Shown: positions 1-64,000 of the stretch, one piece after another
Layout: each line of letters begins with the position of its first letter
Position numbering within the stretch: position 1 is the stretch's first letter
Source of the DNA: Actinomycetota bacterium
Lineage (GTDB): Bacteria > Actinomycetota > Acidimicrobiia > Acidimicrobiales > RAAP-2
Direction: 5' to 3'
NCBI GenBank assembly: GCA_021324355.1
Contig: JAJPJD010000026.1
Coordinates: forward strand, 1-64,000
Length of the DNA: 64,000 nucleotides
Notes under the pieces: generated by a model
What the model saw: the letters and a program-made list of their open reading frames with translations, nothing else
What the model was told of the DNA's origin: nothing
Database searches by the model: none
Made by a program: the position numbers and the translations under genes

Positions 1-155
1 CCGGCGGGGTCGGCACCCTCGAGCACCTCCGGTCGCTGGCGGCGGTGCGCTCGGCCGACGGGCGCGGCCTGGAGGGCGTCGTGGTCGGGACCGCCCTGGT
101 CAACGGGGCGTTCGGGGTGAGCGAGGCGGTTGCGGCGTGCGCGTCGTCCGGGTGA
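1..155 (+). CDS. hisA: HisA, phosphoribosylformimino-AICAR isomerase, C-terminal end (partial)
   Basis: The reading frame that enters at base 3 encodes about 50 residues and stops at 153-155. It begins GGVGTLEHL and continues with [13 protein letters not shown], the phosphate-binding end of the HisA/HisF (beta-alpha)8 barrel. HisA isomerises ProFAR to PRFAR in histidine synthesis in the cytoplasm. It overlaps the hisF start by 19 bases, so the two are surely one operon. The rest of the gene is outside the window. In many actinobacteria this enzyme (PriA) also does the TrpF reaction; a separate trpF lies 5.5 kb downstream here, so a single-function HisA is the simpler reading, but the residues that would decide this are not visible. 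Confidence 0.85.
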
Positions 156-925
156 TCCCCTGCCTGGACGTGACCGGCGGCCGGGTGGTGAAGGGGGTCC
201 GCTTCGTGGAGCTTGCGGACGCCGGCGACCCGGTCGAGCTGGCCGCCCGGTACGACCAGGCCGGAGCCGACGAGCTCACGTTCCTCGACATCACCGCTTC
301 GGCCGAGGGCCGGCGGACCATGGTCGAGGTGGTGGCCCGGACCGCCGAGCAGGTGTTCATCCCGCTCACCGTGGGTGGGGGGGTCCGCAGCGTCGAGGAC
401 GTTCGCCGCCTCCTGCGGGCCGGCGCGGACAAGGTCTCGGTGAACACCGCCGCGCTGGCCGATCCCGAGCTCATTCGGCGGCTGGCCGAGGAGTTCGGGT
501 CCCAGTGCGTGGTGGTCGCGGTGGACGCCAAGCGCCGCGTCGGCGGGGGATGGGAGGTCTACACCCACGGTGGGCGTCGGGCGACCGGCATCGACGCGCT
601 GGCGTGGTGCGTTCGGGCCGCCGAACTGGGAGCGGGCGAGGTCCTCCTCACCTCGATGGACCGGGACGGGACCCGCGACGGGTACGACCTCGAGCTCACC
701 GCGGCGGTCACCGGCGCCCTGGAGGTCCCGGTGGTGGCCTCCGGGGGGGTGGGGACCCTCGACCACCTGGTGCAGGGGGCCCTGGTCGGGGGGGCCGATG
801 CGCTGCTGGCGGCGTCGATCTTCCACACCGGCCAGCACAGCGTGGCCGAGGCCAAGGCCCACCTGGCGGCGGAGGGCGTGCTGGTGCGGCCGGCGCCAGC
901 GGAGCCGGGCTCAGCTGCCCGGTAG
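137..925 (+). CDS. hisF: HisF, imidazole glycerol phosphate synthase cyclase subunit
   Basis: This 262-residue protein matches the full length of HisF. It opens with RVIPCLDV followed by GGRVVKG, which carries the catalytic aspartate near residue 10, and has AVDAKRR with the second catalytic aspartate near residue 130. The barrel end shows [12 protein letters not shown] and a phosphate-binding [11 protein letters not shown]. With HisH it uses PRFAR and ammonia to make imidazole glycerol phosphate and AICAR. The GTG start lies inside the end of hisA. No hisH or hisI is in the window. Its 3' end overlaps the convergent peptidase gene by 15 bases. Confidence 0.97.
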
Positions 926-1618
926 CCGGCGGGGCTCGATCCGCTCCTCGGTGGCGCCGTCGCCGGACCGGGTGATGCGGTAGGCGGCCTTGCCCCGGAG
1001 CTCGGTGACCGCCTCCACCAGCTCGGTTCCCCGGTAGTACAGCCCCACGCCGTCGTCGGTGGCGTAGGCGTCGGGGAGCACCCCCTGGGCAACCAGTCGC
1101 AGCAGCGTCGGCCGCCGCTGGGGCTCCGAGTCGTGGTGGACACCGTTGGCGAAGGGGAGGAAGGCCAGGCCGTCGGTCACCGGCCGCAGCTCGGGTCCGA
1201 AGCTGTCGGTGGTCCCGCCGACGTGCCAGCAGATCGACCCGGCCGACACCCCGGCCAGGACCACCCCGGCCTCCCAGGCGGCTCGCAGCGCCCGGTCGTA
1301 GCGGTGGAGCCGCCACAGGGCGAGCAGGTTGGCCACGCTGCCGCCGCCCACCCACACCACGTCGTGGTCGAGGAGGAAGCCGGCGGGGTCGGCCACGTTG
1401 GGCATCGGGAAGACGTTGAGGAACCGGACCGCGACCCCGGCCGCCTCAGCCGCTTCGGCGAAGAAGGCCTGGCTGAAGCGCTGGTCACCCGACGCGGTGT
1501 CGATCGCGCAGAGCCGGGGCCGTCCCGCCGACCCCGACAGGTCGATCGCGAAGCGCAGCAGGGGGCCGAGCTCGAGGCGGGTGCGGGTCCCGGCCCGCAG
1601 GCCACCCGAGGTGGCCAC
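911..1618 (-). CDS. Peptidase E-like serine peptidase (family S51)
   Basis: The protein has the S51/class I glutamine-amidotransferase-like fold signature: a nucleophile elbow [10 protein letters not shown], the preceding strand [14 protein letters not shown], and [10 protein letters not shown] holding the probable catalytic histidine. Family members such as PepE cleave Asp-X dipeptides; cyanophycinase is a relative. I chose the GTG at 1618, which gives about 235 residues starting [10 protein letters not shown]; the frame is open further upstream but has no better start before the promoter of the divergent gene. It converges on hisF. Substrate is unknown. Confidence 0.75.
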
Positions 1619-1697
1619 GATGGTGGGGGCGTCGGCGGCGATGCCCGGCCACCCTAGGGCCCGCGGCGCCCTGCCGGAGCGGGCCGGGACGATGCGG

Positions 1698-1703
1698 TAC
1701 CGT
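1698..1703 (+). promoter_or_regulatory. -10 element TACCGT for the GroES-like gene
   Basis: TACCGT sits 6 bases before the GTG at 1710. It is one of a set of equally placed TANNNT hexamers in this window, and it argues for leaderless translation from 1710 instead of the in-frame ATG at 1692, which lies upstream of the expected transcript start. Confidence 0.5.
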
Positions 1704-1709
1704 GCCCGT

Positions 1710-2054
1710 GTGGAACCACCGGAGGTGCGAGGCCCCGGCAACCCCAAGCAGCCGATCACCGTCCTGTTCGACCGGGTCCTGGTCCAGGTGGCCCAGGGCG
1801 ACGGGGAACGCCGGTCGCGCGCCGGCATCCTCATCCCGGCGACCGCGCAGGTGTCCCGGCGGCTGGTCTGGGCCGAAGTGGTCGCGGTCGGTCCGCACGT
1901 CCGGGCGGTCAAGGCTGGCGACAAGGTCCTGTTCAACCCCGAGGACCGCTTCGAGGTCGAGGTCCAAGGCGAGGAGTACGTCATCTTGCGCGAGCGCGAC
2001 GTCCACGCGGTGGCCTCGGATCGCAACGACAGCGGGACCGGCCTGTACCTGTGA
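1710..2054 (+). CDS. GroES-like co-chaperonin family protein
   Basis: About 114 residues resembling the GroES/Cpn10 fold: ITVLFDRVLVQ at the N-terminal strand, AGILIPATAQ in place of the usual GIVLPD segment, AEVVAVGPHVRAVKAGDKVLF as the classic core, and EEYVILRERDVHAVA at the end. True GroES is normally next to groEL, which is absent here, and the mobile loop region is diverged, so this is likely a paralogue of unknown partner. It is followed after 37 bases by trpE and may be cotranscribed with it. Confidence 0.75.
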   Translation: MEPPEVRGPGNPKQPITVLFDRVLVQVAQGDGERRSRAGILIPATAQVSRRLVWAEVVAVGPHVRAVKAGDKVLFNPEDRFEVEVQGEEYVILRERDVHAVASDRNDSGTGLYL

Positions 2055-2091
2055 CCGACCGGGGCGGGCCCGGGTCGGGCGGGGGCCCGGC

Positions 2092-3669
2092 TTGAGCGTC
2101 CGGCTGAGCGGCGAGCCGGCGCCCGAAGACGTCGCGGGCGTGCCGCTGCGGTGCTCCCCGGGCAAAGAGGAGTTCTCCCGCCTGGCTGCCGAGCATGGGA
2201 TCGTGCCGGTGTGGGCCGAGATGGTGGCTGACACCCTGACCCCGGTGGCTGCCTTCCGCCATGTGGTCGGCGACGGGGTGGGGTTCCTGCTCGAGTCGGT
2301 GGAGGGCGGGGAGCGCTGGGGCCGGTTCTCCTTCGTCGGCCGGGCCCCGCTGGCCACCATGGTCGCCCGGGGGCGCTCGGTTCGGGCGACCGGCGTCCTG
2401 CCGGTCCCCACCGGCGACGCCGGCATCCTGGCGGCACTCGAGGGGTTGCTCGAGGCCCACCGGTCACCGGCCATCGAGGGGCTCCCGCCGCTGTTCGCCG
2501 GGGTGGTCGGCTACCTCGGCTACGACGTGGTGCGCGAGGTCGAGCGGTTACCCAACGTCCCCCCCGACGACCAGGGGTACCCCGATGCCGGCCTGCTGGT
2601 GATTGGGCAGCTGTGCGCGTTCGACCACTGGCGGCAGCGGGTGGTGCTGGTCGACAACGTCGTGGTCGACCGGGCGTGGTCGGCGGCGGAGCTCGAAGCC
2701 GCCTACCACGCCGCCGCCGCCCGCCTGGGCGCGTTGGCCGCCGACTGCCTCCGGCCCACCGCCGAGCTGCCGCTGTCGCCGCCCGACGGCGTGGAGCCAG
2801 TGCGCGACGTTCGACGGACGATGACCTCGGCCAAGTTCTGCCAGGCGGTCGAGGTAGCCAAGGAGCACATCGCGGCCGGGGACATCTTCCAGGTCGTGCT
2901 GTCCCAGCGCTACGACGTGGAGCTCGGGGCCGATCCCTTCGACGTCTACCGCTGCCTGCGCCTGCTCAACCCGAGCCCGTATCTGTACTTCGTGCGCCTG
3001 GACGAGCTGACCGTGGTGGGCTCCTCCCCCGAGCCGATGGTGCGGCTACGAGACGGCGTGGTGACCTCCCGGCCCATCGCCGGCTCCCGCCCGCGCGGCC
3101 GCTCGGCCCGCGAGGACGAGCTGGCCGCGGCCCAGCTGCTGGAGGACCCCAAGGAGCGGGCCGAGCACGTCATGCTGGTGGACCTGGCCCGCAACGACGT
3201 CGGGCGGGTGGTGCGCTTCGGGACCGAGAAGGTCGAGGAGTTCATGACGGTCGAGCGCTACAGCCACATCATGCACCTCACCTCCCAGGTCACCGGCGCC
3301 CTGCGGGAGGACAAGGGTCCCATCGACGTCCTGCGGGCGACGCTGCCGGCCGGCACCCTGTCGGGGGCGCCCAAGGTTCGAGCCATGGAGATCATCGACG
3401 AGCTGGAGCCGACCAAGCGAGGGGTCTACGGCGGGGTGGTGGGCTACCTCGACTTCTCGGGGAACCTGGACACCGCGATCGCGATCCGGACCATGGTGGT
3501 GTCCCCCGACGGCCGGGCCTCGGTCCAGGCCGGAGCCGGCATCGTGGCCGACAGCGACCCGGCCACCGAGGACGCCGAGTGCGCCCACAAGGCGGCCGCC
3601 CTGCTGGCCGCGCTGGCGGCCGCCCGCCGCATGGGGACGCAGCGACCGGCTGGAGGCGCAGCGCCGTGA
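2092..3669 (+). CDS. trpE: TrpE, anthranilate synthase component I
   Basis: About 525 residues, normal for TrpE. The N-terminal domain (first 180 residues or so) is followed by the chorismate-binding domain with PIAGSRPRGRS, LVDLARNDVGRV, GTLSGAPKVRAMEIIDELEP and GAGIVADSDP, all diagnostic of anthranilate/aminodeoxychorismate synthases. It makes anthranilate from chorismate with ammonia from TrpG. The TTG start is preceded by a GGGCGGGGG tract; no ATG or GTG fits better. It shares GTGA with the ygfZ start. No trpG or trpD is in the window, so these must be elsewhere. Confidence 0.95.
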   Translation: MSVRLSGEPAPEDVAGVPLRCSPGKEEFSRLAAEHGIVPVWAEMVADTLTPVAAFRHVVGDGVGFLLESVEGGERWGRFSFVGRAPLATMVARGRSVRATGVLPVPTGDAGILAALEGLLEAHRSPAIEGLPPLFAGVVGYLGYDVVREVERLPNVPPDDQGYPDAGLLVIGQLCAFDHWRQRVVLVDNVVVDRAWSAAELEAAYHAAAARLGALAADCLRPTAELPLSPPDGVEPVRDVRRTMTSAKFCQAVEVAKEHIAAGDIFQVVLSQRYDVELGADPFDVYRCLRLLNPSPYLYFVRLDELTVVGSSPEPMVRLRDGVVTSRPIAGSRPRGRSAREDELAAAQLLEDPKERAEHVMLVDLARNDVGRVVRFGTEKVEEFMTVERYSHIMHLTSQVTGALREDKGPIDVLRATLPAGTLSGAPKVRAMEIIDELEPTKRGVYGGVVGYLDFSGNLDTAIAIRTMVVSPDGRASVQAGAGIVADSDPATEDAECAHKAAALLAALAAARRMGTQRPAGGAAP

Positions 3670-4583
3670 CCCTCGACGCCGACTACCGGCACCTGCGCCA
3701 CGACGCCGCCGCCTTTGGGCCGACCCGAGACGTGGTCGCGGTGGTCGGCCCGGACGCCCCGGCCTACCTCCAGGGCCAGTGCAGCCAGGACCTGGCTGGG
3801 CTGGCGCCAGGGCAGGCGGTGGACACTTTCTTGCTCTCGCCTGAGGGCCGGGTCGAGGTGCTGGCCCGGGTGGTCCGGACGGGTGAGGACGCGTTCTTCC
3901 TCGACACCGACGCCGGCCACGCCGAGGCCTTGGTGGCCCGGCTGCGGCGATTCGTGCTCCGGTCGAAGCTGACCATCGAGCAGACCGGATGGACCGCCGT
4001 CTCGGTTCGTGGCCCGAGGGCCAAGGAGTGGCCCGGCCTCGGGGCGTCGGTGGTGGCGGCGGTCGACTGGCCGGGGTGGGGTGGGGTCGACCTCCTCGGG
4101 CCGCCGGACGAGGTGGAGGTCCCGGCCGAGCTGGCGCGGAGCGGCGGGGAGGCGTGGGAGGCGGCGCGGATCGAGTCCGGCGTCCCGGTCATGGGCCGAG
4201 AGGTCGGCACCGGCGAGATCCCGGCCGAGACCGGGCTGGTCGGGCGGACGGTGAGTTTCACCAAAGGCTGCTTCACCGGCCAGGAGCTGGTGGCCCGCAT
4301 GGACGCCAGGGGGAGTGCGGCCCCGCACCGCCTGGCCGGGCTGGTCCTGGAGGGCGAGGTCGACCCGTCCACGCTGCTCGGCGCCGGCCTGGCGCCCGCG
4401 GGGGCCGGGCGCGCCCTCGGCCGGGTGACCTCGGCCGCCTTCTGCCCCGGCCTCGGCCAGGTCGGGGCGCTGGCCTACGTGCACCGGAGCGTCACGGTCC
4501 CCGGCCGAGTCCGGGTGGTGGGCGACCGGATCCCGGCCAGCGCCGCGCCGTGGGCCGAGGTCCGGCCGCTCCCGCTGATCTGA
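3666..4583 (+). CDS. ygfZ: YgfZ/GcvT-like folate-binding protein
   Basis: About 305 residues of the YgfZ family (COG0354), related to the aminomethyltransferase GcvT. The signature KGCFTGQELVARM near residue 200 matches the K-G-C-Y-x-G-Q-E motif of the family. The N-terminal YLQGQCSQDLAGL segment is also typical. YgfZ binds tetrahydrofolate and supports iron-sulfur enzymes such as MiaB in E. coli. The GTG start overlaps the trpE stop (GTGA), so it is translationally coupled to trpE. Why it should be coupled to tryptophan synthesis is not evident. Confidence 0.88.
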   Translation: MTLDADYRHLRHDAAAFGPTRDVVAVVGPDAPAYLQGQCSQDLAGLAPGQAVDTFLLSPEGRVEVLARVVRTGEDAFFLDTDAGHAEALVARLRRFVLRSKLTIEQTGWTAVSVRGPRAKEWPGLGASVVAAVDWPGWGGVDLLGPPDEVEVPAELARSGGEAWEAARIESGVPVMGREVGTGEIPAETGLVGRTVSFTKGCFTGQELVARMDARGSAAPHRLAGLVLEGEVDPSTLLGAGLAPAGAGRALGRVTSAAFCPGLGQVGALAYVHRSVTVPGRVRVVGDRIPASAAPWAEVRPLPLI

Positions 4584-4844
4584 GATCTGAGCGGATTCGC
4601 CAGGAACGGCGTGACCGGCAGCGTCGAGGCGCGACGACGAGCAGTCGCAGTCTCCCTGCTGGCGCGCCCGACGCCGGTTGCAGCGCCGTCCGACCGGCGA
4701 GGGGCCACGCCCGGCGTCGGTCGGCGAGCCAGCCGCCGGCAGATCCCGGCGGCCCGCCCCGAGGAGCGCAGGTGCCTCGTGAGCTCGCCGATCGAAGGCT
4801 GAGGGTTCTCGGGGCCGCAAGGGGCCCCAGGTACGCTGGCACCG
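4584..4844. other. Intergenic region between ygfZ and trpC
   Basis: About 260 bases without a supportable gene. I see no leader peptide with tryptophan codons, so classical trp attenuation is not supported. The last 34 bases hold an inverted repeat and a -10 element, listed separately. Several short frames run through it on both strands but show no family features. Confidence 0.6.
4811..4837 (+). promoter_or_regulatory. trpC promoter with an adjacent inverted repeat
   Basis: TACGCT at 4832-4837 is 7 bases before the trpC ATG, as expected for a leaderless promoter. Just upstream, GGGGCC (4811-4816) and GGCCCC (4823-4828) form a perfect 6-bp inverted repeat with a 6-base spacer, covering the area between the -35 and -10 positions. 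It could be a repressor operator for the trp operon or a weak terminator for ygfZ; the sequence does not decide. Confidence 0.45.
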
Positions 4845-5660
4845 ATGGCCAACTACCTGGCTGGCATCATTGCCGCGCATCGGGCCGCTGCCGAGGCCGA
4901 CGACCGCGACGTCGACCAGCTCGTCGCCCAGGCGCTGGCCGCCCCGCCGACTGGCGGGTTCTCGGCCTCGATCGAGGCTCGGGCGGCCACTGGGCTGGCG
5001 GTGATCGCCGAGGTCAAGCGGCGGTCCCCGTCGCGCGGGGATCTGGACCCGAGCCTGGATCCAGCCGAGCTGGCCGTGGCGTACGCGGCCGGCGGGGCCA
5101 CCTGCCTGTCGGTGCTGACCGACGGGCCCTCCTTCGGAGGATCCCCGGAGGACCTGGTGGCAGCCAAGGCGGCGTGCGGCCTGCCCACCTTGCGCAAGGA
5201 CTTCACGGTCTGCCGGGCCGACGTGTGCGATGCCAGGCTGATGGGTGCCGACGCGGTGCTGCTCATCGTGGCCGCCCTGAGCGACGCCGAGCTGGTCGAG
5301 CTGCTGGGGCTGGCGGCCGTCTTGGGGCTGGATGCCCTGGTCGAGGTGCACGACGAGCGGGAGCTGGCGCGGGCGTTGGAGGCGGGCGCCCGCCTGGTCG
5401 GCGTGAACCAGCGGGACCTGCGCACCTTCTCGGTCGACCACCAGCGGGCCGAGGAGCTGGCGTCCCGGATTCCGGCCTACGCGGTCGCGGTGGCCGAGTC
5501 CGGGGTCCGCGACGCGGCCGATGCCGCCCGCCTGGCCGATGCTGGGTTCCAGGCGGTCCTGGTGGGCGAGACCCTGCTGCGAGCGGCCAACCGTAGCGAC
5601 GCGGTGCGAGCGTTGGCCGGCCACCCGGTGGGCAGGCGACGGGCCACCGTGGCGCCGTGA
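4845..5660 (+). CDS. trpC: TrpC, indole-3-glycerol phosphate synthase
   Basis: A 271-residue single-function IGPS. Visible active-site segments are VIAEVKRRSPSRGDL (the catalytic lysine strand), TLRKDF (second lysine), LIVAAL, LVEVHDE, GVNQRDL and VAESGV. It closes the indole ring of CdRP. It is the first gene of a four-gene unit and appears leaderless. The GTG of trpF overlaps its stop codon. The C-terminal tail after ANRSDAV is arginine-rich and not conserved. Confidence 0.96.
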   Translation: MANYLAGIIAAHRAAAEADDRDVDQLVAQALAAPPTGGFSASIEARAATGLAVIAEVKRRSPSRGDLDPSLDPAELAVAYAAGGATCLSVLTDGPSFGGSPEDLVAAKAACGLPTLRKDFTVCRADVCDARLMGADAVLLIVAALSDAELVELLGLAAVLGLDALVEVHDERELARALEAGARLVGVNQRDLRTFSVDHQRAEELASRIPAYAVAVAESGVRDAADAARLADAGFQAVLVGETLLRAANRSDAVRALAGHPVGRRRATVAP

Positions 5661-6337
5661 GCAGCGGCCTGGCGATCAAGATCTGCGGGATCACCTCGGA
5701 GGCCGACGCGCTGGTGGCCGTCGGCCTCGGGGCCGACGCGCTGGGGTTCGTGTTCGCGCCGTCCCCCCGGCAGATGACGCCAGGGGCAGTGGCCGACATC
5801 GTGAAGCGGTTGCCCGAGGAGGTCCTCACGGTTGGGGTCTTTCGGGACGAGTCCCCCAAGCGGGTGGTCGAGATCGCCAACACGGTCGGGCTGGGGGCGG
5901 TCCAGCTCCATGGGCACGAGTCGGTCGAGGACACCCGGTGGGTTGCCGAGCGGGTGGGCATCACCATCAAGGCGTTCACGGCTGGCGAACCGGCGATCGG
6001 CCGGTTCGAGGAGTTCGGCTGCCGCTTCCTGCTGGTCGACAGTCCCAGCCCGGGCTCGGGCCAGGTCTTCGACTGGCGCCTGGCCGAGGGCGTGGTCGAC
6101 CATCGGCGGATGTTCGTCTCCGGTGGCTTGCGCCCGGACAACGTGGCCCAGGCCGTCCTGCACCTTCGCCCCTACGGGGTCGACGTCTCGAGCGGGGTCG
6201 AGCGGTCCCCGGGCGTGAAGGACCCACGGGCAATCGACGCGTTCATCAGAGCAGCCCGGGCCGCCGGGGAGCAGCTGGCCCAGGAGCACGAGCAGGCAGA
6301 GGGGCCCGCCCCCTACGACTGGCTGCTTGACCGATGA
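5657..6337 (+). CDS. trpF: TrpF, phosphoribosylanthranilate isomerase
   Basis: A 226-residue protein with the PRAI hallmarks: IKICGIT with the catalytic cysteine near residue 10, [37 protein letters not shown] with the catalytic aspartate, [11 protein letters not shown] and [15 protein letters not shown]. It converts PRA to CdRP. Streptomyces and Mycobacterium lack TrpF and use PriA, so a dedicated gene is informative about lineage. A C-terminal tail of about 20 residues beyond the usual end is present. GTGA and ATGA overlaps couple it to trpC and trpB. Confidence 0.95.
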
Positions 6338-7536
6338 GCGGGCACGGCGGTGCTCCCGGGGCCATGGCCAGGCCGGGCCCCGACGGGCGTTTTGGGGAGT
6401 TCGGCGGCCGCTTCGTCCCCGAGTCGTTGGTGCCGGCGTGCCTCGAGCTCGAGGCGGCGTTCGACGAGGCCTGGGCCGACCCGGCCTTTCGCCGGCGCCT
6501 CGACGACTTGCTGGCCCACTACGGTGGCCGCCCGACCCCGCTGACCGAGTGCCGGCGGCTGTCCGAGCGGCTCGGCGTGCGGGTGGTCCTCAAGCGCGAG
6601 GACCTGGCCCACACTGGCTCGCACAAGCTGAACAACGTCGTCGGGCAGGCCCTGCTGACCGAGCGGATGGGCAAGCGTCGGATGGTCGCCGAGACCGGTG
6701 CCGGCCAGCACGGGGTGGCTGCGGCGACCGCGGCGGCCCTGCTCGGCCTGGCGTGCACCGTCTTCATGGGCGAGGTCGACACCGAGCGCCAGGCGCTCAA
6801 CGTGTTTCGGATGGAGCTGCTCGGGGCCGAGGTCCGCACGGTGCGCAGCGGCAGCCGGACGCTCAAGGACGCGGTGAACGAGGCGCTCCGGGAGTGGGTG
6901 GCCACCGTGGAGGACACCCACTACTGCGTGGGATCGGTCATGGGCCCGCACCCCTACCCCTACATGGTGCGCGAGCTGCAGCGGGTGGTGGGAGAGGAGG
7001 CCCGGCGGCAGTGCGAGACCCTGCTCGGTGGACCGCCCGACGTGGTGGTGGCCTGCGTCGGCGGGGGTTCGAACGCCGCCGGGACCTTCGCCGGGTTCGT
7101 CGACACCGGCGCCCGCCTGGTCGGGGTGGAGGCCGCAGGGGGTGCGGCCGCCACCAACGGGGTCCCCGGCGTCCTGCACGGGATGCGCTCCCGGCTGCTC
7201 CAGGACGAGGACGGCCAGATCCTGGAGGCCGAGTCGATCTCGGCCGGCCTGGACTATCCGGGCATCGGGCCCGAGCACGCCTATCTCGGCGCGATCGGGC
7301 GGGCCGAGTACCAGGTCGCCACCGACCAGGCCGTCCTCGAGGCCTTCACGTTGCTGTCGAGGACCGAGGGGATCATCCCGGCCCTGGAGCCGGCCCACGC
7401 CCTGGCCTGGGTGATCGCCGAAGCCGGACGCTCGATCCCGCCCGGTGCCACCGTGCTGGTCACCTTGTCGGGCCGCGGCGACAAGGACGTGGCCCAGGTG
7501 AAGGACCTGCTCGGCTCGTCCCAGCGCCAGCGGTGA
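6334..7536 (+). CDS. trpB: TrpB, tryptophan synthase beta chain
   Basis: A 400-residue TrpB1-type beta subunit. It has [13 protein letters not shown] at the N-terminus, [13 protein letters not shown] with the PLP lysine near residue 95, [11 protein letters not shown], the glycine-rich phosphate cradle [10 protein letters not shown], and DYPGIGPEH, which is the COMM domain/indole region. It condenses indole and serine. The ATG overlaps the trpF stop, and its own stop overlaps the trpA GTG. Confidence 0.97.
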
Positions 7537-8315
7537 GCGGGCCCGGCCGGCTGGAGGCGGCCCTGCGAGACCGCCGCGCCGAGGGCCGCAAGCTGCTCAT
7601 CCCCTACGTCATGGCCGGGATGGTGGCGGACTGGGTGCCGGTCCTCCAGGCGGTGGCCGCCGCCGGGGCCGACGCGATCGAGGTCGGTCTGCCCTTTTCC
7701 GACCCGATGCTGGACGGCCCGGTGATCCAGGCGGCCGGGCAGGCCGCCCTGCAGGCCGGCACGACGGTCGCCGGGGCGATCGATCGGCTGGCCACCGCCG
7801 ACCTCGGGGTCCCGGTGGTGGTCATGACCTACTACAACCTGGTCTTTCGCACCGGCCACCGCCGGTTCGCCGCCGCGCTGGCCAACGCCGGGGTGGCCGG
7901 AGCCTTGGTCCCGGACCTCTCCCTCGAGGAGGTGGACCCGTGGGCCGGCGCAGCCGACGACGCCGGGGTGGAGACCGTGCTCATGGTGGCTCCGCCGACC
8001 CCGCTCGATCGGGCCCGCCAGCTGGCACGGCGCGCCCGGGGCTTCCTCTACGCGGTGGCCCGGATGGGGGTGACCGGCGAGCGGGCGGACCTCGACGCCG
8101 AGGTCAGCGCGACGGTCGAACGGGCCCGCCAGGTCACCGACTTGCCGATCTGTGCCGGGATTGGGATCTCGACCCCGGCCCAGGCACGGGCCGTGAGCCA
8201 GGTGGCCGACGGGGTGGTGGTCGGGTCGGCGTTGGTTCGTCGGGTCCTCGAGGGGGCCGGGCCCGAGGGTGCCGGGAGCTTCGTGGCCGAGCTGCGGGCC
8301 GCCCTCGACGGCTGA
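7533..8315 (+). CDS. trpA: TrpA, tryptophan synthase alpha chain
   Basis: About 260 residues. The motif [18 protein letters not shown] holds the catalytic glutamate and aspartate (Glu49 and Asp60 in Salmonella numbering), followed by [23 protein letters not shown] and [13 protein letters not shown]. It cleaves indole-3-glycerol phosphate and passes indole to TrpB. The GTG start overlaps the trpB stop as GTGA. It ends 6 bases from the convergent fabF stop with no room for a terminator between them. Confidence 0.96.
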
Positions 8316-8321
8316 GCGGGG

Positions 8322-9521
8322 TCAGCCCGCCGGGACCAGGACCAGGCAGCCGTTGTGGCCGCCGAAGCCGAAGGAGTTGGAGATCACCGGAGCCGGCGGG
8401 AAGGGCCGGGGCTCGCCGAACACCACGTCCAGCCCGATCTCGGGGTCGAGCTGCTCCAGGCCGGCGGTCGGAGGGATGATCCCGTGGAAGATGGTGAGCG
8501 CCGAGGCCACCGCCTCGATGGCGCCGGCCGCCCCCAGCGCGTGGCCGGTCAGGCCCTTGGTCGAGGTGACCGGGGGCCCGGGGGCGCCGAAGACCTTCTG
8601 GATGGCCCGGGCCTCGGCCAGGTCGTTGAGGGGGGTGGAGGTGCCGTGGGCGTTGATGTGGCCGACCTGGTCAGCCGAGATGCCGGCGTCCTCCAGGGCC
8701 AGCTCCATGCAGGCGACCGCGCCTGCCCCCTCGGGCTCGGGGGCGGTGATGTGGTGGGCATCGGCGGTGGAGGCCGCCCCGGCCAGCTCGGCGTAGATCC
8801 GGGCGCCCCGGGCGAGCGCTCGGTCCTTGGCCTCGAGCACCAGCGCGGCAGCGCCTTCTGCCATGACGAAGCCGTCCCGCCGGACGTCGAACGGGCGGGA
8901 CTCGCCCGAGCTGCTCAGCGCGGTCATGTTGGTGAAGGCGCCGATGGCAACCTCTTGGATCGCGGCCTCCGAGCCGCCACCGATGGCCACGTCGCAGCGG
9001 CCCGAGGCGACCAGGCGGGCCGCCGCCGCCACCGCGTGGGTCCCGGCGGCACACGCGGTGCACACGGCCTCGGAGGGCCCGTGCCACCCGAAGCGCATCG
9101 AGATGTTGGCGGCACCGGCATTGGCCATCATCATCGGCACGAGGAACGGGGAGACCCGCCCTGGCCCCTTGCGGTCGCACACCAGCACCTGCTCGGCCAG
9201 GGTCTCGAACCCGCCGACTCCGGTGGCGAAGATGACCCCGCTGCGGGCCGGGTCCTCGCCCAAGGGGCCGGCGTCGGCCCGGGCCAGCTCGGCCGCGGCC
9301 ACGCTCATCTGAGCGAAACGGTCGAGCCGGCGCACCTCTTTGGGTCCAAACCACACCGACGGGTCGAAGTCGGGCACCCGGCGCTCGCCGGTGAGCGTGG
9401 GGTGGAGCAGCTGCTCCCACAGCGCCTCCACCCCGACGCCGCAGCAGGTCACCGCGCCCAGGCCGGTGATGACGACCGGCCTTCCGGCGATCGGCCCCTC
9501 CGGCGTGCGCCCGAGCAGCAT
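8322..9521 (-). CDS. fabF: FabF, 3-oxoacyl-ACP synthase II
   Basis: About 399 residues from the ATG at 9521, giving MLLGRTPEGP before PVVITGLGAVTCCG. The catalytic triad of condensing enzymes is visible: cysteine in VCTACAAGTHAV, histidine in HINAHGTSTPLND, histidine in KGLTGHALGAAGAIEA, then SNSFGFGGHN. It elongates acyl-ACP with malonyl-ACP. It is last in the fabD-fabG-acpP-fabF unit. Its ATG shares one base with the acpP stop (TGATG). Confidence 0.95.
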   Translation of the reverse strand: MLLGRTPEGPIAGRPVVITGLGAVTCCGVGVEALWEQLLHPTLTGERRVPDFDPSVWFGPKEVRRLDRFAQMSVAAAELARADAGPLGEDPARSGVIFATGVGGFETLAEQVLVCDRKGPGRVSPFLVPMMMANAGAANISMRFGWHGPSEAVCTACAAGTHAVAAAARLVASGRCDVAIGGGSEAAIQEVAIGAFTNMTALSSSGESRPFDVRRDGFVMAEGAAALVLEAKDRALARGARIYAELAGAASTADAHHITAPEPEGAGAVACMELALEDAGISADQVGHINAHGTSTPLNDLAEARAIQKVFGAPGPPVTSTKGLTGHALGAAGAIEAVASALTIFHGIIPPTAGLEQLDPEIGLDVVFGEPRPFPPAPVISNSFGFGGHNGCLVLVPAG

Positions 9522-9760
9522 CAGAGCTTGGAGGCGATGAGGTCGAACGCCTGGCCGACGGTCTCGATGTTCTCGAGCTCGGTCTCCTCGACGGTGATGT
9601 CGAAGGACTCCTCGAGCGCCATCACCAGCTCGACCAGGTCGAGGCTGTCGGCATCCAGGTCGTCGGCGAAGCGCGCCTCTTTGGTCACCTTCTCCTCGGG
9701 TACCTGCAGCACCTCGACGGCGCACTGCCGGAACTTCTCGAACGCTGCGTCGCTGTCCAC
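9521..9760 (-). CDS. acpP: AcpP, acyl carrier protein
   Basis: About 79 residues with the phosphopantetheine site DDLDADSLDLVELVMALE near residue 40, the usual ACP size. The GTG start at 9760 has AAGGAG 9-14 bases upstream. It carries growing acyl chains between FabD, FabG and FabF encoded next to it. Confidence 0.95.
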   Translation of the reverse strand: MDSDAAFEKFRQCAVEVLQVPEEKVTKEARFADDLDADSLDLVELVMALEESFDITVEETELENIETVGQAFDLIASKL

Positions 9761-9801
9761 TGTCTCGTCCGCTCCTTGCCCGGAGATCCGCCGGGCGCTC
9801 G

Positions 9802-10533
9802 TCACAGCCCCATGCCCATGCCGCCGTCGACCGGGAGCACGGCGCCGGTGATGTAGCCGGCGCCCTCGGAGGCGAGGAATCCCACTGCCGCCGCGACCTC
9901 CTCGGCAGTGGCCGTCCTGCCCAGCGGGACCAGCTCCTTCATCTGCTCGAGCCGGCTGGCGTCGAGCGCCTCGATCATATCGGTGGCCACCAGGCCGGGC
10001 GCCACCACGTTGACGGTGATGCTCCGGCTGGCCAGCTCGCGGGCCAGGGCCCGCGCCATGCCGACCAAGCCGGCCTTGGAGGCGGCGTAGTTGGCCTGCC
10101 CGGGGAGCCCGACGAAGGCGCCGACCGAGGAGACGAAGATGAGCCGGCCGCGATGGAGCCGGAGCATCCGGGCGACGGCACGGCGGGCAACCCGGTAGGT
10201 GCCGGTGAGGTTGGTGTCGATGACCGCTCGCCACGCCTCCTCATCCATGCGCGCCAGCAAGGTGTCCCGGGTGATCCCGGCGTTGGCCACGAGCACCTCC
10301 ACCGGCCCGAGCCGGGCCTCGATGTCGGCGAAGGCCGCCTCGACCCCGTCGGGGTCGGTGACGTCGCACGCCAGGGCGAGCGCGCCGTCGGCCGCCTTGG
10401 CGGGGGAGCGAGCCAGGTAGGCGACCCGATCCCCGTTGGCCACGAACCACGAGACACACGCTGCGCCGATGCCCCGGGAGCCGCCGGTGACCAGGACGCA
10501 GCGGCCCGACCCGGCCGGTGCCGTGTCGCTCAC
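9802..10533 (-). CDS. fabG: FabG, 3-oxoacyl-ACP reductase
   Basis: About 243 residues of the short-chain dehydrogenase family. It has CVLVTGGSRGIG (NADP-binding), VANAGITRD, IFVSSVGAFVGLPGQANYAASKAG with the Ser-Tyr-Lys triad, and VAPGLVATDM. It reduces 3-oxoacyl-ACP. The GTG start at 10533 overlaps the fabD stop (GTGA). Its position between fabD and acpP supports a role in fatty acid synthesis over other SDR functions. Confidence 0.93.
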   Translation of the reverse strand: MSDTAPAGSGRCVLVTGGSRGIGAACVSWFVANGDRVAYLARSPAKAADGALALACDVTDPDGVEAAFADIEARLGPVEVLVANAGITRDTLLARMDEEAWRAVIDTNLTGTYRVARRAVARMLRLHRGRLIFVSSVGAFVGLPGQANYAASKAGLVGMARALARELASRSITVNVVAPGLVATDMIEALDASRLEQMKELVPLGRTATAEEVAAAVGFLASEGAGYITGAVLPVDGGMGMGL

Positions 10534-11759
10534 GGCTCTGAGACCCGGAGCCACAGGAGGGCCTGGCCCTCCTGGACCCGCTCGCCGGCCGCGGCCTGCC
10601 AGCGCACCACTTCGCCGGCGAACGGGGTGCGGACCTCAACGGCTCCGACCCGACCGATCAGGTCGCCCACCTGGACCACTGCCGGCGGGGCATCGGCCCG
10701 CTCGGTGCCTGGGAGCAGACCGGCCCCGGGGGCAGAGAGCGAGGTCTCGGGGAAGAAGATGCCGCCCGAGGGGCTGACCACGATCCGCTCGGACATGTAG
10801 AGATGCTCGCCCACGTGGTGGGAGGCCTCCGACCCGCCCTCGGGCCGGGCCATGACGTCCATGAGGCGGTCGAGGTCGTCGGGCTCGGCCACCGAGAGGG
10901 TCTCGACGTCGGGGAGGGTCCGACGGGCCAGCCCGGTGAGGACCCCGCCCGGGCCCAGTTCGACGAAGACCGACCCACCGAGGCCGGCCAGGGTCTCGAG
11001 CGACTGACGCCACCGCACCGGGCTGCAGAGCTGGGCCGAGAGCAGGCCCGGCCACTCTGCCGGATCGACGTGGACCCGAGCGTCGACGTTGGCCACCACC
11101 GGGATCTCCGGCGGGCGGAACCGAACCTCGGCCAGGGCCTTGCGGAGGGTGGCCCGGGCCGCCGACATGAGGGTGGTGTGAAAGGCCCCCGAGACCGGGA
11201 TGGGCAGCACCCGGCGGGCTCCGAGGGTCTTGGCCAGCTCGCCGGCCGTCTTGACCGCCTCGATGGTGCCGGCGATCACCACTTGGCCCGGGGCGTTGTA
11301 GTTGGCCACCCAGACCTCGCCCTCGGCTCGTTGGCACGCGACCTCGGCGTCGTCGTCGCTGATCCCAAGAAGGGCAGCCATGGTCCCCGGCGCGTCCTCG
11401 CCGGCCCGTGCCATCGCCTCCCCCCGGGCCGCCACCAGGGCCAGGCCCTCCTCGAAGGAGACCGCTCCGCTGGCCACCAGCGCGCTGTACTCGCCCAGAC
11501 TGTGGCCGGCGCAGGCTCCGGGGGCGAGCCCCAGTCGCTCCACCGCATCGAGGACCACCAGGCTGAGGACGAAGGTGGCCAGCTGGGCATTGGCAGTCCG
11601 AGTCAGCTCCTCCATCGGCGCCTGCAAGACCAGCTTGGCAAGGTCGCGGCCAGCGGCCTCGGAGGCCTCGGCCACCAGCTCGAAGGAGGGGTGGTCGACC
11701 CATGGCGCGCCCATGCCGGAGCGCTGCGACCCCTGCCCGGGGAAGGTGAAGACGAGCAC
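10530..11759 (-). CDS. fabD: FabD, malonyl-CoA:ACP transacylase, fused to a degenerate biotinyl-like domain
   Basis: About 409 residues from the GTG at 11759, which has AGAGGGAG 4 bases upstream. Residues 1-310 are a complete FabD: FPGQGSQRSGMG, GHSLGEYSAL with the catalytic serine near 87, and SGAFHTTLM with the catalytic histidine. After residue 315 there is an extra domain of about 90 residues that reads like a biotin carboxyl carrier fold: VVSPSGGIFF, VQVGDLIGRV, then VEVRTPFAGEVV and GERVQEGQALLWL. At the place of the biotinyl EAMKM hairpin it reads GAVEVR, with no lysine, so it cannot be biotinylated or lipoylated there. Typical FabD is about 310 residues. It may bind a partner such as acetyl-CoA carboxylase or ACP; that is inference. 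Confidence 0.9.
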   Translation of the reverse strand: MLVFTFPGQGSQRSGMGAPWVDHPSFELVAEASEAAGRDLAKLVLQAPMEELTRTANAQLATFVLSLVVLDAVERLGLAPGACAGHSLGEYSALVASGAVSFEEGLALVAARGEAMARAGEDAPGTMAALLGISDDDAEVACQRAEGEVWVANYNAPGQVVIAGTIEAVKTAGELAKTLGARRVLPIPVSGAFHTTLMSAARATLRKALAEVRFRPPEIPVVANVDARVHVDPAEWPGLLSAQLCSPVRWRQSLETLAGLGGSVFVELGPGGVLTGLARRTLPDVETLSVAEPDDLDRLMDVMARPEGGSEASHHVGEHLYMSERIVVSPSGGIFFPETSLSAPGAGLLPGTERADAPPAVVQVGDLIGRVGAVEVRTPFAGEVVRWQAAAGERVQEGQALLWLRVSEP

Positions 11760-11786
11760 CGCACTCCCTCTGGTCGGCCCGATCCT

Positions 11787-11821
11787 GCCCCCCGTCCGGC
11801 GGGGGACGGGGGGCAATTCTG
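11787..11821 (-). promoter_or_regulatory. Fab operon upstream hairpin and possible -10 element
   Basis: An 11-bp perfect inverted repeat (arms 11787-11797 and 11804-11814, loop GGCGGG) lies 27 bases ahead of the fabD start. On the minus strand CAGAAT at 11816-11821 could be the -10 element, which would place the transcript start at the hairpin. It could act as an operator or as a 5' RNA stem-loop. Confidence 0.4.
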
Positions 11822-11871
11822 GCACGGCCCCCCCGGCCCCGCAGGTCCGAGCAGCCGGCGGCCGTCCTGGA

Positions 11872-11877
11872 TAGGGT
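11872..11877 (+). promoter_or_regulatory. -10 element TAGGGT for the amidase gene
   Basis: TAGGGT is 7 bases before the GTG at 11885, fitting a leaderless transcript. Confidence 0.5.
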
Positions 11878-11884
11878 CGGCGTC

Positions 11885-12700
11885 GTGCGGGTGGCGGTGG
11901 TGCAGCGTGCCAGCGGGCTCGACAAGGCGGCCAACCGGGACGAAGCGGCTGGCGCAGTTCGCCAGGCGGCCGGGGAGGGGGCCGAGCTGGTCGTTCTCCC
12001 CGAAGCGACCATGGCTGGCTTCGGCAGCCCGAGCACCGACCTGGCCGAGCTGGCCGAGCCGCTCGACGGGCCCTTCACCTCGGCCCTGCGCCAGGTCGCC
12101 GGGGAGACGGGGGCCACGGTGGTGGCGGGCACCTTCGAACCGGCCCCCGACGGCCGGGTGTACAACACCGTGGTCGTCGTCTCGGGCGCTGGCGTGCTCG
12201 CCCGCTACCGCAAGGTGCACCTCTACGACGCGCTGGGCTGGTGCGAGTCCGAGCGGGTGTGCCCGGGAGCGCCCGGGGGCGACAACGTCCCGGTGGTCGA
12301 GGTCGGGCGGTTCGTCCTGGGAGTGCTCACCTGCTACGACCTGCGCTTCCCCGAGTCGGCCCGGGTCGCGGTGGCAGCCGGAGCGACCGTGCTGGCGGTG
12401 CCGGCGGCCTGGGTCGCCGGCTCGCACAAGCTGGCGCACTGGCAGACCCTGCTCAGGGCGCGCGCCATCGAGAACACCGCCTATGTGCTGGCCGCGGCCC
12501 AGCCGGCCCCGACCTACACCGGCCACTCGGCGGTCATCGACCCGATGGGGGTGACGCTGGCCTGCCTCGGACCGGGCGATCGAGCAGCGCCTCCGGAGGT
12601 GGCAGGAGCCGACCTCGACCTCGACCACCTAATCCGGGCGCGTTCCTCACTCCCGGTGCTCGCGCACCGTCGGTTCTCGGTGGCGCCGTCGCCGGGCTGA
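11885..12700 (+). CDS. Carbon-nitrogen hydrolase (nitrilase superfamily amidase)
   Basis: A 271-residue enzyme with the Glu-Lys-Cys triad of the family: VLPEATMAGFG (glutamate near 41), ARYRKVHLYDA (lysine), and LTCYDLRFPESAR (cysteine near 150). The LYD and CYDLRFPE forms are closest to Nit1/Nit2-like omega-amidases and deaminated-glutathione amidases, but the substrate cannot be fixed from sequence. It seems to be a single leaderless gene, divergent from the fab operon. Confidence 0.85.
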   Translation: MRVAVVQRASGLDKAANRDEAAGAVRQAAGEGAELVVLPEATMAGFGSPSTDLAELAEPLDGPFTSALRQVAGETGATVVAGTFEPAPDGRVYNTVVVVSGAGVLARYRKVHLYDALGWCESERVCPGAPGGDNVPVVEVGRFVLGVLTCYDLRFPESARVAVAAGATVLAVPAAWVAGSHKLAHWQTLLRARAIENTAYVLAAAQPAPTYTGHSAVIDPMGVTLACLGPGDRAAPPEVAGADLDLDHLIRARSSLPVLAHRRFSVAPSPG

Positions 12701-12708
12701 GCGGTCTC

Positions 12709-12722
12709 GGCGCCGGGGCGCC
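12709..12722. terminator. Possible bidirectional hairpin between convergent genes
   Basis: GGCGCC is repeated 2 bases apart; since it is self-complementary the two copies can form a stem. It sits 8 bases after the amidase stop and 8 bases after the stop of the small membrane peptide on the other strand. The loop is very tight and there is no U-tract, so support is weak. Confidence 0.3.
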
Positions 12723-12730
12723 CGGCTCGG

Positions 12731-12835
12731 TCAGCCGATGGGCGGGGTGTGGGTGACCCAGAGCCCGAACACGATCACGCCCGCGTAGAGCGCGGCACCG
12801 AGGATCACCCAAACGGGGAGGAACCGGGACGTCAT
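12731..12835 (-). CDS. Small single-pass membrane peptide, 34 residues
   Basis: The minus strand encodes MTSRFLPVWVILGAALYAGV followed by IVFGLWVTHTPPIG and stop. One hydrophobic helix of about 20 residues spans the middle, with a short charged N-terminus. A GGGGG tract lies 11 bases before the ATG, and a TAGGGT -10 element at 12878-12883 would give a leader of about 40 bases. I do not recognise the family; short peptides like this are often accessory subunits of respiratory or transport complexes. It lies alone between the amidase and the solute-binding protein. Confidence 0.5.
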   Translation of the reverse strand: MTSRFLPVWVILGAALYAGVIVFGLWVTHTPPIG

Positions 12836-12877
12836 GGTGGTGCAGCCCCCTGTGGCTGGGCAGGTCGGGACAGCCGC

Positions 12878-12883
12878 ACCCTA
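12878..12883 (-). promoter_or_regulatory. -10 element TAGGGT for the small membrane peptide
   Basis: On the minus strand TAGGGT is about 43 bases from the ATG of the 34-residue ORF. It matches the hexamer used repeatedly in this window. Confidence 0.35.
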
Positions 12884-13040
12884 GTGGAAACGGCCCCGCC
12901 GGAGCGCCGAGGTGTGGCTGTCCCGGCCAGAACTGGTTGCGCAGGCCCCCGAAGCCGGGGACAATGCGCCGACATCCTCCCCGCGGGGGCGCAGGACCGG
13001 AGCCAGGCAGGCGGGGCCGGATGCGAAAGGGGGGGCGGGG

Positions 13041-14756
13041 ATGAGCGGGGATCACTGGCGGCCTCGATGGGACCGCCGACACCGAAGTGCGGTCGTGGCG
13101 ACAACGGCTGCCCTGGCCGCAGCGATCACTGTGGCCGTCAGCGTGGTACCGGCGACCACCGGAGGAGCTGGGGCAGCGGGAGCTGGTCCCGTGCTCGCCA
13201 AGTCCGGCCCTCCGGGCGAGGGTCCGTATCCGTGGCGTTACCCTGGGTCGGGCAAGGTCCAGGTCGGGAGCGGCACGACGATCAGTGGGACCAAGTGCAC
13301 GCCGGGGACCCCGCAGTTCAACTCCCCGTACGCCGACCCCTGTATTGCCAAGTTCACTGGCAACAATGGTGGGGCGACCTACAACGGGGTGACCGGCACC
13401 ACCATCACCCTGGCTATGCGGACGTTCCCCCAGACCGCCAACTCCGAGGAGGCGGCGGCGGTCGCCAAGCAGGAGGGGATCGCCGTGGCCGCGGTGAGCG
13501 ACCAGGTCGCGCAGGTGTTCATCAACTACTTCAACAAGGTCTACGACCTCTACGGGCGGCACGTGAAGCTGGTCGAGGAGCACTCAGTCAGCAACGCGAC
13601 GGCTGAGCTGCTGAACGGCAACCAGTCCCAGGCCTGCGCCGACGCCGACACCATCGCCCACACGCTGCACGCGTTCGGCGAGGTGGACTTCACCCTCGAC
13701 CCCAATGGCACCGGTGGCGGCGGCACCGGCCCGTTCTCGGTGTGCGCGGCCAAGGACGGCCTGGTCGAGTTCAACGGTGGGGCCTACTTCGACGAGGCGT
13801 GGTACCAGCAGTACAACCCGTACATCTGGGGCATCCCCCAGGAGTGCCAGCGGATCGCCGTCATGACCGGACAGGTCTACGGCAAGTACCTAGCGAACAA
13901 GCCGGCCATCTACGCGGGAGACCCGGCGCTGCGCACGAAGAAGCGGGTGTTCGGGATCTACGTTCCCAACCTGCCGACGTATGGCGTGTGCGTGAAGGAG
14001 TCCATCAACTACCTGGTGCAGCACTACCACGTGTCCCGATCGCTGATTCATGTCTTCACCTACGGCCTCGACATCGCGACCTTCCAGACCTCGGCGCAGC
14101 AGGCCATCGTGGCCTTCAAGGCCTCGGGGGTGACGACGATCATCACCGCGTGTGACTCGTTCTCCCTCGGACTTTTGACCAAGGCGGCGGCCGCCCAGGA
14201 CTACCACCCCGAGTGGCTGCTCAACGGGGTCGCGCTGGACGACACCGACACCGTGGCCCAGACCTACGACCAGGCCGAGGTCACCGGAACCCTGTTCGGC
14301 CTGAGCGAGGCCTCTCCGGAGAACACCTTCTTCGGGCCGAACAGCCTGGCAGGCAAGCTCTACAAGCAGCTCACCGGGCACACCATCCCGCCGGGGACAG
14401 ACGGTGGCTACACCGACCTGGTCTGGATCTTCGATGCCCTGCAGGCCGCGGGTCCTGACCTCACGCCTCAGAACCTGGCTCGGGGCGTCCACGCCCTGCC
14501 TACGCTCGGGGGTCCCAACTACGTGTACGGGGCGTGGTCGTGGAACTCGGGCCCGAGCGGCAAGCCCGGGACCGGGGACCACACCGCGGTGACCGACGAC
14601 CGCTGGGTCTACTGGGACGCCAATGCCACCTCGCCGATCAATGGCCAGAAGGGCACCTACATCCCGGTCTTTGGCGGCAAGCGATACTCGCTGAACAACT
14701 GGCCGGCGACGCTGCCACCGCTGTTCACGGCAGCGGGGTCGAAGAGCTCGGCCTAG
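13041..14756 (+). CDS. Exported solute-binding protein, periplasmic-binding type I (LivJ-like)
   Basis: About 571 residues from the ATG at 13041, preceded by AAAGGGGGGGCGGGG. The N-terminus is arginine-rich and then hydrophobic (AVVATTAALAAAITVAVSVV), a Sec signal or anchor with no lipobox cysteine. The mature part resembles branched-chain amino acid or urea-type receptors (Peripla_BP_6): GTTITLAMRTF, a long ligand-binding body, ALQAAGPDLTPQNLARGV near the end. It is longer than LivJ (about 370). No permease or ATPase gene is near, so it is an orphan receptor whose ligand is unknown. A strong terminator follows. Confidence 0.75.
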   Translation: MSGDHWRPRWDRRHRSAVVATTAALAAAITVAVSVVPATTGGAGAAGAGPVLAKSGPPGEGPYPWRYPGSGKVQVGSGTTISGTKCTPGTPQFNSPYADPCIAKFTGNNGGATYNGVTGTTITLAMRTFPQTANSEEAAAVAKQEGIAVAAVSDQVAQVFINYFNKVYDLYGRHVKLVEEHSVSNATAELLNGNQSQACADADTIAHTLHAFGEVDFTLDPNGTGGGGTGPFSVCAAKDGLVEFNGGAYFDEAWYQQYNPYIWGIPQECQRIAVMTGQVYGKYLANKPAIYAGDPALRTKKRVFGIYVPNLPTYGVCVKESINYLVQHYHVSRSLIHVFTYGLDIATFQTSAQQAIVAFKASGVTTIITACDSFSLGLLTKAAAAQDYHPEWLLNGVALDDTDTVAQTYDQAEVTGTLFGLSEASPENTFFGPNSLAGKLYKQLTGHTIPPGTDGGYTDLVWIFDALQAAGPDLTPQNLARGVHALPTLGGPNYVYGAWSWNSGPSGKPGTGDHTAVTDDRWVYWDANATSPINGQKGTYIPVFGGKRYSLNNWPATLPPLFTAAGSKSSA

Positions 14757-14787
14757 CCAGCGCACAGACGCGCCAGCACGTCCAAGG

Positions 14788-14816
14788 AGGGCAGCCGGGC
14801 CGTGCCCGGCTGCCCT
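14788..14816 (+). terminator. Strong stem-loop terminator after the solute-binding protein
   Basis: A perfect 13-bp stem (arms 14788-14800 and 14804-14816) with the 3-base loop CGT starts 31 bases after the stop codon. The stem is almost all G and C. There is no long T-run, as is common in actinobacteria. Confidence 0.75.
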
Positions 14817-15171
14817 CTGGGGCCCGAGGCCCCGGGTGGTCTGTCGGGCGCCGAGCGGAGGCAGGCGAGCGTCGGCCGCCACCCTCCTTTCGGGGTTGGC
14901 CCGACCAGGACGACACGGCGCGGCTGTGGGCCCACGTCCAGGACTGGCTCCAACGCAGACGCGAGCACCAGGTCGAGTGACGCCGGAAGGCGTCGGATCC
15001 TTTTAGTGAGCAGCGGGGGAGGTGCGCGCCTCACGGTTGATGGCCGAGCGGCGCTTTTGATCGCGTTGTCGCGTCCGGGGAATCGGACTCGCTCCATGAA
15101 CGCGGTAGGTTTCGCCGCGACCGTATCGCGAACGATCGGTCAGCTTGCCGAAGGAGACAGAGGGACGCCTG
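14817..15171. other. Gene-free stretch with a possible coding remnant
   Basis: Around 14895-14980 one plus frame reads PDQDDTARLWAHVQDWLQRR and then ends in a stop; it looks like the end of a real protein but has no start or recognisable upstream part, so it may be a remnant. From about 15000 the base composition becomes less GC-rich, the apparent left edge of the accessory region. I see no promoter hexamer that I would defend before the serine hydrolase. Confidence 0.4.
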
Positions 15172-16416
15172 ATGTCGAAGTTGGAGCAAGGAGTCGAGCC
15201 CGAAGCAGTCGGACTGAGCCTTGAGCGCCTCAAGCGCATCGAACGGCACTTCGTCCGCTATGTCGATGATGGGCGCCTCACTGGATGGCTGGTCGTCGTC
15301 ACGAGACGCGGTCAGGTCGCCTACGTCGCCTCTGCCGGCACGCGCGATCGGGAAGCGGGCAAGCCGGTCGAGATCGACACGGTATGGCGGTGGTACTCGA
15401 TGACGAAGCCGATCACGTCGGTCGCGGCGATGATGCTCTACGAGGAAGGGGCGTTCGATCTTCGGGACCCGGTGCGGAACTGGATCCCGTCTCTCGCCGA
15501 ACCGCTTGTGTACGTGGCCGGGCCGGCTGCGAGACCAGTGACGCGACCAGCGACTGAGCCGATCCGAGTCTGGCACCTGCTCACCCACACTGCCGGCTTC
15601 ACCTACGGCTTCCACCACGTCCACCCAGTCGACGAGATGTACCGCGCTGCTGGCTTCGAGTGGGGCTACCCCGAGGGAATGGACCTCGGGGCGTGCGTCG
15701 ACACATGGGCGTCGCTGCCGTTGCTCTTCGATCCGGGATCGGAATGGGCCTACTCGGTCGCCACCGACGTGCTGGGCCGCCTGGTCGAAGTGGTATCAGG
15801 CCAGCGATTGGACGAATTCTTCCGGACCCGCATCTTCGAGCCGCTCGGCATGGAGGAGACGGGCTTCTGGGCCGGTCCCGAGCTGGTCGGCCGTCTGGCT
15901 GCGCTCTACGTGGCGCATCCTGAGACCCGGTTGGCCGTCGCTGCGGACGGCAGCGCGGCGTCGACGCCCCAGCGCATGCTGTCGGGGGGCGGGGGACTGG
16001 TCGGGCCTGCGCACGACTACCACCGGTTCACGCAGATGCTGCTGCATGGCGGGGAGCTTGATGGGGTCCGGCTCCTCAGCCCGTCCACGGTCTCCTACAT
16101 GACGAGGAACCATCTGCCTCGGGGGTTGGACTTGGAGCAGTTCGGCCGGAAACTCTTTGCCGAGACGTCGTATGACGGCGTCGGATTCGGGCTCGGTTTC
16201 TCGGTCACGGACGATCCGGTGGCGTCAAAGGTGGTCAGTTCCCGCGGTGAGTACGGCTGGGGTGGCGCAGCGAGCACCGCATTCTGGATCGACCCGGCCG
16301 AACAGATGACCGTCCTGTTCTTCACCCAGCTGATGCCCTCGAGCACCCATCCGATTCGGCGCCAGCTGAAGACTCTTGTCTACCAGGCGCTGCTCGATGA
16401 GCGGCCGGGGTGGTGA
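15172..16416 (+). CDS. Serine hydrolase of the beta-lactamase class C / esterase family
   Basis: About 414 residues from the ATG at 15172, which has AAGGAG 16-21 bases upstream and AGAGGG nearer. Family motifs: SMTK near residue 84 (catalytic Ser-x-x-Lys), WAYSVATDVLG (the Tyr-x-Asn equivalent), and YGWGGAAST near the end (the third box). LLTHTAGFTYGF is typical. Such proteins are carboxylesterases, D-aminopeptidases or transesterases; there is no signal peptide, so it is probably cytoplasmic and not a resistance beta-lactamase. Codon use is less GC-biased than the backbone genes. Confidence 0.85.
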   Translation: MSKLEQGVEPEAVGLSLERLKRIERHFVRYVDDGRLTGWLVVVTRRGQVAYVASAGTRDREAGKPVEIDTVWRWYSMTKPITSVAAMMLYEEGAFDLRDPVRNWIPSLAEPLVYVAGPAARPVTRPATEPIRVWHLLTHTAGFTYGFHHVHPVDEMYRAAGFEWGYPEGMDLGACVDTWASLPLLFDPGSEWAYSVATDVLGRLVEVVSGQRLDEFFRTRIFEPLGMEETGFWAGPELVGRLAALYVAHPETRLAVAADGSAASTPQRMLSGGGGLVGPAHDYHRFTQMLLHGGELDGVRLLSPSTVSYMTRNHLPRGLDLEQFGRKLFAETSYDGVGFGLGFSVTDDPVASKVVSSRGEYGWGGAASTAFWIDPAEQMTVLFFTQLMPSSTHPIRRQLKTLVYQALLDERPGW

Positions 16417-16744
16417 TCGCCAAGTGCCCGCCAAGGCGCAGGCCGGAATCCGGCAGATCTCGACCTTCCCCGAGCTTGCGGCAAGGGCCAAGTCGAGCGC
16501 GGACCGGTGGTTGGCGGAGCGACGGGGTCGCTCTCGACGTCTGGGGCTTCGGGATGAGGGAAGACGATGCTGTGGACCCACGTGTGTCGTTACCGCGGAC
16601 TGCCGGAATTGCACACCGTGCGTGTTCGCAGACCCAGGGAGTCACGTTCGCGACGTCGATCGGGTGTGGCGATGTGTGCAGCGGCCTCAGAGCCAGAGGC
16701 ACGTGGCGCGCCCTTGGATACTGGTCCGCGCTGGCTTACCAACC
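16417..16744. other. Gene-free stretch, degraded
   Basis: About 330 bases between the serine hydrolase and a pseudogene. Open frames exist on both strands but none shows family motifs, and composition is mixed. It looks like decayed sequence. Confidence 0.4.
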
Positions 16745-17110
16745 TCAACTGGTCGGTCTCGGAACGCCATGTGCGGCGTGAAGCAGGCCTTTCCACACGA
16801 TGCCCAGTTGGGTGTCATCGGTGCGGAAGGCAACGACCTCGTCGACCTGCAGGTCACAGCACGCGTACCAGCGATGCCGAGGAGGATCGTCGGGAGCCAT
16901 GACGGCTAGGGCTTCGAACGTCACGCCCGTGCCAGCGTAGCTGACGACGTGGAGGGCGCGACCTTCCTCAGGACGGACGCTCCGCGCGTCGCAGAACACA
17001 AAGGGTGTCCATTCGGACCGGGCCAAGGTCGTCTAGCGCCGTCTTGGATGTGTCGCAGGATCGCGCGATGGTGGCCGTCCGCAAAGTCGGAGTGGACAAA
17101 GGAAGTTGGG
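16745..17110 (-). pseudogene. Remnant of a CmcJ/NvfI-type hydroxylase family gene, frameshifted
   Basis: On the minus strand one frame gives FVHSDFADGHHRAILRHI (about 17103-17050), matching the VHxDxT segment of CmcJ/NvfI proteins. It then loses frame near 17030, and a second frame gives WTPFVFCDARSV, then HRWYACCDLQVDEVVAFRTD, the C-terminal CDARSV and HRWYxxxDMxxDE motifs of the same family. The two halves are in different frames and the N-terminal half of the family is missing. It is therefore most likely a dead gene. Function of the family: iron/2-oxoglutarate-type oxidation or methylation in secondary metabolism. Confidence 0.5.
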
Positions 17111-17237
17111 AAAGCTTGTGGTGTCGACGCGCGTCCTTCAGGCTGCGACGACGGTCCGGCCATTGGTGATGTCAACCTCGACGGCATCTGCGGTTGGTCG
17201 CGCGGCAGGAAGGTGTCGCGAGTTGGTCTGAGGGAGG

Positions 17238-18377
17238 TCAGCCTGCTCCGGGTTGGGCAGAGCCGGTGAGAGCCGACAGGACTGTCGCCACGAACCGTTC
17301 CCCGTGGCTGATCGATTCCTCGTAACCCTGTGCGAAGGGCAGCGGAAGGTAGCCGAGCCACACCGGAGCAAGGCCAGCCAAGATGACCGGCACAGGTCGC
17401 GACGACGCGATCGCCTCGCCAAAGGCGTGGAACGCCTCGCCGGGCACCGACACCAGACGAGGGCCACCCATCGACCACTCGACCAGCTCGACCTGGATCT
17501 GATCGACCCCAGCCATCTGGGCAAGCAGGGTGCCGCCCGCCGGGGCGTTCAACTCGTCCCACCGCACCAGTTCGACATGGCCATCGACTGGCTCGGCGAC
17601 CACCACCTCGGCGGCGACCGCTTCAGCCAGCTCTCGTCCCAGCGCGGCTGCCTCGGCAAACCCGTCGGAACTGCAGTCGTTGCCCTGTCGGTGGACGTGG
17701 TTCGGGTTCACGTCACCGAGGGCCCCTGAGAGCAGGAGCGTGCTCCCACCGAGCATCGCCTCAAGGGACGTTCGAAACGGGCCTACCCAGTCGGCGGAGA
17801 TCGCAAGGCATTCCGGGCCCAGGGCGACCGGATGGATTGCCAGGTTCGCCAGAACGCCGATGCGCTGGCCAGCCTCCGAGGCGACGTCGAGCACGGCCAG
17901 CCATGGCGCGTAGGGATGGCCGCGCCGATTGATCGACAGGCCGTCGGGCAAGGGCGCGCGTCGGTAGGAGAGGGTCGCCGCGACGGCTCGTTGCTGTGCC
18001 GTCGTGGCTGCCGCCCGGCATGCGCCGACCAGCAGATCTCGGTAGCCGGGCGGAGTCGGCCATCCAATGGCCTCGGAGCCGGCTATGCAGCTCGGTCCGG
18101 AGTGGGTGTGCGTGGAGGCCGTGAGCACGGCCGACCGGGAAAGGCCTAGGTCGTTGGCAACGTGCTGACGAATTGGAGTTGCGAACGACGGTGACATCCC
18201 GAGGAGGTCGCAGATCAGGAGGCACACCGCGCCGCCGTCTTCCTCGGCCAGGTACAGCGCGCGCACCTCCAGATCGTCGTGGATGGAGGTCGCCGGCTCG
18301 TGGCGGGCATCGAAACCGGCCAGCATGACCGGAGTCGGCGGCGTGATGATCCTCCGAGCGAAGCCCGCCCGGATCAC
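17238..18377 (-). CDS. Neutral/alkaline ceramidase-like hydrolase
   Basis: About 379 residues from the GTG at 18377. The N-terminal half resembles neutral ceramidases: RAGFARRIITPP, VMLAGFDAR, LICDLLGMSP, TASTHTHSGPSC with the metal-binding histidines, and ANLAIHPVAL. Genuine ceramidases exceed 600 residues and carry a C-terminal immunoglobulin-like domain; this shorter form is common in bacteria beside sugar-type genes and its substrate is unknown. No signal peptide is evident. The GTG overlaps the stop of the upstream Gfo/Idh gene (GTGA), so it is the third gene of a DegT operon. Confidence 0.75.
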   Translation of the reverse strand: MIRAGFARRIITPPTPVMLAGFDARHEPATSIHDDLEVRALYLAEEDGGAVCLLICDLLGMSPSFATPIRQHVANDLGLSRSAVLTASTHTHSGPSCIAGSEAIGWPTPPGYRDLLVGACRAAATTAQQRAVAATLSYRRAPLPDGLSINRRGHPYAPWLAVLDVASEAGQRIGVLANLAIHPVALGPECLAISADWVGPFRTSLEAMLGGSTLLLSGALGDVNPNHVHRQGNDCSSDGFAEAAALGRELAEAVAAEVVVAEPVDGHVELVRWDELNAPAGGTLLAQMAGVDQIQVELVEWSMGGPRLVSVPGEAFHAFGEAIASSRPVPVILAGLAPVWLGYLPLPFAQGYEESISHGERFVATVLSALTGSAQPGAG

Positions 18378-19396
18378 CAGCCCCGTCCTTCGACGTTGGC
18401 GTCGAGGCGCTCGACGCATCCGGACACCGCCGAACGGTACGCCGCGGCGACAAGGGCGACGGCTGCACGGCCGTCGGCTGCAGTCACGGCAGGGGGATGC
18501 CCCTGCTCGATGGCAGAAGCAAAGCTCTCGAACACCCCTGGGCTCCGCTCGGGGAGCTCCAAGGGCACTGGGGTGCTGCCCGCCCGGATCAGCATCGGGG
18601 GTGTGCGGTCGTCGAGGTGCAGGGTTCCCTCCGTTCCCTGGACGGTGAGCTGGTGGTCGGCGCCGGCCGCGACTGCCCAGCTCGCTTGGATCGAACCGAT
18701 CGCACCACGCGAGAAGCGGACGAGGAGCTCGGCCAGGTCCTCGACCTGGTCCACGGGGTGGTCGCCGTTCTTCGTGCCGGGCCACAGCATCGCGCTCACG
18801 GCGCTAACTTCGTCGCCGAGCACCCACCGCAGGACATCGGCGATGTGCACGCCAAGGTCGATGAGGGCACCGCCCCCCGAGGTCGCCGAGTCGCGGAACC
18901 AGCCGGCGTCGGGTGCCCAATGCTCGGGCCCGGAGTGGCCCCACGCGCACCGGAAGGCGCACACCTGGCCGATGTCGCCCCGGTCGACGGCCAGACGCAT
19001 GGCGCCGTAGGGCCGCCCGAACCGGGCGTTATGCGCCGGCATGAGAAGAATGCCGGCCCGATCCGCAGCCTCCAGCATTCGATCCGCCCCTTCGACGCTG
19101 CACGCCATGGGCTTCTCGACGAGCACGTGCTTCCCCGCGGCCGCCGCAGCAATGGCGATCTCCTCATGGTTGGCGTTCGGAGCGCACACGTCGACGGCGT
19201 CCACCTCGGGGTGTTCGAGCACCTCGTGCCAGTCGTCTACCACGCGTCCGCTGCCCCACTCCCGCATTGCCGCTTCGGCAGACCGTCGGCTACGGCTGGC
19301 GAAGGCGACGACGTCGATGCCGGCGGCGCGCAGGCCGGGGAGATGCACCCGCCGGGCCACGGTTCCACACCCGACGAGACCAACGCGCAGCGTCAC
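18374..19396 (-). CDS. Gfo/Idh/MocA family oxidoreductase
   Basis: About 340 residues from the GTG at 19396. The Rossmann fingerprint LRVGLVGCGTVARRVHLPGL opens the protein, and GKHVLVEKPMA near residue 95 is the family's EKP motif; GGALIDLGVHIADVLRW fits the substrate domain. It probably oxidises or reduces a sugar or cyclitol carbonyl with NAD(P). An alternative GTG at 19453, two bases after the DegT stop, would add 19 residues. It lies between an aminotransferase and the ceramidase-like gene. Confidence 0.88.
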   Translation of the reverse strand: MTLRVGLVGCGTVARRVHLPGLRAAGIDVVAFASRSRRSAEAAMREWGSGRVVDDWHEVLEHPEVDAVDVCAPNANHEEIAIAAAAAGKHVLVEKPMACSVEGADRMLEAADRAGILLMPAHNARFGRPYGAMRLAVDRGDIGQVCAFRCAWGHSGPEHWAPDAGWFRDSATSGGGALIDLGVHIADVLRWVLGDEVSAVSAMLWPGTKNGDHPVDQVEDLAELLVRFSRGAIGSIQASWAVAAGADHQLTVQGTEGTLHLDDRTPPMLIRAGSTPVPLELPERSPGVFESFASAIEQGHPPAVTAADGRAAVALVAAAYRSAVSGCVERLDANVEGRGW

Positions 19397-19455
19397 GGTG
19401 ATGCCGCCCTGGTCATCGACCGTGCGCCGGGTGGTCCGCCCCTGGGGCCGCACAT

Positions 19456-20721
19456 CTAGAGCAGTGCTCCGGCAACTTTGTGGACAGCCTCGGCCGCCTG
19501 GTCGCAGTCAAGCTGGGTCCACGAGGGCCCGACGGGAACGGTCAGGGACCGGCCGACCAGCTCCTCGGTCACCGGGCAGAGGCCCATACGGTACTCGACG
19601 GTGGTGGGGTGCTCGGCGCAGTGCCAAGGACCTCCCTTCTGTGAGGCGGTGCGACGCTCGAGGACGGCGGGGTTGGCATAGACCGGCTTTCCGCCGTACA
19701 TCTGGGCACACGGGACCCCCTCGGCCCGCAGGGCTCTCGAGAACTCACGGGCAATGCGGGGATTGGGGAGGAACCAGCTGATGCTGGAGCCTCCTTCGCC
19801 GTCTGGGTCAGGCACCCGGCGCTCGGTCATCCCCTCCACCGGGCCGATCGCCTGGGCGAGGCGCTGACGACTGGAACGCAGCCGCTCGAGTAGGCCGGGG
19901 AGCTTGCCGAGCTGGACGCCAGCGATCGCGCCCGCGAGCTCACCCATCCGGAGGTTCTCGCCCACGAAGGGATCATCGAGTTCGCGACCGCGTTCTCCCA
20001 TGTGGCTGGTTACGAACTGGCCCCCTTGGTCCTGGTACCGGGCGGCCCGGAGATAGAGGCGCTCGTCCGATGTGACCAGGGCGCCACCTTCGCCCGACGT
20101 GACGTTCTTCTCCAATTGCAGGGAGAACGCACCAGCCACGCCGATACTCCCGACCTTGCGGCCGCGGTACGAGGTGCCCATTGCCTGCGCCGCATCCTCG
20201 ATCAGCGGGACACGGAGCTGATCGGCGATGGCAACGAGAGGACCCAGGTCGCACGGAACGTTCTCAAGGTGCACGACCACGATCGCTGCCGTGCGCGCGG
20301 AAGCCTTGGCTGCCACGTCCTGCGGATCAAGACCGAGGGTTTCGTCGATCTCTGCGAAGACTGGGACTGCACCAGCTGTAACCACTGCGTTCACGGTGGC
20401 AATGAAGGTGAAGGCCGGCACGATGACCTCGTCTCCACAACCGATGCCCAAAGCCGCCAGGCAACAACGAAGGGCAGCAGTCCCACTCGAGGTTGCCACC
20501 GCGTGTTCCGTCCCGATGTTGCGAGCGAGCTCCTCCTCGAACTGCGCCACCTTGCCTAGAAGGCGCGGGCCGTAGTAGCGGAACAGCGAACGGCTTTCCA
20601 GGACTTCGAGGACGGCGGTTCGCTCCTCGTCTCCCAGCATTCCCATCCCCCTGGAGACGTCGAGCGGAGTGGTTCGAACGGGCGTCCCCCCTTCGATGGC
20701 CAGGCGTGCGCCTGTTTCCAC
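19456..20721 (-). CDS. DegT/DnrJ/EryC1/StrS family PLP aminotransferase
   Basis: About 421 residues from the GTG at 20721. Visible features are RYYGPRLLGKVAQFEEE, ATSSGTAALRCCLAALGIG (phosphate-binding), DEVIVPAFTFIATVNAV, LIEDAAQAMGTSYRG with the PLP aspartate, and FSLQLEKNVTSGEGGALVT with the Schiff-base lysine. Members transaminate keto sugars or cyclitols. It heads an operon with a Gfo/Idh dehydrogenase and a ceramidase-like hydrolase. A TACGCT hexamer 8 bases before the GTG argues for leaderless expression and for this start. Confidence 0.92.
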   Translation of the reverse strand: METGARLAIEGGTPVRTTPLDVSRGMGMLGDEERTAVLEVLESRSLFRYYGPRLLGKVAQFEEELARNIGTEHAVATSSGTAALRCCLAALGIGCGDEVIVPAFTFIATVNAVVTAGAVPVFAEIDETLGLDPQDVAAKASARTAAIVVVHLENVPCDLGPLVAIADQLRVPLIEDAAQAMGTSYRGRKVGSIGVAGAFSLQLEKNVTSGEGGALVTSDERLYLRAARYQDQGGQFVTSHMGERGRELDDPFVGENLRMGELAGAIAGVQLGKLPGLLERLRSSRQRLAQAIGPVEGMTERRVPDPDGEGGSSISWFLPNPRIAREFSRALRAEGVPCAQMYGGKPVYANPAVLERRTASQKGGPWHCAEHPTTVEYRMGLCPVTEELVGRSLTVPVGPSWTQLDCDQAAEAVHKVAGALL

Positions 20722-20729
20722 GCCGGCCA

Positions 20730-20735
20730 AGCGTA
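20730..20735 (-). promoter_or_regulatory. -10 element TACGCT for the DegT operon
   Basis: On the minus strand TACGCT is 8 bases from the GTG at 20721, matching the leaderless spacing seen elsewhere. Confidence 0.5.
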
Positions 20736-20833
20736 CTTCAGGGCCCGTCGGTTGACTTGCTCGATCGTCGCCTGGACGACCCCACCCTTGGCCGTCGGGC
20801 CTTGCGGGCGTCCTCTGAGAAGGCGTCCGACCT

Positions 20834-21350
20834 GTGACGCTCCTTGTCCGCCACGTGAAGACCAACCACATCGACGGCAGGACCCTGGCCAGGCTCCCCT
20901 GTTCGACCGAGCTGGTCTCCTAGCGCTTGTGCTGCCCGGCTCCGAACGGGCCGCCCTCAAGCGTCGGGTTCGGACCTGTGACCGCCTCGCCACCCGGGGT
21001 GCGCTCCACACGCGGCGCATCAAGGACCTCGCGCGCCAGCTCATGCCCATGAGCCAGCTCACCCGGGGCATAGGTGGGGGCGACCTGGCGGTTCTCGAGC
21101 GCTTCGCCGACCCGAGCGCTCGTGTCAAGGTGGATCGTGGCCGTCTTACCGGGCGGGTTCCCAGGGCATCGACAACCTCCAGGGGCAGGCACGGACCCGG
21201 CAGTGGCCAGCGGCCGCGCACGACGCGCTCGAGCTCTATGCCGCCACGGCGCCGGTTCCTTCGGGACCTCACCGAGGAGGTGGTGACCGAGGTGCGGCTG
21301 TTGCCCCCCGTCCAGGCCGAGCTCGCTCGCCATGGCGCGGAGCGAGAGGG
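20834..21350 (+). mobile_element. Decayed IS110-family transposase
   Basis: Two frames together resemble an IS110 DEDD transposase. The first reads HVKTNHIDGRTLARL, like the conserved K-T-D-x-x-D-A-x-x-L-A segment, then stops. The second, shifted, continues with ALKRRVRTCDRL, DLAVLERFADPSARVKVDRG, and LTEEVVTEVRLLPPVQAELA, all typical of the middle of these enzymes. The N-terminus and the C-terminal serine domain are not recognisable. Internal frameshift and stop make it inactive. No clear ends or target repeats are seen. Confidence 0.65.
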
Positions 21351-21673
21351 GTGGGTGGTTGCAGCGAGTCTCGGGAGCGGGCCTGGGCGGGCCATGGGCC
21401 GAGCATGCCCAACTCGTGCGTTACACCACGACCGGCCGCGCACCCCCAAGGTCAAGGCGATCATCACCAGGCGTTTCCGCGTGCCTGGCGCGGTCCGGCT
21501 CCGGGGTCGGTCGCAGCAGGGGAGAGGTCCCCTAGAAACGTCCTTTGGGGGCAATCGAGGCCGCGCGTTCTAGGCGGCAGCATGCCGGGCGACCCGCGTG
21601 ATGGGCGGCGGACCCGTCACGGGATCTCTGCCCGTCCGGAGCGGCAGCCTACTTGAGCGCGTGCTCCATGGAA
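21351..21673. other. Gene-free stretch after the IS110 remnant
   Basis: About 320 bases. It may hold further decayed transposon sequence (a frame with VKAIITRRFRVPGAVR), but I cannot assign it. It ends at the stop of the minus-strand alcohol dehydrogenase. Confidence 0.35.
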
Positions 21674-22759
21674 TCAGTCGTCGAAGACGATCACGCTCCG
21701 CGCGACGTCACCTCCTTGCAGCGCCTTGAACCCGTCGTTGACCCCGTCGAGAGGGATCCTCGCCGAGACCATCTCATCCAACTTGAGCCGGCCTTGAAGG
21801 TAGAGATCGATGTAGCGAGGCATGTCGACCCGGAATCGGTTGGAGCCCATCGTGGATCCCTGGATCGTCTTCGATTGGAGGAAGGCTGGTCCAGGTAGCT
21901 GAACCAGCTGGCTCGGAGGGATCATGCCGATGACCGTCGCCGTGCCGCCACGCCGCAGCATGTTGAACGCCAGCTCGGCGGTGGCAGCCAATCCGATTGC
22001 TTCGAACGAGTACTCGACGCCGCCGCCAGTCAGATCCATGACTTGGGCCACGGGATCTCCTGCGGAGGCATCCACGGTGTCGGTGGCCCCCAACGAACGC
22101 GCGAGCTCGAGTTTCGCTGCCAACTGGTCCACTGCGACGATCCGTGCCGCGCCCGACAGGTGCGCCCCCTGGATGCATGAGAGTCCAACGCCCCCGCATC
22201 CAATGACCGCGACGGACGCGCCGGCAGGGACCTTGGCAGTGTTGAAGACGGCCCCCAGCCCAGTCGTCACTCCGCACCCGATCAGGGCGGCCCGGTCGAG
22301 TGGGATGTCCTGGGTCACCTTCACCAGTGCGTGCTCGTGGACCAACATCATCTCGGCGAACGAACCCAGGTTCGCGAACTGACCGACAGGATTGCCCCCG
22401 ATGCTGAGTCGGGGCCGTTCGTCGCTCCGGCGACGTACCTCCGGAGACTGGCACAAGTAGGGGCGGCCGGTGAGGCAGTAGTCACAGCTGCCGCAGAACA
22501 CCGACAGACAGGTGATGACCCGGTCACCTGGAGTTACGTAGCTGACCTCGCTCCCGACCGCCTCGACGACCCCTGCCGACTCGTGGCCCAGGACCACCGG
22601 CGTCCTCGCCGGGTACTTGCCTTCGATGAAGTGCAGGTCGCTGTGGCACAAGCCGGCGGCCGATGTGCGGATCAGGACTTCATGGGGTCCGGGGTTGTCG
22701 ACGTCGACCTCGGTGATGTCGAGCCATCCCGGCGACTCGTTCAAGATAGCGGCGCGCAT
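21674..22759 (-). CDS. Zinc-dependent alcohol dehydrogenase (MDR family)
   Basis: A 361-residue class III-like MDR enzyme. The catalytic zinc site is shown by GLCHSDLH (cysteine near 38) and LGHESAG. The structural zinc lobe has four cysteines in CGSCDYCLTGRPYLC. The NAD-binding turn is VIGCGGVGLSCIQGAHL. Such enzymes oxidise alcohols, often S-(hydroxymethyl)-type or NDMA-dependent; the substrate here is not determined. AAGGA lies 7 bases before the ATG. It is in the same orientation as the DegT operon but separated by the IS remnant. Confidence 0.9.
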   Translation of the reverse strand: MRAAILNESPGWLDITEVDVDNPGPHEVLIRTSAAGLCHSDLHFIEGKYPARTPVVLGHESAGVVEAVGSEVSYVTPGDRVITCLSVFCGSCDYCLTGRPYLCQSPEVRRRSDERPRLSIGGNPVGQFANLGSFAEMMLVHEHALVKVTQDIPLDRAALIGCGVTTGLGAVFNTAKVPAGASVAVIGCGGVGLSCIQGAHLSGAARIVAVDQLAAKLELARSLGATDTVDASAGDPVAQVMDLTGGGVEYSFEAIGLAATAELAFNMLRRGGTATVIGMIPPSQLVQLPGPAFLQSKTIQGSTMGSNRFRVDMPRYIDLYLQGRLKLDEMVSARIPLDGVNDGFKALQGGDVARSVIVFDD

Positions 22760-23059
22760 GCAGCTATCCTTGCATCAGGACGGTCGTCATGCTGAGGGTC
22801 CGGTGCCGAGCCTTCGTGGCCACAACCCTTCGGGCAGCTCAGCCATCGAGCGTGGCCAGCGACAAGAAGGGCGTCAGCAGTGCGCTCGAGGGCGGCCTTG
22901 CTCGGGATCCCGACCTGGCCAACGCCCGGGGCGATCCCGCGTGGCGATCCTCTTCGTCGCCGAGATGATCGCTCCCGCTCCGGCGGCGGTGCGTGAACAG
23001 TAGGTCGACCTCGATCATCAGAGACGGCTGGACGACGACGGCACGGTTTGGAGGACGTG
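22760..23059. other. Gene-free stretch between alcohol dehydrogenase and second Gfo/Idh gene
   Basis: About 300 bases. Frames on both strands are short and show no family features. It contains the ribosome site of the alcohol dehydrogenase near 22765 and presumably its promoter, but no hexamer stands out. Confidence 0.35.
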
Positions 23060-24268
23060 TCAGTCAGCGGCGATCACTGGGTCGCCGAGCTCGAGCTCAT
23101 CTCCGATGGGCCAACCATCGGCGGTTACCCGATCGCTGATGCTGCGAGGGTCTACGGGCAGACGAGTCTTGGATGCCTGGTAGACGGCGAAGCACAGTTG
23201 CAGGACACGAACCGCTTCGTCGGGTGTCATGTCGGGAACTGCGCCGTTCAAGAGGGAGTCGATGAAATGCGCCGACGAACGGCGAAACCCCTCCCCCCAG
23301 TCTGACTCCACTGCTTTCTCGGTTACGGTCCGACAGACGTTGTCGTGACCCTGGTACAGGATGACTGGCGGCATGTCGAGCATCTCGCCCGTTGCCCTCG
23401 TCACCCACAGGACGCCCTCATCCCCTTGGAGCTCGAACACCTCGTCGGCCCCGTAGTAGCGGGACCGAAGCCACATTTTCGATGCATAGTGGACGTCCAT
23501 GACACCGAGTACGTCTGGATCTTCGTACTCGAAGATGGCGGCACAAGGTTCGTAGAAGAGATCGCGACGTCGGACCACCGCCTGAACGGAGACGACGTCG
23601 AGCCCGGGAAGCCACAGGGCCATGGCGTACTTGTGCACCATGTCGTCAAACAGGTGTCCGCCGGGGCTTCGACCGTCCAGGCGCCAGCCATAGCCCTCGG
23701 GTCGGAGGCCAGCTTGGAAGGCGGAGTCGGTCAAACCCACCACCGTCTTGATCCGAACACCGATCAAACGTCCGATGGCACCACTGGCGACCAAGTCCCG
23801 AGCTCGCTCGAGCGGGGGGTAGTGCCTGAAGCACTCATTGACACGCAGGACGAGTCCCAAGTCCGCCGCAACCCGTTCTAGCTCCCTGGCCTGCGCGACC
23901 GTGTTGGTCAGGGGCTTCTGGACCGACACGTGCTTGCCGGCCCGGAGCGCCGCGAGAACGTGGCGATAGTGGAGATGCGTGGGGGTCAGGACCTCAACGG
24001 CGTCGACCTCGTCGTCGGCCAAGAGCTCGTCGAGGTCCCCGTACGCCTTTGCCGCTCCCCACCGCCGTGCAGCCGCCATGGCCAGCTCCTGATCGATGTC
24101 GCAGACCGCGACCACGTCGCATTGCGGATGGTTGAGGTATCCCGCCACGTTGAGGTGGGAGATATTGCCCGCTCCCAGCACGCCCAGCCGGACTCGTTCG
24201 GACGGCAGTCGTCTGACTGGTTCGAGCTCTGCTGTTGAAGCGGCCGTCATGCCGACCGGCTTGACCAT
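23060..24268 (-). CDS. Gfo/Idh/MocA family oxidoreductase (second copy)
   Basis: A 402-residue dehydrogenase unlike the other copy in detail. It has VRLGVLGAGNISHLNVAGYL (NAD-binding), GKHVSVQKPLTNTV in place of EKP, and GGHLFDDMVHKYAMALW in the substrate domain. The tail after AVYQASKTRLPVDP is acidic. GGGAGG lies 7-12 bases before the ATG at 24268; a later ATG at 24250 is possible. A TAGGCT hexamer at 24317-24322 would give a leader of about 40 bases. Likely substrate is a sugar, cyclitol or related acid. Confidence 0.88.
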   Translation of the reverse strand: MVKPVGMTAASTAELEPVRRLPSERVRLGVLGAGNISHLNVAGYLNHPQCDVVAVCDIDQELAMAAARRWGAAKAYGDLDELLADDEVDAVEVLTPTHLHYRHVLAALRAGKHVSVQKPLTNTVAQARELERVAADLGLVLRVNECFRHYPPLERARDLVASGAIGRLIGVRIKTVVGLTDSAFQAGLRPEGYGWRLDGRSPGGHLFDDMVHKYAMALWLPGLDVVSVQAVVRRRDLFYEPCAAIFEYEDPDVLGVMDVHYASKMWLRSRYYGADEVFELQGDEGVLWVTRATGEMLDMPPVILYQGHDNVCRTVTEKAVESDWGEGFRRSSAHFIDSLLNGAVPDMTPDEAVRVLQLCFAVYQASKTRLPVDPRSISDRVTADGWPIGDELELGDPVIAAD

Positions 24269-24559
24269 GGTTGGCGCCTCCCAGGGGCCGAGGATGCAGG
24301 TTTTCGTCGCCGGGTGAGCCTAACCAGGTCATTCGTCCGCCCGGCAGACGCTGGATAGCGGAGCTCTTCGGAGCGAGGTTGCGCGGGCGAGAGGCATGGT
24401 TCGGCTGTTCCGGGTAGCGCAGAACGTTCGGCTTGGGGTTCGCACGCGCGTCGGGATGCTTCGTCGAGACGTGGGGTGAGGATCGCCCAGCAGCGGTCGC
24501 GCTAGATGAAGCACAAGTGGTTGCCTAGGACCCGGCCGCGGATGCCATGATTCGACCCC
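24269..24559. other. Divergent intergenic region with a -10 element for the Gfo/Idh gene
   Basis: On the minus strand TAGGCT at 24317-24322 is a credible -10 element for the dehydrogenase. I see no clear promoter for the plus-strand methyltransferase and no other feature in the remaining 230 bases. Confidence 0.4.
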
Positions 24560-25207
24560 ATGGTTGGTTCGCCCTCTGGACCCGGGGATGTCCCCGTCGG
24601 GCCAGGTCGGCTCGTTCCAAACCACCACGCCCACCATCGAGGCTTCGCCGGAGTTCGAGGGGTGGCGGCGGGGCTGACCATGCTGATCGGGCGGGGTGCC
24701 CTCGCCCGATTGGCTTGCGAGCTCACCGGGGTCGGTCGGAACGATCGGGTGATTGACGTGGGATGCGGACCGGGAGCCGCGGCCCGTCAAGCTGCCAGCC
24801 GTGGTGCCACTGTGACGGGAGTGGATCCGGCGCCGGTCATGCTGGGGTTGGCGCGAATCCTGACTCGTCGTCCCGGGGTCAGTTGGCTTGAAGGCACGGC
24901 TGAGGCGCTCCCGGTGCGCGATGGCGCAGCCACCGTGCTTTGGTCAATCGCGACCGTGCATCACTGGTCCGACCTGGATGCAGGGTTGACCGAGGCGCGC
25001 CGGGTCCTGGGTCCGGGCGGCAGACTGTTGGTGGCCGAGCGGCGCACTCGGCCCGGCGCGTCCGGTCTGGCCAGCCACGGGTGGGTCGAAGAACAGGCGA
25101 CCGCCTTCGCCCAGCTGGCTCGGACGGCCGGCTTCGCTGAGGTGCGGACGGAACGTCAGGACGTGGGGCGTCAGCATCTTTGGGTGGTGCAGGCGGTCAA
25201 CCCCTGA
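24560..25207 (+). CDS. Class I SAM-dependent methyltransferase
   Basis: A 215-residue Methyltransf_11-type protein. Motif I is RVIDVGCGPGAAARQAA near residue 65, motif II VTGVDPAPVMLG, then EGTAEALPVRDGAAT and ARRVLGPGGRLLVAERR. The first 35 residues are rich in proline and glycine, so the true start could be the GTG or ATG nearer GLTMLIGRGA. Substrate is unknown. It is the last gene before the tRNA and closes the accessory region. Confidence 0.8.
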   Translation: MVGSPSGPGDVPVGPGRLVPNHHAHHRGFAGVRGVAAGLTMLIGRGALARLACELTGVGRNDRVIDVGCGPGAAARQAASRGATVTGVDPAPVMLGLARILTRRPGVSWLEGTAEALPVRDGAATVLWSIATVHHWSDLDAGLTEARRVLGPGGRLLVAERRTRPGASGLASHGWVEEQATAFAQLARTAGFAEVRTERQDVGRQHLWVVQAVNP

Positions 25208-25267
25208 GCATTCGTGGGGACAGCCGGGGATTCCGAGGGCACGGTGGCTGTCGTCGTCGTTGACCCG

Positions 25268-25354
25268 TGGTGCCCGGAGCGGGACTCGAACCCGCACGCC
25301 GTTGCCGGCAAAGGCTTTTGAGGCCTCCGCGTCTACCGATTCCGCCATCCGGGC
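25268..25354 (-). tRNA. tRNA-Leu (anticodon CAA)
   Basis: Read on the minus strand, acceptor GCCCGGA pairs with TCCGGGC, followed by A and an encoded CCA. The D arm is GCG/CGC with GGTAGA in the loop, the anticodon stem GAGGC/GCCTT encloses CTCAAAA, giving anticodon CAA for UUG, then a long variable arm GCC...GGC, and a T arm GCGGG-TTCGAGT-CCCGC. The long variable arm confirms a class II tRNA. Its 3' end points to the accessory region at 15-25 kb. Confidence 0.95.
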
Positions 25355-25364
25355 TGGCCAAAGG

Positions 25365-25370
25365 AGCCTA
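25365..25370 (-). promoter_or_regulatory. -10 element TAGGCT for tRNA-Leu
   Basis: On the minus strand TAGGCT lies 10 bases upstream of the mature 5' end, a normal distance for a tRNA promoter. Confidence 0.5.
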
Positions 25371-25406
25371 CCGGCGACCCGGCTGGACGTTCCGGGAAGG
25401 AAGGCG

Positions 25407-26189
25407 TCACCCGTCAGGGTCGAGGACCCGCCTCGGGTGGCGGCCGTCCACGTAGCCCAGGAAGGGAGGGTAGATGTTGTACCCGAGGAGCTCCTGAAGG
25501 CGGGGCGGCAGCCTTCTCGCAAGGTCCTGCGGCACCGCCAGGCAATGGTTCTCTTGGGGCCGCAGCCAGCCCACGACGTACTCGAGGATCACCCCCAGCC
25601 GGGGACGGTCGGTGCGGTTGGCGCCACCACCGTGGAACAGGTTGCCCAGGTACACAAGCATGGACCCGGCCGGCATCTCGGCCACGATCACGTCGTCGTC
25701 CCGGCCTGGCCGGCGGTCATGTGGCCAGCGGTGGCTCCCTGGCACCAGGCGAGTGGCGCCGTTGGCCTCGGTGAAGTCGTCCAGCGGCCACATCGAGTTG
25801 ACCACCACCGGGGCCTCGTGCGGCGGGAGCGGATAGATACTCTCGTCGCGGTGGAGCACCTGGGCCGTTTCGCCCGGACCGATCTGGATCCCTACCGGGG
25901 CGCTCAGCTGGTAGTGACCGAGGACGCGGTCGAGGACCCCGAGAAGCAGTGGGTCGAGCGCGCTGTGGTCGAACGAACGGGTCTTGGCGAACAGGGCGTA
26001 CACCCGGCGGGTGGCGAACCCCTCGAAGTCATTGCGCCCGGTCGGGGTGGTCGCGAGGATGCGTTCGAGGTCGGCCCGCTTGGCAGCCAGGTCGCCGTCG
26101 TCGAGCATGCCTTCGACGATGACGTAGCCGTCGGTGAGAAGGCCGTCGACCAGCGCCTCCACGGTGACCGCCGACCTGGTGGTGCGCAC
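25407..26189 (-). CDS. Phytanoyl-CoA dioxygenase (PhyH) family protein
   Basis: About 260 residues from the GTG at 26189. It has DGYVIVEGMLD at the N-terminus, LHRDESIYPLPP with the iron-binding His-x-Asp, PGSHRWPHDR, GNLFHGGGANRTDRPRLG with the distal histidine and the 2-oxoglutarate arginine. PhyH enzymes hydroxylate or chlorinate small molecules using Fe(II) and 2-oxoglutarate. The substrate is unknown. The leaderless -10 TATCGT at 26197-26202 fixes the start. It diverges from the MenC-like gene. Confidence 0.85.
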   Translation of the reverse strand: MRTTRSAVTVEALVDGLLTDGYVIVEGMLDDGDLAAKRADLERILATTPTGRNDFEGFATRRVYALFAKTRSFDHSALDPLLLGVLDRVLGHYQLSAPVGIQIGPGETAQVLHRDESIYPLPPHEAPVVVNSMWPLDDFTEANGATRLVPGSHRWPHDRRPGRDDDVIVAEMPAGSMLVYLGNLFHGGGANRTDRPRLGVILEYVVGWLRPQENHCLAVPQDLARRLPPRLQELLGYNIYPPFLGYVDGRHPRRVLDPDG

Positions 26190-26196
26190 GCCTCTG

Positions 26197-26202
26197 ACGA
26201 TA
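26197..26202 (-). promoter_or_regulatory. -10 element TATCGT for the PhyH gene
   Basis: On the minus strand TATCGT lies 7 bases from the GTG at 26189, the leaderless arrangement. Confidence 0.5.
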
Positions 26203-26236
26203 GGCCCGTCGCGCGGCCTGCGGCCCTGGCTCGCCG

Positions 26237-27382
26237 ATGCGGGTGAGCGGATTCGAGGTCCTGGTGGTGCCGATGCGCCTCCGAAGCCCGGTCGGCAGTG
26301 CCGGGCTCGTCCAGCGTGACCGCAGCGCGGTGCTGGTGCGGCTCGAGACCGACCAGGGGGTCGGCTGGGGGGAGTGTCCTGCGTACCCAGGAGCCCGCTG
26401 GCCCGATCCCTCCCCGGACGCGCTCGAGCCGGTCGCGGTCGACCGAGTCCTGGGCCGGCTCCGGGCTGCCAGTGCGGACGCCGTGTTGCCGCCGGCCGAC
26501 CTGGTGACCGCGGCCTGCCGGGGCCCGGCCGCCCGACCCGAGCAGGAGGTGGCGGACCAGTCGGTCGCCGCTGCCGTCGAGATGGCGGTGCTCGACGTCG
26601 AGCTGCGGGTCGGAGGTCAGTCACTGGCCTCGTGGCTGGGGACTGCTCGGCGCGAGGTCGAGACTGGAGCGCTGGTAGGGATCCCGGCCGATCGCGAGAT
26701 CGGCCGGCTGCTCGACGAGGCCGCCGCCGCCATCGAGACCGGGGCGCGGCGGCTTCGGGTCAAGATCGAGCCGGGGTGGTCGAGGGCACCGCTCGAGGCA
26801 CTGCGAGCTCGCTTCGGAGAGGTAGCGCTCCAGGCTGACGCCAACGGCTCCTTCGACCCCGCCCATCCCGACGTGTTTGACGAGCTCGACGACCTGGGCC
26901 TGGTCTGCCTCGAACAGCCGTTCGCGCCGGCCGAGCTCGATGCCCACCGGCGGCTCGGACAGCGGCTCCGGACCCCGATCGCCCTGGACGAGTCGCTGTG
27001 GTCTCCTGGCCGGGTGGAGGCGGCGCTGGCCGCCCGAGCTTGCCAGGTTGCCTGTCTCAAGCCCGGTCGCCTCGGTGGTGTCTTGGCGGCGGTCGCTGCC
27101 GCCAGGGCCTGCGCCGTGGCCCAGGTGCCGTGCTTCGTTGGCGGGTTCTTCGAGTCCGGGCTCGGCCGGGCAGTCAACGCCGCGGTTGCCGGCAGACCCG
27201 AGTGCTCGCTTCCGGGGGACCTGAGCGACCCCGACACCTACCTGGAGGGAAACCCGTTCTCATACCTGGAATGCGCAGGCGGGCTGGTCCGGCTGGCGTC
27301 GGCCCCCGGGATCGGCGCCGAGCCCCGGCCCGAGGTCCTCGAGACCGTGACCCGGCGCCGCTGGGTCTCCTGGCAACCCTGA
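26237..27382 (+). CDS. Enolase-superfamily enzyme, o-succinylbenzoate synthase-like (MenC/NAAAR)
   Basis: A 381-residue muconate-lactonising subgroup protein. RLRVKIEPG holds the K-x-K-type acid/base lysine, QADANGSF the first metal aspartate, CLEQPFAP the glutamate, ALDESLWS the third ligand and CLKPGRLGGVLAAV the second catalytic lysine; VGGFFESGLGR fits MenC and N-acylamino acid racemases. MenC makes OSB for menaquinone. No other men gene is nearby, so racemase activity is an alternative. The start ATG has no clear ribosome site. Confidence 0.82.
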   Translation: MRVSGFEVLVVPMRLRSPVGSAGLVQRDRSAVLVRLETDQGVGWGECPAYPGARWPDPSPDALEPVAVDRVLGRLRAASADAVLPPADLVTAACRGPAARPEQEVADQSVAAAVEMAVLDVELRVGGQSLASWLGTARREVETGALVGIPADREIGRLLDEAAAAIETGARRLRVKIEPGWSRAPLEALRARFGEVALQADANGSFDPAHPDVFDELDDLGLVCLEQPFAPAELDAHRRLGQRLRTPIALDESLWSPGRVEAALAARACQVACLKPGRLGGVLAAVAAARACAVAQVPCFVGGFFESGLGRAVNAAVAGRPECSLPGDLSDPDTYLEGNPFSYLECAGGLVRLASAPGIGAEPRPEVLETVTRRRWVSWQP

Positions 27383-27411
27383 GCCCCAGGGCCGCTGCGG
27401 GGACGAGAGCG

Positions 27412-27417
27412 TAGAAT
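27412..27417 (+). promoter_or_regulatory. -10 element TAGAAT for the coiled-coil/ANTAR operon
   Basis: TAGAAT is 9 bases before the ATG at 27427, giving a leaderless or nearly leaderless transcript. Confidence 0.5.
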
Positions 27418-27426
27418 CGGTTGACC

Positions 27427-27720
27427 ATGCAACGGTTCCTCGTCGAGCGACGGATCCGAGACCTCCACCAGCGGCTCGTCCGGGCCCGCCAGGAGCTGGC
27501 GGTCCTGAACGAGCAGTACGCGGTGGTCTCCGAGGCCGCCGAAGAGGCGCGCCTGCGGTCCTTGGTGTCGGAGACCCCGCTCGCCACCCATGAGTACGGC
27601 GAGGTGAAGCGGCACGCCGACGCGATGGCACGAGCCCGGGAGGCGCTGGTCTCGACGGTGGCCGAGCTCGAGCAGCGCCGGGACGACCTGCTGCAGCGGG
27701 TCGGGGTGCCTCCGAGTTGA
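27427..27720 (+). CDS. Small coiled-coil protein coupled to the ANTAR regulator
   Basis: A 97-residue, highly charged helical protein beginning MQRFLVERRIRDLHQRLVRA. Heptad-like leucine and arginine/glutamate patterning over nearly its full length suggests two antiparallel coiled-coil helices with a break near ETPLATHEYGEVKR. It has no enzyme motif or membrane segment. Its stop overlaps the TTG start of the response regulator (TTGA), so the two are made together. I do not recognise a named family. It might bind the regulator or the RNA polymerase; that is inference. Confidence 0.75.
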   Translation: MQRFLVERRIRDLHQRLVRARQELAVLNEQYAVVSEAAEEARLRSLVSETPLATHEYGEVKRHADAMARAREALVSTVAELEQRRDDLLQRVGVPPS

Positions 27721-28340
27721 GCGAGCAGCAGGGATCGACCCGCCCGCCGGTGCGGGCGATCATCGGCGAGGACGAGGCGATCGTCCGGCTAGACCTCAAG
27801 GAGATCCTCACCTCGGCCGGCTACGAGGTGGTGGGGGAGACTGGCCGGGGCGACGAGGCGGTCCGGTTGGCCCAAGAGACCCGCCCCGACCTCGCCATCT
27901 TGGACGTGAAGATGCCCGGCCTGACCGGGATCCAAGCAGCCCGGGAGATCACCCGGGACACCCAGGTGGCGGTGATCGTGCTCACCGCCTTCTCCCAGCG
28001 GGAGCTGATCGAGGAAGCTCGCGACGCCGGCGTTGCTGCCTACCTGGTGAAACCGTTCCGCCGGGACGAGCTCCTCAGCGCGCTGGACTCGGTCCTGGCG
28101 AACTGCCGGGAGGAGTGGGCGATCGACGCCGAGGTGGCCTCCTTCGCGTCCTCGGCGACCGCGGCCGAGGACAAGATCACCACCCGCCGGGTTGTCGACG
28201 AGGCCAAGGCCAAGCTGATCGCCGAGGGTCGGCTGTCCGAGCAGGAAGCCTTCTCCTTCATCCAGCGCACCGCGATGCACACGCGCACCCGCATGCGCGA
28301 GATCGCCCGGCAGGTGATCGAGGGGACCCTCTCGCCGTGA
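27717..28340 (+). CDS. pdtaR: PdtaR-like response regulator with ANTAR RNA-binding domain
   Basis: A 207-residue two-domain protein. The receiver domain has EDEAIVRLDLKE, LAILDVKMPG with the phosphoacceptor aspartate near 62, VIVLTAFSQ and AAYLVKPFRRDEL. The ANTAR domain follows from about 140: VVDEAKAKLIAEGRLSEQEA, FSFIQRTAMHTRTRMREIA. In Mycobacterium the orthologue (Rv1626), paired with kinase PdtaS, stops transcription termination at target hairpins and lies near polA, as here. No kinase gene is in the window. The TTG start is forced by coupling to the preceding gene. Confidence 0.88.
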   Translation: MSEQQGSTRPPVRAIIGEDEAIVRLDLKEILTSAGYEVVGETGRGDEAVRLAQETRPDLAILDVKMPGLTGIQAAREITRDTQVAVIVLTAFSQRELIEEARDAGVAAYLVKPFRRDELLSALDSVLANCREEWAIDAEVASFASSATAAEDKITTRRVVDEAKAKLIAEGRLSEQEAFSFIQRTAMHTRTRMREIARQVIEGTLSP

Positions 28341-28356
28341 GCCGCGGGCGGCTCGG

Positions 28357-31152
28357 GTGAGCGAGCGCTCCGGACCCCTCATCGTCCTCGACGGGATGTC
28401 GCTTGCGTTCCGGGCGTACTTCGCCCTGCCGCCGGAGCTCACGACCCGAGCCGGGACGGTCACCAACGCGGTCCACGGCTTCGTCTCGATGCTCATTTAC
28501 CTGGTGCGCGACCACCGGCCGAGTGCGGTGGCCGTGGCCTTCGACCCGCCGGGGCCCACTTTCCGGGACGAGATCCACGTCGAGTACAAGGCGGGCCGCT
28601 CCGAGACCCCCGAGGAACTCACCCCGCAGTTCGACATGATCCGAGATGTGGTCGCCTCGTTGGGGATTCCCCGGGTCGAGGTGCCCGGGTACGAAGCGGA
28701 CGACGTCCTGGCGACCTTGGCCACCCAGGCCCGCGACCGCGGATGCGAGGTCATCGTGGTCACCGGCGACCGCGACTGCTTCCAGCTGGTCGAGGACCCC
28801 TATGTGAAGGTCCTCTACAACCGACGGGGGGTGAGCGACTACACCCTCTACGACGAGGCTGGGATCCGCGAGCGGACCGGGGTCAGCCCCGACAAGTACC
28901 CGATGCTGGCCGCATTGCGGGGCGACCCTTCCGACAACATCCCGGGAGTCCCTGGGGTGGGCGAGAAGACGGCGGCCCGGCTGCTCAACACCTACGGCGA
29001 CGTCGAAGGGATCTTTGCCCACCTGGACGAGCTCACCCCGAAGCTCCGGGCCAACGTCGCCGGCGCCGAGGCCCAGGTGCGGGCCAACCTGGCCATCATC
29101 CCGCTGGTGCGCGACGTCCCGCTCGAGATCGGCCTCGACGACCTCGAGCTCGGTGGCTGGGACCTCGAGGCGGCCCGCGAATGCTTCGAGCGCTACGAGC
29201 TCAAGTCGACCTGGGACCGCGTGGTGCCCCTCCTCCACGACGGGACCTTCGGCCCCCCGGCCGCCGGCAGCGCGGGCGCCACGGAGATCGCGGCGCCGGC
29301 TCTGCCGGCCACAGCCGCCGAGGAGGCCGGGGCGACGGCGGTCGTGGGATCTGGCGACGGGCCGCCCGAGGCGGCACCGGCCCCGCCGATGGTGGTGCCG
29401 TCTGGGGTCCAGGACGCCGCCCGGCTGCTCGGGGCGCTGGCCGCCGGCGAATCTGGAAGGCCGGTCGCCTTGATCGGGCGCACCGAGGGCCTTGCCGGAC
29501 GGGGCGCGCTCATCGGGGTCGCGGTGGTCGACCGAGGTCCCGACGGAGTGGCGCTGTGGGTGCCAAGCGAGCTGCTCCGGGTGCCGAGCGTCCAGCGGGC
29601 GTTCACCCGACTGGGCCAGCGGGCGGTGGTAGGGCATGAGGTGAAGGAGCTGCTCCGCTCGCTGGCCGGGTTCGGGATCGAGGGGATCGAGCCGGTGCTG
29701 GACACCGCGGTGGCGGCGTACCTGCTCGACCCATCGCGCACCGACTACCCGCTGGTCGACGTGGCGGCGCCCTACCTGCGGACCAGCCTGACGAGCGGCC
29801 GAGCCGGCCAGGGGCGGCTGCCGCTCGGGACCGGGGAGCCGATCGGGCTGGCCCAGGAGGCGGTGGAGGAGGCCAACGTCGTGGCCCAGCTGGTGGAGCC
29901 GATGCGGGCTGCCCTGGACGCCCGGGGGCTGCGGCGCCTCCACGACGAGGTGGAGTGCCCGCTCATCGGGGTGCTGGCCCGGATGGAGGTGATCGGCATC
30001 CGGGTCGACACCGACGAACTGCGCCGCGTGGCCAAGGAGCTGGCTGCCGACTGCGCCACCTTGGAGGCCGAGATCCACGAGCTGGCCGGACACCCGTTCA
30101 ACGTCAACTCGACCCCCCAGCTGCGGACGGTGCTGTACGACGAGATCGGGCTGAAACCAGGGCGGCGCACCAAGACTGGCTACTCGACCGATGCCGCAAC
30201 CTTGGAGGCGCTGCGGGACCAGCACCCGATCGTGGACGCTCTGCTGCGATACCGGGAGGTGGAAAAGCTCCGCTCCACCTACGGCGAGAGTCTGCTGGCC
30301 GAAGTCCAGGCCGATGGCCGGATCCACGCCTCGTTCCGCCAGACGGTGGCTCGGACCGGCCGGCTGTCCTCGGAGCGGCCGAACCTGCACAACGTCCCGG
30401 TGCGCTCGGAGTCGGGAAAACGGTTCCGGCGGGCGTTCGTGCCCGCCGAGGGCTCGGTGTTCTTGGTTGCCGACTACGACCAGATCGAGCTGCGGGTGCT
30501 GGCGCACCTCTCGGGCGATCCCGGCCTGCTGGAGGCCTTCGCGTCGGGCACCGATATCCACCGGGCCGTGGCCTCGGGAGTGTTCGGGGTGCCAATCGAC
30601 CAGGTGACCCGCACGCAGCGGGAGTACTCCAAGATGGTCTCCTACGGTCTCGCCTACGGGATGGAGGCCTATGGGCTGGCGCGGCGCCTGGGGAGCGGGG
30701 TGGAGGAGGCCGCCGAGATCATGAACCGCTACTTCTCGGCCTTCCCGGCGGTGCGGGCCTACATGGACGCCACGGTGGCCGAGGCTCGCCATCGGGGCTA
30801 CACGCGCACCGCGTTCGGGCGGATCCGTCCGCTGCCCGAGCTGACCGACCGGAACTTCCGGGTCCGCCAGGCGGCTGAACGCCAGGCCATGAACGCCGGG
30901 ATCCAGGGCCTGGCAGCGGACTTGTTCAAGGCCGCCCTGGTCAGGGTGGACCGAGCGCTGTCGGCGGCTGGCCTGGCGAGCCGGCTGGTGCTGCAGGTGC
31001 ACGACGAGGTCATCGTCGAGGTGCCCGAAGCCGAGCGGGAGGTGGTCGGCCCGCTGGTGGCCGACGCGCTGACCGGGGCGGCCGAGCTGTCGGTTCCCCT
31101 CGAGGTCTCCATGGCCTGGGGCTCCTCGTGGGCCGAGGCGAAGGACGGCTGA
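28357..31152 (+). CDS. polA: PolA, DNA polymerase I lacking proofreading residues
   Basis: A 931-residue family A polymerase. The 5'-nuclease (1-300) has VAFDPPGPTFR, GYEADDVLATLA, VTGDRDCFQLV and GVPGVGEKTAARLL. In the middle, the 3'-5' exonuclease aspartates and glutamate are absent (IGRTEGLAG where DTETD is expected, EEAN where EDAD is expected), as known for actinobacterial PolA. The polymerase has motif A VADYDQIELRVLAHLSG, motif B YSKMVSYGLAYGMEAYG with tyrosine in place of O-helix phenylalanine, and motif C LQVHDEVIVEVP. It fills gaps in repair and lagging-strand synthesis. GTG start 16 bases after pdtaR. Confidence 0.97.
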   Translation: MSERSGPLIVLDGMSLAFRAYFALPPELTTRAGTVTNAVHGFVSMLIYLVRDHRPSAVAVAFDPPGPTFRDEIHVEYKAGRSETPEELTPQFDMIRDVVASLGIPRVEVPGYEADDVLATLATQARDRGCEVIVVTGDRDCFQLVEDPYVKVLYNRRGVSDYTLYDEAGIRERTGVSPDKYPMLAALRGDPSDNIPGVPGVGEKTAARLLNTYGDVEGIFAHLDELTPKLRANVAGAEAQVRANLAIIPLVRDVPLEIGLDDLELGGWDLEAARECFERYELKSTWDRVVPLLHDGTFGPPAAGSAGATEIAAPALPATAAEEAGATAVVGSGDGPPEAAPAPPMVVPSGVQDAARLLGALAAGESGRPVALIGRTEGLAGRGALIGVAVVDRGPDGVALWVPSELLRVPSVQRAFTRLGQRAVVGHEVKELLRSLAGFGIEGIEPVLDTAVAAYLLDPSRTDYPLVDVAAPYLRTSLTSGRAGQGRLPLGTGEPIGLAQEAVEEANVVAQLVEPMRAALDARGLRRLHDEVECPLIGVLARMEVIGIRVDTDELRRVAKELAADCATLEAEIHELAGHPFNVNSTPQLRTVLYDEIGLKPGRRTKTGYSTDAATLEALRDQHPIVDALLRYREVEKLRSTYGESLLAEVQADGRIHASFRQTVARTGRLSSERPNLHNVPVRSESGKRFRRAFVPAEGSVFLVADYDQIELRVLAHLSGDPGLLEAFASGTDIHRAVASGVFGVPIDQVTRTQREYSKMVSYGLAYGMEAYGLARRLGSGVEEAAEIMNRYFSAFPAVRAYMDATVAEARHRGYTRTAFGRIRPLPELTDRNFRVRQAAERQAMNAGIQGLAADLFKAALVRVDRALSAAGLASRLVLQVHDEVIVEVPEAEREVVGPLVADALTGAAELSVPLEVSMAWGSSWAEAKDG

Positions 31153-31159
31153 GCGGTGG

Positions 31160-31165
31160 TAGGGT
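31160..31165 (+). promoter_or_regulatory. -10 element TAGGGT for rpsA
   Basis: TAGGGT lies 8 bases after the polA stop and about 90 bases before the rpsA ATG, so rpsA has its own leader, unlike the leaderless genes around it. Confidence 0.4.
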
Positions 31166-31255
31166 GTTCGCCCTGGCCGGAGCAGTCCCGCCGGTCGATC
31201 GTGTGCCGGTCCCGCCGGGGGTCGGCGACCCACTGAAAGCGAGTTCGTTCTGTCT

Positions 31256-32614
31256 ATGTCCGTCGAGCCGATCGCCCTGTGGTCCGAGGAGGCCATGGGC
31301 ACCTTCGATGAAGAAGGCCACTACCTCCCCCGCAAGATCACCGAGGACGACATGGGCGATGCCTCCTTGGAGGAGGCGATGGCTGGGACCATCATCGAGT
31401 TCGACGACGGGGACCTGGTCGAGGGCACGGTGGTCAAGATCGACCGGGACGAGGTGCTCCTCGACATCGGCTTCAAGTCCGAGGGCGTGATCCCGGCGCG
31501 GGAGCTGTCGATCCGCAACGACGTCCACCCCGAGGAGATCGTCTCGCTGGGGGACCGCATCGAGGCGCTTGTCCTGCAGAAGGAGGACAAGGAGGGCCGA
31601 CTGGTCCTCTCCAAGAAGCGGGCCCAGTACGAGCGGGCTTGGGCCACCATCGAGAAGCTGAAGGAAGCGGACCAGGTGGTGAAGGGCCCGGTCATCGAGG
31701 TGGTGAAGGGCGGGCTCATCGTGGACATCGGCTTGCGGGGGTTCCTCCCGGCCTCCTTGGTCGAGCTGCGCCGGGTCCGCGAGCTCCAGCCCTACGTCGG
31801 GCGGGTCATCGAGGCCAAGATCATCGAGCTCGACCGCAACCGGAACAACGTGGTCCTGTCTCGCCGGGCCTGGCTGGAGGAGGCGCAGAAGGAGCAGCGC
31901 GGGGACTTCCTCACCAACTTGAAGCCGGGGGAGCGGCGCAAGGGCGTGGTGTCCTCGGTGGTGAACTTCGGGGCGTTCGTGGATCTGGGCGGCATGGACG
32001 GCCTGGTGCACGTCTCGGAGCTGAGCTGGAAGCACGTCGACCATCCGTCCTCGGTGGTCCAGGTGGGCGACGAGATCGAGGTCGAGGTGCTCGACGTCGA
32101 CCTGGACAAGGAGCGGATCAGCCTGTCGCTCAAGGCGACCCAGATCGACCCGTGGCAGGAGTTCGCCAACACCCACGAGGTCGGCCAGCTGGTCTACGGC
32201 CGGATCACCAAGCTGGTCCCCTTTGGGGCCTTCGTCCAGGTAGGCGATGGGATCGAGGGCTTGGTGCACATCTCGGAGATGGCCGCCCACCACGTGGACG
32301 CGCCAGAACAGGTGGTGAGCCCGGGAGAGGAGCTGTGGGTCAAGATCATCGAGATCGACCTCCAGCGCCGCCGGATCAGCCTCTCGATCAAGCAAGCCGC
32401 CGAGGGCGGCGAGGTCTCCGAGGAGTACCGGGAGGCGTTCGGGGCCCACGCCTACGACGCCGAGGGGAACTACATCGGCAACTACGACTACTCGGACGCC
32501 GAGTTCACCCCTGAGACCGAGGCCCAGGCGGCATGGGCCGACTACGCCGCCGAGCAGAGCGCGGCCGAAGCCAGCGCACCGACGACCGAGACGGCTGGGT
32601 CGGACCCGTCGTAG
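31256..32614 (+). CDS. rpsA: RpsA, 30S ribosomal protein S1
   Basis: A 452-residue S1 with four S1/OB-fold repeats (about residues 44-115, 130-200, 215-285 and 300-372); repeats three and four carry FGAFVDLGGMDGLVHVSEL and FGAFVQVGDGIEGLVHISEM. The tail is acidic and rich in Ala, Glu and Thr. S1 binds mRNA at the 30S platform; actinobacterial forms have four repeats. A second in-frame ATG at 31295 has AGGAGG only 2 bases upstream and could be an alternative start. A stem-loop terminator follows directly. Confidence 0.95.
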   Translation: MSVEPIALWSEEAMGTFDEEGHYLPRKITEDDMGDASLEEAMAGTIIEFDDGDLVEGTVVKIDRDEVLLDIGFKSEGVIPARELSIRNDVHPEEIVSLGDRIEALVLQKEDKEGRLVLSKKRAQYERAWATIEKLKEADQVVKGPVIEVVKGGLIVDIGLRGFLPASLVELRRVRELQPYVGRVIEAKIIELDRNRNNVVLSRRAWLEEAQKEQRGDFLTNLKPGERRKGVVSSVVNFGAFVDLGGMDGLVHVSELSWKHVDHPSSVVQVGDEIEVEVLDVDLDKERISLSLKATQIDPWQEFANTHEVGQLVYGRITKLVPFGAFVQVGDGIEGLVHISEMAAHHVDAPEQVVSPGEELWVKIIEIDLQRRRISLSIKQAAEGGEVSEEYREAFGAHAYDAEGNYIGNYDYSDAEFTPETEAQAAWADYAAEQSAAEASAPTTETAGSDPS

Positions 32615-32615
32615 C

Positions 32616-32643
32616 GACCTTCTCGGGGCCTGCCGAGGAGGTC
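32616..32643 (+). terminator. Terminator after rpsA
   Basis: Arms 32616-32626 (GACCTTCTCGG) and 32633-32643 (CCGAGGAGGTC) form an 11-bp stem with one G-U pair and a 6-base loop, one base after the stop codon. No U-tract. Confidence 0.65.
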
Positions 32644-32658
32644 AACCGTCGTTTCGCC

Positions 32659-32664
32659 TACCAT
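32659..32664 (+). promoter_or_regulatory. -10 element TACCAT opening the glycan locus
   Basis: TACCAT overlaps an in-frame ATG at 32663 and is 7 bases before the GTG at 32672, so the GTG is the likely leaderless start and the ATG lies within the promoter. Confidence 0.5.
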
Positions 32665-32671
32665 GCGGCCC

Positions 32672-34330
32672 GTGGCCGCGCACGTCCTCGACCCGGCCCG
32701 TCCCGGGACGCCCTCGGAGCCGGCCGAACCTTCACTGCGGGCCGGCGCCTGGGCTGCGCTCAGCCGGAGCTGGCGGAGCCTCGCGGTGGGGGTCGGCCTG
32801 CTCACGGTGGCGGCCGGGATCGGGCTTCGGTTCTGGACCCGCTCGCCGCTGTGGCTCGACGAGGCGCTCACGGTCGACATCGCTCGCCACCCGCTGAGCC
32901 AGCTCCACGCGCTGCTGCGAGAGGACGGGGCGCCGCCGCTGTACTACGTCCTCCTGCACTTCTGGATGCGCGTCTTTGGGACCTCGAACCTCGGGGTGCG
33001 TTCGTTGTCGGGGGTGATCTCGGTGCTCACCCTGCCGGTCGGTTGGCTGCTCGGCCGCAGCTACGGCCGGCAGGGCGCGTGGGCGACCCTGGTGCTGCTG
33101 GCCGCCTCACCGTTCGCGATCTACTACGGCACCGAGGCCCGCATGTACTCGCTGGTCATGCTGGTGAGCGGGCTGGGGATGGTGGCCCTGATGCGGGCCA
33201 TGCAGCGAGTGAGCCCGTGGAACCTGCTCGGGATCGCAGCTGCGACCGCGGCGCTCCTCTACACCCAGTACTGGGCCCTGTATCTGGTGGCCACGGTGGC
33301 GGCGTGGCTCCTGTGGCGGGCGAGGAAGAGCGCGCCCGACGCTCGGTCCCGAACCAACGCCCGCTGGTGCGTCGGGGCCCTCGCCGTGGGGTGCGCCGCC
33401 TTCCTGCCCTGGGTGCCCACCTTCGTGTTCCAGGCGAAGCACACCGGCACGCCGTGGGCTGCGCCGGGGAACTTCGGAGCGATCGTGAGCGCGATCACCG
33501 GGTTCACCGACAACCAGGCCACGCTGTCCACCGCCGGCTCCAACCAGGGGCGGCTGCTCGCGATCTTGTACCTGGTGCTCGCGTTCCTGGCCATCTTCGG
33601 GCTGGCTCGGGACCGCTGGCACATCGACCTCGACCTGCGGACCCGACCCGGCAGTCGCGCCCTGGCCCTGGTGGTGTTCGGCACCCTGGTCGTCGCAGTG
33701 GCCGGCGGGCTGCTCACCAAGAGCGGGTACTCCAACCGCTACGCCTCGATCGTGTTCGTGCCGTTCCTGGTCCTGGTGGTCCTGGGGCTGCTCACGATCG
33801 GAGACCGGCGGGTGCGGCTGGTGGTGGTGGCGGCGGCAGTGGCCGCTGGCCTGGCGGTGGCCGCGCAGAACGTCACCACCGAGCGGACCCAGGCCGGGGC
33901 GGTGGCGTCGGTGCTGGCCGCCCATGCGCACCCCGGTGACGTGGTCGCCTACTGCCCCGACCAGCTCGGCCCGTCGGTGTGGCGGCTCACCGCCGATCGG
34001 GGGTACCGGCAGCTGACCTATCCCCGCTCGATCGGGCCGTCGCTGGTCGACTGGATCGACTACAAGGCGGCGATCCGGGCGTCGTCGCCCGCCGCGTTCA
34101 CCCGGGAGCTGCAGGCCCTGGCCGGGCCGGGCCACGACATCTGGCTGGTGTGGGCCTCTGGCTATCAGGGGTTCGGCACCCGCTGCGAGCAGATCGCGAC
34201 CGAGCTGATCCAGACGCCGGGCTACGGCGGGCGGACCTGGGTCGTCGAGCGCCCGAGCACCTATTACGAGCCGATGAACCTGACCGAGTACGCCAAGGTG
34301 CCGGGTCCAGGACCGCTCCAGGGTCCGTGA
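32672..34330 (+). CDS. Polytopic membrane glycosyltransferase, GT-C fold (GT39/PMT-like)
   Basis: About 552 residues with roughly ten hydrophobic segments. The first extracytoplasmic loop has WTRSPLWLDEALTVDIAR, the W-x-D-E motif that is the catalytic acidic pair of ArnT/PMT-like GT-C enzymes using lipid-linked sugar donors. DGAPPLYYVLLHFW and YYGTEARMYSL are also typical. A soluble C-terminal domain of about 150 residues follows the last helix. Donor and acceptor are unknown. It shares GTGA with the next gene and opens a run of cell-envelope glycan genes. Confidence 0.82.
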   Translation: MAAHVLDPARPGTPSEPAEPSLRAGAWAALSRSWRSLAVGVGLLTVAAGIGLRFWTRSPLWLDEALTVDIARHPLSQLHALLREDGAPPLYYVLLHFWMRVFGTSNLGVRSLSGVISVLTLPVGWLLGRSYGRQGAWATLVLLAASPFAIYYGTEARMYSLVMLVSGLGMVALMRAMQRVSPWNLLGIAAATAALLYTQYWALYLVATVAAWLLWRARKSAPDARSRTNARWCVGALAVGCAAFLPWVPTFVFQAKHTGTPWAAPGNFGAIVSAITGFTDNQATLSTAGSNQGRLLAILYLVLAFLAIFGLARDRWHIDLDLRTRPGSRALALVVFGTLVVAVAGGLLTKSGYSNRYASIVFVPFLVLVVLGLLTIGDRRVRLVVVAAAVAAGLAVAAQNVTTERTQAGAVASVLAAHAHPGDVVAYCPDQLGPSVWRLTADRGYRQLTYPRSIGPSLVDWIDYKAAIRASSPAAFTRELQALAGPGHDIWLVWASGYQGFGTRCEQIATELIQTPGYGGRTWVVERPSTYYEPMNLTEYAKVPGPGPLQGP

Positions 34331-35487
34331 GCGCGCCGGCCCGGCCGCTGTTGGCCGGCCGCGCCCGCATGGGGGTCTTCGTTCGGGCGCTGCGAGCGGT
34401 GGCGGTGCCCTACGTGGTGGCCAGGGTGGTGGTGCTCGCCGCGCTCGGCATCGCCCACCTGGTGGTGTCGCGGGGGCATGCCTCCCCGGCAGTGATCTTC
34501 CGGGTCCACCAGGGGTTGCTCGCCTGGGACGCCGGGTTCTACGAGTCGATCGCCCACTTTGGCTATGCGCCCTTCGGCCACCAGGCCCTCCGGTTCTTCC
34601 CGCTGCTGCCGCTGGTGGCCAGGGCGCTCGGCACCACTGGCCTGCCGGATGCCGCCGGGGTGGTGGTGGTCGCCAACGTCGGTGCGCTGATGGGCACGGT
34701 GCTGCTGGTGCTGTTGGTGCGGCGGGAGACCGGCGATGAGCAGCTGGCCCGGCGCAGCGCCTGGGTGCTGTCGCTCGCCCCGCCGGCGTTCTGCCTGGTG
34801 CTGGGCTACGCCGAGGGGCTTCTGCTCGCCCTCAGTGTCGGTTGCTTCCTGTGCATCCGCCCGGCCGCCGGGTCGCGTCCCCGCTGGTGGTGGGCTGCCG
34901 GGCTGGGTTACGCGGCCGCGCTCACCCGCCCGCTCGGGGTCCTGGTGGCCTTCGCCGTCCTTGCCGAAGGGGTGCGCTGGTGGCAGCGGGCCCAGGGCGC
35001 CGAGCGGCTCGGCATCCTGGCCGCCCTGGCTGGGCCACCGGCCGGGATCGTCACCTTTCTCGGCTGGTCGGCCGCCGCAGAGGGGGACTTCTGGCTGCCG
35101 CTGCGGGTCCAGACCTCGGCCGGCCACCACGGTGGCCTGAGCGACCCCGTCGCCACCGTCCTGCACGATGCTGACGGTGTCCTCCACCACCACCTGGGCA
35201 CCGCGCTCCACGTGCCCTGGGTGCTCCTGGTCGTCGTCCTGGTGGTGGCGGCCTGGCGGACCCTGCCCGCCTCCTACGGCGCGTTCGCCACCGCGGTGGT
35301 GGCGGTGGCGGTCACCGGCACCAACCTCGACTCCTTCGAGCGCTACGCCCTGAGCGCCTTCCCGCTGGTGGTGGTGGTGGCGATGGCCTTGCGGACCCGC
35401 TGGTTCGAGCGGGCGGTCCTCACCGGGTCGGGGGCCCTGTTGTTCGCGTACTCGCTGGCCGCATTCCTGAACCGCCTGGTTCCCTAG
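34327..35487 (+). CDS. Membrane mannosyltransferase-like protein (PIG-V family-like)
   Basis: About 386 residues, nine or ten predicted membrane helices, and LLAWDAGFYESIAHFGYAP in the first large loop, resembling the W-D-x-x-x-Y-x-x-I-A-x-x-G-Y motif of PIG-V-type GT-C mannosyltransferases. It also has FFPLLPLVAR and GYAEGLLLALSVG, typical of the family. Coupled by GTGA to the preceding glycosyltransferase. In actinobacteria such proteins add mannose from polyprenyl-phosphate mannose; that role here is inferred. Confidence 0.75.
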   Translation: MSAPARPLLAGRARMGVFVRALRAVAVPYVVARVVVLAALGIAHLVVSRGHASPAVIFRVHQGLLAWDAGFYESIAHFGYAPFGHQALRFFPLLPLVARALGTTGLPDAAGVVVVANVGALMGTVLLVLLVRRETGDEQLARRSAWVLSLAPPAFCLVLGYAEGLLLALSVGCFLCIRPAAGSRPRWWWAAGLGYAAALTRPLGVLVAFAVLAEGVRWWQRAQGAERLGILAALAGPPAGIVTFLGWSAAAEGDFWLPLRVQTSAGHHGGLSDPVATVLHDADGVLHHHLGTALHVPWVLLVVVLVVAAWRTLPASYGAFATAVVAVAVTGTNLDSFERYALSAFPLVVVVAMALRTRWFERAVLTGSGALLFAYSLAAFLNRLVP

Positions 35488-35513
35488 GGTGGGGTGCGGC
35501 GCGGGTGGTCCAC

Positions 35514-35519
35514 TAGTCT
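35514..35519 (+). promoter_or_regulatory. -10 element TAGTCT for the flavoprotein operon
   Basis: TAGTCT is followed by about 118 bases of leader before the GTG at 35638. Candidate only. Confidence 0.3.
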
Positions 35520-35637
35520 TGCCCCCCGGGACGCGGGCCGCTCGGCAGTCACGAGGGAGCCGAGCCAGGCCCCCGGTTGCCGGGCGCTGGCTGGGGCTCG
35601 GCCGCCGGCGGAGGCCGGCCTGCCTGAAGGGGTACGG

Positions 35638-37188
35638 GTGAGCACACGAGGTGAGACTGGCCCGGGCGCCGGGCGGGACGGGCGCACCCGACTGCAGGAG
35701 CCAGTCGTCGTGATCGGTGCCGGCCCTGCCGGGCTCACCGCCGCCTACCAGCTGGCCAAGGGGGGCGACCCGGTCGTGGTGCTGGAGGCCGACGAGGTCG
35801 TCGGCGGGATCTCGCGCACCGTCGAGCGGGACGGCTGGCGGTTCGACATCGGCGGCCACCGGTTCTTCACCAAGGTGAAGCCGGTCGAGGACCTTTGGAA
35901 CGAGATCCTCCCGAGCGAAGACTTCCTGGTCCGGCCGCGCAAGAGCCGCATCTTCTACAAGGGCAAGTACTACGACTACCCGCTGCGCCCGGCCAACGCG
36001 CTGTGGAACCTCGGCCTGAAGGAGGCGGTGCTCTGCGGCCTGTCGTATGCACGAGCCCGGGTCGCCCCGCCCAAGGACCAGACCAACTACGAGGGCTGGC
36101 TGGTGGCCCGGTTCGGCTGGCGTCTGTACCTGTCCTTCTTCAAGACCTCCACCGAGAAGGTCTGGGGGGTGCCGGTGTCGGAGATGCCGGCGGACTGGGC
36201 GGCCCAGCGGGTCAAGAACCTCGAACTGGGCAAGGCCGTCCTGCACGCGCTCAGCCCTCGACGCAACCAGACCGAGATCACCACGTTGATCGAGGAGTTC
36301 CGCTACCCGAAGTTCGGACCCGGGATGATGTGGGAGGTGTGCCGGGACAAGGTGGAGCGCCTGGGCGGCCAGGTGCAGCTCGGCGCGCGGGTGACCAAGG
36401 TCCACGTCGAGGCCGGCAGGGCGACCGGGGTGACGTTCGAGTCCGAGCACGGCCCCCGCTTCCTCGCCGCCAGCCATGTGATCTCGTCCATGCCCATCGC
36501 CGAACTGGTGCCCGCCATCGACCCGGCACCGCCACCGGCCGTGCTGGCCGCCGGGCGGGACCTGCGCTACCGGGACTTCCTCACCGTCGCCCTGGTGGTG
36601 CCGTTCGAGGCCGGCTTCGAGGACAACTGGATCTACGTGCACGCCCCAGACGTCGAGGTCGGCCGGATCCAGAACTTCGGCCAGTGGTCCCCCTACATGG
36701 TGAAGGAGGGGACGACCTGCCTCGGTCTCGAGTACTTCGTCTTCGAGGACGACGCCCTGTGGAAGGCCGACGACGAGACGCTGATCGAGAAGGCCACCCA
36801 CGAGCTGGGGGTGCTCGGCTTGGTCGAGCCGTCGGCGGTACAACGCGGGTACGTGGTCCGGGTGAAGAAGGCCTACCCCTACTACGACTTCGCGTACCGT
36901 GACAACGTCGCCGCGGTGGTGTCGTGGCTGTCGGCCAATGCGCCCAACGTGCACCTGGTCGGGCGCAACGGGATGCACAAGTACAACAACCAGGACCACT
37001 CGATGTTCACTGCCATGCTGACGGTCGAGAACATCCGGGGCGCGAGCCACGACATCTGGGCCGTGAACGTGGAGGAGGAGTACCACGAGGAGCGCCGGGC
37101 CGACGGAGCTCGACCGCCAAGCGCGGGCACCGGACGCCTGGCCCCGATCCTGCCCCGCCGGGAGGAGTCGGGCTCGGCTCGCCGGTGA
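35638..37188 (+). CDS. FAD-dependent oxidoreductase, UDP-galactopyranose mutase/protoporphyrinogen oxidase-like
   Basis: About 516 residues from the GTG at 35638, with GAAGGGG 6 bases before. The ADP-binding motif is VVVIGAGPAGLTAAYQLA, then EVVGGISRTVERDGWRFDIG and GHRFFTK. It ends with NGMHKYNNQDHSMFTAML, the FAD end motif seen in a COG1232 subgroup found in glycan loci. Members isomerise or oxidise sugar nucleotides or prenyl sugars; the exact reaction is not known. It is coupled by GTGA to a methyltransferase. Confidence 0.8.
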   Translation: MSTRGETGPGAGRDGRTRLQEPVVVIGAGPAGLTAAYQLAKGGDPVVVLEADEVVGGISRTVERDGWRFDIGGHRFFTKVKPVEDLWNEILPSEDFLVRPRKSRIFYKGKYYDYPLRPANALWNLGLKEAVLCGLSYARARVAPPKDQTNYEGWLVARFGWRLYLSFFKTSTEKVWGVPVSEMPADWAAQRVKNLELGKAVLHALSPRRNQTEITTLIEEFRYPKFGPGMMWEVCRDKVERLGGQVQLGARVTKVHVEAGRATGVTFESEHGPRFLAASHVISSMPIAELVPAIDPAPPPAVLAAGRDLRYRDFLTVALVVPFEAGFEDNWIYVHAPDVEVGRIQNFGQWSPYMVKEGTTCLGLEYFVFEDDALWKADDETLIEKATHELGVLGLVEPSAVQRGYVVRVKKAYPYYDFAYRDNVAAVVSWLSANAPNVHLVGRNGMHKYNNQDHSMFTAMLTVENIRGASHDIWAVNVEEEYHEERRADGARPPSAGTGRLAPILPRREESGSARR

Positions 37189-37949
37189 GCGCGCCGGCAG
37201 AGGGCGCTCGCCCGCCTCGCGCCGACGGCGGCCTGCGCACCTTCTACGAGGACCCGGCCACGACCGTGCGGTCGGGGGCAGAGCGGGCAGCCCGCCAGGC
37301 GGCCATGCTGGTCGACGCGCTCTCGGGCTCCCCGGGACCGGTCCGGGTGCTCGACCTCGGGTGCGGGGACGGCGCCTCAGCCGAGGTCGCCCGGGCCGTC
37401 TGCCGGGAGGCCGGGCTCGACGTCCGGTTCGTGGGGATCGACTGGTCCCGTCCGGCCGCCCGGGCCGCCCGGGGCCGCGACCTGCCGGTCGCCTGCGGCG
37501 CCGTCGACGGGCCCGGGCTCCCCTTCGGCCCCGGGACCCTCGACGCGGTCATCTTCTCCGAGGTCCTCGAGCACCTGGTCGACACCGACGGCGCCCTGGC
37601 CGAGATCCGCCGGGTCCTGGTCCCGGGGGGCGCGCTCTTGGTCTCCACCCCCAACCTGGCCGCGTGGTTCAACCGGGTCCTGCTCCTCGTGGGCATCCAG
37701 CCGCTGTTCACCGAGGTCTCGATCCGCGCCATCTACGGCCGTCCGGGGTCCCAGGTGGTCGGCCACCTCCACGTGGCCACTCGCCGGGCCCTGGTCGAGC
37801 TGCTGGCGGCCAATGGGTTCGTCGACATCGAGCTCGCCGGTGCCCCCTACCACGACGTTCCCGGGCCCCTGCGGCCCCTCGACCGGGCCCTGTGCCGCTT
37901 CCCCGGGGTCGCGTCCATCCTGCTTGCCCGGGCTCGCAAGCCCGGCTAG
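37185..37949 (+). CDS. Class I SAM-dependent methyltransferase in the glycan locus
   Basis: About 254 residues. Motif I VRVLDLGCGDGASAEVA, then VGIDWSRPAA, FSEVLEHLVDTDGALAEI and RRVLVPGGALLVSTPN are typical of Methyltransf_11/23 enzymes. It may methylate a lipid-linked sugar. Its gene is unusual in that three quarters of it is also open on the other strand, as the C-terminal end of the AftD-like frame. Confidence 0.85.
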   Translation: MSAPAEGARPPRADGGLRTFYEDPATTVRSGAERAARQAAMLVDALSGSPGPVRVLDLGCGDGASAEVARAVCREAGLDVRFVGIDWSRPAARAARGRDLPVACGAVDGPGLPFGPGTLDAVIFSEVLEHLVDTDGALAEIRRVLVPGGALLVSTPNLAAWFNRVLLLVGIQPLFTEVSIRAIYGRPGSQVVGHLHVATRRALVELLAANGFVDIELAGAPYHDVPGPLRPLDRALCRFPGVASILLARARKPG

Positions 37950-40900
37950 GGCGGCCGTCGGCGCCGGACGCCAGCTCCGGGCCACCCCGACCAGCGCGTC
38001 GGCGGCCAGGGCGGCCAGCGAGGCCCAGACCAGCCAGCTGGCAAGTTCCGGTGGGAAGGGGTGATGGAGCTTGGAGAGGACCACGATCGCCGCCGCCGCG
38101 CCCAGCAGCCCGATGGCCCCCAGGCTGAGGACGCTGCGCAGCCAGCGCAGGCTCAGCGCCGCCAGCGACGCAGCCGCGATCCCCAGGCCGATCCACCGGT
38201 TGCTCACCGCGAGGGCACCGGCGCCGAGCGCCACGGCGACGATCGGGATCGACCACAGCCGGGGCCGTCGGCCTCGGTCCCGCCACGGGCCGCACAGCCG
38301 CGGTGACACCTCGATGCCCTCGTCGCCGCCCAGCAACGAGGCGGGCAGGCTGGTGGGGACGGCTCGCCGCCGCCTGACGAGACCGAGCAGCGGGAGGAGG
38401 ACCACGCCGAGGCAGAAGGCCAGGGCCAGCGCCGAGACCACCAGCGCGCCCCAGACCGCTCGCTGAGGGGTCCAGGTGAGCGACACGTTGAAGGTGCCGC
38501 TCTTGGTGGCCCCGAGCGCCCGCACGTCGGCAGTTGAGACCGGCCAGCCGTTGGCGAACCCGTCGACCAGCTCGGAGCGACCGAGGCTGACCGAGTGGGA
38601 CCCGGCGCCGGAGTGGGTCGTCGGTTCGGCTACCGCCTGCCACCCGGCGTTGACGCTCTGTCCGAGGACCAGCTCGAAGGGTCCGCTGACCCCGGTCACC
38701 CGCAGCTGTTCGCTGGTGGAGGTCTGGCCGACCACCCGCACGCTGGGCGCCGGGCCGGGCTGGGTGGCTGGGATCGAACCGAACGTGCTCGGTGCGCCGG
38801 GGCCGCCCCCGGGTGCTGAGTCCAGGATCAGCTGGTCGATGTTCCACCCGGTCGAGGTGGCATGGCCCAGTGCGGTGGTGATCACGTGGGTGCCGGCGGA
38901 CAGGGTGATTCCGTGGGCGTCCGGGCCACAGGGGACCAGGGTCATCTGGTCGCCGGCCAGGGCGGCGGCGCTGCTGCCGACCATTTCGACGCTGACCGGC
39001 CGGCCATCGATCGCGATCAGGTTGGACCGGCAGACCGCTGGGAGTTGGGGCGGCACCGCGGACACCTGGACCCCGGGGATGCCGACCTCGGCGATGGCCA
39101 TCGGGAGGGCGACCGGGGTCGCCGAGTAGTAGTTGGTCGAGTACTCGAGCCTGACCCCGGTGATGGTGATCCGGATCTGGGAGCCGGTGAGCGGGGCGAA
39201 GGACACCGGCACGCTGACCGTTGCTCCTTGGCGGTGGCGGTCGCGGATCGTGGGCAACGAGACGACACGGGATCCCTGCTCGGTGGACACGGTGATTTGG
39301 GTCGGGACCGAGTGGCGGCCGTCGGCCACGATCTCAAGGTCGAGGTGGTCGAAGGTGATCGGGTGCTTGAGGTCGTACTCGAGCCACTGGCCCCTTTGGT
39401 ACTGGGCCCCGAAGCCGTCCTGCCACGCAGTGGCAGGGTTGCCGTCGGCCGCCGCCGACGCGGTGGCGGCGAGGTCTCCGGGGAGCCGACCCTTCGAGTA
39501 GGCGATGACCGGGCTGGAGGGCGTTTCCCGGCCGACCAGGGTGTCGATCTCGTCGTCTGGGATGAGCGGCGAGATGGTCGCGGTCCCAGAGATGCTGAAG
39601 GTGCGGGCCGTGGGGAGGGTGAACTCCCGGTCCAAGGTGGTCTCGGGGTCGGTGCGGTAGGGAAACAGGTAGGGCGAGACCCGCTCCCTCGACATGTCGA
39701 TGGTCAGGCGGTTGGCGAGCGATGCGGTGCCGGCTGCCTTGAGCAGGTCCTCGGGCATCTTGATGACCTGGAGGACGTGCAGGCCCGGCACTTCCACCTC
39801 GGCGAAGCCGATGGAGGTGGCCGTCGCCGGGTTGGCGTGATCGTCGGTGGTGGCATCGACGGTGATCCGCAGGGTCGAGAACGAGCGGGTCGAAAAGGTG
39901 ATGGTCTGGCCGGCCGGGGCGAGCGAAGCCGGGGTGAGCGTGGCGGTCACCGGCTGTCGGCCGTCGAAGGTGAGGGTGACCTTGGTGATGGTCCGGCTGG
40001 TGTTCCCGTTCTGCGGCTGCACCAGGGTCACCTGGTCGGCAGAGATCGGCCTTCCCAGCTGCACCTGCCACCACTGGCCGGCTGGGTCGGGCATCCCGAT
40101 CCCGGTGGTCCAGCTGGTGTCGAGGTTCCCGTCGATGGCCGAGTACGCGGCGTCCTCGGGGGTGTAGGAGTCGGCGTTGCCGTAGGAGGAGGCGGTGACG
40201 TTGACCGCGCCGAGGTAGGTGGCGACCGTTTTGGCGTCCGGCGGGGCCCCCGGGCTCAGCTCGATCGGCGAGTCGCTCGGATCGGTCCGGGCGACGTGGT
40301 CCGAGGGGGTCTCGGTGAAGCCGTAGTCCCCGACGAAGGTGTCCCACCGGAAGGCTTGCTTGCGGTTGGTGTCGGTGAGCACTAGCGCCGCTCCTCGAGC
40401 GAGCAGCTTGTGCAACTGGGCCGGGTGCTCGTCGAGGGTGCTCGAGTAGTAGATCGCGCTGGTGGTGTCGAGCAGCCCGGCCGCGGCCAGGTCCTGGAGC
40501 CCGACCCCGTCGCCGGCGACGATGAGCGCACCGCTGTCGGACTCTGCCCTGGTGATGGGCCGCGGGTCGACGACGGTGTAGTCGACGAGCGGTGGCGGGT
40601 TCGGCAGGGGGGTGATCGAGGCCTCGTTGGCGTCGTTGAGGTCGCGGTAGCTCGGGATGTTGGGCACCGGTCGGCCGAAGGCGACCGGGTTGCTCAGCCC
40701 GGCCGGGGTCTGGGCGAGCTGCTGGGCGAGAAGGGTCGGCTGCGGGCTGTTGTAGTGCTCGAACGCCTGGTCGTACTCGACCAGGACGTCGCCGGCGCTG
40801 AGGAGGCGGGCCAGTGGGGCGAGCGCCCCCCACTGCTCGGTGCCGAGCTGGATGGGATCGTCCAGCGCGGCCAGCAGGTCGGCGGTCGGGATGGACCCCA

Positions 40901-42440
40901 TGACCTGCTGTTCTCGGGTGACGAAGGGGCGGGTGAGGAAGGCCGGCTGCGGCGGGTCGACCGTGTCTCCGAAGCGGGCGGCGGCGAACTGCTCGCCCGG
41001 GATGGCCAGCACCCGGGTGCCCCGGTGGGTGGCGTTCAGGTGGTCGATCGCTGCCATCTGGTAGGCCGGGAGCGTCGCCGGCTGGACGAAGAAGCTGGCC
41101 ACCTCGGCATCGCCGTTGAACAGCGCCGGATTCGCGGCCACCACGACCGCGGCGGCCAGGACGCTCATAGGAATGCTGGTCTTGGGGACCCGCCGCCACA
41201 GGGCCGACAGGCCGGCGCCCAGCAGCACCGCCAGGCCCAGCACCACGAGGGGGGTGGCCCGGTCGGTCGAGCGCAGGGCCAGCCCGGCAGTGGTGTCCAT
41301 CATGAACCGCTTGAGCAGGCTCCCCACTGGGGTCGGGTTGGCGAACGGGTGGGCACCGACCGACAGGACCACGCCGGTCAGGGCGAGCACCGCGAAGTAG
41401 GCCCGGTACCGCCACCGGACCATCACGCCACCCACCACCCCGAGGAAGGGGGCGACGTAGGACAGGGCGACCAGCCAGACGCGCCGGGTGTAGATGATCG
41501 CCGACTGGGTCCAGGCCCCCAGCCGATCCTGGCCGTAGAAGTACCAGTAGCCGAGGCCCCGGACCACCTCGGTTGCGCTCGAGGTGCTGGTGGTGGCCTT
41601 CAAGGTCTCGGTGTAGCGGAGGACGTCGACCCCGTAGCCAGCCTCGATCACCAGGCCGACGATCCACCACAAGGAGCACAGGACGGTGAGCGCCCCGATC
41701 TGGAGGGTCACCGCCAGCGCCCGCCGAAGGCTGGTCTCGCGCTGGACGAAGACGGCAAAGACCACCCAAAGGACGGGGGCCACGCCGACGTAGATGATCG
41801 CGGTGGCGTTGATGCCGCTGGTGAGGGCGATGACGATCCCGAACAGCGCCGGGTACCGCCAGCCGCCGGTGCGCAGAGCGCGGGCGGTGAAGGCGAGCAG
41901 GAACGGCAGTCCGGCCCAGGGCAGCAGGATGACCGAGATGCGGCCGGCGTACTGCAAGAAGTAGGGCGAGAGCATGTAGGCCAGCGCGGCCACCACCGCG
42001 GCGGGTCCGTCGAGGTGGACGGTCCGGGCCAGGTAGAGGACTCCGGCACCGGCGGCGAACAGGATGGTGGCCAGCCACAGGCGCTGGGCGACCCAGACCG
42101 GGACGCCCACGGCCGAGAAGAACCAGTAGAACGGGCCCATCGGCAGCAGGTATCCGAGGTACTGGTGGGTGACCGTCCCCAGGCCGACGCTTGGGTCCCA
42201 CATGTTGGTGACCTGCCGCAGGAACCGGCCCGGGTCCAAGTAGAGGTAGGTCTTGGTGTCGGAGGTCTCGACCCCAGGCCGGACCACGAGGAGCGGGACG
42301 TAGGCCAGCCCGGCCAGGACCGCATGGGACACCAGCGCGACGGCAGCCCGCCACCGCCGTGGGGCCGCGGGGGGCGTCCTGGTACCCGCACCGTCCCCAG
42401 CATGAGCGGTGGCCGGGGCGGTGGTGGGCGTCGTGGTCAT
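37377..42440 (-). CDS. AftD-like alpha-(1->3)-arabinofuranosyltransferase, very large membrane protein
   Basis: About 1687 residues. Residues 1-430 form a GT-C membrane domain (HAVLAGLAYVPLLV, then VETSDTKTYLYLDPGRFL with acidic catalytic candidates). The middle is extracytoplasmic with at least two discoidin-like carbohydrate-binding modules near 755-890 (AIDGNLDTSWTTG) and 985-1110 (DGNPATAWQDGFG). Further helices lie near 1327-1490. This architecture matches DUF3367/AftD proteins that branch arabinan in mycobacteria. The frame then stays open for about 190 Gly/Pro/Gln/Asp-rich codons antisense to the methyltransferase gene before its stop, so the true C-terminus is uncertain. Confidence 0.82.
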   Translation of the reverse strand: MTTTPTTAPATAHAGDGAGTRTPPAAPRRWRAAVALVSHAVLAGLAYVPLLVVRPGVETSDTKTYLYLDPGRFLRQVTNMWDPSVGLGTVTHQYLGYLLPMGPFYWFFSAVGVPVWVAQRLWLATILFAAGAGVLYLARTVHLDGPAAVVAALAYMLSPYFLQYAGRISVILLPWAGLPFLLAFTARALRTGGWRYPALFGIVIALTSGINATAIIYVGVAPVLWVVFAVFVQRETSLRRALAVTLQIGALTVLCSLWWIVGLVIEAGYGVDVLRYTETLKATTSTSSATEVVRGLGYWYFYGQDRLGAWTQSAIIYTRRVWLVALSYVAPFLGVVGGVMVRWRYRAYFAVLALTGVVLSVGAHPFANPTPVGSLLKRFMMDTTAGLALRSTDRATPLVVLGLAVLLGAGLSALWRRVPKTSIPMSVLAAAVVVAANPALFNGDAEVASFFVQPATLPAYQMAAIDHLNATHRGTRVLAIPGEQFAAARFGDTVDPPQPAFLTRPFVTREQQVMGSIPTADLLAALDDPIQLGTEQWGALAPLARLLSAGDVLVEYDQAFEHYNSPQPTLLAQQLAQTPAGLSNPVAFGRPVPNIPSYRDLNDANEASITPLPNPPPLVDYTVVDPRPITRAESDSGALIVAGDGVGLQDLAAAGLLDTTSAIYYSSTLDEHPAQLHKLLARGAALVLTDTNRKQAFRWDTFVGDYGFTETPSDHVARTDPSDSPIELSPGAPPDAKTVATYLGAVNVTASSYGNADSYTPEDAAYSAIDGNLDTSWTTGIGMPDPAGQWWQVQLGRPISADQVTLVQPQNGNTSRTITKVTLTFDGRQPVTATLTPASLAPAGQTITFSTRSFSTLRITVDATTDDHANPATATSIGFAEVEVPGLHVLQVIKMPEDLLKAAGTASLANRLTIDMSRERVSPYLFPYRTDPETTLDREFTLPTARTFSISGTATISPLIPDDEIDTLVGRETPSSPVIAYSKGRLPGDLAATASAAADGNPATAWQDGFGAQYQRGQWLEYDLKHPITFDHLDLEIVADGRHSVPTQITVSTEQGSRVVSLPTIRDRHRQGATVSVPVSFAPLTGSQIRITITGVRLEYSTNYYSATPVALPMAIAEVGIPGVQVSAVPPQLPAVCRSNLIAIDGRPVSVEMVGSSAAALAGDQMTLVPCGPDAHGITLSAGTHVITTALGHATSTGWNIDQLILDSAPGGGPGAPSTFGSIPATQPGPAPSVRVVGQTSTSEQLRVTGVSGPFELVLGQSVNAGWQAVAEPTTHSGAGSHSVSLGRSELVDGFANGWPVSTADVRALGATKSGTFNVSLTWTPQRAVWGALVVSALALAFCLGVVLLPLLGLVRRRRAVPTSLPASLLGGDEGIEVSPRLCGPWRDRGRRPRLWSIPIVAVALGAGALAVSNRWIGLGIAAASLAALSLRWLRSVLSLGAIGLLGAAAAIVVLSKLHHPFPPELASWLVWASLAALAADALVGVARSWRPAPTAALAGLASPGKQDGRDPGEAAQGPVEGPQGPGNVVVGGTGELDVDEPIGRQQLDQGPASGHVEVADHLGPRTAVDGADRDLGEQRLDAHEEQDPVEPRGQVGGGDQERAPRDQDPADLGQGAVGVDQVLEDLGEDDRVEGPGAEGEPGPVDGAAGDRQVAAPGGPGGRTGPVDPHEPDVEPGLPADGPGDLG

Positions 42441-42498
42441 CGTGCTGTAGGCCCGACCGCGCCGAGGTGCCGGGTCAGGTGCGAGAAATTTGCGGCGT

Positions 42499-43581
42499 CT
42501 AGCTGGGCCGATCGGGTGGTGACGGTAGCGTAGAGCGGCGCCAGACACCCGAGCCGGTCGCCTCGGGGACCGGCGCCCGGGGCGCCAGCTGGCCTCCGGC
42601 CTCCCCGCCGAGCGCCGGCCCGGCGGGGCCGGCGACCAGGTCAGGGTTGGTGGCCTCGAGCTGCAGGGGCTGGTGGCGCGCCGGTTCGACGGCCACCGGC
42701 CGGGCCCGGGCCAGCAGCGCCACGCCCACGAGCACCCCGGCAAAGCCGGCTGCCCGCAGCGCCAGCTTCCAGCCCGAGGCCGGGAGGTGCTCGCCGAAGA
42801 TCACCGTGCCCACTGCGACCACGTACGTACTGGAGACGACGTTCGACACCGGCACCACCACCGAGGCCGCGCAGCGCTGCAGGGCGGTCTGGAACAGGAG
42901 CAGCCCGACCCCCGAGGTGGCGACGAAGGCATAGAGGTACCCAGACGCAAGGACGTGGGGGATCGCCAGCCACACCCCGTGGCGAGCGACGATTGCCGAA
43001 ACCGCCTTCACGGCCAGGCCGCTCACCCCGTAGAGGAGACCGGTGCTCAGGCCGTAGGCCGCCGCCCGGGCGTTGCGGTGGAGCCGCTGGCCGGCGACGT
43101 GGTCGGCCAAGGCGAAGGCACCGGCCACCGCCACCAGGGTGGGGACGGCGGCCAGGGCCAGGACGCCCAGGTGCCCGGTGACCCCTACCTGGTCGCTCGT
43201 GAGGTCGAGGGAGAGGCTGATGCACAGCAGGGCGGTGGCGACCAGGCTGACCGCGACCCACTCCCGCCGCCCCAACCGCTCGCCCAGGGTGAGGTGGGAG
43301 AGGCCCAGGAGGACGACCACGCCGGATACCAGGATCGGCTGCACCACCGAGATGGGCGCGACCGACAGCGCGACAACCTGCAGGGCAAGGCCGCCGAGCA
43401 TGGAGCAAAAGCCGAGAACCCAGGTGGGCGAGGAGGCGACCGTGGTGACCAGGTGCACCAGACGGCGCGCGTGGACGGCCGGCAGGTCCTCGAGCCCACG
43501 CTTCTCCAGGACGAAACCGACGTTGTACAGCACCGTCGAGAGCAGGCTCACCAGCACCCCGGCCGCCAGGTGGTGGCTCAC
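42499..43581 (-). CDS. EamA/DMT-family membrane transporter
   Basis: About 360 residues from the GTG at 43581 with ten hydrophobic segments in two similar halves, as in drug/metabolite transporters. LSTVLYNVGFVLEKRGLEDLP opens the first repeat and VVVPVSNVVSSTYVVAVGTV the second. It may export or flip a lipid or small molecule for the glycan locus. The C-terminal 60 residues are a proline/alanine-rich cytoplasmic tail. A GTG 9 bases upstream is an alternative start. Confidence 0.78.
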   Translation of the reverse strand: MSHHLAAGVLVSLLSTVLYNVGFVLEKRGLEDLPAVHARRLVHLVTTVASSPTWVLGFCSMLGGLALQVVALSVAPISVVQPILVSGVVVLLGLSHLTLGERLGRREWVAVSLVATALLCISLSLDLTSDQVGVTGHLGVLALAAVPTLVAVAGAFALADHVAGQRLHRNARAAAYGLSTGLLYGVSGLAVKAVSAIVARHGVWLAIPHVLASGYLYAFVATSGVGLLLFQTALQRCAASVVVPVSNVVSSTYVVAVGTVIFGEHLPASGWKLALRAAGFAGVLVGVALLARARPVAVEPARHQPLQLEATNPDLVAGPAGPALGGEAGGQLAPRAPVPEATGSGVWRRSTLPSPPDRPS

Positions 43582-43660
43582 GGGATGCACCCTGCGGGTG
43601 GCCGGTGACGAACCCAGCCGGGGTCGCGGCCGTGCACCGACCAGGTGGGCATGGGATGCC

Positions 43661-43666
43661 AGCGTA
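43661..43666 (-). promoter_or_regulatory. -10 element TACGCT for the DMT transporter
   Basis: On the minus strand TACGCT lies about 80 bases before the GTG at 43581. It would give a leader of about 72 bases. Candidate only. Confidence 0.3.
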
Positions 43667-43698
43667 CTGCCGTGCACCGCCCGGCTGCCGGTGCGGCC

Positions 43699-44664
43699 TC
43701 AGGGACGGCGGTCGCTGCTCGGAACCGGGAGCCCGCGGTAGCCGGCCACCGGCTGGTCGGCTGGGCACGCGCCTGGCCCCGCCACCCCGATCTGGTAGCG
43801 CAGGTCGGCCGTCCACGGTCCGTCCTGCCAGCCGGGGGCGGATGGCGCGAGTCCGATCGCCTGGCCGAGGTCGTGCACGATGAGCTGGGCCAGTTCTGCT
43901 GCCCCGAACGGGCACAAATGGATGTTGTCGACCTGGCGGACCCGCACCTCGCGGCCGGCACTGTCCGGGGCCCAGGTCAAGAACCGGCCATCGGGATCGA
44001 AGACCTGGTCGGTCGCCAGGTAGCGAGCGTGCGGGCCGAAGGCCGCCACCGCCTGGGCAGCTTCGGCGTCCCATGCCCGTTGCTCGGCGGTGAGGGTTGC
44101 CCACAGTCGGGCCCGGAGCAGGGGCTGGGCGATGAAGGTGTTCGGGCCGATCTGGGGGAACTCCACCAACAGCACCAGCTCGACACCGTCACCGGGGGTG
44201 AGCCACCGGGCGAGCGCCTGGCGCAGGAGTGCCTCGTACGCGGTCGGGTCGTCCCCAGCCACGGTGTCGTCCCAGGACCAGGTGCCGATGATCACTTGGG
44301 GGTGGAAGGCGGTGATGATCTGCTCGGTGTCAGCCGCCCATGCCGGGACGGTCGTGAGCCCCCACCCCCCGAAACTCGAGTCGGCCACGATCTCCCCCTC
44401 GCCAGTCGCGGCGAGCGCGGCGGCGAGCGCCGGGGAGCCGTCATGCATGACGCTGTCGCCGAGCACCCAGACCCGCAGCGGGTCCTCGGGCGTCGGTGGC
44501 GGCCCGGCCGGGCCGAGCCCGACCGCCGCTGCCGGTCGGGTCGACGGGTCTGCCCCAGGCGGCGGCGCTGGTCGACCCGGGACCAGCAGGGCGAGGGACA
44601 GGGCCGCACTGAGCGGCACCGTTGGTCCCCACCAAGCCCCTCGACGTTGGGGGCGCCCTCCCAT
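43699..44664 (-). CDS. Exported SGNH-fold hydrolase
   Basis: A 321-residue protein with an N-terminal signal or anchor (VPLSAALSLALLV), then a proline-rich linker and an SGNH domain: VWVLGDSVMHDG (nucleophile serine), SFGGWGLTT (glycine block), GTWSWDDT in the asparagine block position, and VDNIHLCPFG with the Asp-x-x-His pair. These act as O-acetyl esterases or transferases on surface glycans. The leaderless ATG at 44664 lies 9 bases from TAGTCT. It diverges from the GT4 gene. Confidence 0.8.
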   Translation of the reverse strand: MGGRPQRRGAWWGPTVPLSAALSLALLVPGRPAPPPGADPSTRPAAAVGLGPAGPPPTPEDPLRVWVLGDSVMHDGSPALAAALAATGEGEIVADSSFGGWGLTTVPAWAADTEQIITAFHPQVIIGTWSWDDTVAGDDPTAYEALLRQALARWLTPGDGVELVLLVEFPQIGPNTFIAQPLLRARLWATLTAEQRAWDAEAAQAVAAFGPHARYLATDQVFDPDGRFLTWAPDSAGREVRVRQVDNIHLCPFGAAELAQLIVHDLGQAIGLAPSAPGWQDGPWTADLRYQIGVAGPGACPADQPVAGYRGLPVPSSDRRP

Positions 44665-44673
44665 GCGGGAGCG

Positions 44674-44679
44674 AGACTA
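44674..44679 (-). promoter_or_regulatory. -10 element TAGTCT for the SGNH hydrolase
   Basis: On the minus strand TAGTCT is 9 bases from the ATG at 44664, near-leaderless. Confidence 0.45.
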
Positions 44680-44718
44680 GGCGGCCCGTCAGCTTGGTGG
44701 GTAGGGGGGTCGGGCCGG

Positions 44719-44760
44719 TAGGCTGTGCCACTGCTGCTGCGGGGTCCGAAGCAGCAGCAG
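44719..44760 (+). promoter_or_regulatory. GT4 promoter with a hairpin at the transcript start
   Basis: TAGGCT at 44719-44724 is the -10 element. Transcription would begin near 44731, exactly where CTGCTGCTGC starts; its perfect complement GCAGCAGCAG is at 44751-44760, with loop GGGGTCCGAA. The mRNA would thus open with a 10-bp stem-loop. It could stabilise the message or be an operator. Confidence 0.55.
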
Positions 44761-44820
44761 TGGCTGGGGGGGCAGAGGGTGCGTGGTCGACCGGCCGAGC
44801 AGCCACAGCACGACCGAGGG

Positions 44821-46008
44821 GTGATCGGGATCGACCAGCTCAGCGGGGAGCACATCCCGACGCTTCGTGAGGTGGTGGAGGAATCGGGGACCCGGCGGGT
44901 CGACGTCGTCGCCTGGCGTGACCTCGACGATCCCGAGGCCGGCGGGTCCGAACTCCATGCCCACCAGGTGCTGTCCCGCTGGGCGGCGGCCGGGGTCGAC
45001 GTCCGACTGTGGACGTCCCGGGTTGACGGCGCGGCCCGCGAAGTCGAGCGGGGCGGCTACCGGGCGATCCGTCGGGCTGGCCGGTACGCGGTGTTCCCGG
45101 TGACTGCCCTCGATGCGCTGCGCGGCCGGCTGGGGAGCGGCGACGGGGTTGTCGAGATCTGGAACGGCATGCCGTTCTTCTCACCCCTGTGGACCCGTCG
45201 CCCGAGGATCGTCTTCCTCCACCACGTGCACGCCGAGATGTGGCACATGGTGTTGCCCGAGCGGCTGGCCCGGATCGGCTCGGCGATCGAGCTGCGTCTG
45301 GCCCCGCCCCTGTACCGGCGGGCCCGGATCGTCACCCTCTCCGAGTCGTCCAAGCGCGACATCGTGCAGCGCCTGGGGTTCCACCCCGACCGGGTCAGCG
45401 TCGCCCCGCCGGGGATCGAGCCCCGGTTCTCGCCTGGCGGTCCCAAGGCCGCCGACCCGCTGGTGGTCACCGTCGGCCGGTTGGTGCCGGTGAAGCGGTT
45501 CGACTGGTTCATCGACGCGATGGCCAAGCTGCGGGCCGACCACCCGACGCTCGAGGCGGTGGTGGTGGGAGAGGGCTACGAGCGCCCGGCCCTGGAGGCT
45601 CGGGTGCGGGCGGCCGGGGCCTCGGAGTGGTTGCGGCTCCCCGGGAGGCTGTCCGACCCCGAGCTGCTCGACCTGTATCGCCGGGCCTGGCTCCTGGTCG
45701 CGACCTCCTCGCACGAGGGTTGGGGGATGACCATCACCGAGGCGGCCGCCTGCGGGACCCCGGCCGTGGCCACCCGGATCCCCGGGCACGAGGATGCGGT
45801 CGTCGAGGGGGTCTCGGGCCGGCTGGTGGACACGATGGAAGACGTCGTGAGCGCGGCCAGCGCCCTCCTGGCCGACGACGATCTCCGCTTCCGGCTGTCG
45901 GCCGGGGCCATCGAGACCGCCCGCCGCCACAGTTGGGAGACGACCGCCCTGCTGGCGTTCCGGGCGCTGGCCGAGCAGCGGGCCGCCATGGCCGGGCGGA
46001 GGGGTTGA
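44821..46008 (+). CDS. Glycosyltransferase family 4 (GT-B fold)
   Basis: About 395 residues from the GTG at 44821; the frame is open back to a GTG at 44725 inside the promoter, which I reject. VAWRDLDDPEAGGSELHAH, FLHHVHAEMWHMV, VTLSESSKRDIVQRL, VGRLVPVKRFDWFIDAM and SSHEGWGMTITEAAACGTPAVAT (the E-x7-E donor motif) place it in GT4. It probably adds a hexose to a lipid-linked glycan on the cytoplasmic face. Its stop overlaps the TTG of the acyltransferase gene. Confidence 0.88.
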   Translation: MIGIDQLSGEHIPTLREVVEESGTRRVDVVAWRDLDDPEAGGSELHAHQVLSRWAAAGVDVRLWTSRVDGAAREVERGGYRAIRRAGRYAVFPVTALDALRGRLGSGDGVVEIWNGMPFFSPLWTRRPRIVFLHHVHAEMWHMVLPERLARIGSAIELRLAPPLYRRARIVTLSESSKRDIVQRLGFHPDRVSVAPPGIEPRFSPGGPKAADPLVVTVGRLVPVKRFDWFIDAMAKLRADHPTLEAVVVGEGYERPALEARVRAAGASEWLRLPGRLSDPELLDLYRRAWLLVATSSHEGWGMTITEAAACGTPAVATRIPGHEDAVVEGVSGRLVDTMEDVVSAASALLADDDLRFRLSAGAIETARRHSWETTALLAFRALAEQRAAMAGRRG

Positions 46009-47375
46009 CCGAGGTCGCCACCGACCGTGGCGCCAGGGGGGCGCCGGCCGAGGAGGTCCCGTCGGTCCCGGCCCGTCCGCTCCCGGCCGAGCCCTCGGGG
46101 TCTGCGCCCGAGCCGCCGACCCCGCGTCGGCCTCCCCGGTTCCCCTGCTTCGACGGCCTGCGGGCGATCGCGGCCGGAACGGTGCTGGGCGTGCATGTGG
46201 CCTTCGTCTCCGGCCTCACCCTGCGGGACCCGGGGGTCGGGATCTACACCGCCCGGCTCGAGATCGGCGTGGCCGTCTTCTTCCTCATCTCGGGGTTTCT
46301 CTTGTACCGGCCGTTCGTGGTGGCCCACCTGGCTGGCGAGCGCGACCCGCTGACCGGGTCGTTCTGGGTCCGGCGCCTGCTGCGGATCGTCCCCGCCTAC
46401 TGGGTCGCGTTGTTCGTGACCACCACGGTGCTCCACGAGCCGATGGGGTCGGGCGGGTGGCGGGCGTACCTCATCCATTACGGCTTCGCACAGATCTACT
46501 TCCCGAGCCAGATCGAAGGCGGCATCACCCAGGCCTGGACGCTGTGTGTGGAGATGTCCTTCTATCTCGCCCTTCCTCTGTACGCGGCCCTGGTCGGCCG
46601 GGGGCGGGAGCGCCAGTCGCCACGGCGTCGGCTCCGCCGGGCGATCGTCGGCCTGGGGGCGATGGTCGCGGTGAGCCTGGTCTGGCGGTTCGCGGTGCTC
46701 TCCTTCCAGCACGGCCACGGCCCGCTGGTGGCGACCATGACCGTGTGGCTCCCGGCCGAGCTCGACCTGTTCGCCCTGGGCATGGGCCTGGCGGTGGTGA
46801 GCGCCTGGCTCCATCAGCACGGGGCCGAGCCAGCCTGGATGTCCGGACGCTGGTTCCCCTGGGCCAGCTGGCTGCTGGCCGCGGCGGCCTTCGTCGGGGT
46901 GAGCCACCTGGGCATCTCGCGCCAGGCCTTGTACACCAAGACCTACCTGGACATCGCTCGTCAGACCCTCTACGGGGTGTTCTCGCTGTTCCTGCTGCTG
47001 CCGGCGGTGTTCGGGCCTCAGCGGGTCGGCCTGGTGCGGCGGGTCCTGCAGTGGTGGCCGGTGGCTTCGCTCGGCGTCGTCTCCTATGGGGTGTACCTCT
47101 GGCACCAGACCCTGATCGACCAGTTGGTCCGGCACTACCCCGAGTGGTTCGGCCACCGGCTCTTCTTCAACGTGGGCTTCTGGGGAATGTTCGGCGAGAT
47201 CGCCGGGGCCGCCCTCGCCGTGGCCACCCTGAGCTACTTCGTCGTCGAGAAGCCGGCCCTGCGGGCCAAGCGGTTCTTTGCGTGGTTCGGCTCGCCCAGG
47301 CCCTCCCCTCGGCCCCGCCCGGCACCGCCGTCGGAAGGAGCAAGGCCGCTCCCCGATATCGCGGCGTCGCCGTGA
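46005..47375 (+). CDS. Membrane acyltransferase family 3
   Basis: About 456 residues starting at TTG in a TTGA overlap, with GGAGGGG just upstream. A 45-residue proline-rich cytoplasmic N-terminus precedes FDGLRAIAAGTVLGVHVAFV, the family start with catalytic histidine, then SGFLLYRPF, WVRRLLRIVPAYW and ITQAWTLCVEMSFYLALPL. About ten helices. It transfers acetyl or other acyl groups to surface sugars. Unlike the next gene it lacks an SGNH domain. Confidence 0.88.
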   Translation: MTEVATDRGARGAPAEEVPSVPARPLPAEPSGSAPEPPTPRRPPRFPCFDGLRAIAAGTVLGVHVAFVSGLTLRDPGVGIYTARLEIGVAVFFLISGFLLYRPFVVAHLAGERDPLTGSFWVRRLLRIVPAYWVALFVTTTVLHEPMGSGGWRAYLIHYGFAQIYFPSQIEGGITQAWTLCVEMSFYLALPLYAALVGRGRERQSPRRRLRRAIVGLGAMVAVSLVWRFAVLSFQHGHGPLVATMTVWLPAELDLFALGMGLAVVSAWLHQHGAEPAWMSGRWFPWASWLLAAAAFVGVSHLGISRQALYTKTYLDIARQTLYGVFSLFLLLPAVFGPQRVGLVRRVLQWWPVASLGVVSYGVYLWHQTLIDQLVRHYPEWFGHRLFFNVGFWGMFGEIAGAALAVATLSYFVVEKPALRAKRFFAWFGSPRPSPRPRPAPPSEGARPLPDIAASP

Positions 47376-47411
47376 CCGAGCGGTGGGCCGGCGAAGCGCG
47401 ACGCTGAGCCC

Positions 47412-49565
47412 GTGGAGGACGAGGCGGGAGGCCGGCACCCGAACGTCGGGCCTCGGCGCCGGAGCGAGCCGGCGCACCGGCAGCGTCGGCGGCCGAGGTC
47501 CCGGTCCGCTCCGGCCGAACGGGGACCGGTCACGGCCCCCGATGCCGCCCCGGCCGGACCCCACCTTGCGTACCTGCCGGCTCTCGACGGGGTGCGGGCC
47601 TTCGCCGTCCTCGCGGTCATGGCGTTCCACGGGGGGCTGCCATTCCTACCGGCCGGCTTCCTCGGGGTCGACACCTTCTTCGTGCTCTCGGGGTTCCTCA
47701 TCACCTCTTTGTTGGTGTCGGAGTGGCGGGCGACCGGAACGGTCCGCCTACGGGCGTTCTGGGCTCGCCGGGCCAGGCGTCTGCTCCCGGCCCTCCTCCT
47801 CGTGGTGCTCTTCGTCGCGTTGTGGAGCGACATGGTCGCCCCGAAGGGGACCTACCCGGACTTGCGGGCCGATGCCCTGAGCGCGCTCTTCTACGCTGCC
47901 AACTGGCACTTCATCGCGGCCGGGGGGAACTACTTCGTCCAGACCGGTCCGGCCTCGCCGCTCACCCACACCTGGTCGCTGGCGATCGAGGAGCAGTTCT
48001 ACCTGCTGTGGCCCCTCATCGTCCTCGGTGTGCTCCGGTTGACCAAGGACCTGCGGGTGCTGCTGGGGGTGGCCGTGGCCGGGGCCGCAGCGTCGGCGGT
48101 GGAGATGGCGGTGCTGTTCCGGAGCGGCACCGACCTGACCCGTCTCTACTACGGCACGGACACCCACGCCCAGTGCCTGCTGGTGGGGGCGGCGGTCGCG
48201 CTCGGGTGGGCGCTGGCCGGCCAGCGCCGGGCGCAAGGCTCGGCGCTGCCAGCCACCGCCGGCCGGATTCTGGGTGCCATCGGCGCGGCCGGGGCGGTGG
48301 GGACTGCTGCGCTGTGGTGGCGCACCAGCTACACCAGTGCGTTCTTGTGGGAGGGCGGCTTCGTGCTGGCCGCGCTGGCCACCGCGGCGGTCGTGCTGAC
48401 CGCCGCGGTGGCAGGGGGCTCGGCGGTCTCGAGGGTCCTGTCCTGGAGTCCGTTGCGCTTCCTCGGCCGGATCTCCTACGGGCTGTACCTGTGGCACTTC
48501 CCGCTCTTCCAGTGGGTCGATGCCGAGCGCACCGGCCTTCGCGGCTACCCGCTGTTCGGGGCCCGTCTCGGGGTCACCGTGGTGGTGGCGACGGCGTCCT
48601 TCTATCTGGTGGAGCGGCCGATCCGCCATGGTGGGGTGCTCCGGCGGTGGCGAGCCTGGGTCGCGACCCCGGTGGCGGTCGCCGGGGTGGCCGGCCTGGT
48701 GGTCGCGACCACGGCCGGAGGGGCCGGGTTGGCGGCCGGCGCATCGAGCCCACCGAGCACCCCGCCCAGCGTGCCGACGGTGACCAGTGTGCCCACCGGT
48801 GGGCAGCCCGGGCCGCCAACCACGGTGCTGCTGCTCGGGGACAGCACCGCGGTCACGTTTGGCTTCGGTCTGGGGGTGCAGGCCCACCAGTACCATGCCA
48901 CCCTGGTCAACCAGGCGATCATCGAGTGCGGGGTCGCCGAGGTGACCGACGTCGAGACCGGCCAGGCGGTCGAGCCGCCGGGACCGGCGTGCCGACCGGG
49001 GACCGATCCGGTCGACCAGTGGCCGGCCCTGTGGCAGGCCGACGTGGACCGGTATCGGCCGCAAGTGGTCGCGATCCTGGTCGGACGCTGGGAGGTGAGC
49101 AACGTGAAGTGGGACGGTGCCTGGACAGACATCCTGTCCACCCCCTTCGCGCACTACGTCCGTCGCCAGCTCCAGCTGGCGGTGGACATCGCCTCGTCCG
49201 AGGGGGCCCACGTGGACCTGCTCACCGCCCCCTGCTACGACAGCGGCGAGCAGCCAGACGGCGATCCCTGGCCGGCCGACGCGCCGTCCCGGCTGGCCGC
49301 GTACAACGCCATCGTGCGGGCGGTCGGGGCCGCCAACCCGAGCGTGGTCACCGTGGTGGACCTGGACGCCATCGTCTGCCCGGGGGGCCGCTTCGTGGCC
49401 AACGAGAACGGGATCCCCATCCGGGCCCCCGACGGCGTGCACTTCCCGTGGTTCACGGTCGGCCAGCCGGACGCTGCCGACCCCGACACGCTGGCCCAAG
49501 TGGACCGGTTCGGCGATTGGATCGGGCCACGGGTGTGGCCGAAACTGCTGGGGACGGGGAGGTAG
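47412..49565 (+). CDS. OatA-like acyltransferase with C-terminal SGNH domain
   Basis: A 717-residue two-domain protein. Residues 55-440 form the acyltransferase-3 membrane domain (ALDGVRAFAVLAVMAFHGG, SGFLITSLL, ARRLLPALLL, WSLAIEEQFYLLWPL). After a Ser/Pro/Thr linker, residues 470-717 form an extracytoplasmic SGNH domain: LLLGDSTAVTFG (serine near 475) and DGVHFPWFT with the Asp-x-x-His pair. Such fusions O-acetylate peptidoglycan or polysaccharides. A 55-residue Arg/Pro-rich N-terminus precedes the first helix. coaE starts 2 bases after its stop, so expression is probably linked. Confidence 0.9.
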   Translation: MEDEAGGRHPNVGPRRRSEPAHRQRRRPRSRSAPAERGPVTAPDAAPAGPHLAYLPALDGVRAFAVLAVMAFHGGLPFLPAGFLGVDTFFVLSGFLITSLLVSEWRATGTVRLRAFWARRARRLLPALLLVVLFVALWSDMVAPKGTYPDLRADALSALFYAANWHFIAAGGNYFVQTGPASPLTHTWSLAIEEQFYLLWPLIVLGVLRLTKDLRVLLGVAVAGAAASAVEMAVLFRSGTDLTRLYYGTDTHAQCLLVGAAVALGWALAGQRRAQGSALPATAGRILGAIGAAGAVGTAALWWRTSYTSAFLWEGGFVLAALATAAVVLTAAVAGGSAVSRVLSWSPLRFLGRISYGLYLWHFPLFQWVDAERTGLRGYPLFGARLGVTVVVATASFYLVERPIRHGGVLRRWRAWVATPVAVAGVAGLVVATTAGGAGLAAGASSPPSTPPSVPTVTSVPTGGQPGPPTTVLLLGDSTAVTFGFGLGVQAHQYHATLVNQAIIECGVAEVTDVETGQAVEPPGPACRPGTDPVDQWPALWQADVDRYRPQVVAILVGRWEVSNVKWDGAWTDILSTPFAHYVRRQLQLAVDIASSEGAHVDLLTAPCYDSGEQPDGDPWPADAPSRLAAYNAIVRAVGAANPSVVTVVDLDAIVCPGGRFVANENGIPIRAPDGVHFPWFTVGQPDAADPDTLAQVDRFGDWIGPRVWPKLLGTGR

Positions 49566-49567
49566 CG

Positions 49568-50182
49568 GTGTTCGGGATCGGTTTGACCGGTGGGATCGGC
49601 AGCGGCAAGAGCGCCGTCACCGACCGGCTGGCCCAGCGGGGCGCTCAGGTGGTGGACGCCGACGAGATCGTCCACGAGATCCAGCGCCCTGGGGGGCCGG
49701 CGTTCACCCCGGTGCTCGAGCGCTTTGGCGAGGGGATTCGGGCCGCCGACGGCACCATCGACCGACCGGCGCTGGCTCGCATCGTCTTCAACGACCCAGC
49801 CGCCCGAGCCGACCTGAACGCCATCGTCTGGCCGCTGGTTGGCGAGCGGATGCGGGAACGAGCCCAGGAGCTGGCGGCCAGCGACGACGTGGCGGTCTTC
49901 TCGATCCCGCTGCTGCGGCCAGAGCACCGGGCCCGGCTGGGCTACCACGCGATCGTGGTGGTTGACTGCCCGACCGAGGTCGCGCTGGAGCGCCTGGTTC
50001 GCCTGCGGGGCATGGACCGCAACGATGCCTTGGCCCGGATCGCCGCCCAGATCAGCCGGGAGGAGCGCCGCCGCGGAGCCGACTACGTGATCGACAACTC
50101 CTCGACCCTGGAGCACCTCGATGCCGAGGTCGAGCGGCTCTGGGCCTGGATCGAGGAGCGCCGGGCGGTGGTCGGCACGTAG
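49568..50182 (+). CDS. coaE: CoaE, dephospho-CoA kinase
   Basis: About 204 residues from the GTG at 49568. GLTGGIGSGKSAVTDRLA is the P-loop, VVDADEIVHEIQRPGG the substrate loop, and VDCPTEVALERLVRLRGM with EERRRGADYVIDN the lid and C-terminal region. It phosphorylates dephospho-CoA in the last CoA step. In mycobacteria coaE is next to rpsA; here 17 kb of glycan genes intervene, although the position before uvrB is kept. Confidence 0.94.
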   Translation: MFGIGLTGGIGSGKSAVTDRLAQRGAQVVDADEIVHEIQRPGGPAFTPVLERFGEGIRAADGTIDRPALARIVFNDPAARADLNAIVWPLVGERMRERAQELAASDDVAVFSIPLLRPEHRARLGYHAIVVVDCPTEVALERLVRLRGMDRNDALARIAAQISREERRRGADYVIDNSSTLEHLDAEVERLWAWIEERRAVVGT

Positions 50183-50206
50183 GTAGGCCGGGCGACACCC
50201 TCCCGG

Positions 50207-50212
50207 TACCAT
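50207..50212 (+). promoter_or_regulatory. -10 element TACCAT for uvrB
   Basis: TACCAT is 6 bases before the GTG at 50219. No LexA-type palindrome is apparent near it. Confidence 0.5.
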
Positions 50213-50218
50213 CCGATC

Positions 50219-52276
50219 GTGCCCCAGTTCCAGGTGGTGTCGCCGTTCCAGCCGGCGGGTGACCAGCCCGCGGCGATTGCCGCCCTGGCCGAGGGGGTGC
50301 GCCAGGGCCACCGCTACCAGACGCTCCAGGGCATCACCGGCAGCGGGAAGACCGCCACCATCGCCTGGACCATCGAACAGGTGCAACGGCCGACCCTCAT
50401 CATCGAGCCGAACAAGTCCTTGGCCGCGCAGCTCTCGGCTGAGCTGCGAGAGCTGTTTCCGAAGAACCGGGTGGAGTTCTTCGTCTCGTACTACGACTAC
50501 TACCAACCAGAGGCCTACCTGCCGGCGACCGACACCTACATCGAGAAGGACTCGTCGATCAACGACGAGATCGACCGGCTCCGGCACGCCACGACCTCCT
50601 CGTTGCTCCTTCGGCGGGACGTGATCGTGGTGGCCTCGGTGTCGTGCATCTACGGCCTCGGCTCCCCGGCCGAGTACCGGGATCGGACCATCGCCTTGCG
50701 GGTCGGGGAGGACTATGAGCAGCGATCCCTGCTCCGGCGCATCGTGGACCTCCACTACGAACGCAACGACGTGAACCTGGTGCGAGGCACCTTCCGGGCC
50801 CGAGGCGACACCGTCGAGATCCACCCGGCCTACGAGGAGTCAGCGGTCCGACTGGAGTTCTTCGGCGACACCCTGGAGCGGATCGTGCCCTTCGACGTCT
50901 TGACCGGCGAGATGGGCGAGGAGCTGGAGGACATCGTCATCTTCGCCGCAACCCACTACGTGGCCGGCGACGAGACCATGCGCCGGGCCATCGCCTCGAT
51001 CGAAGCCGAGCTGGCCGAACGCTTGGCCGAGCTGGAAGCCCAGGGGAAGCTGCTCGAGGCTCAGCGGCTGCGGGTTCGGACCCAGCATGACCTCGAGATG
51101 CTGGCCGAGACCGGGACCTGTGCCGGGATCGAGAACTACAGCCGCCACCTGGACGGTCGGGCTCCGGGCCAGACGCCCTACACCCTGCTCGATTTCTTTC
51201 CCGATGACTTCCTCACCGTGATCGACGAGAGCCATGTCGCCGTCCCACAGCTCCACGGGCAGTACGCCGGGGACCGGTCCCGCAAGGACGTCTTGGTCGA
51301 GCACGGGTTCCGGCTTCCCTCGGCGGTCGACAACCGACCGTTGCGTTTCGACGAATTCATGGCGCGCACCGGCCAGATCATCTTCGTGTCGGCGACGCCA
51401 GGGCCCTACGAGCTGTCGCAGTCGGCCCAGGTCGTCGAGCAGGTGATTCGGCCCACCGGGCTGGTCGACCCCGAGGTGGTCCTGCGGCCGACGAAGGGCC
51501 AGGTCGACGACCTGCTGGGCCGCATCGACGACGCGGTCGCCCGCGGCGGCCGGGTCTTGGTGACCACGCTCACCAAGAAGATGGCCGAGGACCTGGCTGA
51601 CTACTTGGCGGACGCCGGGGTCAAGGTCCAATACCTGCATTCCGACATCGACACCATCACCCGGATCGAGATCCTTCGCAGCCTCCGTCTGGGCGAGGTG
51701 GACGTGCTGGTGGGGATCAACCTGCTGCGGGAGGGGCTCGATCTGCCGGAGGTCTCGCTGGTCGCCATCCTCGATGCCGACAAAGAGGGGTTCCTCCGTT
51801 CGACGTCCTCGTTGATCCAGACCATGGGGCGGGCGGCCCGGAACGTGGAGGGGAGTGTCGTCCTCTATGCCGACACCATCACCGAGTCCATGCGGGAGGC
51901 GGTGTCGGTGACCCAGCGCCGGCGTGCTCGCCAGATCGCCTACAACGCGGAACACGGCATCGACCCCACCTCGGTGCGCAAGGCGGTCACCGACATCCTG
52001 GAACGACTCCGAGGGGGGGAGGATGCCGCGGCCTCCCGGGCCCGGCGCAGCCGTGCCGAAATTCGCTCCCGCCAGGGCACCAGGGCGATGCGGGTCCGGG
52101 CCGGTCTGGCCGCCCCGACCGGCACCGGTTCGGCGACCGGCCCGCCGGAGCTGGTCAGGATGATCAACCAGGTGGAAGCCGAGATGCGTCGAGCCGCAGC
52201 CGAGCTGCGCTTCGAGGAGGCCGCCCTCCTGCGCGACGAGCTGGCTGAACTGCGATCGGCCGCTGCGGCCGGCTGA
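50219..52276 (+). CDS. uvrB: UvrB, excinuclease ABC subunit B
   Basis: A 685-residue UvrB. It has [12 protein letters not shown] (Walker A), [12 protein letters not shown] (the beta-hairpin that inserts in DNA), TVIDESHV (Walker B), helicase motifs through [28 protein letters not shown], and a C-terminal UVR domain [20 protein letters not shown] that contacts UvrC. It verifies damage after UvrA hands over DNA. Leaderless GTG start; uvrA follows 40 bases after. Confidence 0.98.
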
Positions 52277-52287
52277 CGCAGGCCGGC
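52268..52287 (+). terminator. Possible stem-loop at the end of uvrB
   Basis: GCCGGC occurs at 52268-52273 and 52282-52287; as it is self-complementary it can form a 6-bp stem over the uvrB stop. Weak without a U-tract. Confidence 0.3.
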
Positions 52288-52304
52288 TTGTCTCGGCCGA
52301 CCGG

Positions 52305-52310
52305 TATCCT
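52305..52310 (+). promoter_or_regulatory. -10 element TATCCT for uvrA
   Basis: TATCCT is 6 bases before the GTG at 52317, the same layout as uvrB. Confidence 0.5.
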
Positions 52311-52316
52311 CCCAAC

Positions 52317-55181
52317 GTGTCCGACCGCCTGGTCATCCGAGGGGCACGGGAGCACAACCTCCAGGACGTCTCCCTCGAGCTCCCCCGGGACCAGCTCATC
52401 GTGTTCACCGGCCTGTCCGGCTCGGGGAAGTCGTCCCTCGCCTTCGACACCATCTACGCCGAGGGGCAGCGCCGCTACGTGGAGTCGCTGTCGGCCTACG
52501 CCCGCCAGTTCCTGGGTCAGATGGACAAGCCGGACGTCGACTTCATCGAGGGGCTCTCGCCAGCCATCTCGATCGACCAGAAGTCGGCGTCCCGCAACCC
52601 GCGCTCGACCGTCGGCACCATCACCGAGGTCTACGACTACCTGCGCCTGCTGTACGCCCGGATCGGCCGGCCCCACTGCCCCAACTGCGGCCGGCCAGTG
52701 GCGCGCCAGACGCCACAACAGATCGTCGACCGGGTGCTCGAGCTCGAAGACGGCACCCGGTTCTCGGTCCTCGCTCCGGTGGTGCGGGGCCGCAAGGGGG
52801 AGTACGGGTCGCTGCTCGAGGACTTGGCCCGGCAGGGGTTCGCCCGAGTCCGCATCGACGGTGCTCCGGTGGAGCTGGCCGATCGGGCGGAGGTCACGCT
52901 GGCCCGCTACGAGCAGCACACGATCGAAGTGGTGGTGGACCGGCTGGTCCGCCGGGACGGGATCCGGGAGCGGCTCACCGAGTCGATCGAAACCGCGCTC
53001 GAGCTGACTGGGGGAACGGCCGAGGTGCTCGTGCACGGGCCCCGGGACAAGACGGCGGACCCCGAGGCCGAGGAGGCGATCACCTTCAGCCAGCACCTGG
53101 CCTGCACCGACTGTGGACTCAGCTTCGACGAGCCAGCCCCGAGGAACTTCTCGTTCAACTCCCCCTACGGGGCCTGCCCCAGCTGTGCCGGCTTGGGCAC
53201 CCGCTTCGAGGTCGACCCCGAGCTGGTGGTGCCCGATCCCGAGCGCTCGATCGAGGAAGGGGCGATTGCCCCCTGGGCGGCCGCCCGCAGCGAGTACTTC
53301 GCCGGCCTGCTGCGGGGCTTGGCCGAGGCCGGGGGATTCTCGGTCGCCACCCCGTGGAAGCGCCTGCGGGCGAAGGACCGCAAGCTGGTCCTCTATGGGT
53401 CGGGGGGCAAGGCGGTCCATATTCAGTACCGGAACCGCTTCGGGCGTCGCCGCTCCTACACCACCCAGTTCGAAGGGGTGATCCCGTGGCTCACCCGGCG
53501 CCACAAGGACGCCGAGTCGGACTGGTCGCGCGAGCAGATCGAGCAGTACATGCGGGAGGTCGACTGCCCCGACTGCGGGGGCGCCAGGCTCAAGAAGGAG
53601 TCGCTGGCCGTCACCGTCGGTGGGATGAACATCCACGAGCTGTGCTCGCTGTCGATCGTCGCGGCGCTCAAGACGATCGGCGAACTGGAACTGTCCGAGC
53701 GCGACCACCTCATCGCCGATCGGGTGCTGAAAGAGGTCCGGGAGCGCATGCAGTTCCTCTTGGACGTGGGGCTCGACTACCTCTCCCTGGCCCGCTCGGC
53801 CGGGACCCTCTCGGGCGGGGAGGCCCAGCGGATCCGGTTGGCCAGCCAGATCGGCAGCGGGCTGGTCGGTGTCCTCTACGTCCTCGACGAGCCATCGATC
53901 GGGCTGCACCAGCGGGACAACCAGCGCCTCATCGGGACGTTGCTGCGGTTGCGAGACCTCGGCAACACCGTGATCGTCGTCGAGCACGACGAGGAGACCA
54001 TCCGCACCGCCGACTTCGTGGTGGACATCGGGCCGGGTGCAGGCGAGCACGGTGGCCGGATCGTCCACGCCGGACCGGTCGATGGGCCCAAGGGACTGAC
54101 CGCCAACCCAGCCTCCATCACCGGCCAGTACCTCTCGGGGCGGCGCTCGATCCCGGTGCCGGACCGGCGTCGGCCCGGCACGGGAGAGACCCTGGTGGTG
54201 AAGGGGGCTCGGGAGCACAACCTGGCTGACATCGACGTGGCCTTCCCGCTCGGCTGCCTGGTCGCGGTGACCGGCGTGTCCGGGTCGGGGAAGTCGACCT
54301 TGGTCAACGACATCCTGCTGCGGGCACTGGCCCACCAGCTCCACCGGGCCAAGGCCATTCCCGGCCGGCACCGGGCGATCACCGGCGTGGAGCACCTGGA
54401 CAAGGTGGTCGACGTGGATCAAGCACCCATCGGCCGCACCCCGCGCTCCAACCCGGCCACCTACACCGGGGTGTTCGACCACATCCGCCGGCTGTTCAGC
54501 CAGACCCCCGAGGCCAGAGTCCGCGGCTACCAGCCCGGCCGGTTCTCCTTCAACGTCCGGGGTGGCCGGTGCGAGGCCTGCGCCGGCGACGGGACCATCA
54601 AGATCGAGATGCACTTCCTGCCCGACGTCTATGTCCCGTGCGAGATCTGCCACGGGTCGCGCTACAACCGGGACACCCTCGAGGTGACCTTCCGCGGCCG
54701 GACCATCGCCGAGGTCCTCGACATGTCCTGCGAGGAGGCGTTGAGCTTTTTCGCCAACCAGCCCCAGATCGCCCGACACCTGCAGACCCTGGTCGACGTG
54801 GGGCTGGGCTACATCCGGCTGGGCCAGCCGGCGCCGACCCTGTCGGGCGGGGAGGCCCAGCGGGTGAAGCTGGCCAGCGAGCTGTCGCGGCGTCCAACCG
54901 GGCACACGCTCTACGTGCTGGACGAGCCGACGACCGGGCTGCACTTCGAGGACACCCGGCGGCTGCTCCACGTCCTCGACCGCCTGGTGGACCAGGGCAA
55001 CACGGTGGTGGTCATCGAGCACAACCTGGACGTGGTGAAGACCGCCGACTGGGTCATCGACCTCGGTCCCGAAGGCGGCGACCTCGGCGGCCGGGTGGTG
55101 GCGGAAGGCACGCCCGAGCAGGTGGCCAAGACCGCCGGCAGTCACACCGGCGAGGTCCTGCGCCCACTGCTGGCGGTGTGA
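52317..55181 (+). CDS. uvrA: UvrA, excinuclease ABC subunit A
   Basis: A 954-residue UvrA with two ABC ATPase modules. First module: [14 protein letters not shown] and signature [18 protein letters not shown]. Second: [15 protein letters not shown] and [16 protein letters not shown]. Zinc-type cysteine pairs appear in CPNCGRP, CTDCG with CPSC, CPDCGG, and CEAC with CEIC. It finds DNA damage and loads UvrB. uvrC is 5.7 kb downstream, so all three excinuclease genes are within 13 kb. Confidence 0.98.
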
Positions 55182-55187
55182 GGGGAC

Positions 55188-55829
55188 TCAGGCTCCCAGT
55201 CGGCGTTTGCGGGTCCCGGCGGCCAGGACGATCAGCTCGGTGCAGGTCTCCATTGGGATCCGCACCGTGTCGAGGACCATGTCGTAGAGACTCGGGTCGT
55301 CCTGGTGGACCCGGTAGAAGAGCCGGAGGTAGTGGTCCCGGGCGCCGTCGGTTTCGCGCTGCATCTGGCGGGCCCGTTCCAGGTCGATGCCCTCGTGCTC
55401 GGCCACCCTGGCAATCCGGGCCTCCCGGTCGCCGTCCAGGCGAACCCGCAGGACGTCAGGCCGATCGCCGAGGACGACCATGGCGCCACGGCCGAGGATC
55501 ACGCCGCCGGTGGTGTCCGCGATCTGACGGAGGATCTCCTCGGTCTGCTGGCGGAACTTGTCCGGGTCGTCGCCCGGAGAGAGGTTCTGGGGCCCCATCG
55601 GGACTGCCATGTTCGCGAACGCCCGGGCCAGGCGGTTCCAGGTCGACGGGGCCCGTTCATCCTGAGCCGCAGCCTCCTCGATCGGCACCGCGAGCCGGCC
55701 GGCCACCGCGGCCGGGATGGCTCGGTCGAAGAACGGGAGCCCGAGACGCTCCGCCACTGCCGGGCCGACCAGGTTCCCTCCGGCACCGAAGCTTGCCGAA
55801 ACGGTCACGGTGAGGGGCACGGTGGTCAT
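55188..55829 (-). CDS. Cytidylate kinase-like family protein
   Basis: A 213-residue P-loop kinase-like protein of the AAK6/cytidylate kinase-like family. The N-terminus VTVSASFGAGGNLVGPAVA replaces the usual GxGKS loop with FGAGGN, a known feature of this family. LPFFDRAIP, GVILGRGAMVVL and ERARQMQRETDGARDHY fit it as well. Nucleotide and substrate are uncharacterised. It converges on uvrA with 6 bases between stops. Confidence 0.75.
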   Translation of the reverse strand: MTTVPLTVTVSASFGAGGNLVGPAVAERLGLPFFDRAIPAAVAGRLAVPIEEAAAQDERAPSTWNRLARAFANMAVPMGPQNLSPGDDPDKFRQQTEEILRQIADTTGGVILGRGAMVVLGDRPDVLRVRLDGDREARIARVAEHEGIDLERARQMQRETDGARDHYLRLFYRVHQDDPSLYDMVLDTVRIPMETCTELIVLAAGTRKRRLGA

Positions 55830-55881
55830 TTCAGCACGGGCGGGCCGGGCACGGTGGGGAGTCGGTCGGCGCAGTGGGCAC

Positions 55882-55887
55882 TACCCT
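55882..55887 (+). promoter_or_regulatory. -10 element TACCCT for the 710-residue membrane protein
   Basis: TACCCT is 9 bases before the GTG at 55897, near-leaderless. Confidence 0.4.
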
Positions 55888-55896
55888 GGCCGCCCG

Positions 55897-58029
55897 GTGG
55901 CCGCCCGGGAGCGCCGAAGGAGCGCGTCGCGCCGTCGCTACGCCACCGGGGCCGCGGCCGGGATCCTGGTGGCGACGGTGGCCTTCGCCTGGATGGTGAC
56001 CGGCGGGACGTTCCAGTTCCTGCAGCGGAACCTGTACGCGAACTTCTACGACGTCCAGGCCAGGGCACTGTTCCAGGGCCACTGGGCCATGCCGGCCAGC
56101 ACGCTCACGGTCGAGGGGATCCGGGAGGGCGGCCGGACCTACATGTACTACGGACCAGTCCCGGCACTCCTGCGGATGCCGGTGCTCGCGCTGACCCACC
56201 GCTTCGATGGACGGCTCACTGCCTGCTCGATGCTCCTCGGCTTCGTGGTCGCGCTGGTCTTCGTGGCCACCTTGGGCTGGAGGATCCGCGCCCTGCTGAC
56301 CGATGCCCCGCTGGGCTGGCCCGAGGCGACCGCGACCGCCGCGACGCTGGCCGTGGCCGGCGTCGGATCGGTCCTGTTCTTCCTGGGCTCGGACGCGATC
56401 ATCTATCACGAGGCCGAGCTGTGGGGAGCGGCCTTGGCGCTGGGGGCCTTCGACTTCACCGTGGGGTGGCTGGCGGCGCCGAGACCCCGGACCCTGGTGT
56501 GGGCTGGGGTGTTCGCCACGCTGGCCATCTTGACCCGGGGCTCGGTGGGTGCCGGCCCGGTCGCCTGCCTGGGGCTGATGGGCCTGGCGTTCGGCGCCCG
56601 CTGGGCGCTGGGGGTCGGCCCCACCGGCGCGCCGCGCCAGGGGGGCCGTCCGCAACGGTGGGTCGTCGGCGTCCTGGACCACCTGGGCCTCCCCGAGGTG
56701 GCCAGCCCCGGCCGGTGGGCGCTCGGGTTCCTGGCGGCGGCCGCGGTCCCGGTGGCCCTCTACATGGCGATCAACGAGGTGAAGTTCGGGACCCTGGTCA
56801 GCCTGCCGCTCAACAAGCAGGTGTTCACCATGGTCAACCGCAACCGCCAGATCACCCTGGCCGACAACGGGGGCAGCCTGTTCGGCCTCAAATTCGTGCC
56901 GACCGCCTTGGTCCAGTACCTCCGTCCCGACGCTCTGCGCTTCTCCCCCCTGTTTCCCTTCGTCGCATTCCCGCCGCCGGCGACGGTGCTCGGGGGCGTC
57001 CACTACGACACCGTGGACTTCGCGTCCAGCATCACCGCCTCGATGCCGGTGGCCGGGGTGCTCGGGGTGGTCGGGCTTGCCGGGGTGCTGACCGGCCGGC
57101 ACGGCCCGATCCGCGCGCTGCGCCTGCCGGTGGTCGGGGCAGCGGTAGGCACCGTGGGCGTGCTGGCCATCGCCTACATCGCGAACCGGTACCTGGCTGA
57201 CATGGTCCCGCTGCTCGCCCTGCTGGCACTGACCGGCCTCGTTCGCCTTCGCGCGGCGTGGGCGGGCTGGCGCCGGTGGCGACGGTGGACGGCCGCCGTC
57301 GGCCTGTGCGTCCTGGCCGTCTTCGGGGTGTGGGTCAACGTCGGCCTCGCCCTCCTCTACCAGCGAGCACTGCGGCCCTCGGTGCCCATCGCCATGCGCG
57401 AGGGGTTCGTGGCCTTGCAGCAGCGCCTCCACGCCGAGCTGTTCGGGGGACCGCCGCCAGAGGTGTCCGAGGTGCGCGCGCTGGGCCACCCCGGCCCCCC
57501 GGGCTCGCTCGCGATCGTGGGCCGCTGCACCGCCCTCTACCAGTCCAACGGCTCGAGGTGGGCCGCGGTCGAGCGGGCGAGGTCGGCCGGCCACGTCGTC
57601 CTGCGGGTGGTGTTCCCCGACCGAGGCCCAGGACGCCCGTGGCCGGTGCTGGTGAACGGGACCCCCGGCAACGGCGACTACCTGGTGGTCGACCCGCTCG
57701 GGCCGGGGCGGGTCCGGTTCGGCTACTGGTTCCAGGGCTACGGCCAGCGGTGGGTCTACGGGCCGGCGGTGTCCATCGTCCCGGGGCGACCCTACGTGCT
57801 CGACGCGGTGTTCGACCCCCGGTTGGCCCAGGTCACCGCCCACCTCGACGGGTCGTCGGTCCTCCTTGCCGGCTTGGTCCGGCCGACCGGCACCCTCGAG
57901 GTGGGGCGGGACGCCATTGGCGGACCGACGCTGGCCCGGTTCCCCGGCCGGCTCACCCAGCTGCCGGTGGCCACCCCGTTGTGCGACGCGCTGGCGGCCC
58001 GCCTCGGGCACTTCGGACGAGGGCGCTAG
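55897..58029 (+). CDS. Large polytopic membrane protein, GT-C-like, with a lectin-like C-terminal domain
   Basis: About 710 residues from the GTG at 55897. An arginine-rich start (ERRRSASRRRYATG) is followed by about eleven hydrophobic helices over residues 18-490. The first external loop has FQFLQRNLYANFYDVQARAL and later YYGPVPALLRMP, as in hypothetical GT-C proteins. Residues 560-670 (HVVLRVVFPDRG, RFGYWFQGYGQRWVYGP, AHLDGSSVLLAGL) look like a beta-sandwich of concanavalin A type. Substrate unknown. Its stop overlaps the convergent fusion gene by 4 bases. Confidence 0.65.
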   Translation: MAARERRRSASRRRYATGAAAGILVATVAFAWMVTGGTFQFLQRNLYANFYDVQARALFQGHWAMPASTLTVEGIREGGRTYMYYGPVPALLRMPVLALTHRFDGRLTACSMLLGFVVALVFVATLGWRIRALLTDAPLGWPEATATAATLAVAGVGSVLFFLGSDAIIYHEAELWGAALALGAFDFTVGWLAAPRPRTLVWAGVFATLAILTRGSVGAGPVACLGLMGLAFGARWALGVGPTGAPRQGGRPQRWVVGVLDHLGLPEVASPGRWALGFLAAAAVPVALYMAINEVKFGTLVSLPLNKQVFTMVNRNRQITLADNGGSLFGLKFVPTALVQYLRPDALRFSPLFPFVAFPPPATVLGGVHYDTVDFASSITASMPVAGVLGVVGLAGVLTGRHGPIRALRLPVVGAAVGTVGVLAIAYIANRYLADMVPLLALLALTGLVRLRAAWAGWRRWRRWTAAVGLCVLAVFGVWVNVGLALLYQRALRPSVPIAMREGFVALQQRLHAELFGGPPPEVSEVRALGHPGPPGSLAIVGRCTALYQSNGSRWAAVERARSAGHVVLRVVFPDRGPGRPWPVLVNGTPGNGDYLVVDPLGPGRVRFGYWFQGYGQRWVYGPAVSIVPGRPYVLDAVFDPRLAQVTAHLDGSSVLLAGLVRPTGTLEVGRDAIGGPTLARFPGRLTQLPVATPLCDALAARLGHFGRGR

Positions 58030-59483
58030 CGCGGCGCTGGCTGGCGGTCGGCCGTCGGCACCAGCACGAAGAGGTGCTGGTAGGCGAAGAGGTTGGGCCA
58101 CAGCGCGACCAGGGCCCGGTCCAGGGTGCCGACCCGGCGGGCGAGACCGCCGGCCCCCAGTCGGCCCCCCCGGCGGGCCACCTCGACCGGCACCCCGACG
58201 CTGGTGCGGCGGGCCACGGCGTAGCCGTGCTGGCGGACCAGGCGCTCGAAGCTGGCCCGGGTGAAGAAGCGCAGGTGGCCCGAGTCGAGGATGCCCCGCC
58301 GGTCGTAGTCGAACCGGCCGGCCAGCACCCGCAGGCGCGGGTACCAGTGGGCGAAGTTTGGCACGCTGACCAGGACGCGCCCGCCCGGGGCGAGGCGCCC
58401 CCGGACCTGCTCGAGCAGTGCGCCCGGCCGGGCCACGTGCTCGAGCACGTCGGCAGCCACCACCACGTCGAACGGCCCGGCCGCCTCCTCGGGCAGGCCG
58501 GCCTCGAGGTCGGCCACCACCAGCTGGTCGAGGTGGTCCTGGAGTCCGTCGGCCGCCCGGGCATCGACCCCGGTGACCCGGTGGCCCAGCTTGCGCATCC
58601 GTCGAGCCAGCTCCCCTGACCCGCAGCCCAGCTCGAGCACCCGGCTCGGCGGCAGGTCGGCCAACCAGCGCTCGAGCACGCCGTGGGAGGTGAACGGGCC
58701 CTCCTTCCACTCGTAGCTGTCGCTGGCGAAGGCCAGCTCGCCCGACCCCAGCCCCATCTTGTGGGCTCGGTAGCGAAGGGCGTCGAGCGTGACGTCGAGG
58801 GCGTAGCGCAGCCCGTTCACGTAGCAGATCTCGTCGCCGTAGTAGGTGGGGATCGGCACCTCCACGATGCGCTGCCCCGACTCGACCAACTGGATCAGGA
58901 TCTCGGTGTCGAAGTCGAAGCCGTCGGCGTTGGCCTCGAAGGGGATGGCCGCCAACGCGCCCACCCGGTAGGCGCGAAAGCCGGAGTGCCACTCGGAGAG
59001 GTTGGTGCCGACCAGTGCGTTCTCGAGCCGGGTGAGGATCCGGTTGCCCACGTACTTGTAGCGAGGCATGCCCCCCCGTCGGGCAGCGCCGGGGGTGAGC
59101 ATCCTCGAGCCCAACACCGCATCGCACTCGCCGCGCTCGAGCGGCCCGATGAGGTCCTCCAGGCACTCCGGCGCGTACTGGCCGTCGCCGTGCAGCAGGA
59201 CCACGATGTCCAGGCCGTGCTCGATCGCCCAGCGGTAGCCGGCCTTTTGGTTCCCGCCGTAGCCGAGGTTGCGATCGTGCCGGACGACGGTGAGCGGCAG
59301 GTCGGGCGCGATCGATTTGTAGCCCAGCCCGACCAGGTAGGTCGTGTCCTGGCTGTGGTCGTCGAACACCAGCACCTCGGCCACCCGTGACCGAACGCTC
59401 TCGGGGATCCGGTCGAGGACCTGGGCCAAGGTCGCCGCGGCGTTGTACGCCACGATCAGGATGCCGATGCGCGCCGTGTCCAT
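58026..59483 (-). CDS. Fusion of GT2 glycosyltransferase and SAM methyltransferase
   Basis: About 485 residues from the ATG at 59483, with GGAG 8 bases before. Residues 1-235 are a GT2 enzyme of the dolichol-phosphate mannosyltransferase type: ILIVAYNAAATLAQVLDRIP, VFDDHSQDTT, LLHGDGQYAPECLEDLI and YYGDEICYVNGLRYALD. Residues 265-485 are a methyltransferase: RVLELGCGSGELARRMRKL, VVVAADVLEHVARPG, LAPGGRVLVSVPNFAHW. No second start or stop separates them. It probably makes a polyprenyl-phosphate sugar or transfers and methylates it. Coupled with the neighbouring glycan genes by theme only. Confidence 0.85.
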   Translation of the reverse strand: MDTARIGILIVAYNAAATLAQVLDRIPESVRSRVAEVLVFDDHSQDTTYLVGLGYKSIAPDLPLTVVRHDRNLGYGGNQKAGYRWAIEHGLDIVVLLHGDGQYAPECLEDLIGPLERGECDAVLGSRMLTPGAARRGGMPRYKYVGNRILTRLENALVGTNLSEWHSGFRAYRVGALAAIPFEANADGFDFDTEILIQLVESGQRIVEVPIPTYYGDEICYVNGLRYALDVTLDALRYRAHKMGLGSGELAFASDSYEWKEGPFTSHGVLERWLADLPPSRVLELGCGSGELARRMRKLGHRVTGVDARAADGLQDHLDQLVVADLEAGLPEEAAGPFDVVVAADVLEHVARPGALLEQVRGRLAPGGRVLVSVPNFAHWYPRLRVLAGRFDYDRRGILDSGHLRFFTRASFERLVRQHGYAVARRTSVGVPVEVARRGGRLGAGGLARRVGTLDRALVALWPNLFAYQHLFVLVPTADRQPAPR

Positions 59484-59568
59484 GGGGGTCTCCGAAGGCC
59501 GCCAGATGGCGCCCGCCACCAGCTTGGCCCCCCGATGTGCCGGTGTCCACCATCCCCCTGTCGGGGGC

Positions 59569-60684
59569 TCAGGTGATGGCCAGCATCCGCTCCAGCGCGA
59601 CTCTGGCCGCGGCCGCGGTCCGGTCGTCCACCGTGATCCGGTTCCGCACCTCGCCTGCCACCAGGCCCTCGAGCACCCAGGCCAGGTGGGGGGCGTCGAT
59701 CCGGAACATGGTCGAGCAGGGGCAGACCAACGGGTCGAGGCACGAGATCTGCTTGTCGGGATGCTCGTCGGCCAGCCGCTTGACCAGGTGGATCTCGGTC
59801 GCGATGCCGATGACCGATCCCGGCGGGGCGGCGTTGACGGCCCGGATGATGGCATCAGTCGACCCCACGTGGTCGGCCAACTCCACCACCTCGTGGGCGC
59901 ACTCCGGGTGCACCAGCACGATGCCCTCCGGGTGCTCCTGGCGAAAGGCCCGTACGTGCTCGGGCGAGAAGCGCTGGTGCACCGAGCAGTGGCCCTTCCA
60001 CAACAGCAGGGTGACCGCCTTGACGGTGGCCTCATCCAGGCCGCCCCGTTCGAGCCGCGGGTCCCACACCGCCATGTCGTCGCTGGTGTAGCCCAGGTCG
60101 TAGCCGGTGTTGCGCCCGAGGTGCTGGTCGGGGAAGAAGAGGACCTTGTCCCCGCCGGCACCTCCCGCGCCAGCCGGCCGTAGGGCCCACGACAGGACAG
60201 CTCGAGCGTTGGAGGAGGTGCACACCGCGCCGCCGTGGTCCCCGACGAACGCCTTGAGGGCGGCCGAGGAGTTCATGTAGGTGATGGGGACCAGCCGGTC
60301 GACGTCGATGACCCGACCGAGCTGGTCCCACGCCTCCTCGACCTCGTCGATGTCGGCCATGTCGGCCATCGAGCAGCCGGCGTTGAGGTCAGGCAGCAGG
60401 ACCTGCTGGTGGGGGGCGGTGAGGATGTCCGCCGACTCCGCCATGAAGTGCACGCCACAGAAGACGATGAACTCCGCCTCCGAGCGGGCGGCGGCGATAC
60501 GGGAGAGCCCGAAGGAGTCGCCTCTGGCATCCGCCCAGGCCATGACCTCGTCCCGCTGGTAGTGGTGGCCGAGGATGAGGACGCGGCGGCCGAGGGCAGC
60601 CTTGGCCGAGCCGATCCACTCGGCCAGCTGCTCGGCAGTGGCCGTCGTGTAGCGCTCGGGGAGCGGACCCTGGAGTCGGAGCAT
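59569..60684 (-). CDS. nadA: NadA, quinolinate synthase
   Basis: About 371 residues from the ATG at 60684. VLILGHHYQRDEVMAWAD opens the first domain; the three [4Fe-4S] cysteines lie in LNAGCSMADMADI, LVHPECAHEV and LDPLVCPCSTMFRI; VCTSSNARAV and FFPDQHLGRNTG are also family segments. It condenses iminoaspartate and DHAP to quinolinate for NAD. GAGGGGG lies 6 bases before the ATG. A structured leader of about 110 bases precedes it. No nadB or nadC is in the window. Confidence 0.95.
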   Translation of the reverse strand: MLRLQGPLPERYTTATAEQLAEWIGSAKAALGRRVLILGHHYQRDEVMAWADARGDSFGLSRIAAARSEAEFIVFCGVHFMAESADILTAPHQQVLLPDLNAGCSMADMADIDEVEEAWDQLGRVIDVDRLVPITYMNSSAALKAFVGDHGGAVCTSSNARAVLSWALRPAGAGGAGGDKVLFFPDQHLGRNTGYDLGYTSDDMAVWDPRLERGGLDEATVKAVTLLLWKGHCSVHQRFSPEHVRAFRQEHPEGIVLVHPECAHEVVELADHVGSTDAIIRAVNAAPPGSVIGIATEIHLVKRLADEHPDKQISCLDPLVCPCSTMFRIDAPHLAWVLEGLVAGEVRNRITVDDRTAAAARVALERMLAIT

Positions 60685-60809
60685 GGATGACCCCCTCGTG
60701 GGGAGGGCTCTGATCTGACCGGCGGGGACAGCCTGGTCGCCCATCCGCGGGGGTGTCGGTCTCAGAGCCGGTGTGTCGCCGGGGTACCAGGCCGGCACCA
60801 CCCAGTGTA
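60685..60809 (-). promoter_or_regulatory. nadA promoter and structured leader RNA
   Basis: On the minus strand TACACT at 60804-60809 is a good -10 element, giving a leader of about 110 bases. In RNA, GGCUCUGA pairs with UCAGAGCC and then GACCG with CGGUC (plus-strand arms 60706-60713 with 60762-60769, and 60717-60721 with 60757-60761), a 13-bp stem with a 3-base bulge. A second hairpin CCCUC-CCCAC-GAGGG (60693-60707) covers the ribosome site and shares two bases with the long stem. This suggests regulated translation, perhaps by NAD. Confidence 0.5.
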
Positions 60810-60875
60810 GGCGGTCACGGTCGAACGGCACCCGGCACGGCCGGGTCGGCCGGCCGCCGGCGCGAGAGTGGGAGC

Positions 60876-62813
60876 GTGCAGGTTCGCCCGCCGACGAGCA
60901 GCATCCCCGACGCCCCTGGCTCCTACCAGTTCGTCGACCGCGACGGCCAGGTGCTCTACGTCGGCAAGGCCAAGTCCCTCCGCCACCGCCTGCCGGCGTA
61001 CTGGGCGGACCCGGCGGCGCTGGCACCTCGGACCGCGCAGATGGTGGCCCAGGCCGAGCGGGTCGAGTGGGTGGTGGTGGACACCGAGGTCGACGCGCTG
61101 ATCCTCGAGCACGCGCTCATCCAGGCCCACAAGCCCCGCTACAACGTGCGTCTGAAGGACGACAAGAGCTACCCGTGGCTGGCGATCACCGTCGGCGACG
61201 AGTGGCCTCGGCCCATGATCGTCCGCGGCGCCAAGCGCAAGGGGGTGCGGTACTTCGGGCCCTACGGCCACGTGAAGTCGCTCCGCGAGACCCTGGACCT
61301 GCTGCTGCGGAGCTTCCCAGTGCGAACCTGCTCGGACGCGAAGTTCGCCCGCCATGCCCGGCTCGGGCGCCCCTGTCTGCTCTACGACATCGAGCGCTGC
61401 TCCGGCCCGTGCGTCGGCGCGGTGGAGCCCGAGCGGTACCACCAGATGATCGAGGACCTCATGCGTTTCCTCTCCGGCGACACGGCCGGGTCCTCTCCTC
61501 TCCGGCGACACGGCCGGGTCCTCGGGCGCCTCCGAGCAGAAATGGAGGAGGCCTCGGCGGCCCTCGAGTTCGAGCGGGCCGCCCGGTTGCGAGACCGGTT
61601 GGCCGCGGTGATGCGGGCGGCCGAGACCCAGCAGATGGTCTCGGGGCGGTCCGAAGACCTCGACCTCATCGGCGTGGCCGAGGACGACCTCGAAGCGGCG
61701 ATCCAGGTGTTCCACGTGCGCAAGGGGCGGGTGGTCGGTCGCAGCGGCTCGGTGGCCGACAAGGTGGAGGACCTGACCACGGCGCAGCTGATCGAGCGGG
61801 TCCTCCAGGACCTCTACGGCGTCCCCGGCGCGGACGTGCCCCGGAGGGTGCTGGTGCCCGTCCTGCCCGAGTCGCACCAGGCCCTGACCGACTGGCTCTC
61901 CGGGCTGCGGGGCGGCCCGGTGAGTCTGGCCGTGCCCCAGCGGGGGGAGAAGCGGACCCTGCACCAGACGGTGACCCGGAACGCGGCTGAGGACTTGGCT
62001 CGCCATCGGCTCCGCCGTGCGGCCGACCACAACGCCCGGTCGCGGGCCTTGACCGAGCTCCAAGCGGTGCTGGGCCTGCGCCAGGCGCCGCTTCGGATCG
62101 AGTGCTTCGACATGAGCCACCTGCAGGGCACCGACTACGTGGGCTCCATGGTGGTCTTCGAGGACGGGTTGGCCAAGAAGTCCGACTACCGGCGGTTTGC
62201 CTTGAAGGGTGTGACCGGCAACGACGACTACGCCGCGATGGAGGAGGTCCTGACCCGGCGACTCACCAACCTGCTGGCCGAGCGGGCCGAGCGGGCCGAG
62301 CGGGCGACGCGCGGTGAGGAAGAGGATCTGAGCAAGCGCCGGGCCAGAGCCCGTCGACGGTTCGCCTACCCACCGCAGCTGCTCTTGCTCGACGGCGGCC
62401 GGGGCCAGCTGTCGGTCGGGGTGCGGGTCCTCTCCCAGCTGGGCCTCGCCGACGAGATCGAGGTCGCGGCCCTGGCCAAACAGTTCGAGGAGGTCTACCG
62501 GCCCGGAGCCGAGCAGCCCATCCGGATCCCACGGGGCTCTGAGGCGCTCTACTTGCTCCAGCGGGTCCGGGACGAGGCCCATCGGTTCGCCGTCAGCTTC
62601 CATCGGGAGCGGCGGGGTCGGCGGATGACCCAGAGCGTCCTCGACGGGATCCCGGGGCTGGGTCCGGCTCGTCGCCGGCGGCTGCTGGCCTCTTTCGGCA
62701 GCGTGCGGGCCCTGCAGGCGGCGACCCCCGAAGAGCTCGCCGCCCTGAGCTGGCTGCCCGCGCCGGTGGCCGAGGCGTTGGCGGCCCGGCTCGTCGGCAC
62801 CGAGCCCCGCTGA
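60876..62813 (+). CDS. uvrC: UvrC, excinuclease ABC subunit C
   Basis: About 645 residues from the GTG at 60876. The GIY-YIG nuclease domain shows APGSYQFVDRDGQVLYVGKA and SLRHRL; the cysteine region SFPVRTCSDAKF and CLLYDIERCSGPC follows; the UVR domain is EEASAALEFERAARLRDRLA; the RNase H-like nuclease has IECFDMSHLQGTDYVGSMV and LLLDGGRGQL, and two HhH motifs (IPGLGPARRRRLL) end it. A perfect 28-bp tandem duplication lies near residues 197-216 just before the UVR domain and the frame is kept. It incises on both sides of lesions. Confidence 0.96.
   Translation: MQVRPPTSSIPDAPGSYQFVDRDGQVLYVGKAKSLRHRLPAYWADPAALAPRTAQMVAQAERVEWVVVDTEVDALILEHALIQAHKPRYNVRLKDDKSYPWLAITVGDEWPRPMIVRGAKRKGVRYFGPYGHVKSLRETLDLLLRSFPVRTCSDAKFARHARLGRPCLLYDIERCSGPCVGAVEPERYHQMIEDLMRFLSGDTAGSSPLRRHGRVLGRLRAEMEEASAALEFERAARLRDRLAAVMRAAETQQMVSGRSEDLDLIGVAEDDLEAAIQVFHVRKGRVVGRSGSVADKVEDLTTAQLIERVLQDLYGVPGADVPRRVLVPVLPESHQALTDWLSGLRGGPVSLAVPQRGEKRTLHQTVTRNAAEDLARHRLRRAADHNARSRALTELQAVLGLRQAPLRIECFDMSHLQGTDYVGSMVVFEDGLAKKSDYRRFALKGVTGNDDYAAMEEVLTRRLTNLLAERAERAERATRGEEEDLSKRRARARRRFAYPPQLLLLDGGRGQLSVGVRVLSQLGLADEIEVAALAKQFEEVYRPGAEQPIRIPRGSEALYLLQRVRDEAHRFAVSFHRERRGRRMTQSVLDGIPGLGPARRRRLLASFGSVRALQAATPEELAALSWLPAPVAEALAARLVGTEPR
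61468..61523 (+). repeat. 28-bp perfect tandem duplication in uvrC
   Basis: Bases 61468-61495 are repeated exactly at 61496-61523. The unit is not a multiple of three, so the second copy is read in another frame (LSGDTAGSS in the first, LRRHGRV in the second). The downstream UVR domain is in frame only with both copies present. Confidence 0.9.
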
Positions 62814-62862
62814 GGGCCCGGGCACGCCAGGGCGCCGGTTGATCGGCAAGACTGGGGTCGGC

Positions 62863-63717
62863 ATGGGCGAGTTCCTCGTCGTGACGGGCATGTCGGGGGC
62901 CGGCCGGTCCACCGTGGGGGCGGCGCTCGAGGACTTGGGCTGGTTCGTCATCGACAACCTGCCACCGGCTCTCATCACCCGAGTGGCCGACCTGGTGGGC
63001 CGACCCGGGGTGGAGGGCGACCGCATCGCCCTGGTCATCGGCCGAGCGGGCACCGAGCCCTACGAGGACATCCCGCCCATTCTCGACACCCTGCGCCGGT
63101 CCCGGCACCGGGTCCGGGTCCTGTTCCTCGACGCGCCAGACGACGTGCTGGTCCGCCGGTTCGAGGGCACCCGGCGGCGCCACCCACTGGCTGCACGGGG
63201 GGTGGAGGAGTCGATCGCCGACGAGCGCCGGCGGCTGGAGCCACTGCGCGCCGAGGCCGACGTGGTGATCGAGACCGGCGACCTCAACGTGAACCAGCTG
63301 CGGGTCCGAATCCTGGAGCTGTTCGGCACCGAGCCCGGCCTCACCGCCATGCAGACCTCGATCGTGTCGTTCGGCTACAAGCACGGGATCCCCCTCGACG
63401 TCGACGTGATGTTCGACTGCCGCTTCCTGCCCAACCCGTACTGGGTCGAGAGCCTGCGTGCCCTGAGCGGGACCGACGACGCGGTGCGCGAGTTCGTGCT
63501 GGGCCAACCGGAGACCCAGAGCTTCCTCGACAAGGTGGTCGACCTGCTGGTGTCGCTCGAGCCCGGGTTCGTGCGGGAGGGCAAGTCCTACCTCACCATC
63601 GCGATCGGCTGCACCGGCGGCCGCCACCGCTCGGTGGTGCTGGCGGACGAGTTGCGAGCACGGCTGGCCGAGCGCGGGATCTCGGCCAGCGTGTTCCACC
63701 GGGATGTGGACCGGTGA
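62863..63717 (+). CDS. rapZ: RapZ/YvcJ-family nucleotide-binding protein
   Basis: About 284 residues from the ATG at 62863. Its Walker A is GMSGAGRST with arginine where most have lysine; I recall the same in other actinobacteria. EDLGWFVIDNLPP, LFLDAPDDVLVRRFEGTRRRHPL, and C-terminal SFGYKHGIPLDVDVMFDCRFLPNPYW and IGCTGGRHRSV are diagnostic. In E. coli RapZ controls GlmZ and senses glucosamine-6-phosphate; in actinobacteria its role is less clear. It lies in the conserved uvrC-rapZ-yvcK order. Confidence 0.95.
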   Translation: MGEFLVVTGMSGAGRSTVGAALEDLGWFVIDNLPPALITRVADLVGRPGVEGDRIALVIGRAGTEPYEDIPPILDTLRRSRHRVRVLFLDAPDDVLVRRFEGTRRRHPLAARGVEESIADERRRLEPLRAEADVVIETGDLNVNQLRVRILELFGTEPGLTAMQTSIVSFGYKHGIPLDVDVMFDCRFLPNPYWVESLRALSGTDDAVREFVLGQPETQSFLDKVVDLLVSLEPGFVREGKSYLTIAIGCTGGRHRSVVLADELRARLAERGISASVFHRDVDR

Positions 63718-63730
63718 TCGGGACGCGCCG

Positions 63731-64000
63731 ATGAGCGGCCCGAGAGTGGTGGCGATCGGGGGCGGACACGGGACCGCAGTGACCCTGAGAGCTGCCACCC
63801 GCTACACCGACCGGATCACCGCCATCGTCTCGGTGGCTGACGACGGAGGCTCCAGTGGCCGGCTGCGGGAACTGCTCGACGTGGTGGCGCTCGGCGACGT
63901 GCGCAAGTGCCTGGTCGCGCTGGCCGACGAGGACAGCCCGCTGGCGATCGCCTTTGCGAGGCGGTTCGAGGAGGGAGAGCTGGCCGGCCACGCGCTGGGC
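63731..64000 (+). CDS. yvcK: YvcK/CofD-like protein, N-terminal part (partial)
   Basis: The frame from the ATG at 63731 runs off the window after 90 codons. VVAIGGGHGTAVTLRAATRY and SVADDGGSSGRLRELLDV, LGDVRKCLVAL are the N-terminal signatures of the gluconeogenesis/UDP-sugar-binding YvcK family (CofD fold). In Bacillus and mycobacteria it links metabolism with cell wall synthesis. Position after rapZ confirms it. Confidence 0.93.
   Translation, partial: MSGPRVVAIGGGHGTAVTLRAATRYTDRITAIVSVADDGGSSGRLRELLDVVALGDVRKCLVALADEDSPLAIAFARRFEEGELAGHALG

Follow-up and report, generated by a model that had tools for sequence, protein, structure and literature searches.

A putative acylated, arabinose-containing envelope glycan locus between rpsA and coaE in a member of the Acidimicrobiia

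In mycobacteria, rpsA adjoins coaE. The window analyzed here, a stretch of 64,000 nucleotides from a genome of the class Acidimicrobiia, carries about 17 kb of other genes between the two, which raises the question of what these genes build and whether the product contains arabinose. A reading made from the sequence alone had described the interval as a surface glycan locus comprising GT-C enzymes, an AftD-like arabinofuranosyltransferase, a UDP-galactopyranose-mutase-like flavoprotein, a GT4 enzyme, two acyltransferases and an SGNH hydrolase. Open reading frames, codon-position GC and Pfam/NCBIfam matches bear out the locus, and Pfam/NCBIfam and fold searches recovered each of the listed proteins. 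The interval also holds a methyltransferase (g4) and a NIPA/DMT protein (g6) that were missing from that list. The features are as follows.

31256..32614, + strand: rpsA, left border, with four S1 stretches
32663..34330, + strand: g1, GT-C glycosyltransferase (PMT_2, Pfam), 555 aa
34369..35487, + strand: g2, GT-C glycosyltransferase, predicted from the fold only, no Pfam match
35494..37188, + strand: g3, PRK07208-family flavoprotein, nearest to eukaryotic-type UDP-galactopyranose mutases (profile and structure comparison)
36924..37949, + strand: g4, class I SAM methyltransferase; coordinates of the longest ORF, domain from about 37280
37377..42440, - strand: g5, AftD-family GT-C with F5/8C and CBM_AftD domains (PF11847), start at about 42440
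42499..43677, - strand: g6, NIPA/DMT-type membrane protein (Pfam/NCBIfam), function putative
43699..44664, - strand: g7, SGNH/DUF459 protein (Pfam)
44725..46008, + strand: g8, GT4 glycosyltransferase (Pfam/NCBIfam)
46005..47375, + strand: g9, AT3 acyltransferase (Pfam)
47412..49565, + strand: g10, AT3-SGNH acyltransferase (Pfam/NCBIfam)
49568..50182, + strand: coaE, right border (Pfam)
55717..58029, + strand: g11, large membrane protein, 770 aa, probable GT-C, no Pfam match
58026..59606, - strand: g12, GT2-methyltransferase fusion (Pfam)

Sequence searches of g1 and g2 against solved structures returned nothing useful. Protein g1 is a putative GT-C by a single match, PMT_2, and its W64 L65 D66 E67 are invariant in 18 aligned sequences, g1 included. 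For g2 the fold search settles the prediction as a GT-C, the AlphaFold model matching ArnT (Z 19.8), AftB (15.4) and AftA (14.8). Protein g6 is a candidate transporter or flippase, and g10 reaches 93 bits against the SucT model, which has a cut-off of 1275. Beyond uvrA, the previously proposed GT2-methyltransferase fusion is confirmed by Pfam, while the GT-C label given to the 770-aa protein is a probable one. The last 190 codons of g5 run antisense through g4; selection on this overlap need not be invoked, because the antisense frame also stays open in 73% of cases when the methyltransferase is resampled with synonymous codons.

Protein g5 belongs to the AftD family, as evidenced by 278.7 bits for the GT-C_AftD domain (PF11847, cut-off 26) and by the C-terminal carbohydrate-binding modules F5_F8_type_C and CBM_AftD detected with Pfam. 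The AftD profile finds the solved AftD at E 7e-102 over nearly the full length. D54 and K56 are invariant in all 16 aligned sequences and align with the DTK of 6wbx, and D54 is the predicted catalytic Asp; the role of the catalytic Asp after the first helix in GT-C_A enzymes is described in the accessible part of PMC12041299. Identity to AftDs of the mycobacterial clade is only about 25-30%, and a tree built on 40 of 41 rows (the other being too short) places g5 in a clade separate from them. Its closest named relatives are Acidimicrobiaceae.

A search of the genome for the decaprenylphosphoryl-arabinose genes dprE1, dprE2 and ubiA found all three, standing together outside the locus. All pass their NCBIfam equivalog cut-offs (NF008978, NF053785 and NF053786), with scores of 318 against 207 bits for UbiA, 549 against 500 for DprE1 and 258.6 against 250 for DprE2. 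DprE1 shares 42% identity over 464 aa with its counterpart in the mycobacterium-like genome G038, and N52 D53 D56 D60 of the phosphoribosyltransferase, which we take to be the Asp-rich motif of its family, are invariant in 18 of 18 aligned sequences. The cassette thus has all three clustered enzymes of the known decaprenylphosphoryl-arabinose pathway (Rv3806c, DprE1, DprE2), but its neighbors are a phosphodiester glycosidase and a polysaccharide deacetylase, and the host lacks Emb and AftA. The sequence-only reading had named the absence of arabinose or galactofuranose pathway genes as grounds against its proposal of an envelope glycan possibly containing one of these sugars. That refutation fails because the full donor cassette is present in the host genome, and its presence makes arabinose a likely constituent of the glycan.

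DprE1 and AftD also go together across genomes. With a DprE1 threshold of E 1e-30, both occur in 30 of 296 genomes, AftD alone in 14, DprE1 alone in 14 and neither in 238; the corresponding counts for the 27 genomes of the class are 17, 1, 3 and 6 (Fisher p 5.5e-20 and 0.0017, respectively, kinship being ignored). The 44 AftD genomes include four weak matches (G034, G056, G122 and G283), G122 being below the cut-off. In one related family, f2, DprE1 is encoded 5-24 kb from AftD in six of seven AftD-positive genomes. Genome G188 shows both in a single run, which begins phosphatase-UbiA-MT-DprE1-DprE2-GT4-oxygenase and continues with two g11-like proteins, a g12-like protein, AftD, a g2-like protein and two AT3-SGNH. 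The g11 relatives (31% and 35%) lie between DprE1/E2 and AftD, and the g12 relative, 57% identical, adjoins AftD. This one run holds every component of the three-component pentofuranose systems as set out in the accessible text of PMC11127046 (phosphoribosyltransferase, HAD phosphatase, DprE-type epimerase and GT-C). It differs from them in that the GT-C is of the large AftD type; in the host, moreover, the HAD phosphatase candidate (40% identity) is on another contig.

The search for Aft and Emb homologues other than AftD returned a different picture. Emb (PF04602) is absent from all 27 class genomes and occurs in G038 and G278 only, 2 of 42 overall. AftA (PF12249) is absent from the host genome, the sole genome searched for it. 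AftB is likewise absent from the host, with weak matches in the class confined to G294, and bacterial-type Glf (PF03275) and GlfT2 (PF17994) are missing from the host and found in just one of the 27 class genomes, G145. With none of the enzymes sought for priming, polymerizing, capping and galactan synthesis turning up in the host, its product is distinct from arabinogalactan as known from mycobacteria. D-arabinanases of the DUF4185 type, sought as an independent sign of arabinan, do not occur in the host genome; in the class, a single genome, G057, exceeds the cut-off, and it lacks both AftD and DprE1, while five more fall short of the cut-off.

Galactofuranose is a possible further constituent. 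The best sequence and fold matches of g3 are UDP-galactopyranose mutases of the eukaryotic type; they are its nearest solved structures and fill the first 34 Foldseek rows. Of 18 checked positions of the A. fumigatus enzyme, 15 are kept, namely H63, R182, R327 and twelve others, whereas Q107, N163 and N207 are changed, and the bacterial-type enzyme and GlfT2 are absent as noted above. The flavoprotein is a putative mutase, and its family is found in 51 genomes, 14 with AftD (12 in the class) and 37 without. Outside the class, 36 of 38 carriers lack AftD, so that the flavoprotein fails there as an AftD marker.

Overall, we favor, with some reservation, the reading that the locus, conserved in Acidimicrobiaceae-like genomes, directs assembly and acylation of an envelope glycan that contains D-arabinofuranose but is made without the arabinogalactan machinery; a distant actinobacterial lineage would then probably have a simpler way of making an arabinose coat. 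In the chemistry, acceptor and order of steps that we infer, UbiA would transfer phosphoribose from PRPP to polyprenyl phosphate, a phosphatase would remove the 5-phosphate and DprE1/DprE2 would epimerize the ribose to arabinose. GT4 and other cytosolic enzymes would build the acceptor, and g3 may provide a furanose, for instance UDP-galactofuranose. The NIPA/DMT protein is perhaps what flips the donor outward. Sugar transfer on the outer face would fall to AftD and the two small GT-Cs, and acylation or deacylation of the product to the AT3 and SGNH proteins.

Alternatively, the AftD cluster might serve one glycan and the DprE cassette another, with the AftD-like enzyme using another polyprenyl-phosphate sugar and the arabinose donor feeding another GT-C, e.g. 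a protein arabinosyltransferase. Cassette and locus are indeed on different contigs in the host genome, 14 genomes (three in the class) have DprE1 without AftD, and arabinofuranose on pili is known in Pseudomonas, according to the accessible part of PMC11127046. Furthermore, G085, G139 and G214, all listed as 100% complete, each carry an AftD-GT4-AT3 set without DprE1; some of the other 11 AftD-positive, DprE1-negative genomes are of lower completeness or match AftD weakly. The linkage in family f2 and the co-occurrence within the class argue against such a division of labor, which we consider unlikely, though worth keeping in mind.

GT4 and AT3 enzymes are common across all kinds of sugar loci. 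An ordinary acylated exopolysaccharide without arabinose, with the DprE cassette used elsewhere, would also suit the many flavoprotein carriers that lack AftD and a cultured Acidimicrobiia strain whose sugars in the available text of PMC12263773 are rhamnose, ribose, mannose and galactose, with arabinose missing from the list; it sits badly with the AftD family membership of g5 and the DprE association, and is the least probable of the alternatives. Scarcely more probable is that the host makes a true arabinogalactan or lipoarabinomannan with Emb, Aft and galactan enzymes too diverged to be recognized. The donor cassette, AftD and the UGM-like flavoprotein are compatible with it, as are further, unassigned GT-Cs in the host genome and six matches there to GT87, considered as possible AftC candidates (best E 1e-9, four above the cut-off), while the absence of Emb throughout the class, of AftA from the host, and the near absence of AftB, GlfT2 and Glf from the class speak against it.

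The arabinofuranose glycan that we favor has a counterpart in gene content in the mycobacterial and corynebacterial aftD-tmaT locus (NCgl2757-2765; Rv0224c-Rv0236c), where an AftD-family GT-C, a GT4 and an AT3 likewise share one neighborhood. Compared with the AftD region of G038, g8 is 34% identical to the GT4 (E 2e-47) and g9 30% to the AT3 (E 8e-27). The g4 methyltransferase, by contrast, has only weak matches in G038, at two places (31%, E 2e-7, L049; 30%, E 2e-5, L170). By gene order, we take the G038 genes to be Rv0224c, Rv0225 and Rv0228. The AT3 tree comprised 20 rows with few outgroups and carried a long-branch warning. The host locus differs in its distant AftD from a separate clade and in the added flavoprotein and PMT_2 GT-C; in corynebacteria, the substrates of TmaT and MtrP are trehalose mycolates. 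Accessible parts of PMC8698533 and PMC6034362 describe the tmaT locus and the synteny around aftD in Corynebacteriales, respectively.

The 17 kb had been called inserted between rpsA and coaE. A recent insertion is unsupported, as AftD lies close to coaE in 51 of 80 named relatives, these being the best 80 of 563, leaning to near kin and with many loci cut by contig ends, though in only 4 of the 17 class genomes of our draw. In the same best 80 of 563, GT4 is the commonest AftD partner (57 loci). An aftD-GT4-acyltransferase core might predate mycolic acids: it would have stood beside polA-rpsA-coaE in the ancestor of Acidimicrobiia and other actinobacteria, made an acylated D-arabinofuranose polymer without galactan, and later been recruited as the tmaT-aftD locus for mycolate transport and arabinogalactan. 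This possible origin of the mycobacterial locus is a tentative idea, made less likely by the polA-rpsA-coaE position being found in only 4 of 17 class genomes and 2 of 12 outside the class.

Amycolatopsis is not known to have mycolic acids. An abstract on this genus reports whole-cell arabinose and galactose, so that an arabinose-bearing actinobacterium outside the mycolic-acid bacteria would not be the first such case; new would be the occurrence of arabinose in the class Acidimicrobiia with the present gene set. Among the titles listed in our literature search, outside which most subscription species descriptions lay, none concerns an arabinose pathway in Acidimicrobiia, and the available part of the taxonomy paper PMC6113628 gives no wall sugars for the class. 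According to the accessible text of PMC10115798, only Mycobacteriales have arabinogalactan. A complete donor cassette together with AftD in a distant, little-cultured class suggests that the building of arabinan is older than the mycolate envelope or has spread outside it, and that it is separable from the galactan and Emb enzymes. A possible test organism is Aciditerrimonas ferrireducens (L121), which carries AftD and GT4 between coaE and rpsA.

The genes between rpsA and coaE, where the sequence-only reading had placed a glycan locus, form a real locus that is conserved among relatives, as judged from ORFs, Pfam/NCBIfam matches and related loci. ORFs, codon-position GC and Pfam/NCBIfam matches gave the order polA, rpsA, g1, g2, g3, g4, followed by g5, g6 and g7 and then by g8, g9, g10, coaE, uvrB and uvrA, with g11 and g12 lying further on:

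g1, GT-C enzyme, PMT_2
g2, GT-C enzyme
g3, flavoprotein (NF005548, E 1.9e-228)
g4, methyltransferase
g5, minus strand, AftD
g6, minus strand, NIPA/DMT
g7, minus strand, SGNH/DUF459
g8, GT4
g9, AT3
g10, AT3-SGNH
g11, beyond uvrA, large membrane protein without Pfam match
g12, beyond uvrA, GT2-methyltransferase fusion

The genome (2.445 Mb in 64 contigs, completeness 96%) is probably a MAG. Elsewhere in the window, 14000-24000 has a lower GC (0.65-0.70), encodes two MocA-type oxidoreductases, an alcohol dehydrogenase and a beta-lactamase-fold protein, and was perhaps acquired; 8322-11825 (minus) holds ketoacyl synthase and acyltransferase genes of fatty-acid or polyketide type.

A 16-sequence profile of AftD matched the solved mycobacterial enzyme (6wbx, 6w98) along almost its entire length (E 7e-102). 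All 16 aligned sequences share D54 and K56, the counterpart in 6wbx being DTK. The closest named relatives, among the best 80 of 563, are Acidimicrobiaceae/Acidimicrobiales MAGs, with Aciditerrimonas ferrireducens slightly more distant. In a maximum-likelihood tree of N-terminal domains (40 rows out of 41 found) all 26 Acidimicrobiia rows form a single clade (100/100), mycobacterium-like and other actinobacterial AftDs form a separate 9-row clade (100/100), and five rows from other families lie closer to the former. The AftD frame extends stop-free for 190 codons antisense through g4 (37377-37949), as it does in the related loci L055 and L060. Since this frame stays open in 73% of synonymous resamplings of the methyltransferase, selection need not be assumed. 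Beside an intact AftD, one stretch (L042 5971-7567, G220) has another AftD copy, which is broken and contains an internal TGA, and after it GT2-methyltransferase-like pieces. Two AftD loci (L125, L130) come from contigs whose labels read Bifidobacterium breve and Acidobacteria, which may reflect mistakes in binning or labelling.

The suggestion of an arabinose-containing glycan gained a complete donor pathway. A short PF04030 match on contig C23 of the same genome led to stretch L139, in which all three donor genes score above their NCBIfam equivalog cut-offs:

L139 7629-8498, UbiA (318 vs 207 bits)
L139 8566-9906, DprE1 (549 vs 500 bits)
L139 9927-10673, DprE2 (258.6 vs 250 bits)

On either side of the cassette lie a phosphodiester glycosidase (NAGPA; 6130-7638) and a polysaccharide deacetylase (11536-12447). 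Aligned DprE1 sequences show Ala in WTLALDLP here and in the mycobacterium-like genome G038, and Cys in G278. We take this position to be the benzothiazinone target Cys387, so the enzyme may be insensitive to the drug.

Among 296 phylum genomes from one draw, AftD was found in 44 (43 above cut-off) and DprE1 (E <= 1e-30) in 44: 30 have both, 14 AftD alone, 14 DprE1 alone and 238 neither (Fisher p 5.5e-20, kinship ignored). The 27 Acidimicrobiia genomes split 17/1/3/6 in the same order (p 0.0017, kinship ignored). In family f2 the two genes share a contig, 5-24 kb apart, in 6/7 AftD-positive genomes (G031, G091, G113, G156, G188, G252), the exception being G123 with separate contigs; wherever another class family carries both genes, the window's genome included, they are on separate contigs or >=100 kb apart. 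G188 carries the run HAD-UbiA-MT-DprE1-DprE2-GT4-oxygenase-two g11-like-g12-like-AftD-g2-like-two AT3-SGNH, which ties g11 and g12 of the window to the same system. Contig C39 of the window's genome encodes a HAD phosphatase 40% identical (E 6.7e-29) to the one heading this cassette; a part for it in the donor pathway is a guess.

The search for Aft, Emb and donor genes bore out AftD, UbiA, DprE1 and DprE2, and found in this genome no Emb (PF04602), AftA (PF12249) or AftB, nor GLF (PF03275) or GlfT2 (PF17994). A search of the remaining 26 class genomes likewise gave no Emb; only G145 of the 27 has GLF and a GlfT2 match, and only G294 has AftB-like matches, which are weak. The predicted product is an arabinofuranose glycan built without the known arabinogalactan machinery. 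We lean only modestly towards arabinose, because G085, G139 and G214 have AftD and a listed completeness of 100% yet are without DprE1, because DUF4185 was not found in the window's genome, and because the sugars given in the available text on Actinospongicola halichondriae, a cultured class member, are rhamnose, ribose, mannose and galactose (PMC12263773).

Locus L055 repeats the order polA-rpsA-g1-g2-g3-g4-g5-g6-g7-g8-g9-g10-coaE-uvrB at 65-94% identity per gene, and L060 is identical to it in order from rpsA to g8. Within reach of AftD in 80 named loci, the best 80 of 563, are GT4 (57), coaE (51), uvrB (45), the flavoprotein (32), g1 (27), g2 (25), g10 (14), rpsA (11) and g9 (9). In a less biased draw, coaE adjoins AftD in 4/17 class stretches (three of family f1, one of f5). 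Among genomes of other classes, the order in G085 is polA-GT4-(weak MT)-AftD-AT3-rpsA-coaE-uvrB-uvrA and that in G214 is polA-GT4-AftD-AT3-rpsA-coaE. The simplest reading of these agreeing cases is a shared ancestral position, and they may instead reflect an ancient relocation to one common site; the AftD regions (9-60 kb each) of the other 10 genomes fetched outside the class (G013, G038, G107, G128, G138, G139, G170, G181, G272, G278) contain no polA, rpsA or coaE, and G139 is of the same family as G085. In L175 and L176 (family f31; G107, G128), the neighbours of AftD are NIPA (38-40%) and a g4-like methyltransferase (56% identity); these genomes have DprE1 and lack Emb.

In G038, a GT4 relative (34%, E 2e-47) lies 15 kb and an AT3 relative (30%, E 8e-27) 9 kb from AftD; judging by gene order, the genes of G038 probably correspond to Rv0224c, Rv0225 and Rv0228. 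The AT3 tree, which carries a long-branch warning, groups the G038 and G278 proteins with those of G085 and G214 (94/96) and sets the AftD-linked Acidimicrobiia AT3s in their own clade (100/100), separate from the g10 type. At the corynebacterial tmaT locus, the available text reports that TmaT acetylates trehalose corynomycolate, which also requires MtrP, a putative methyltransferase, and MmpA (PMC8698533).

The flavoprotein g3 is likely a sugar-nucleotide furanose mutase, as predicted from its resemblance to UDP-galactopyranose mutase (UGM). Its best solved sequence matches are the UGMs of Aspergillus (E 5e-33) and Trypanosoma, the latter matching almost from end to end (E 3e-26), and the first 34 Foldseek rows for its AlphaFold model (mean pLDDT 77.7) are UGM (TM 0.72-0.78). 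Of 18 A. fumigatus UGM positions compared, with the numbering fixed from the N207A entry, 15 are kept in the family profile (H63, F66, Y104, W167, R182, W315, Y317, R327, Y419, R447, Y453, N457, Q458, D459, H460) and three are changed (Q107, N163, N207). The family occurs in 51/296 genomes at E 1e-100, 14 of these 51 with AftD.
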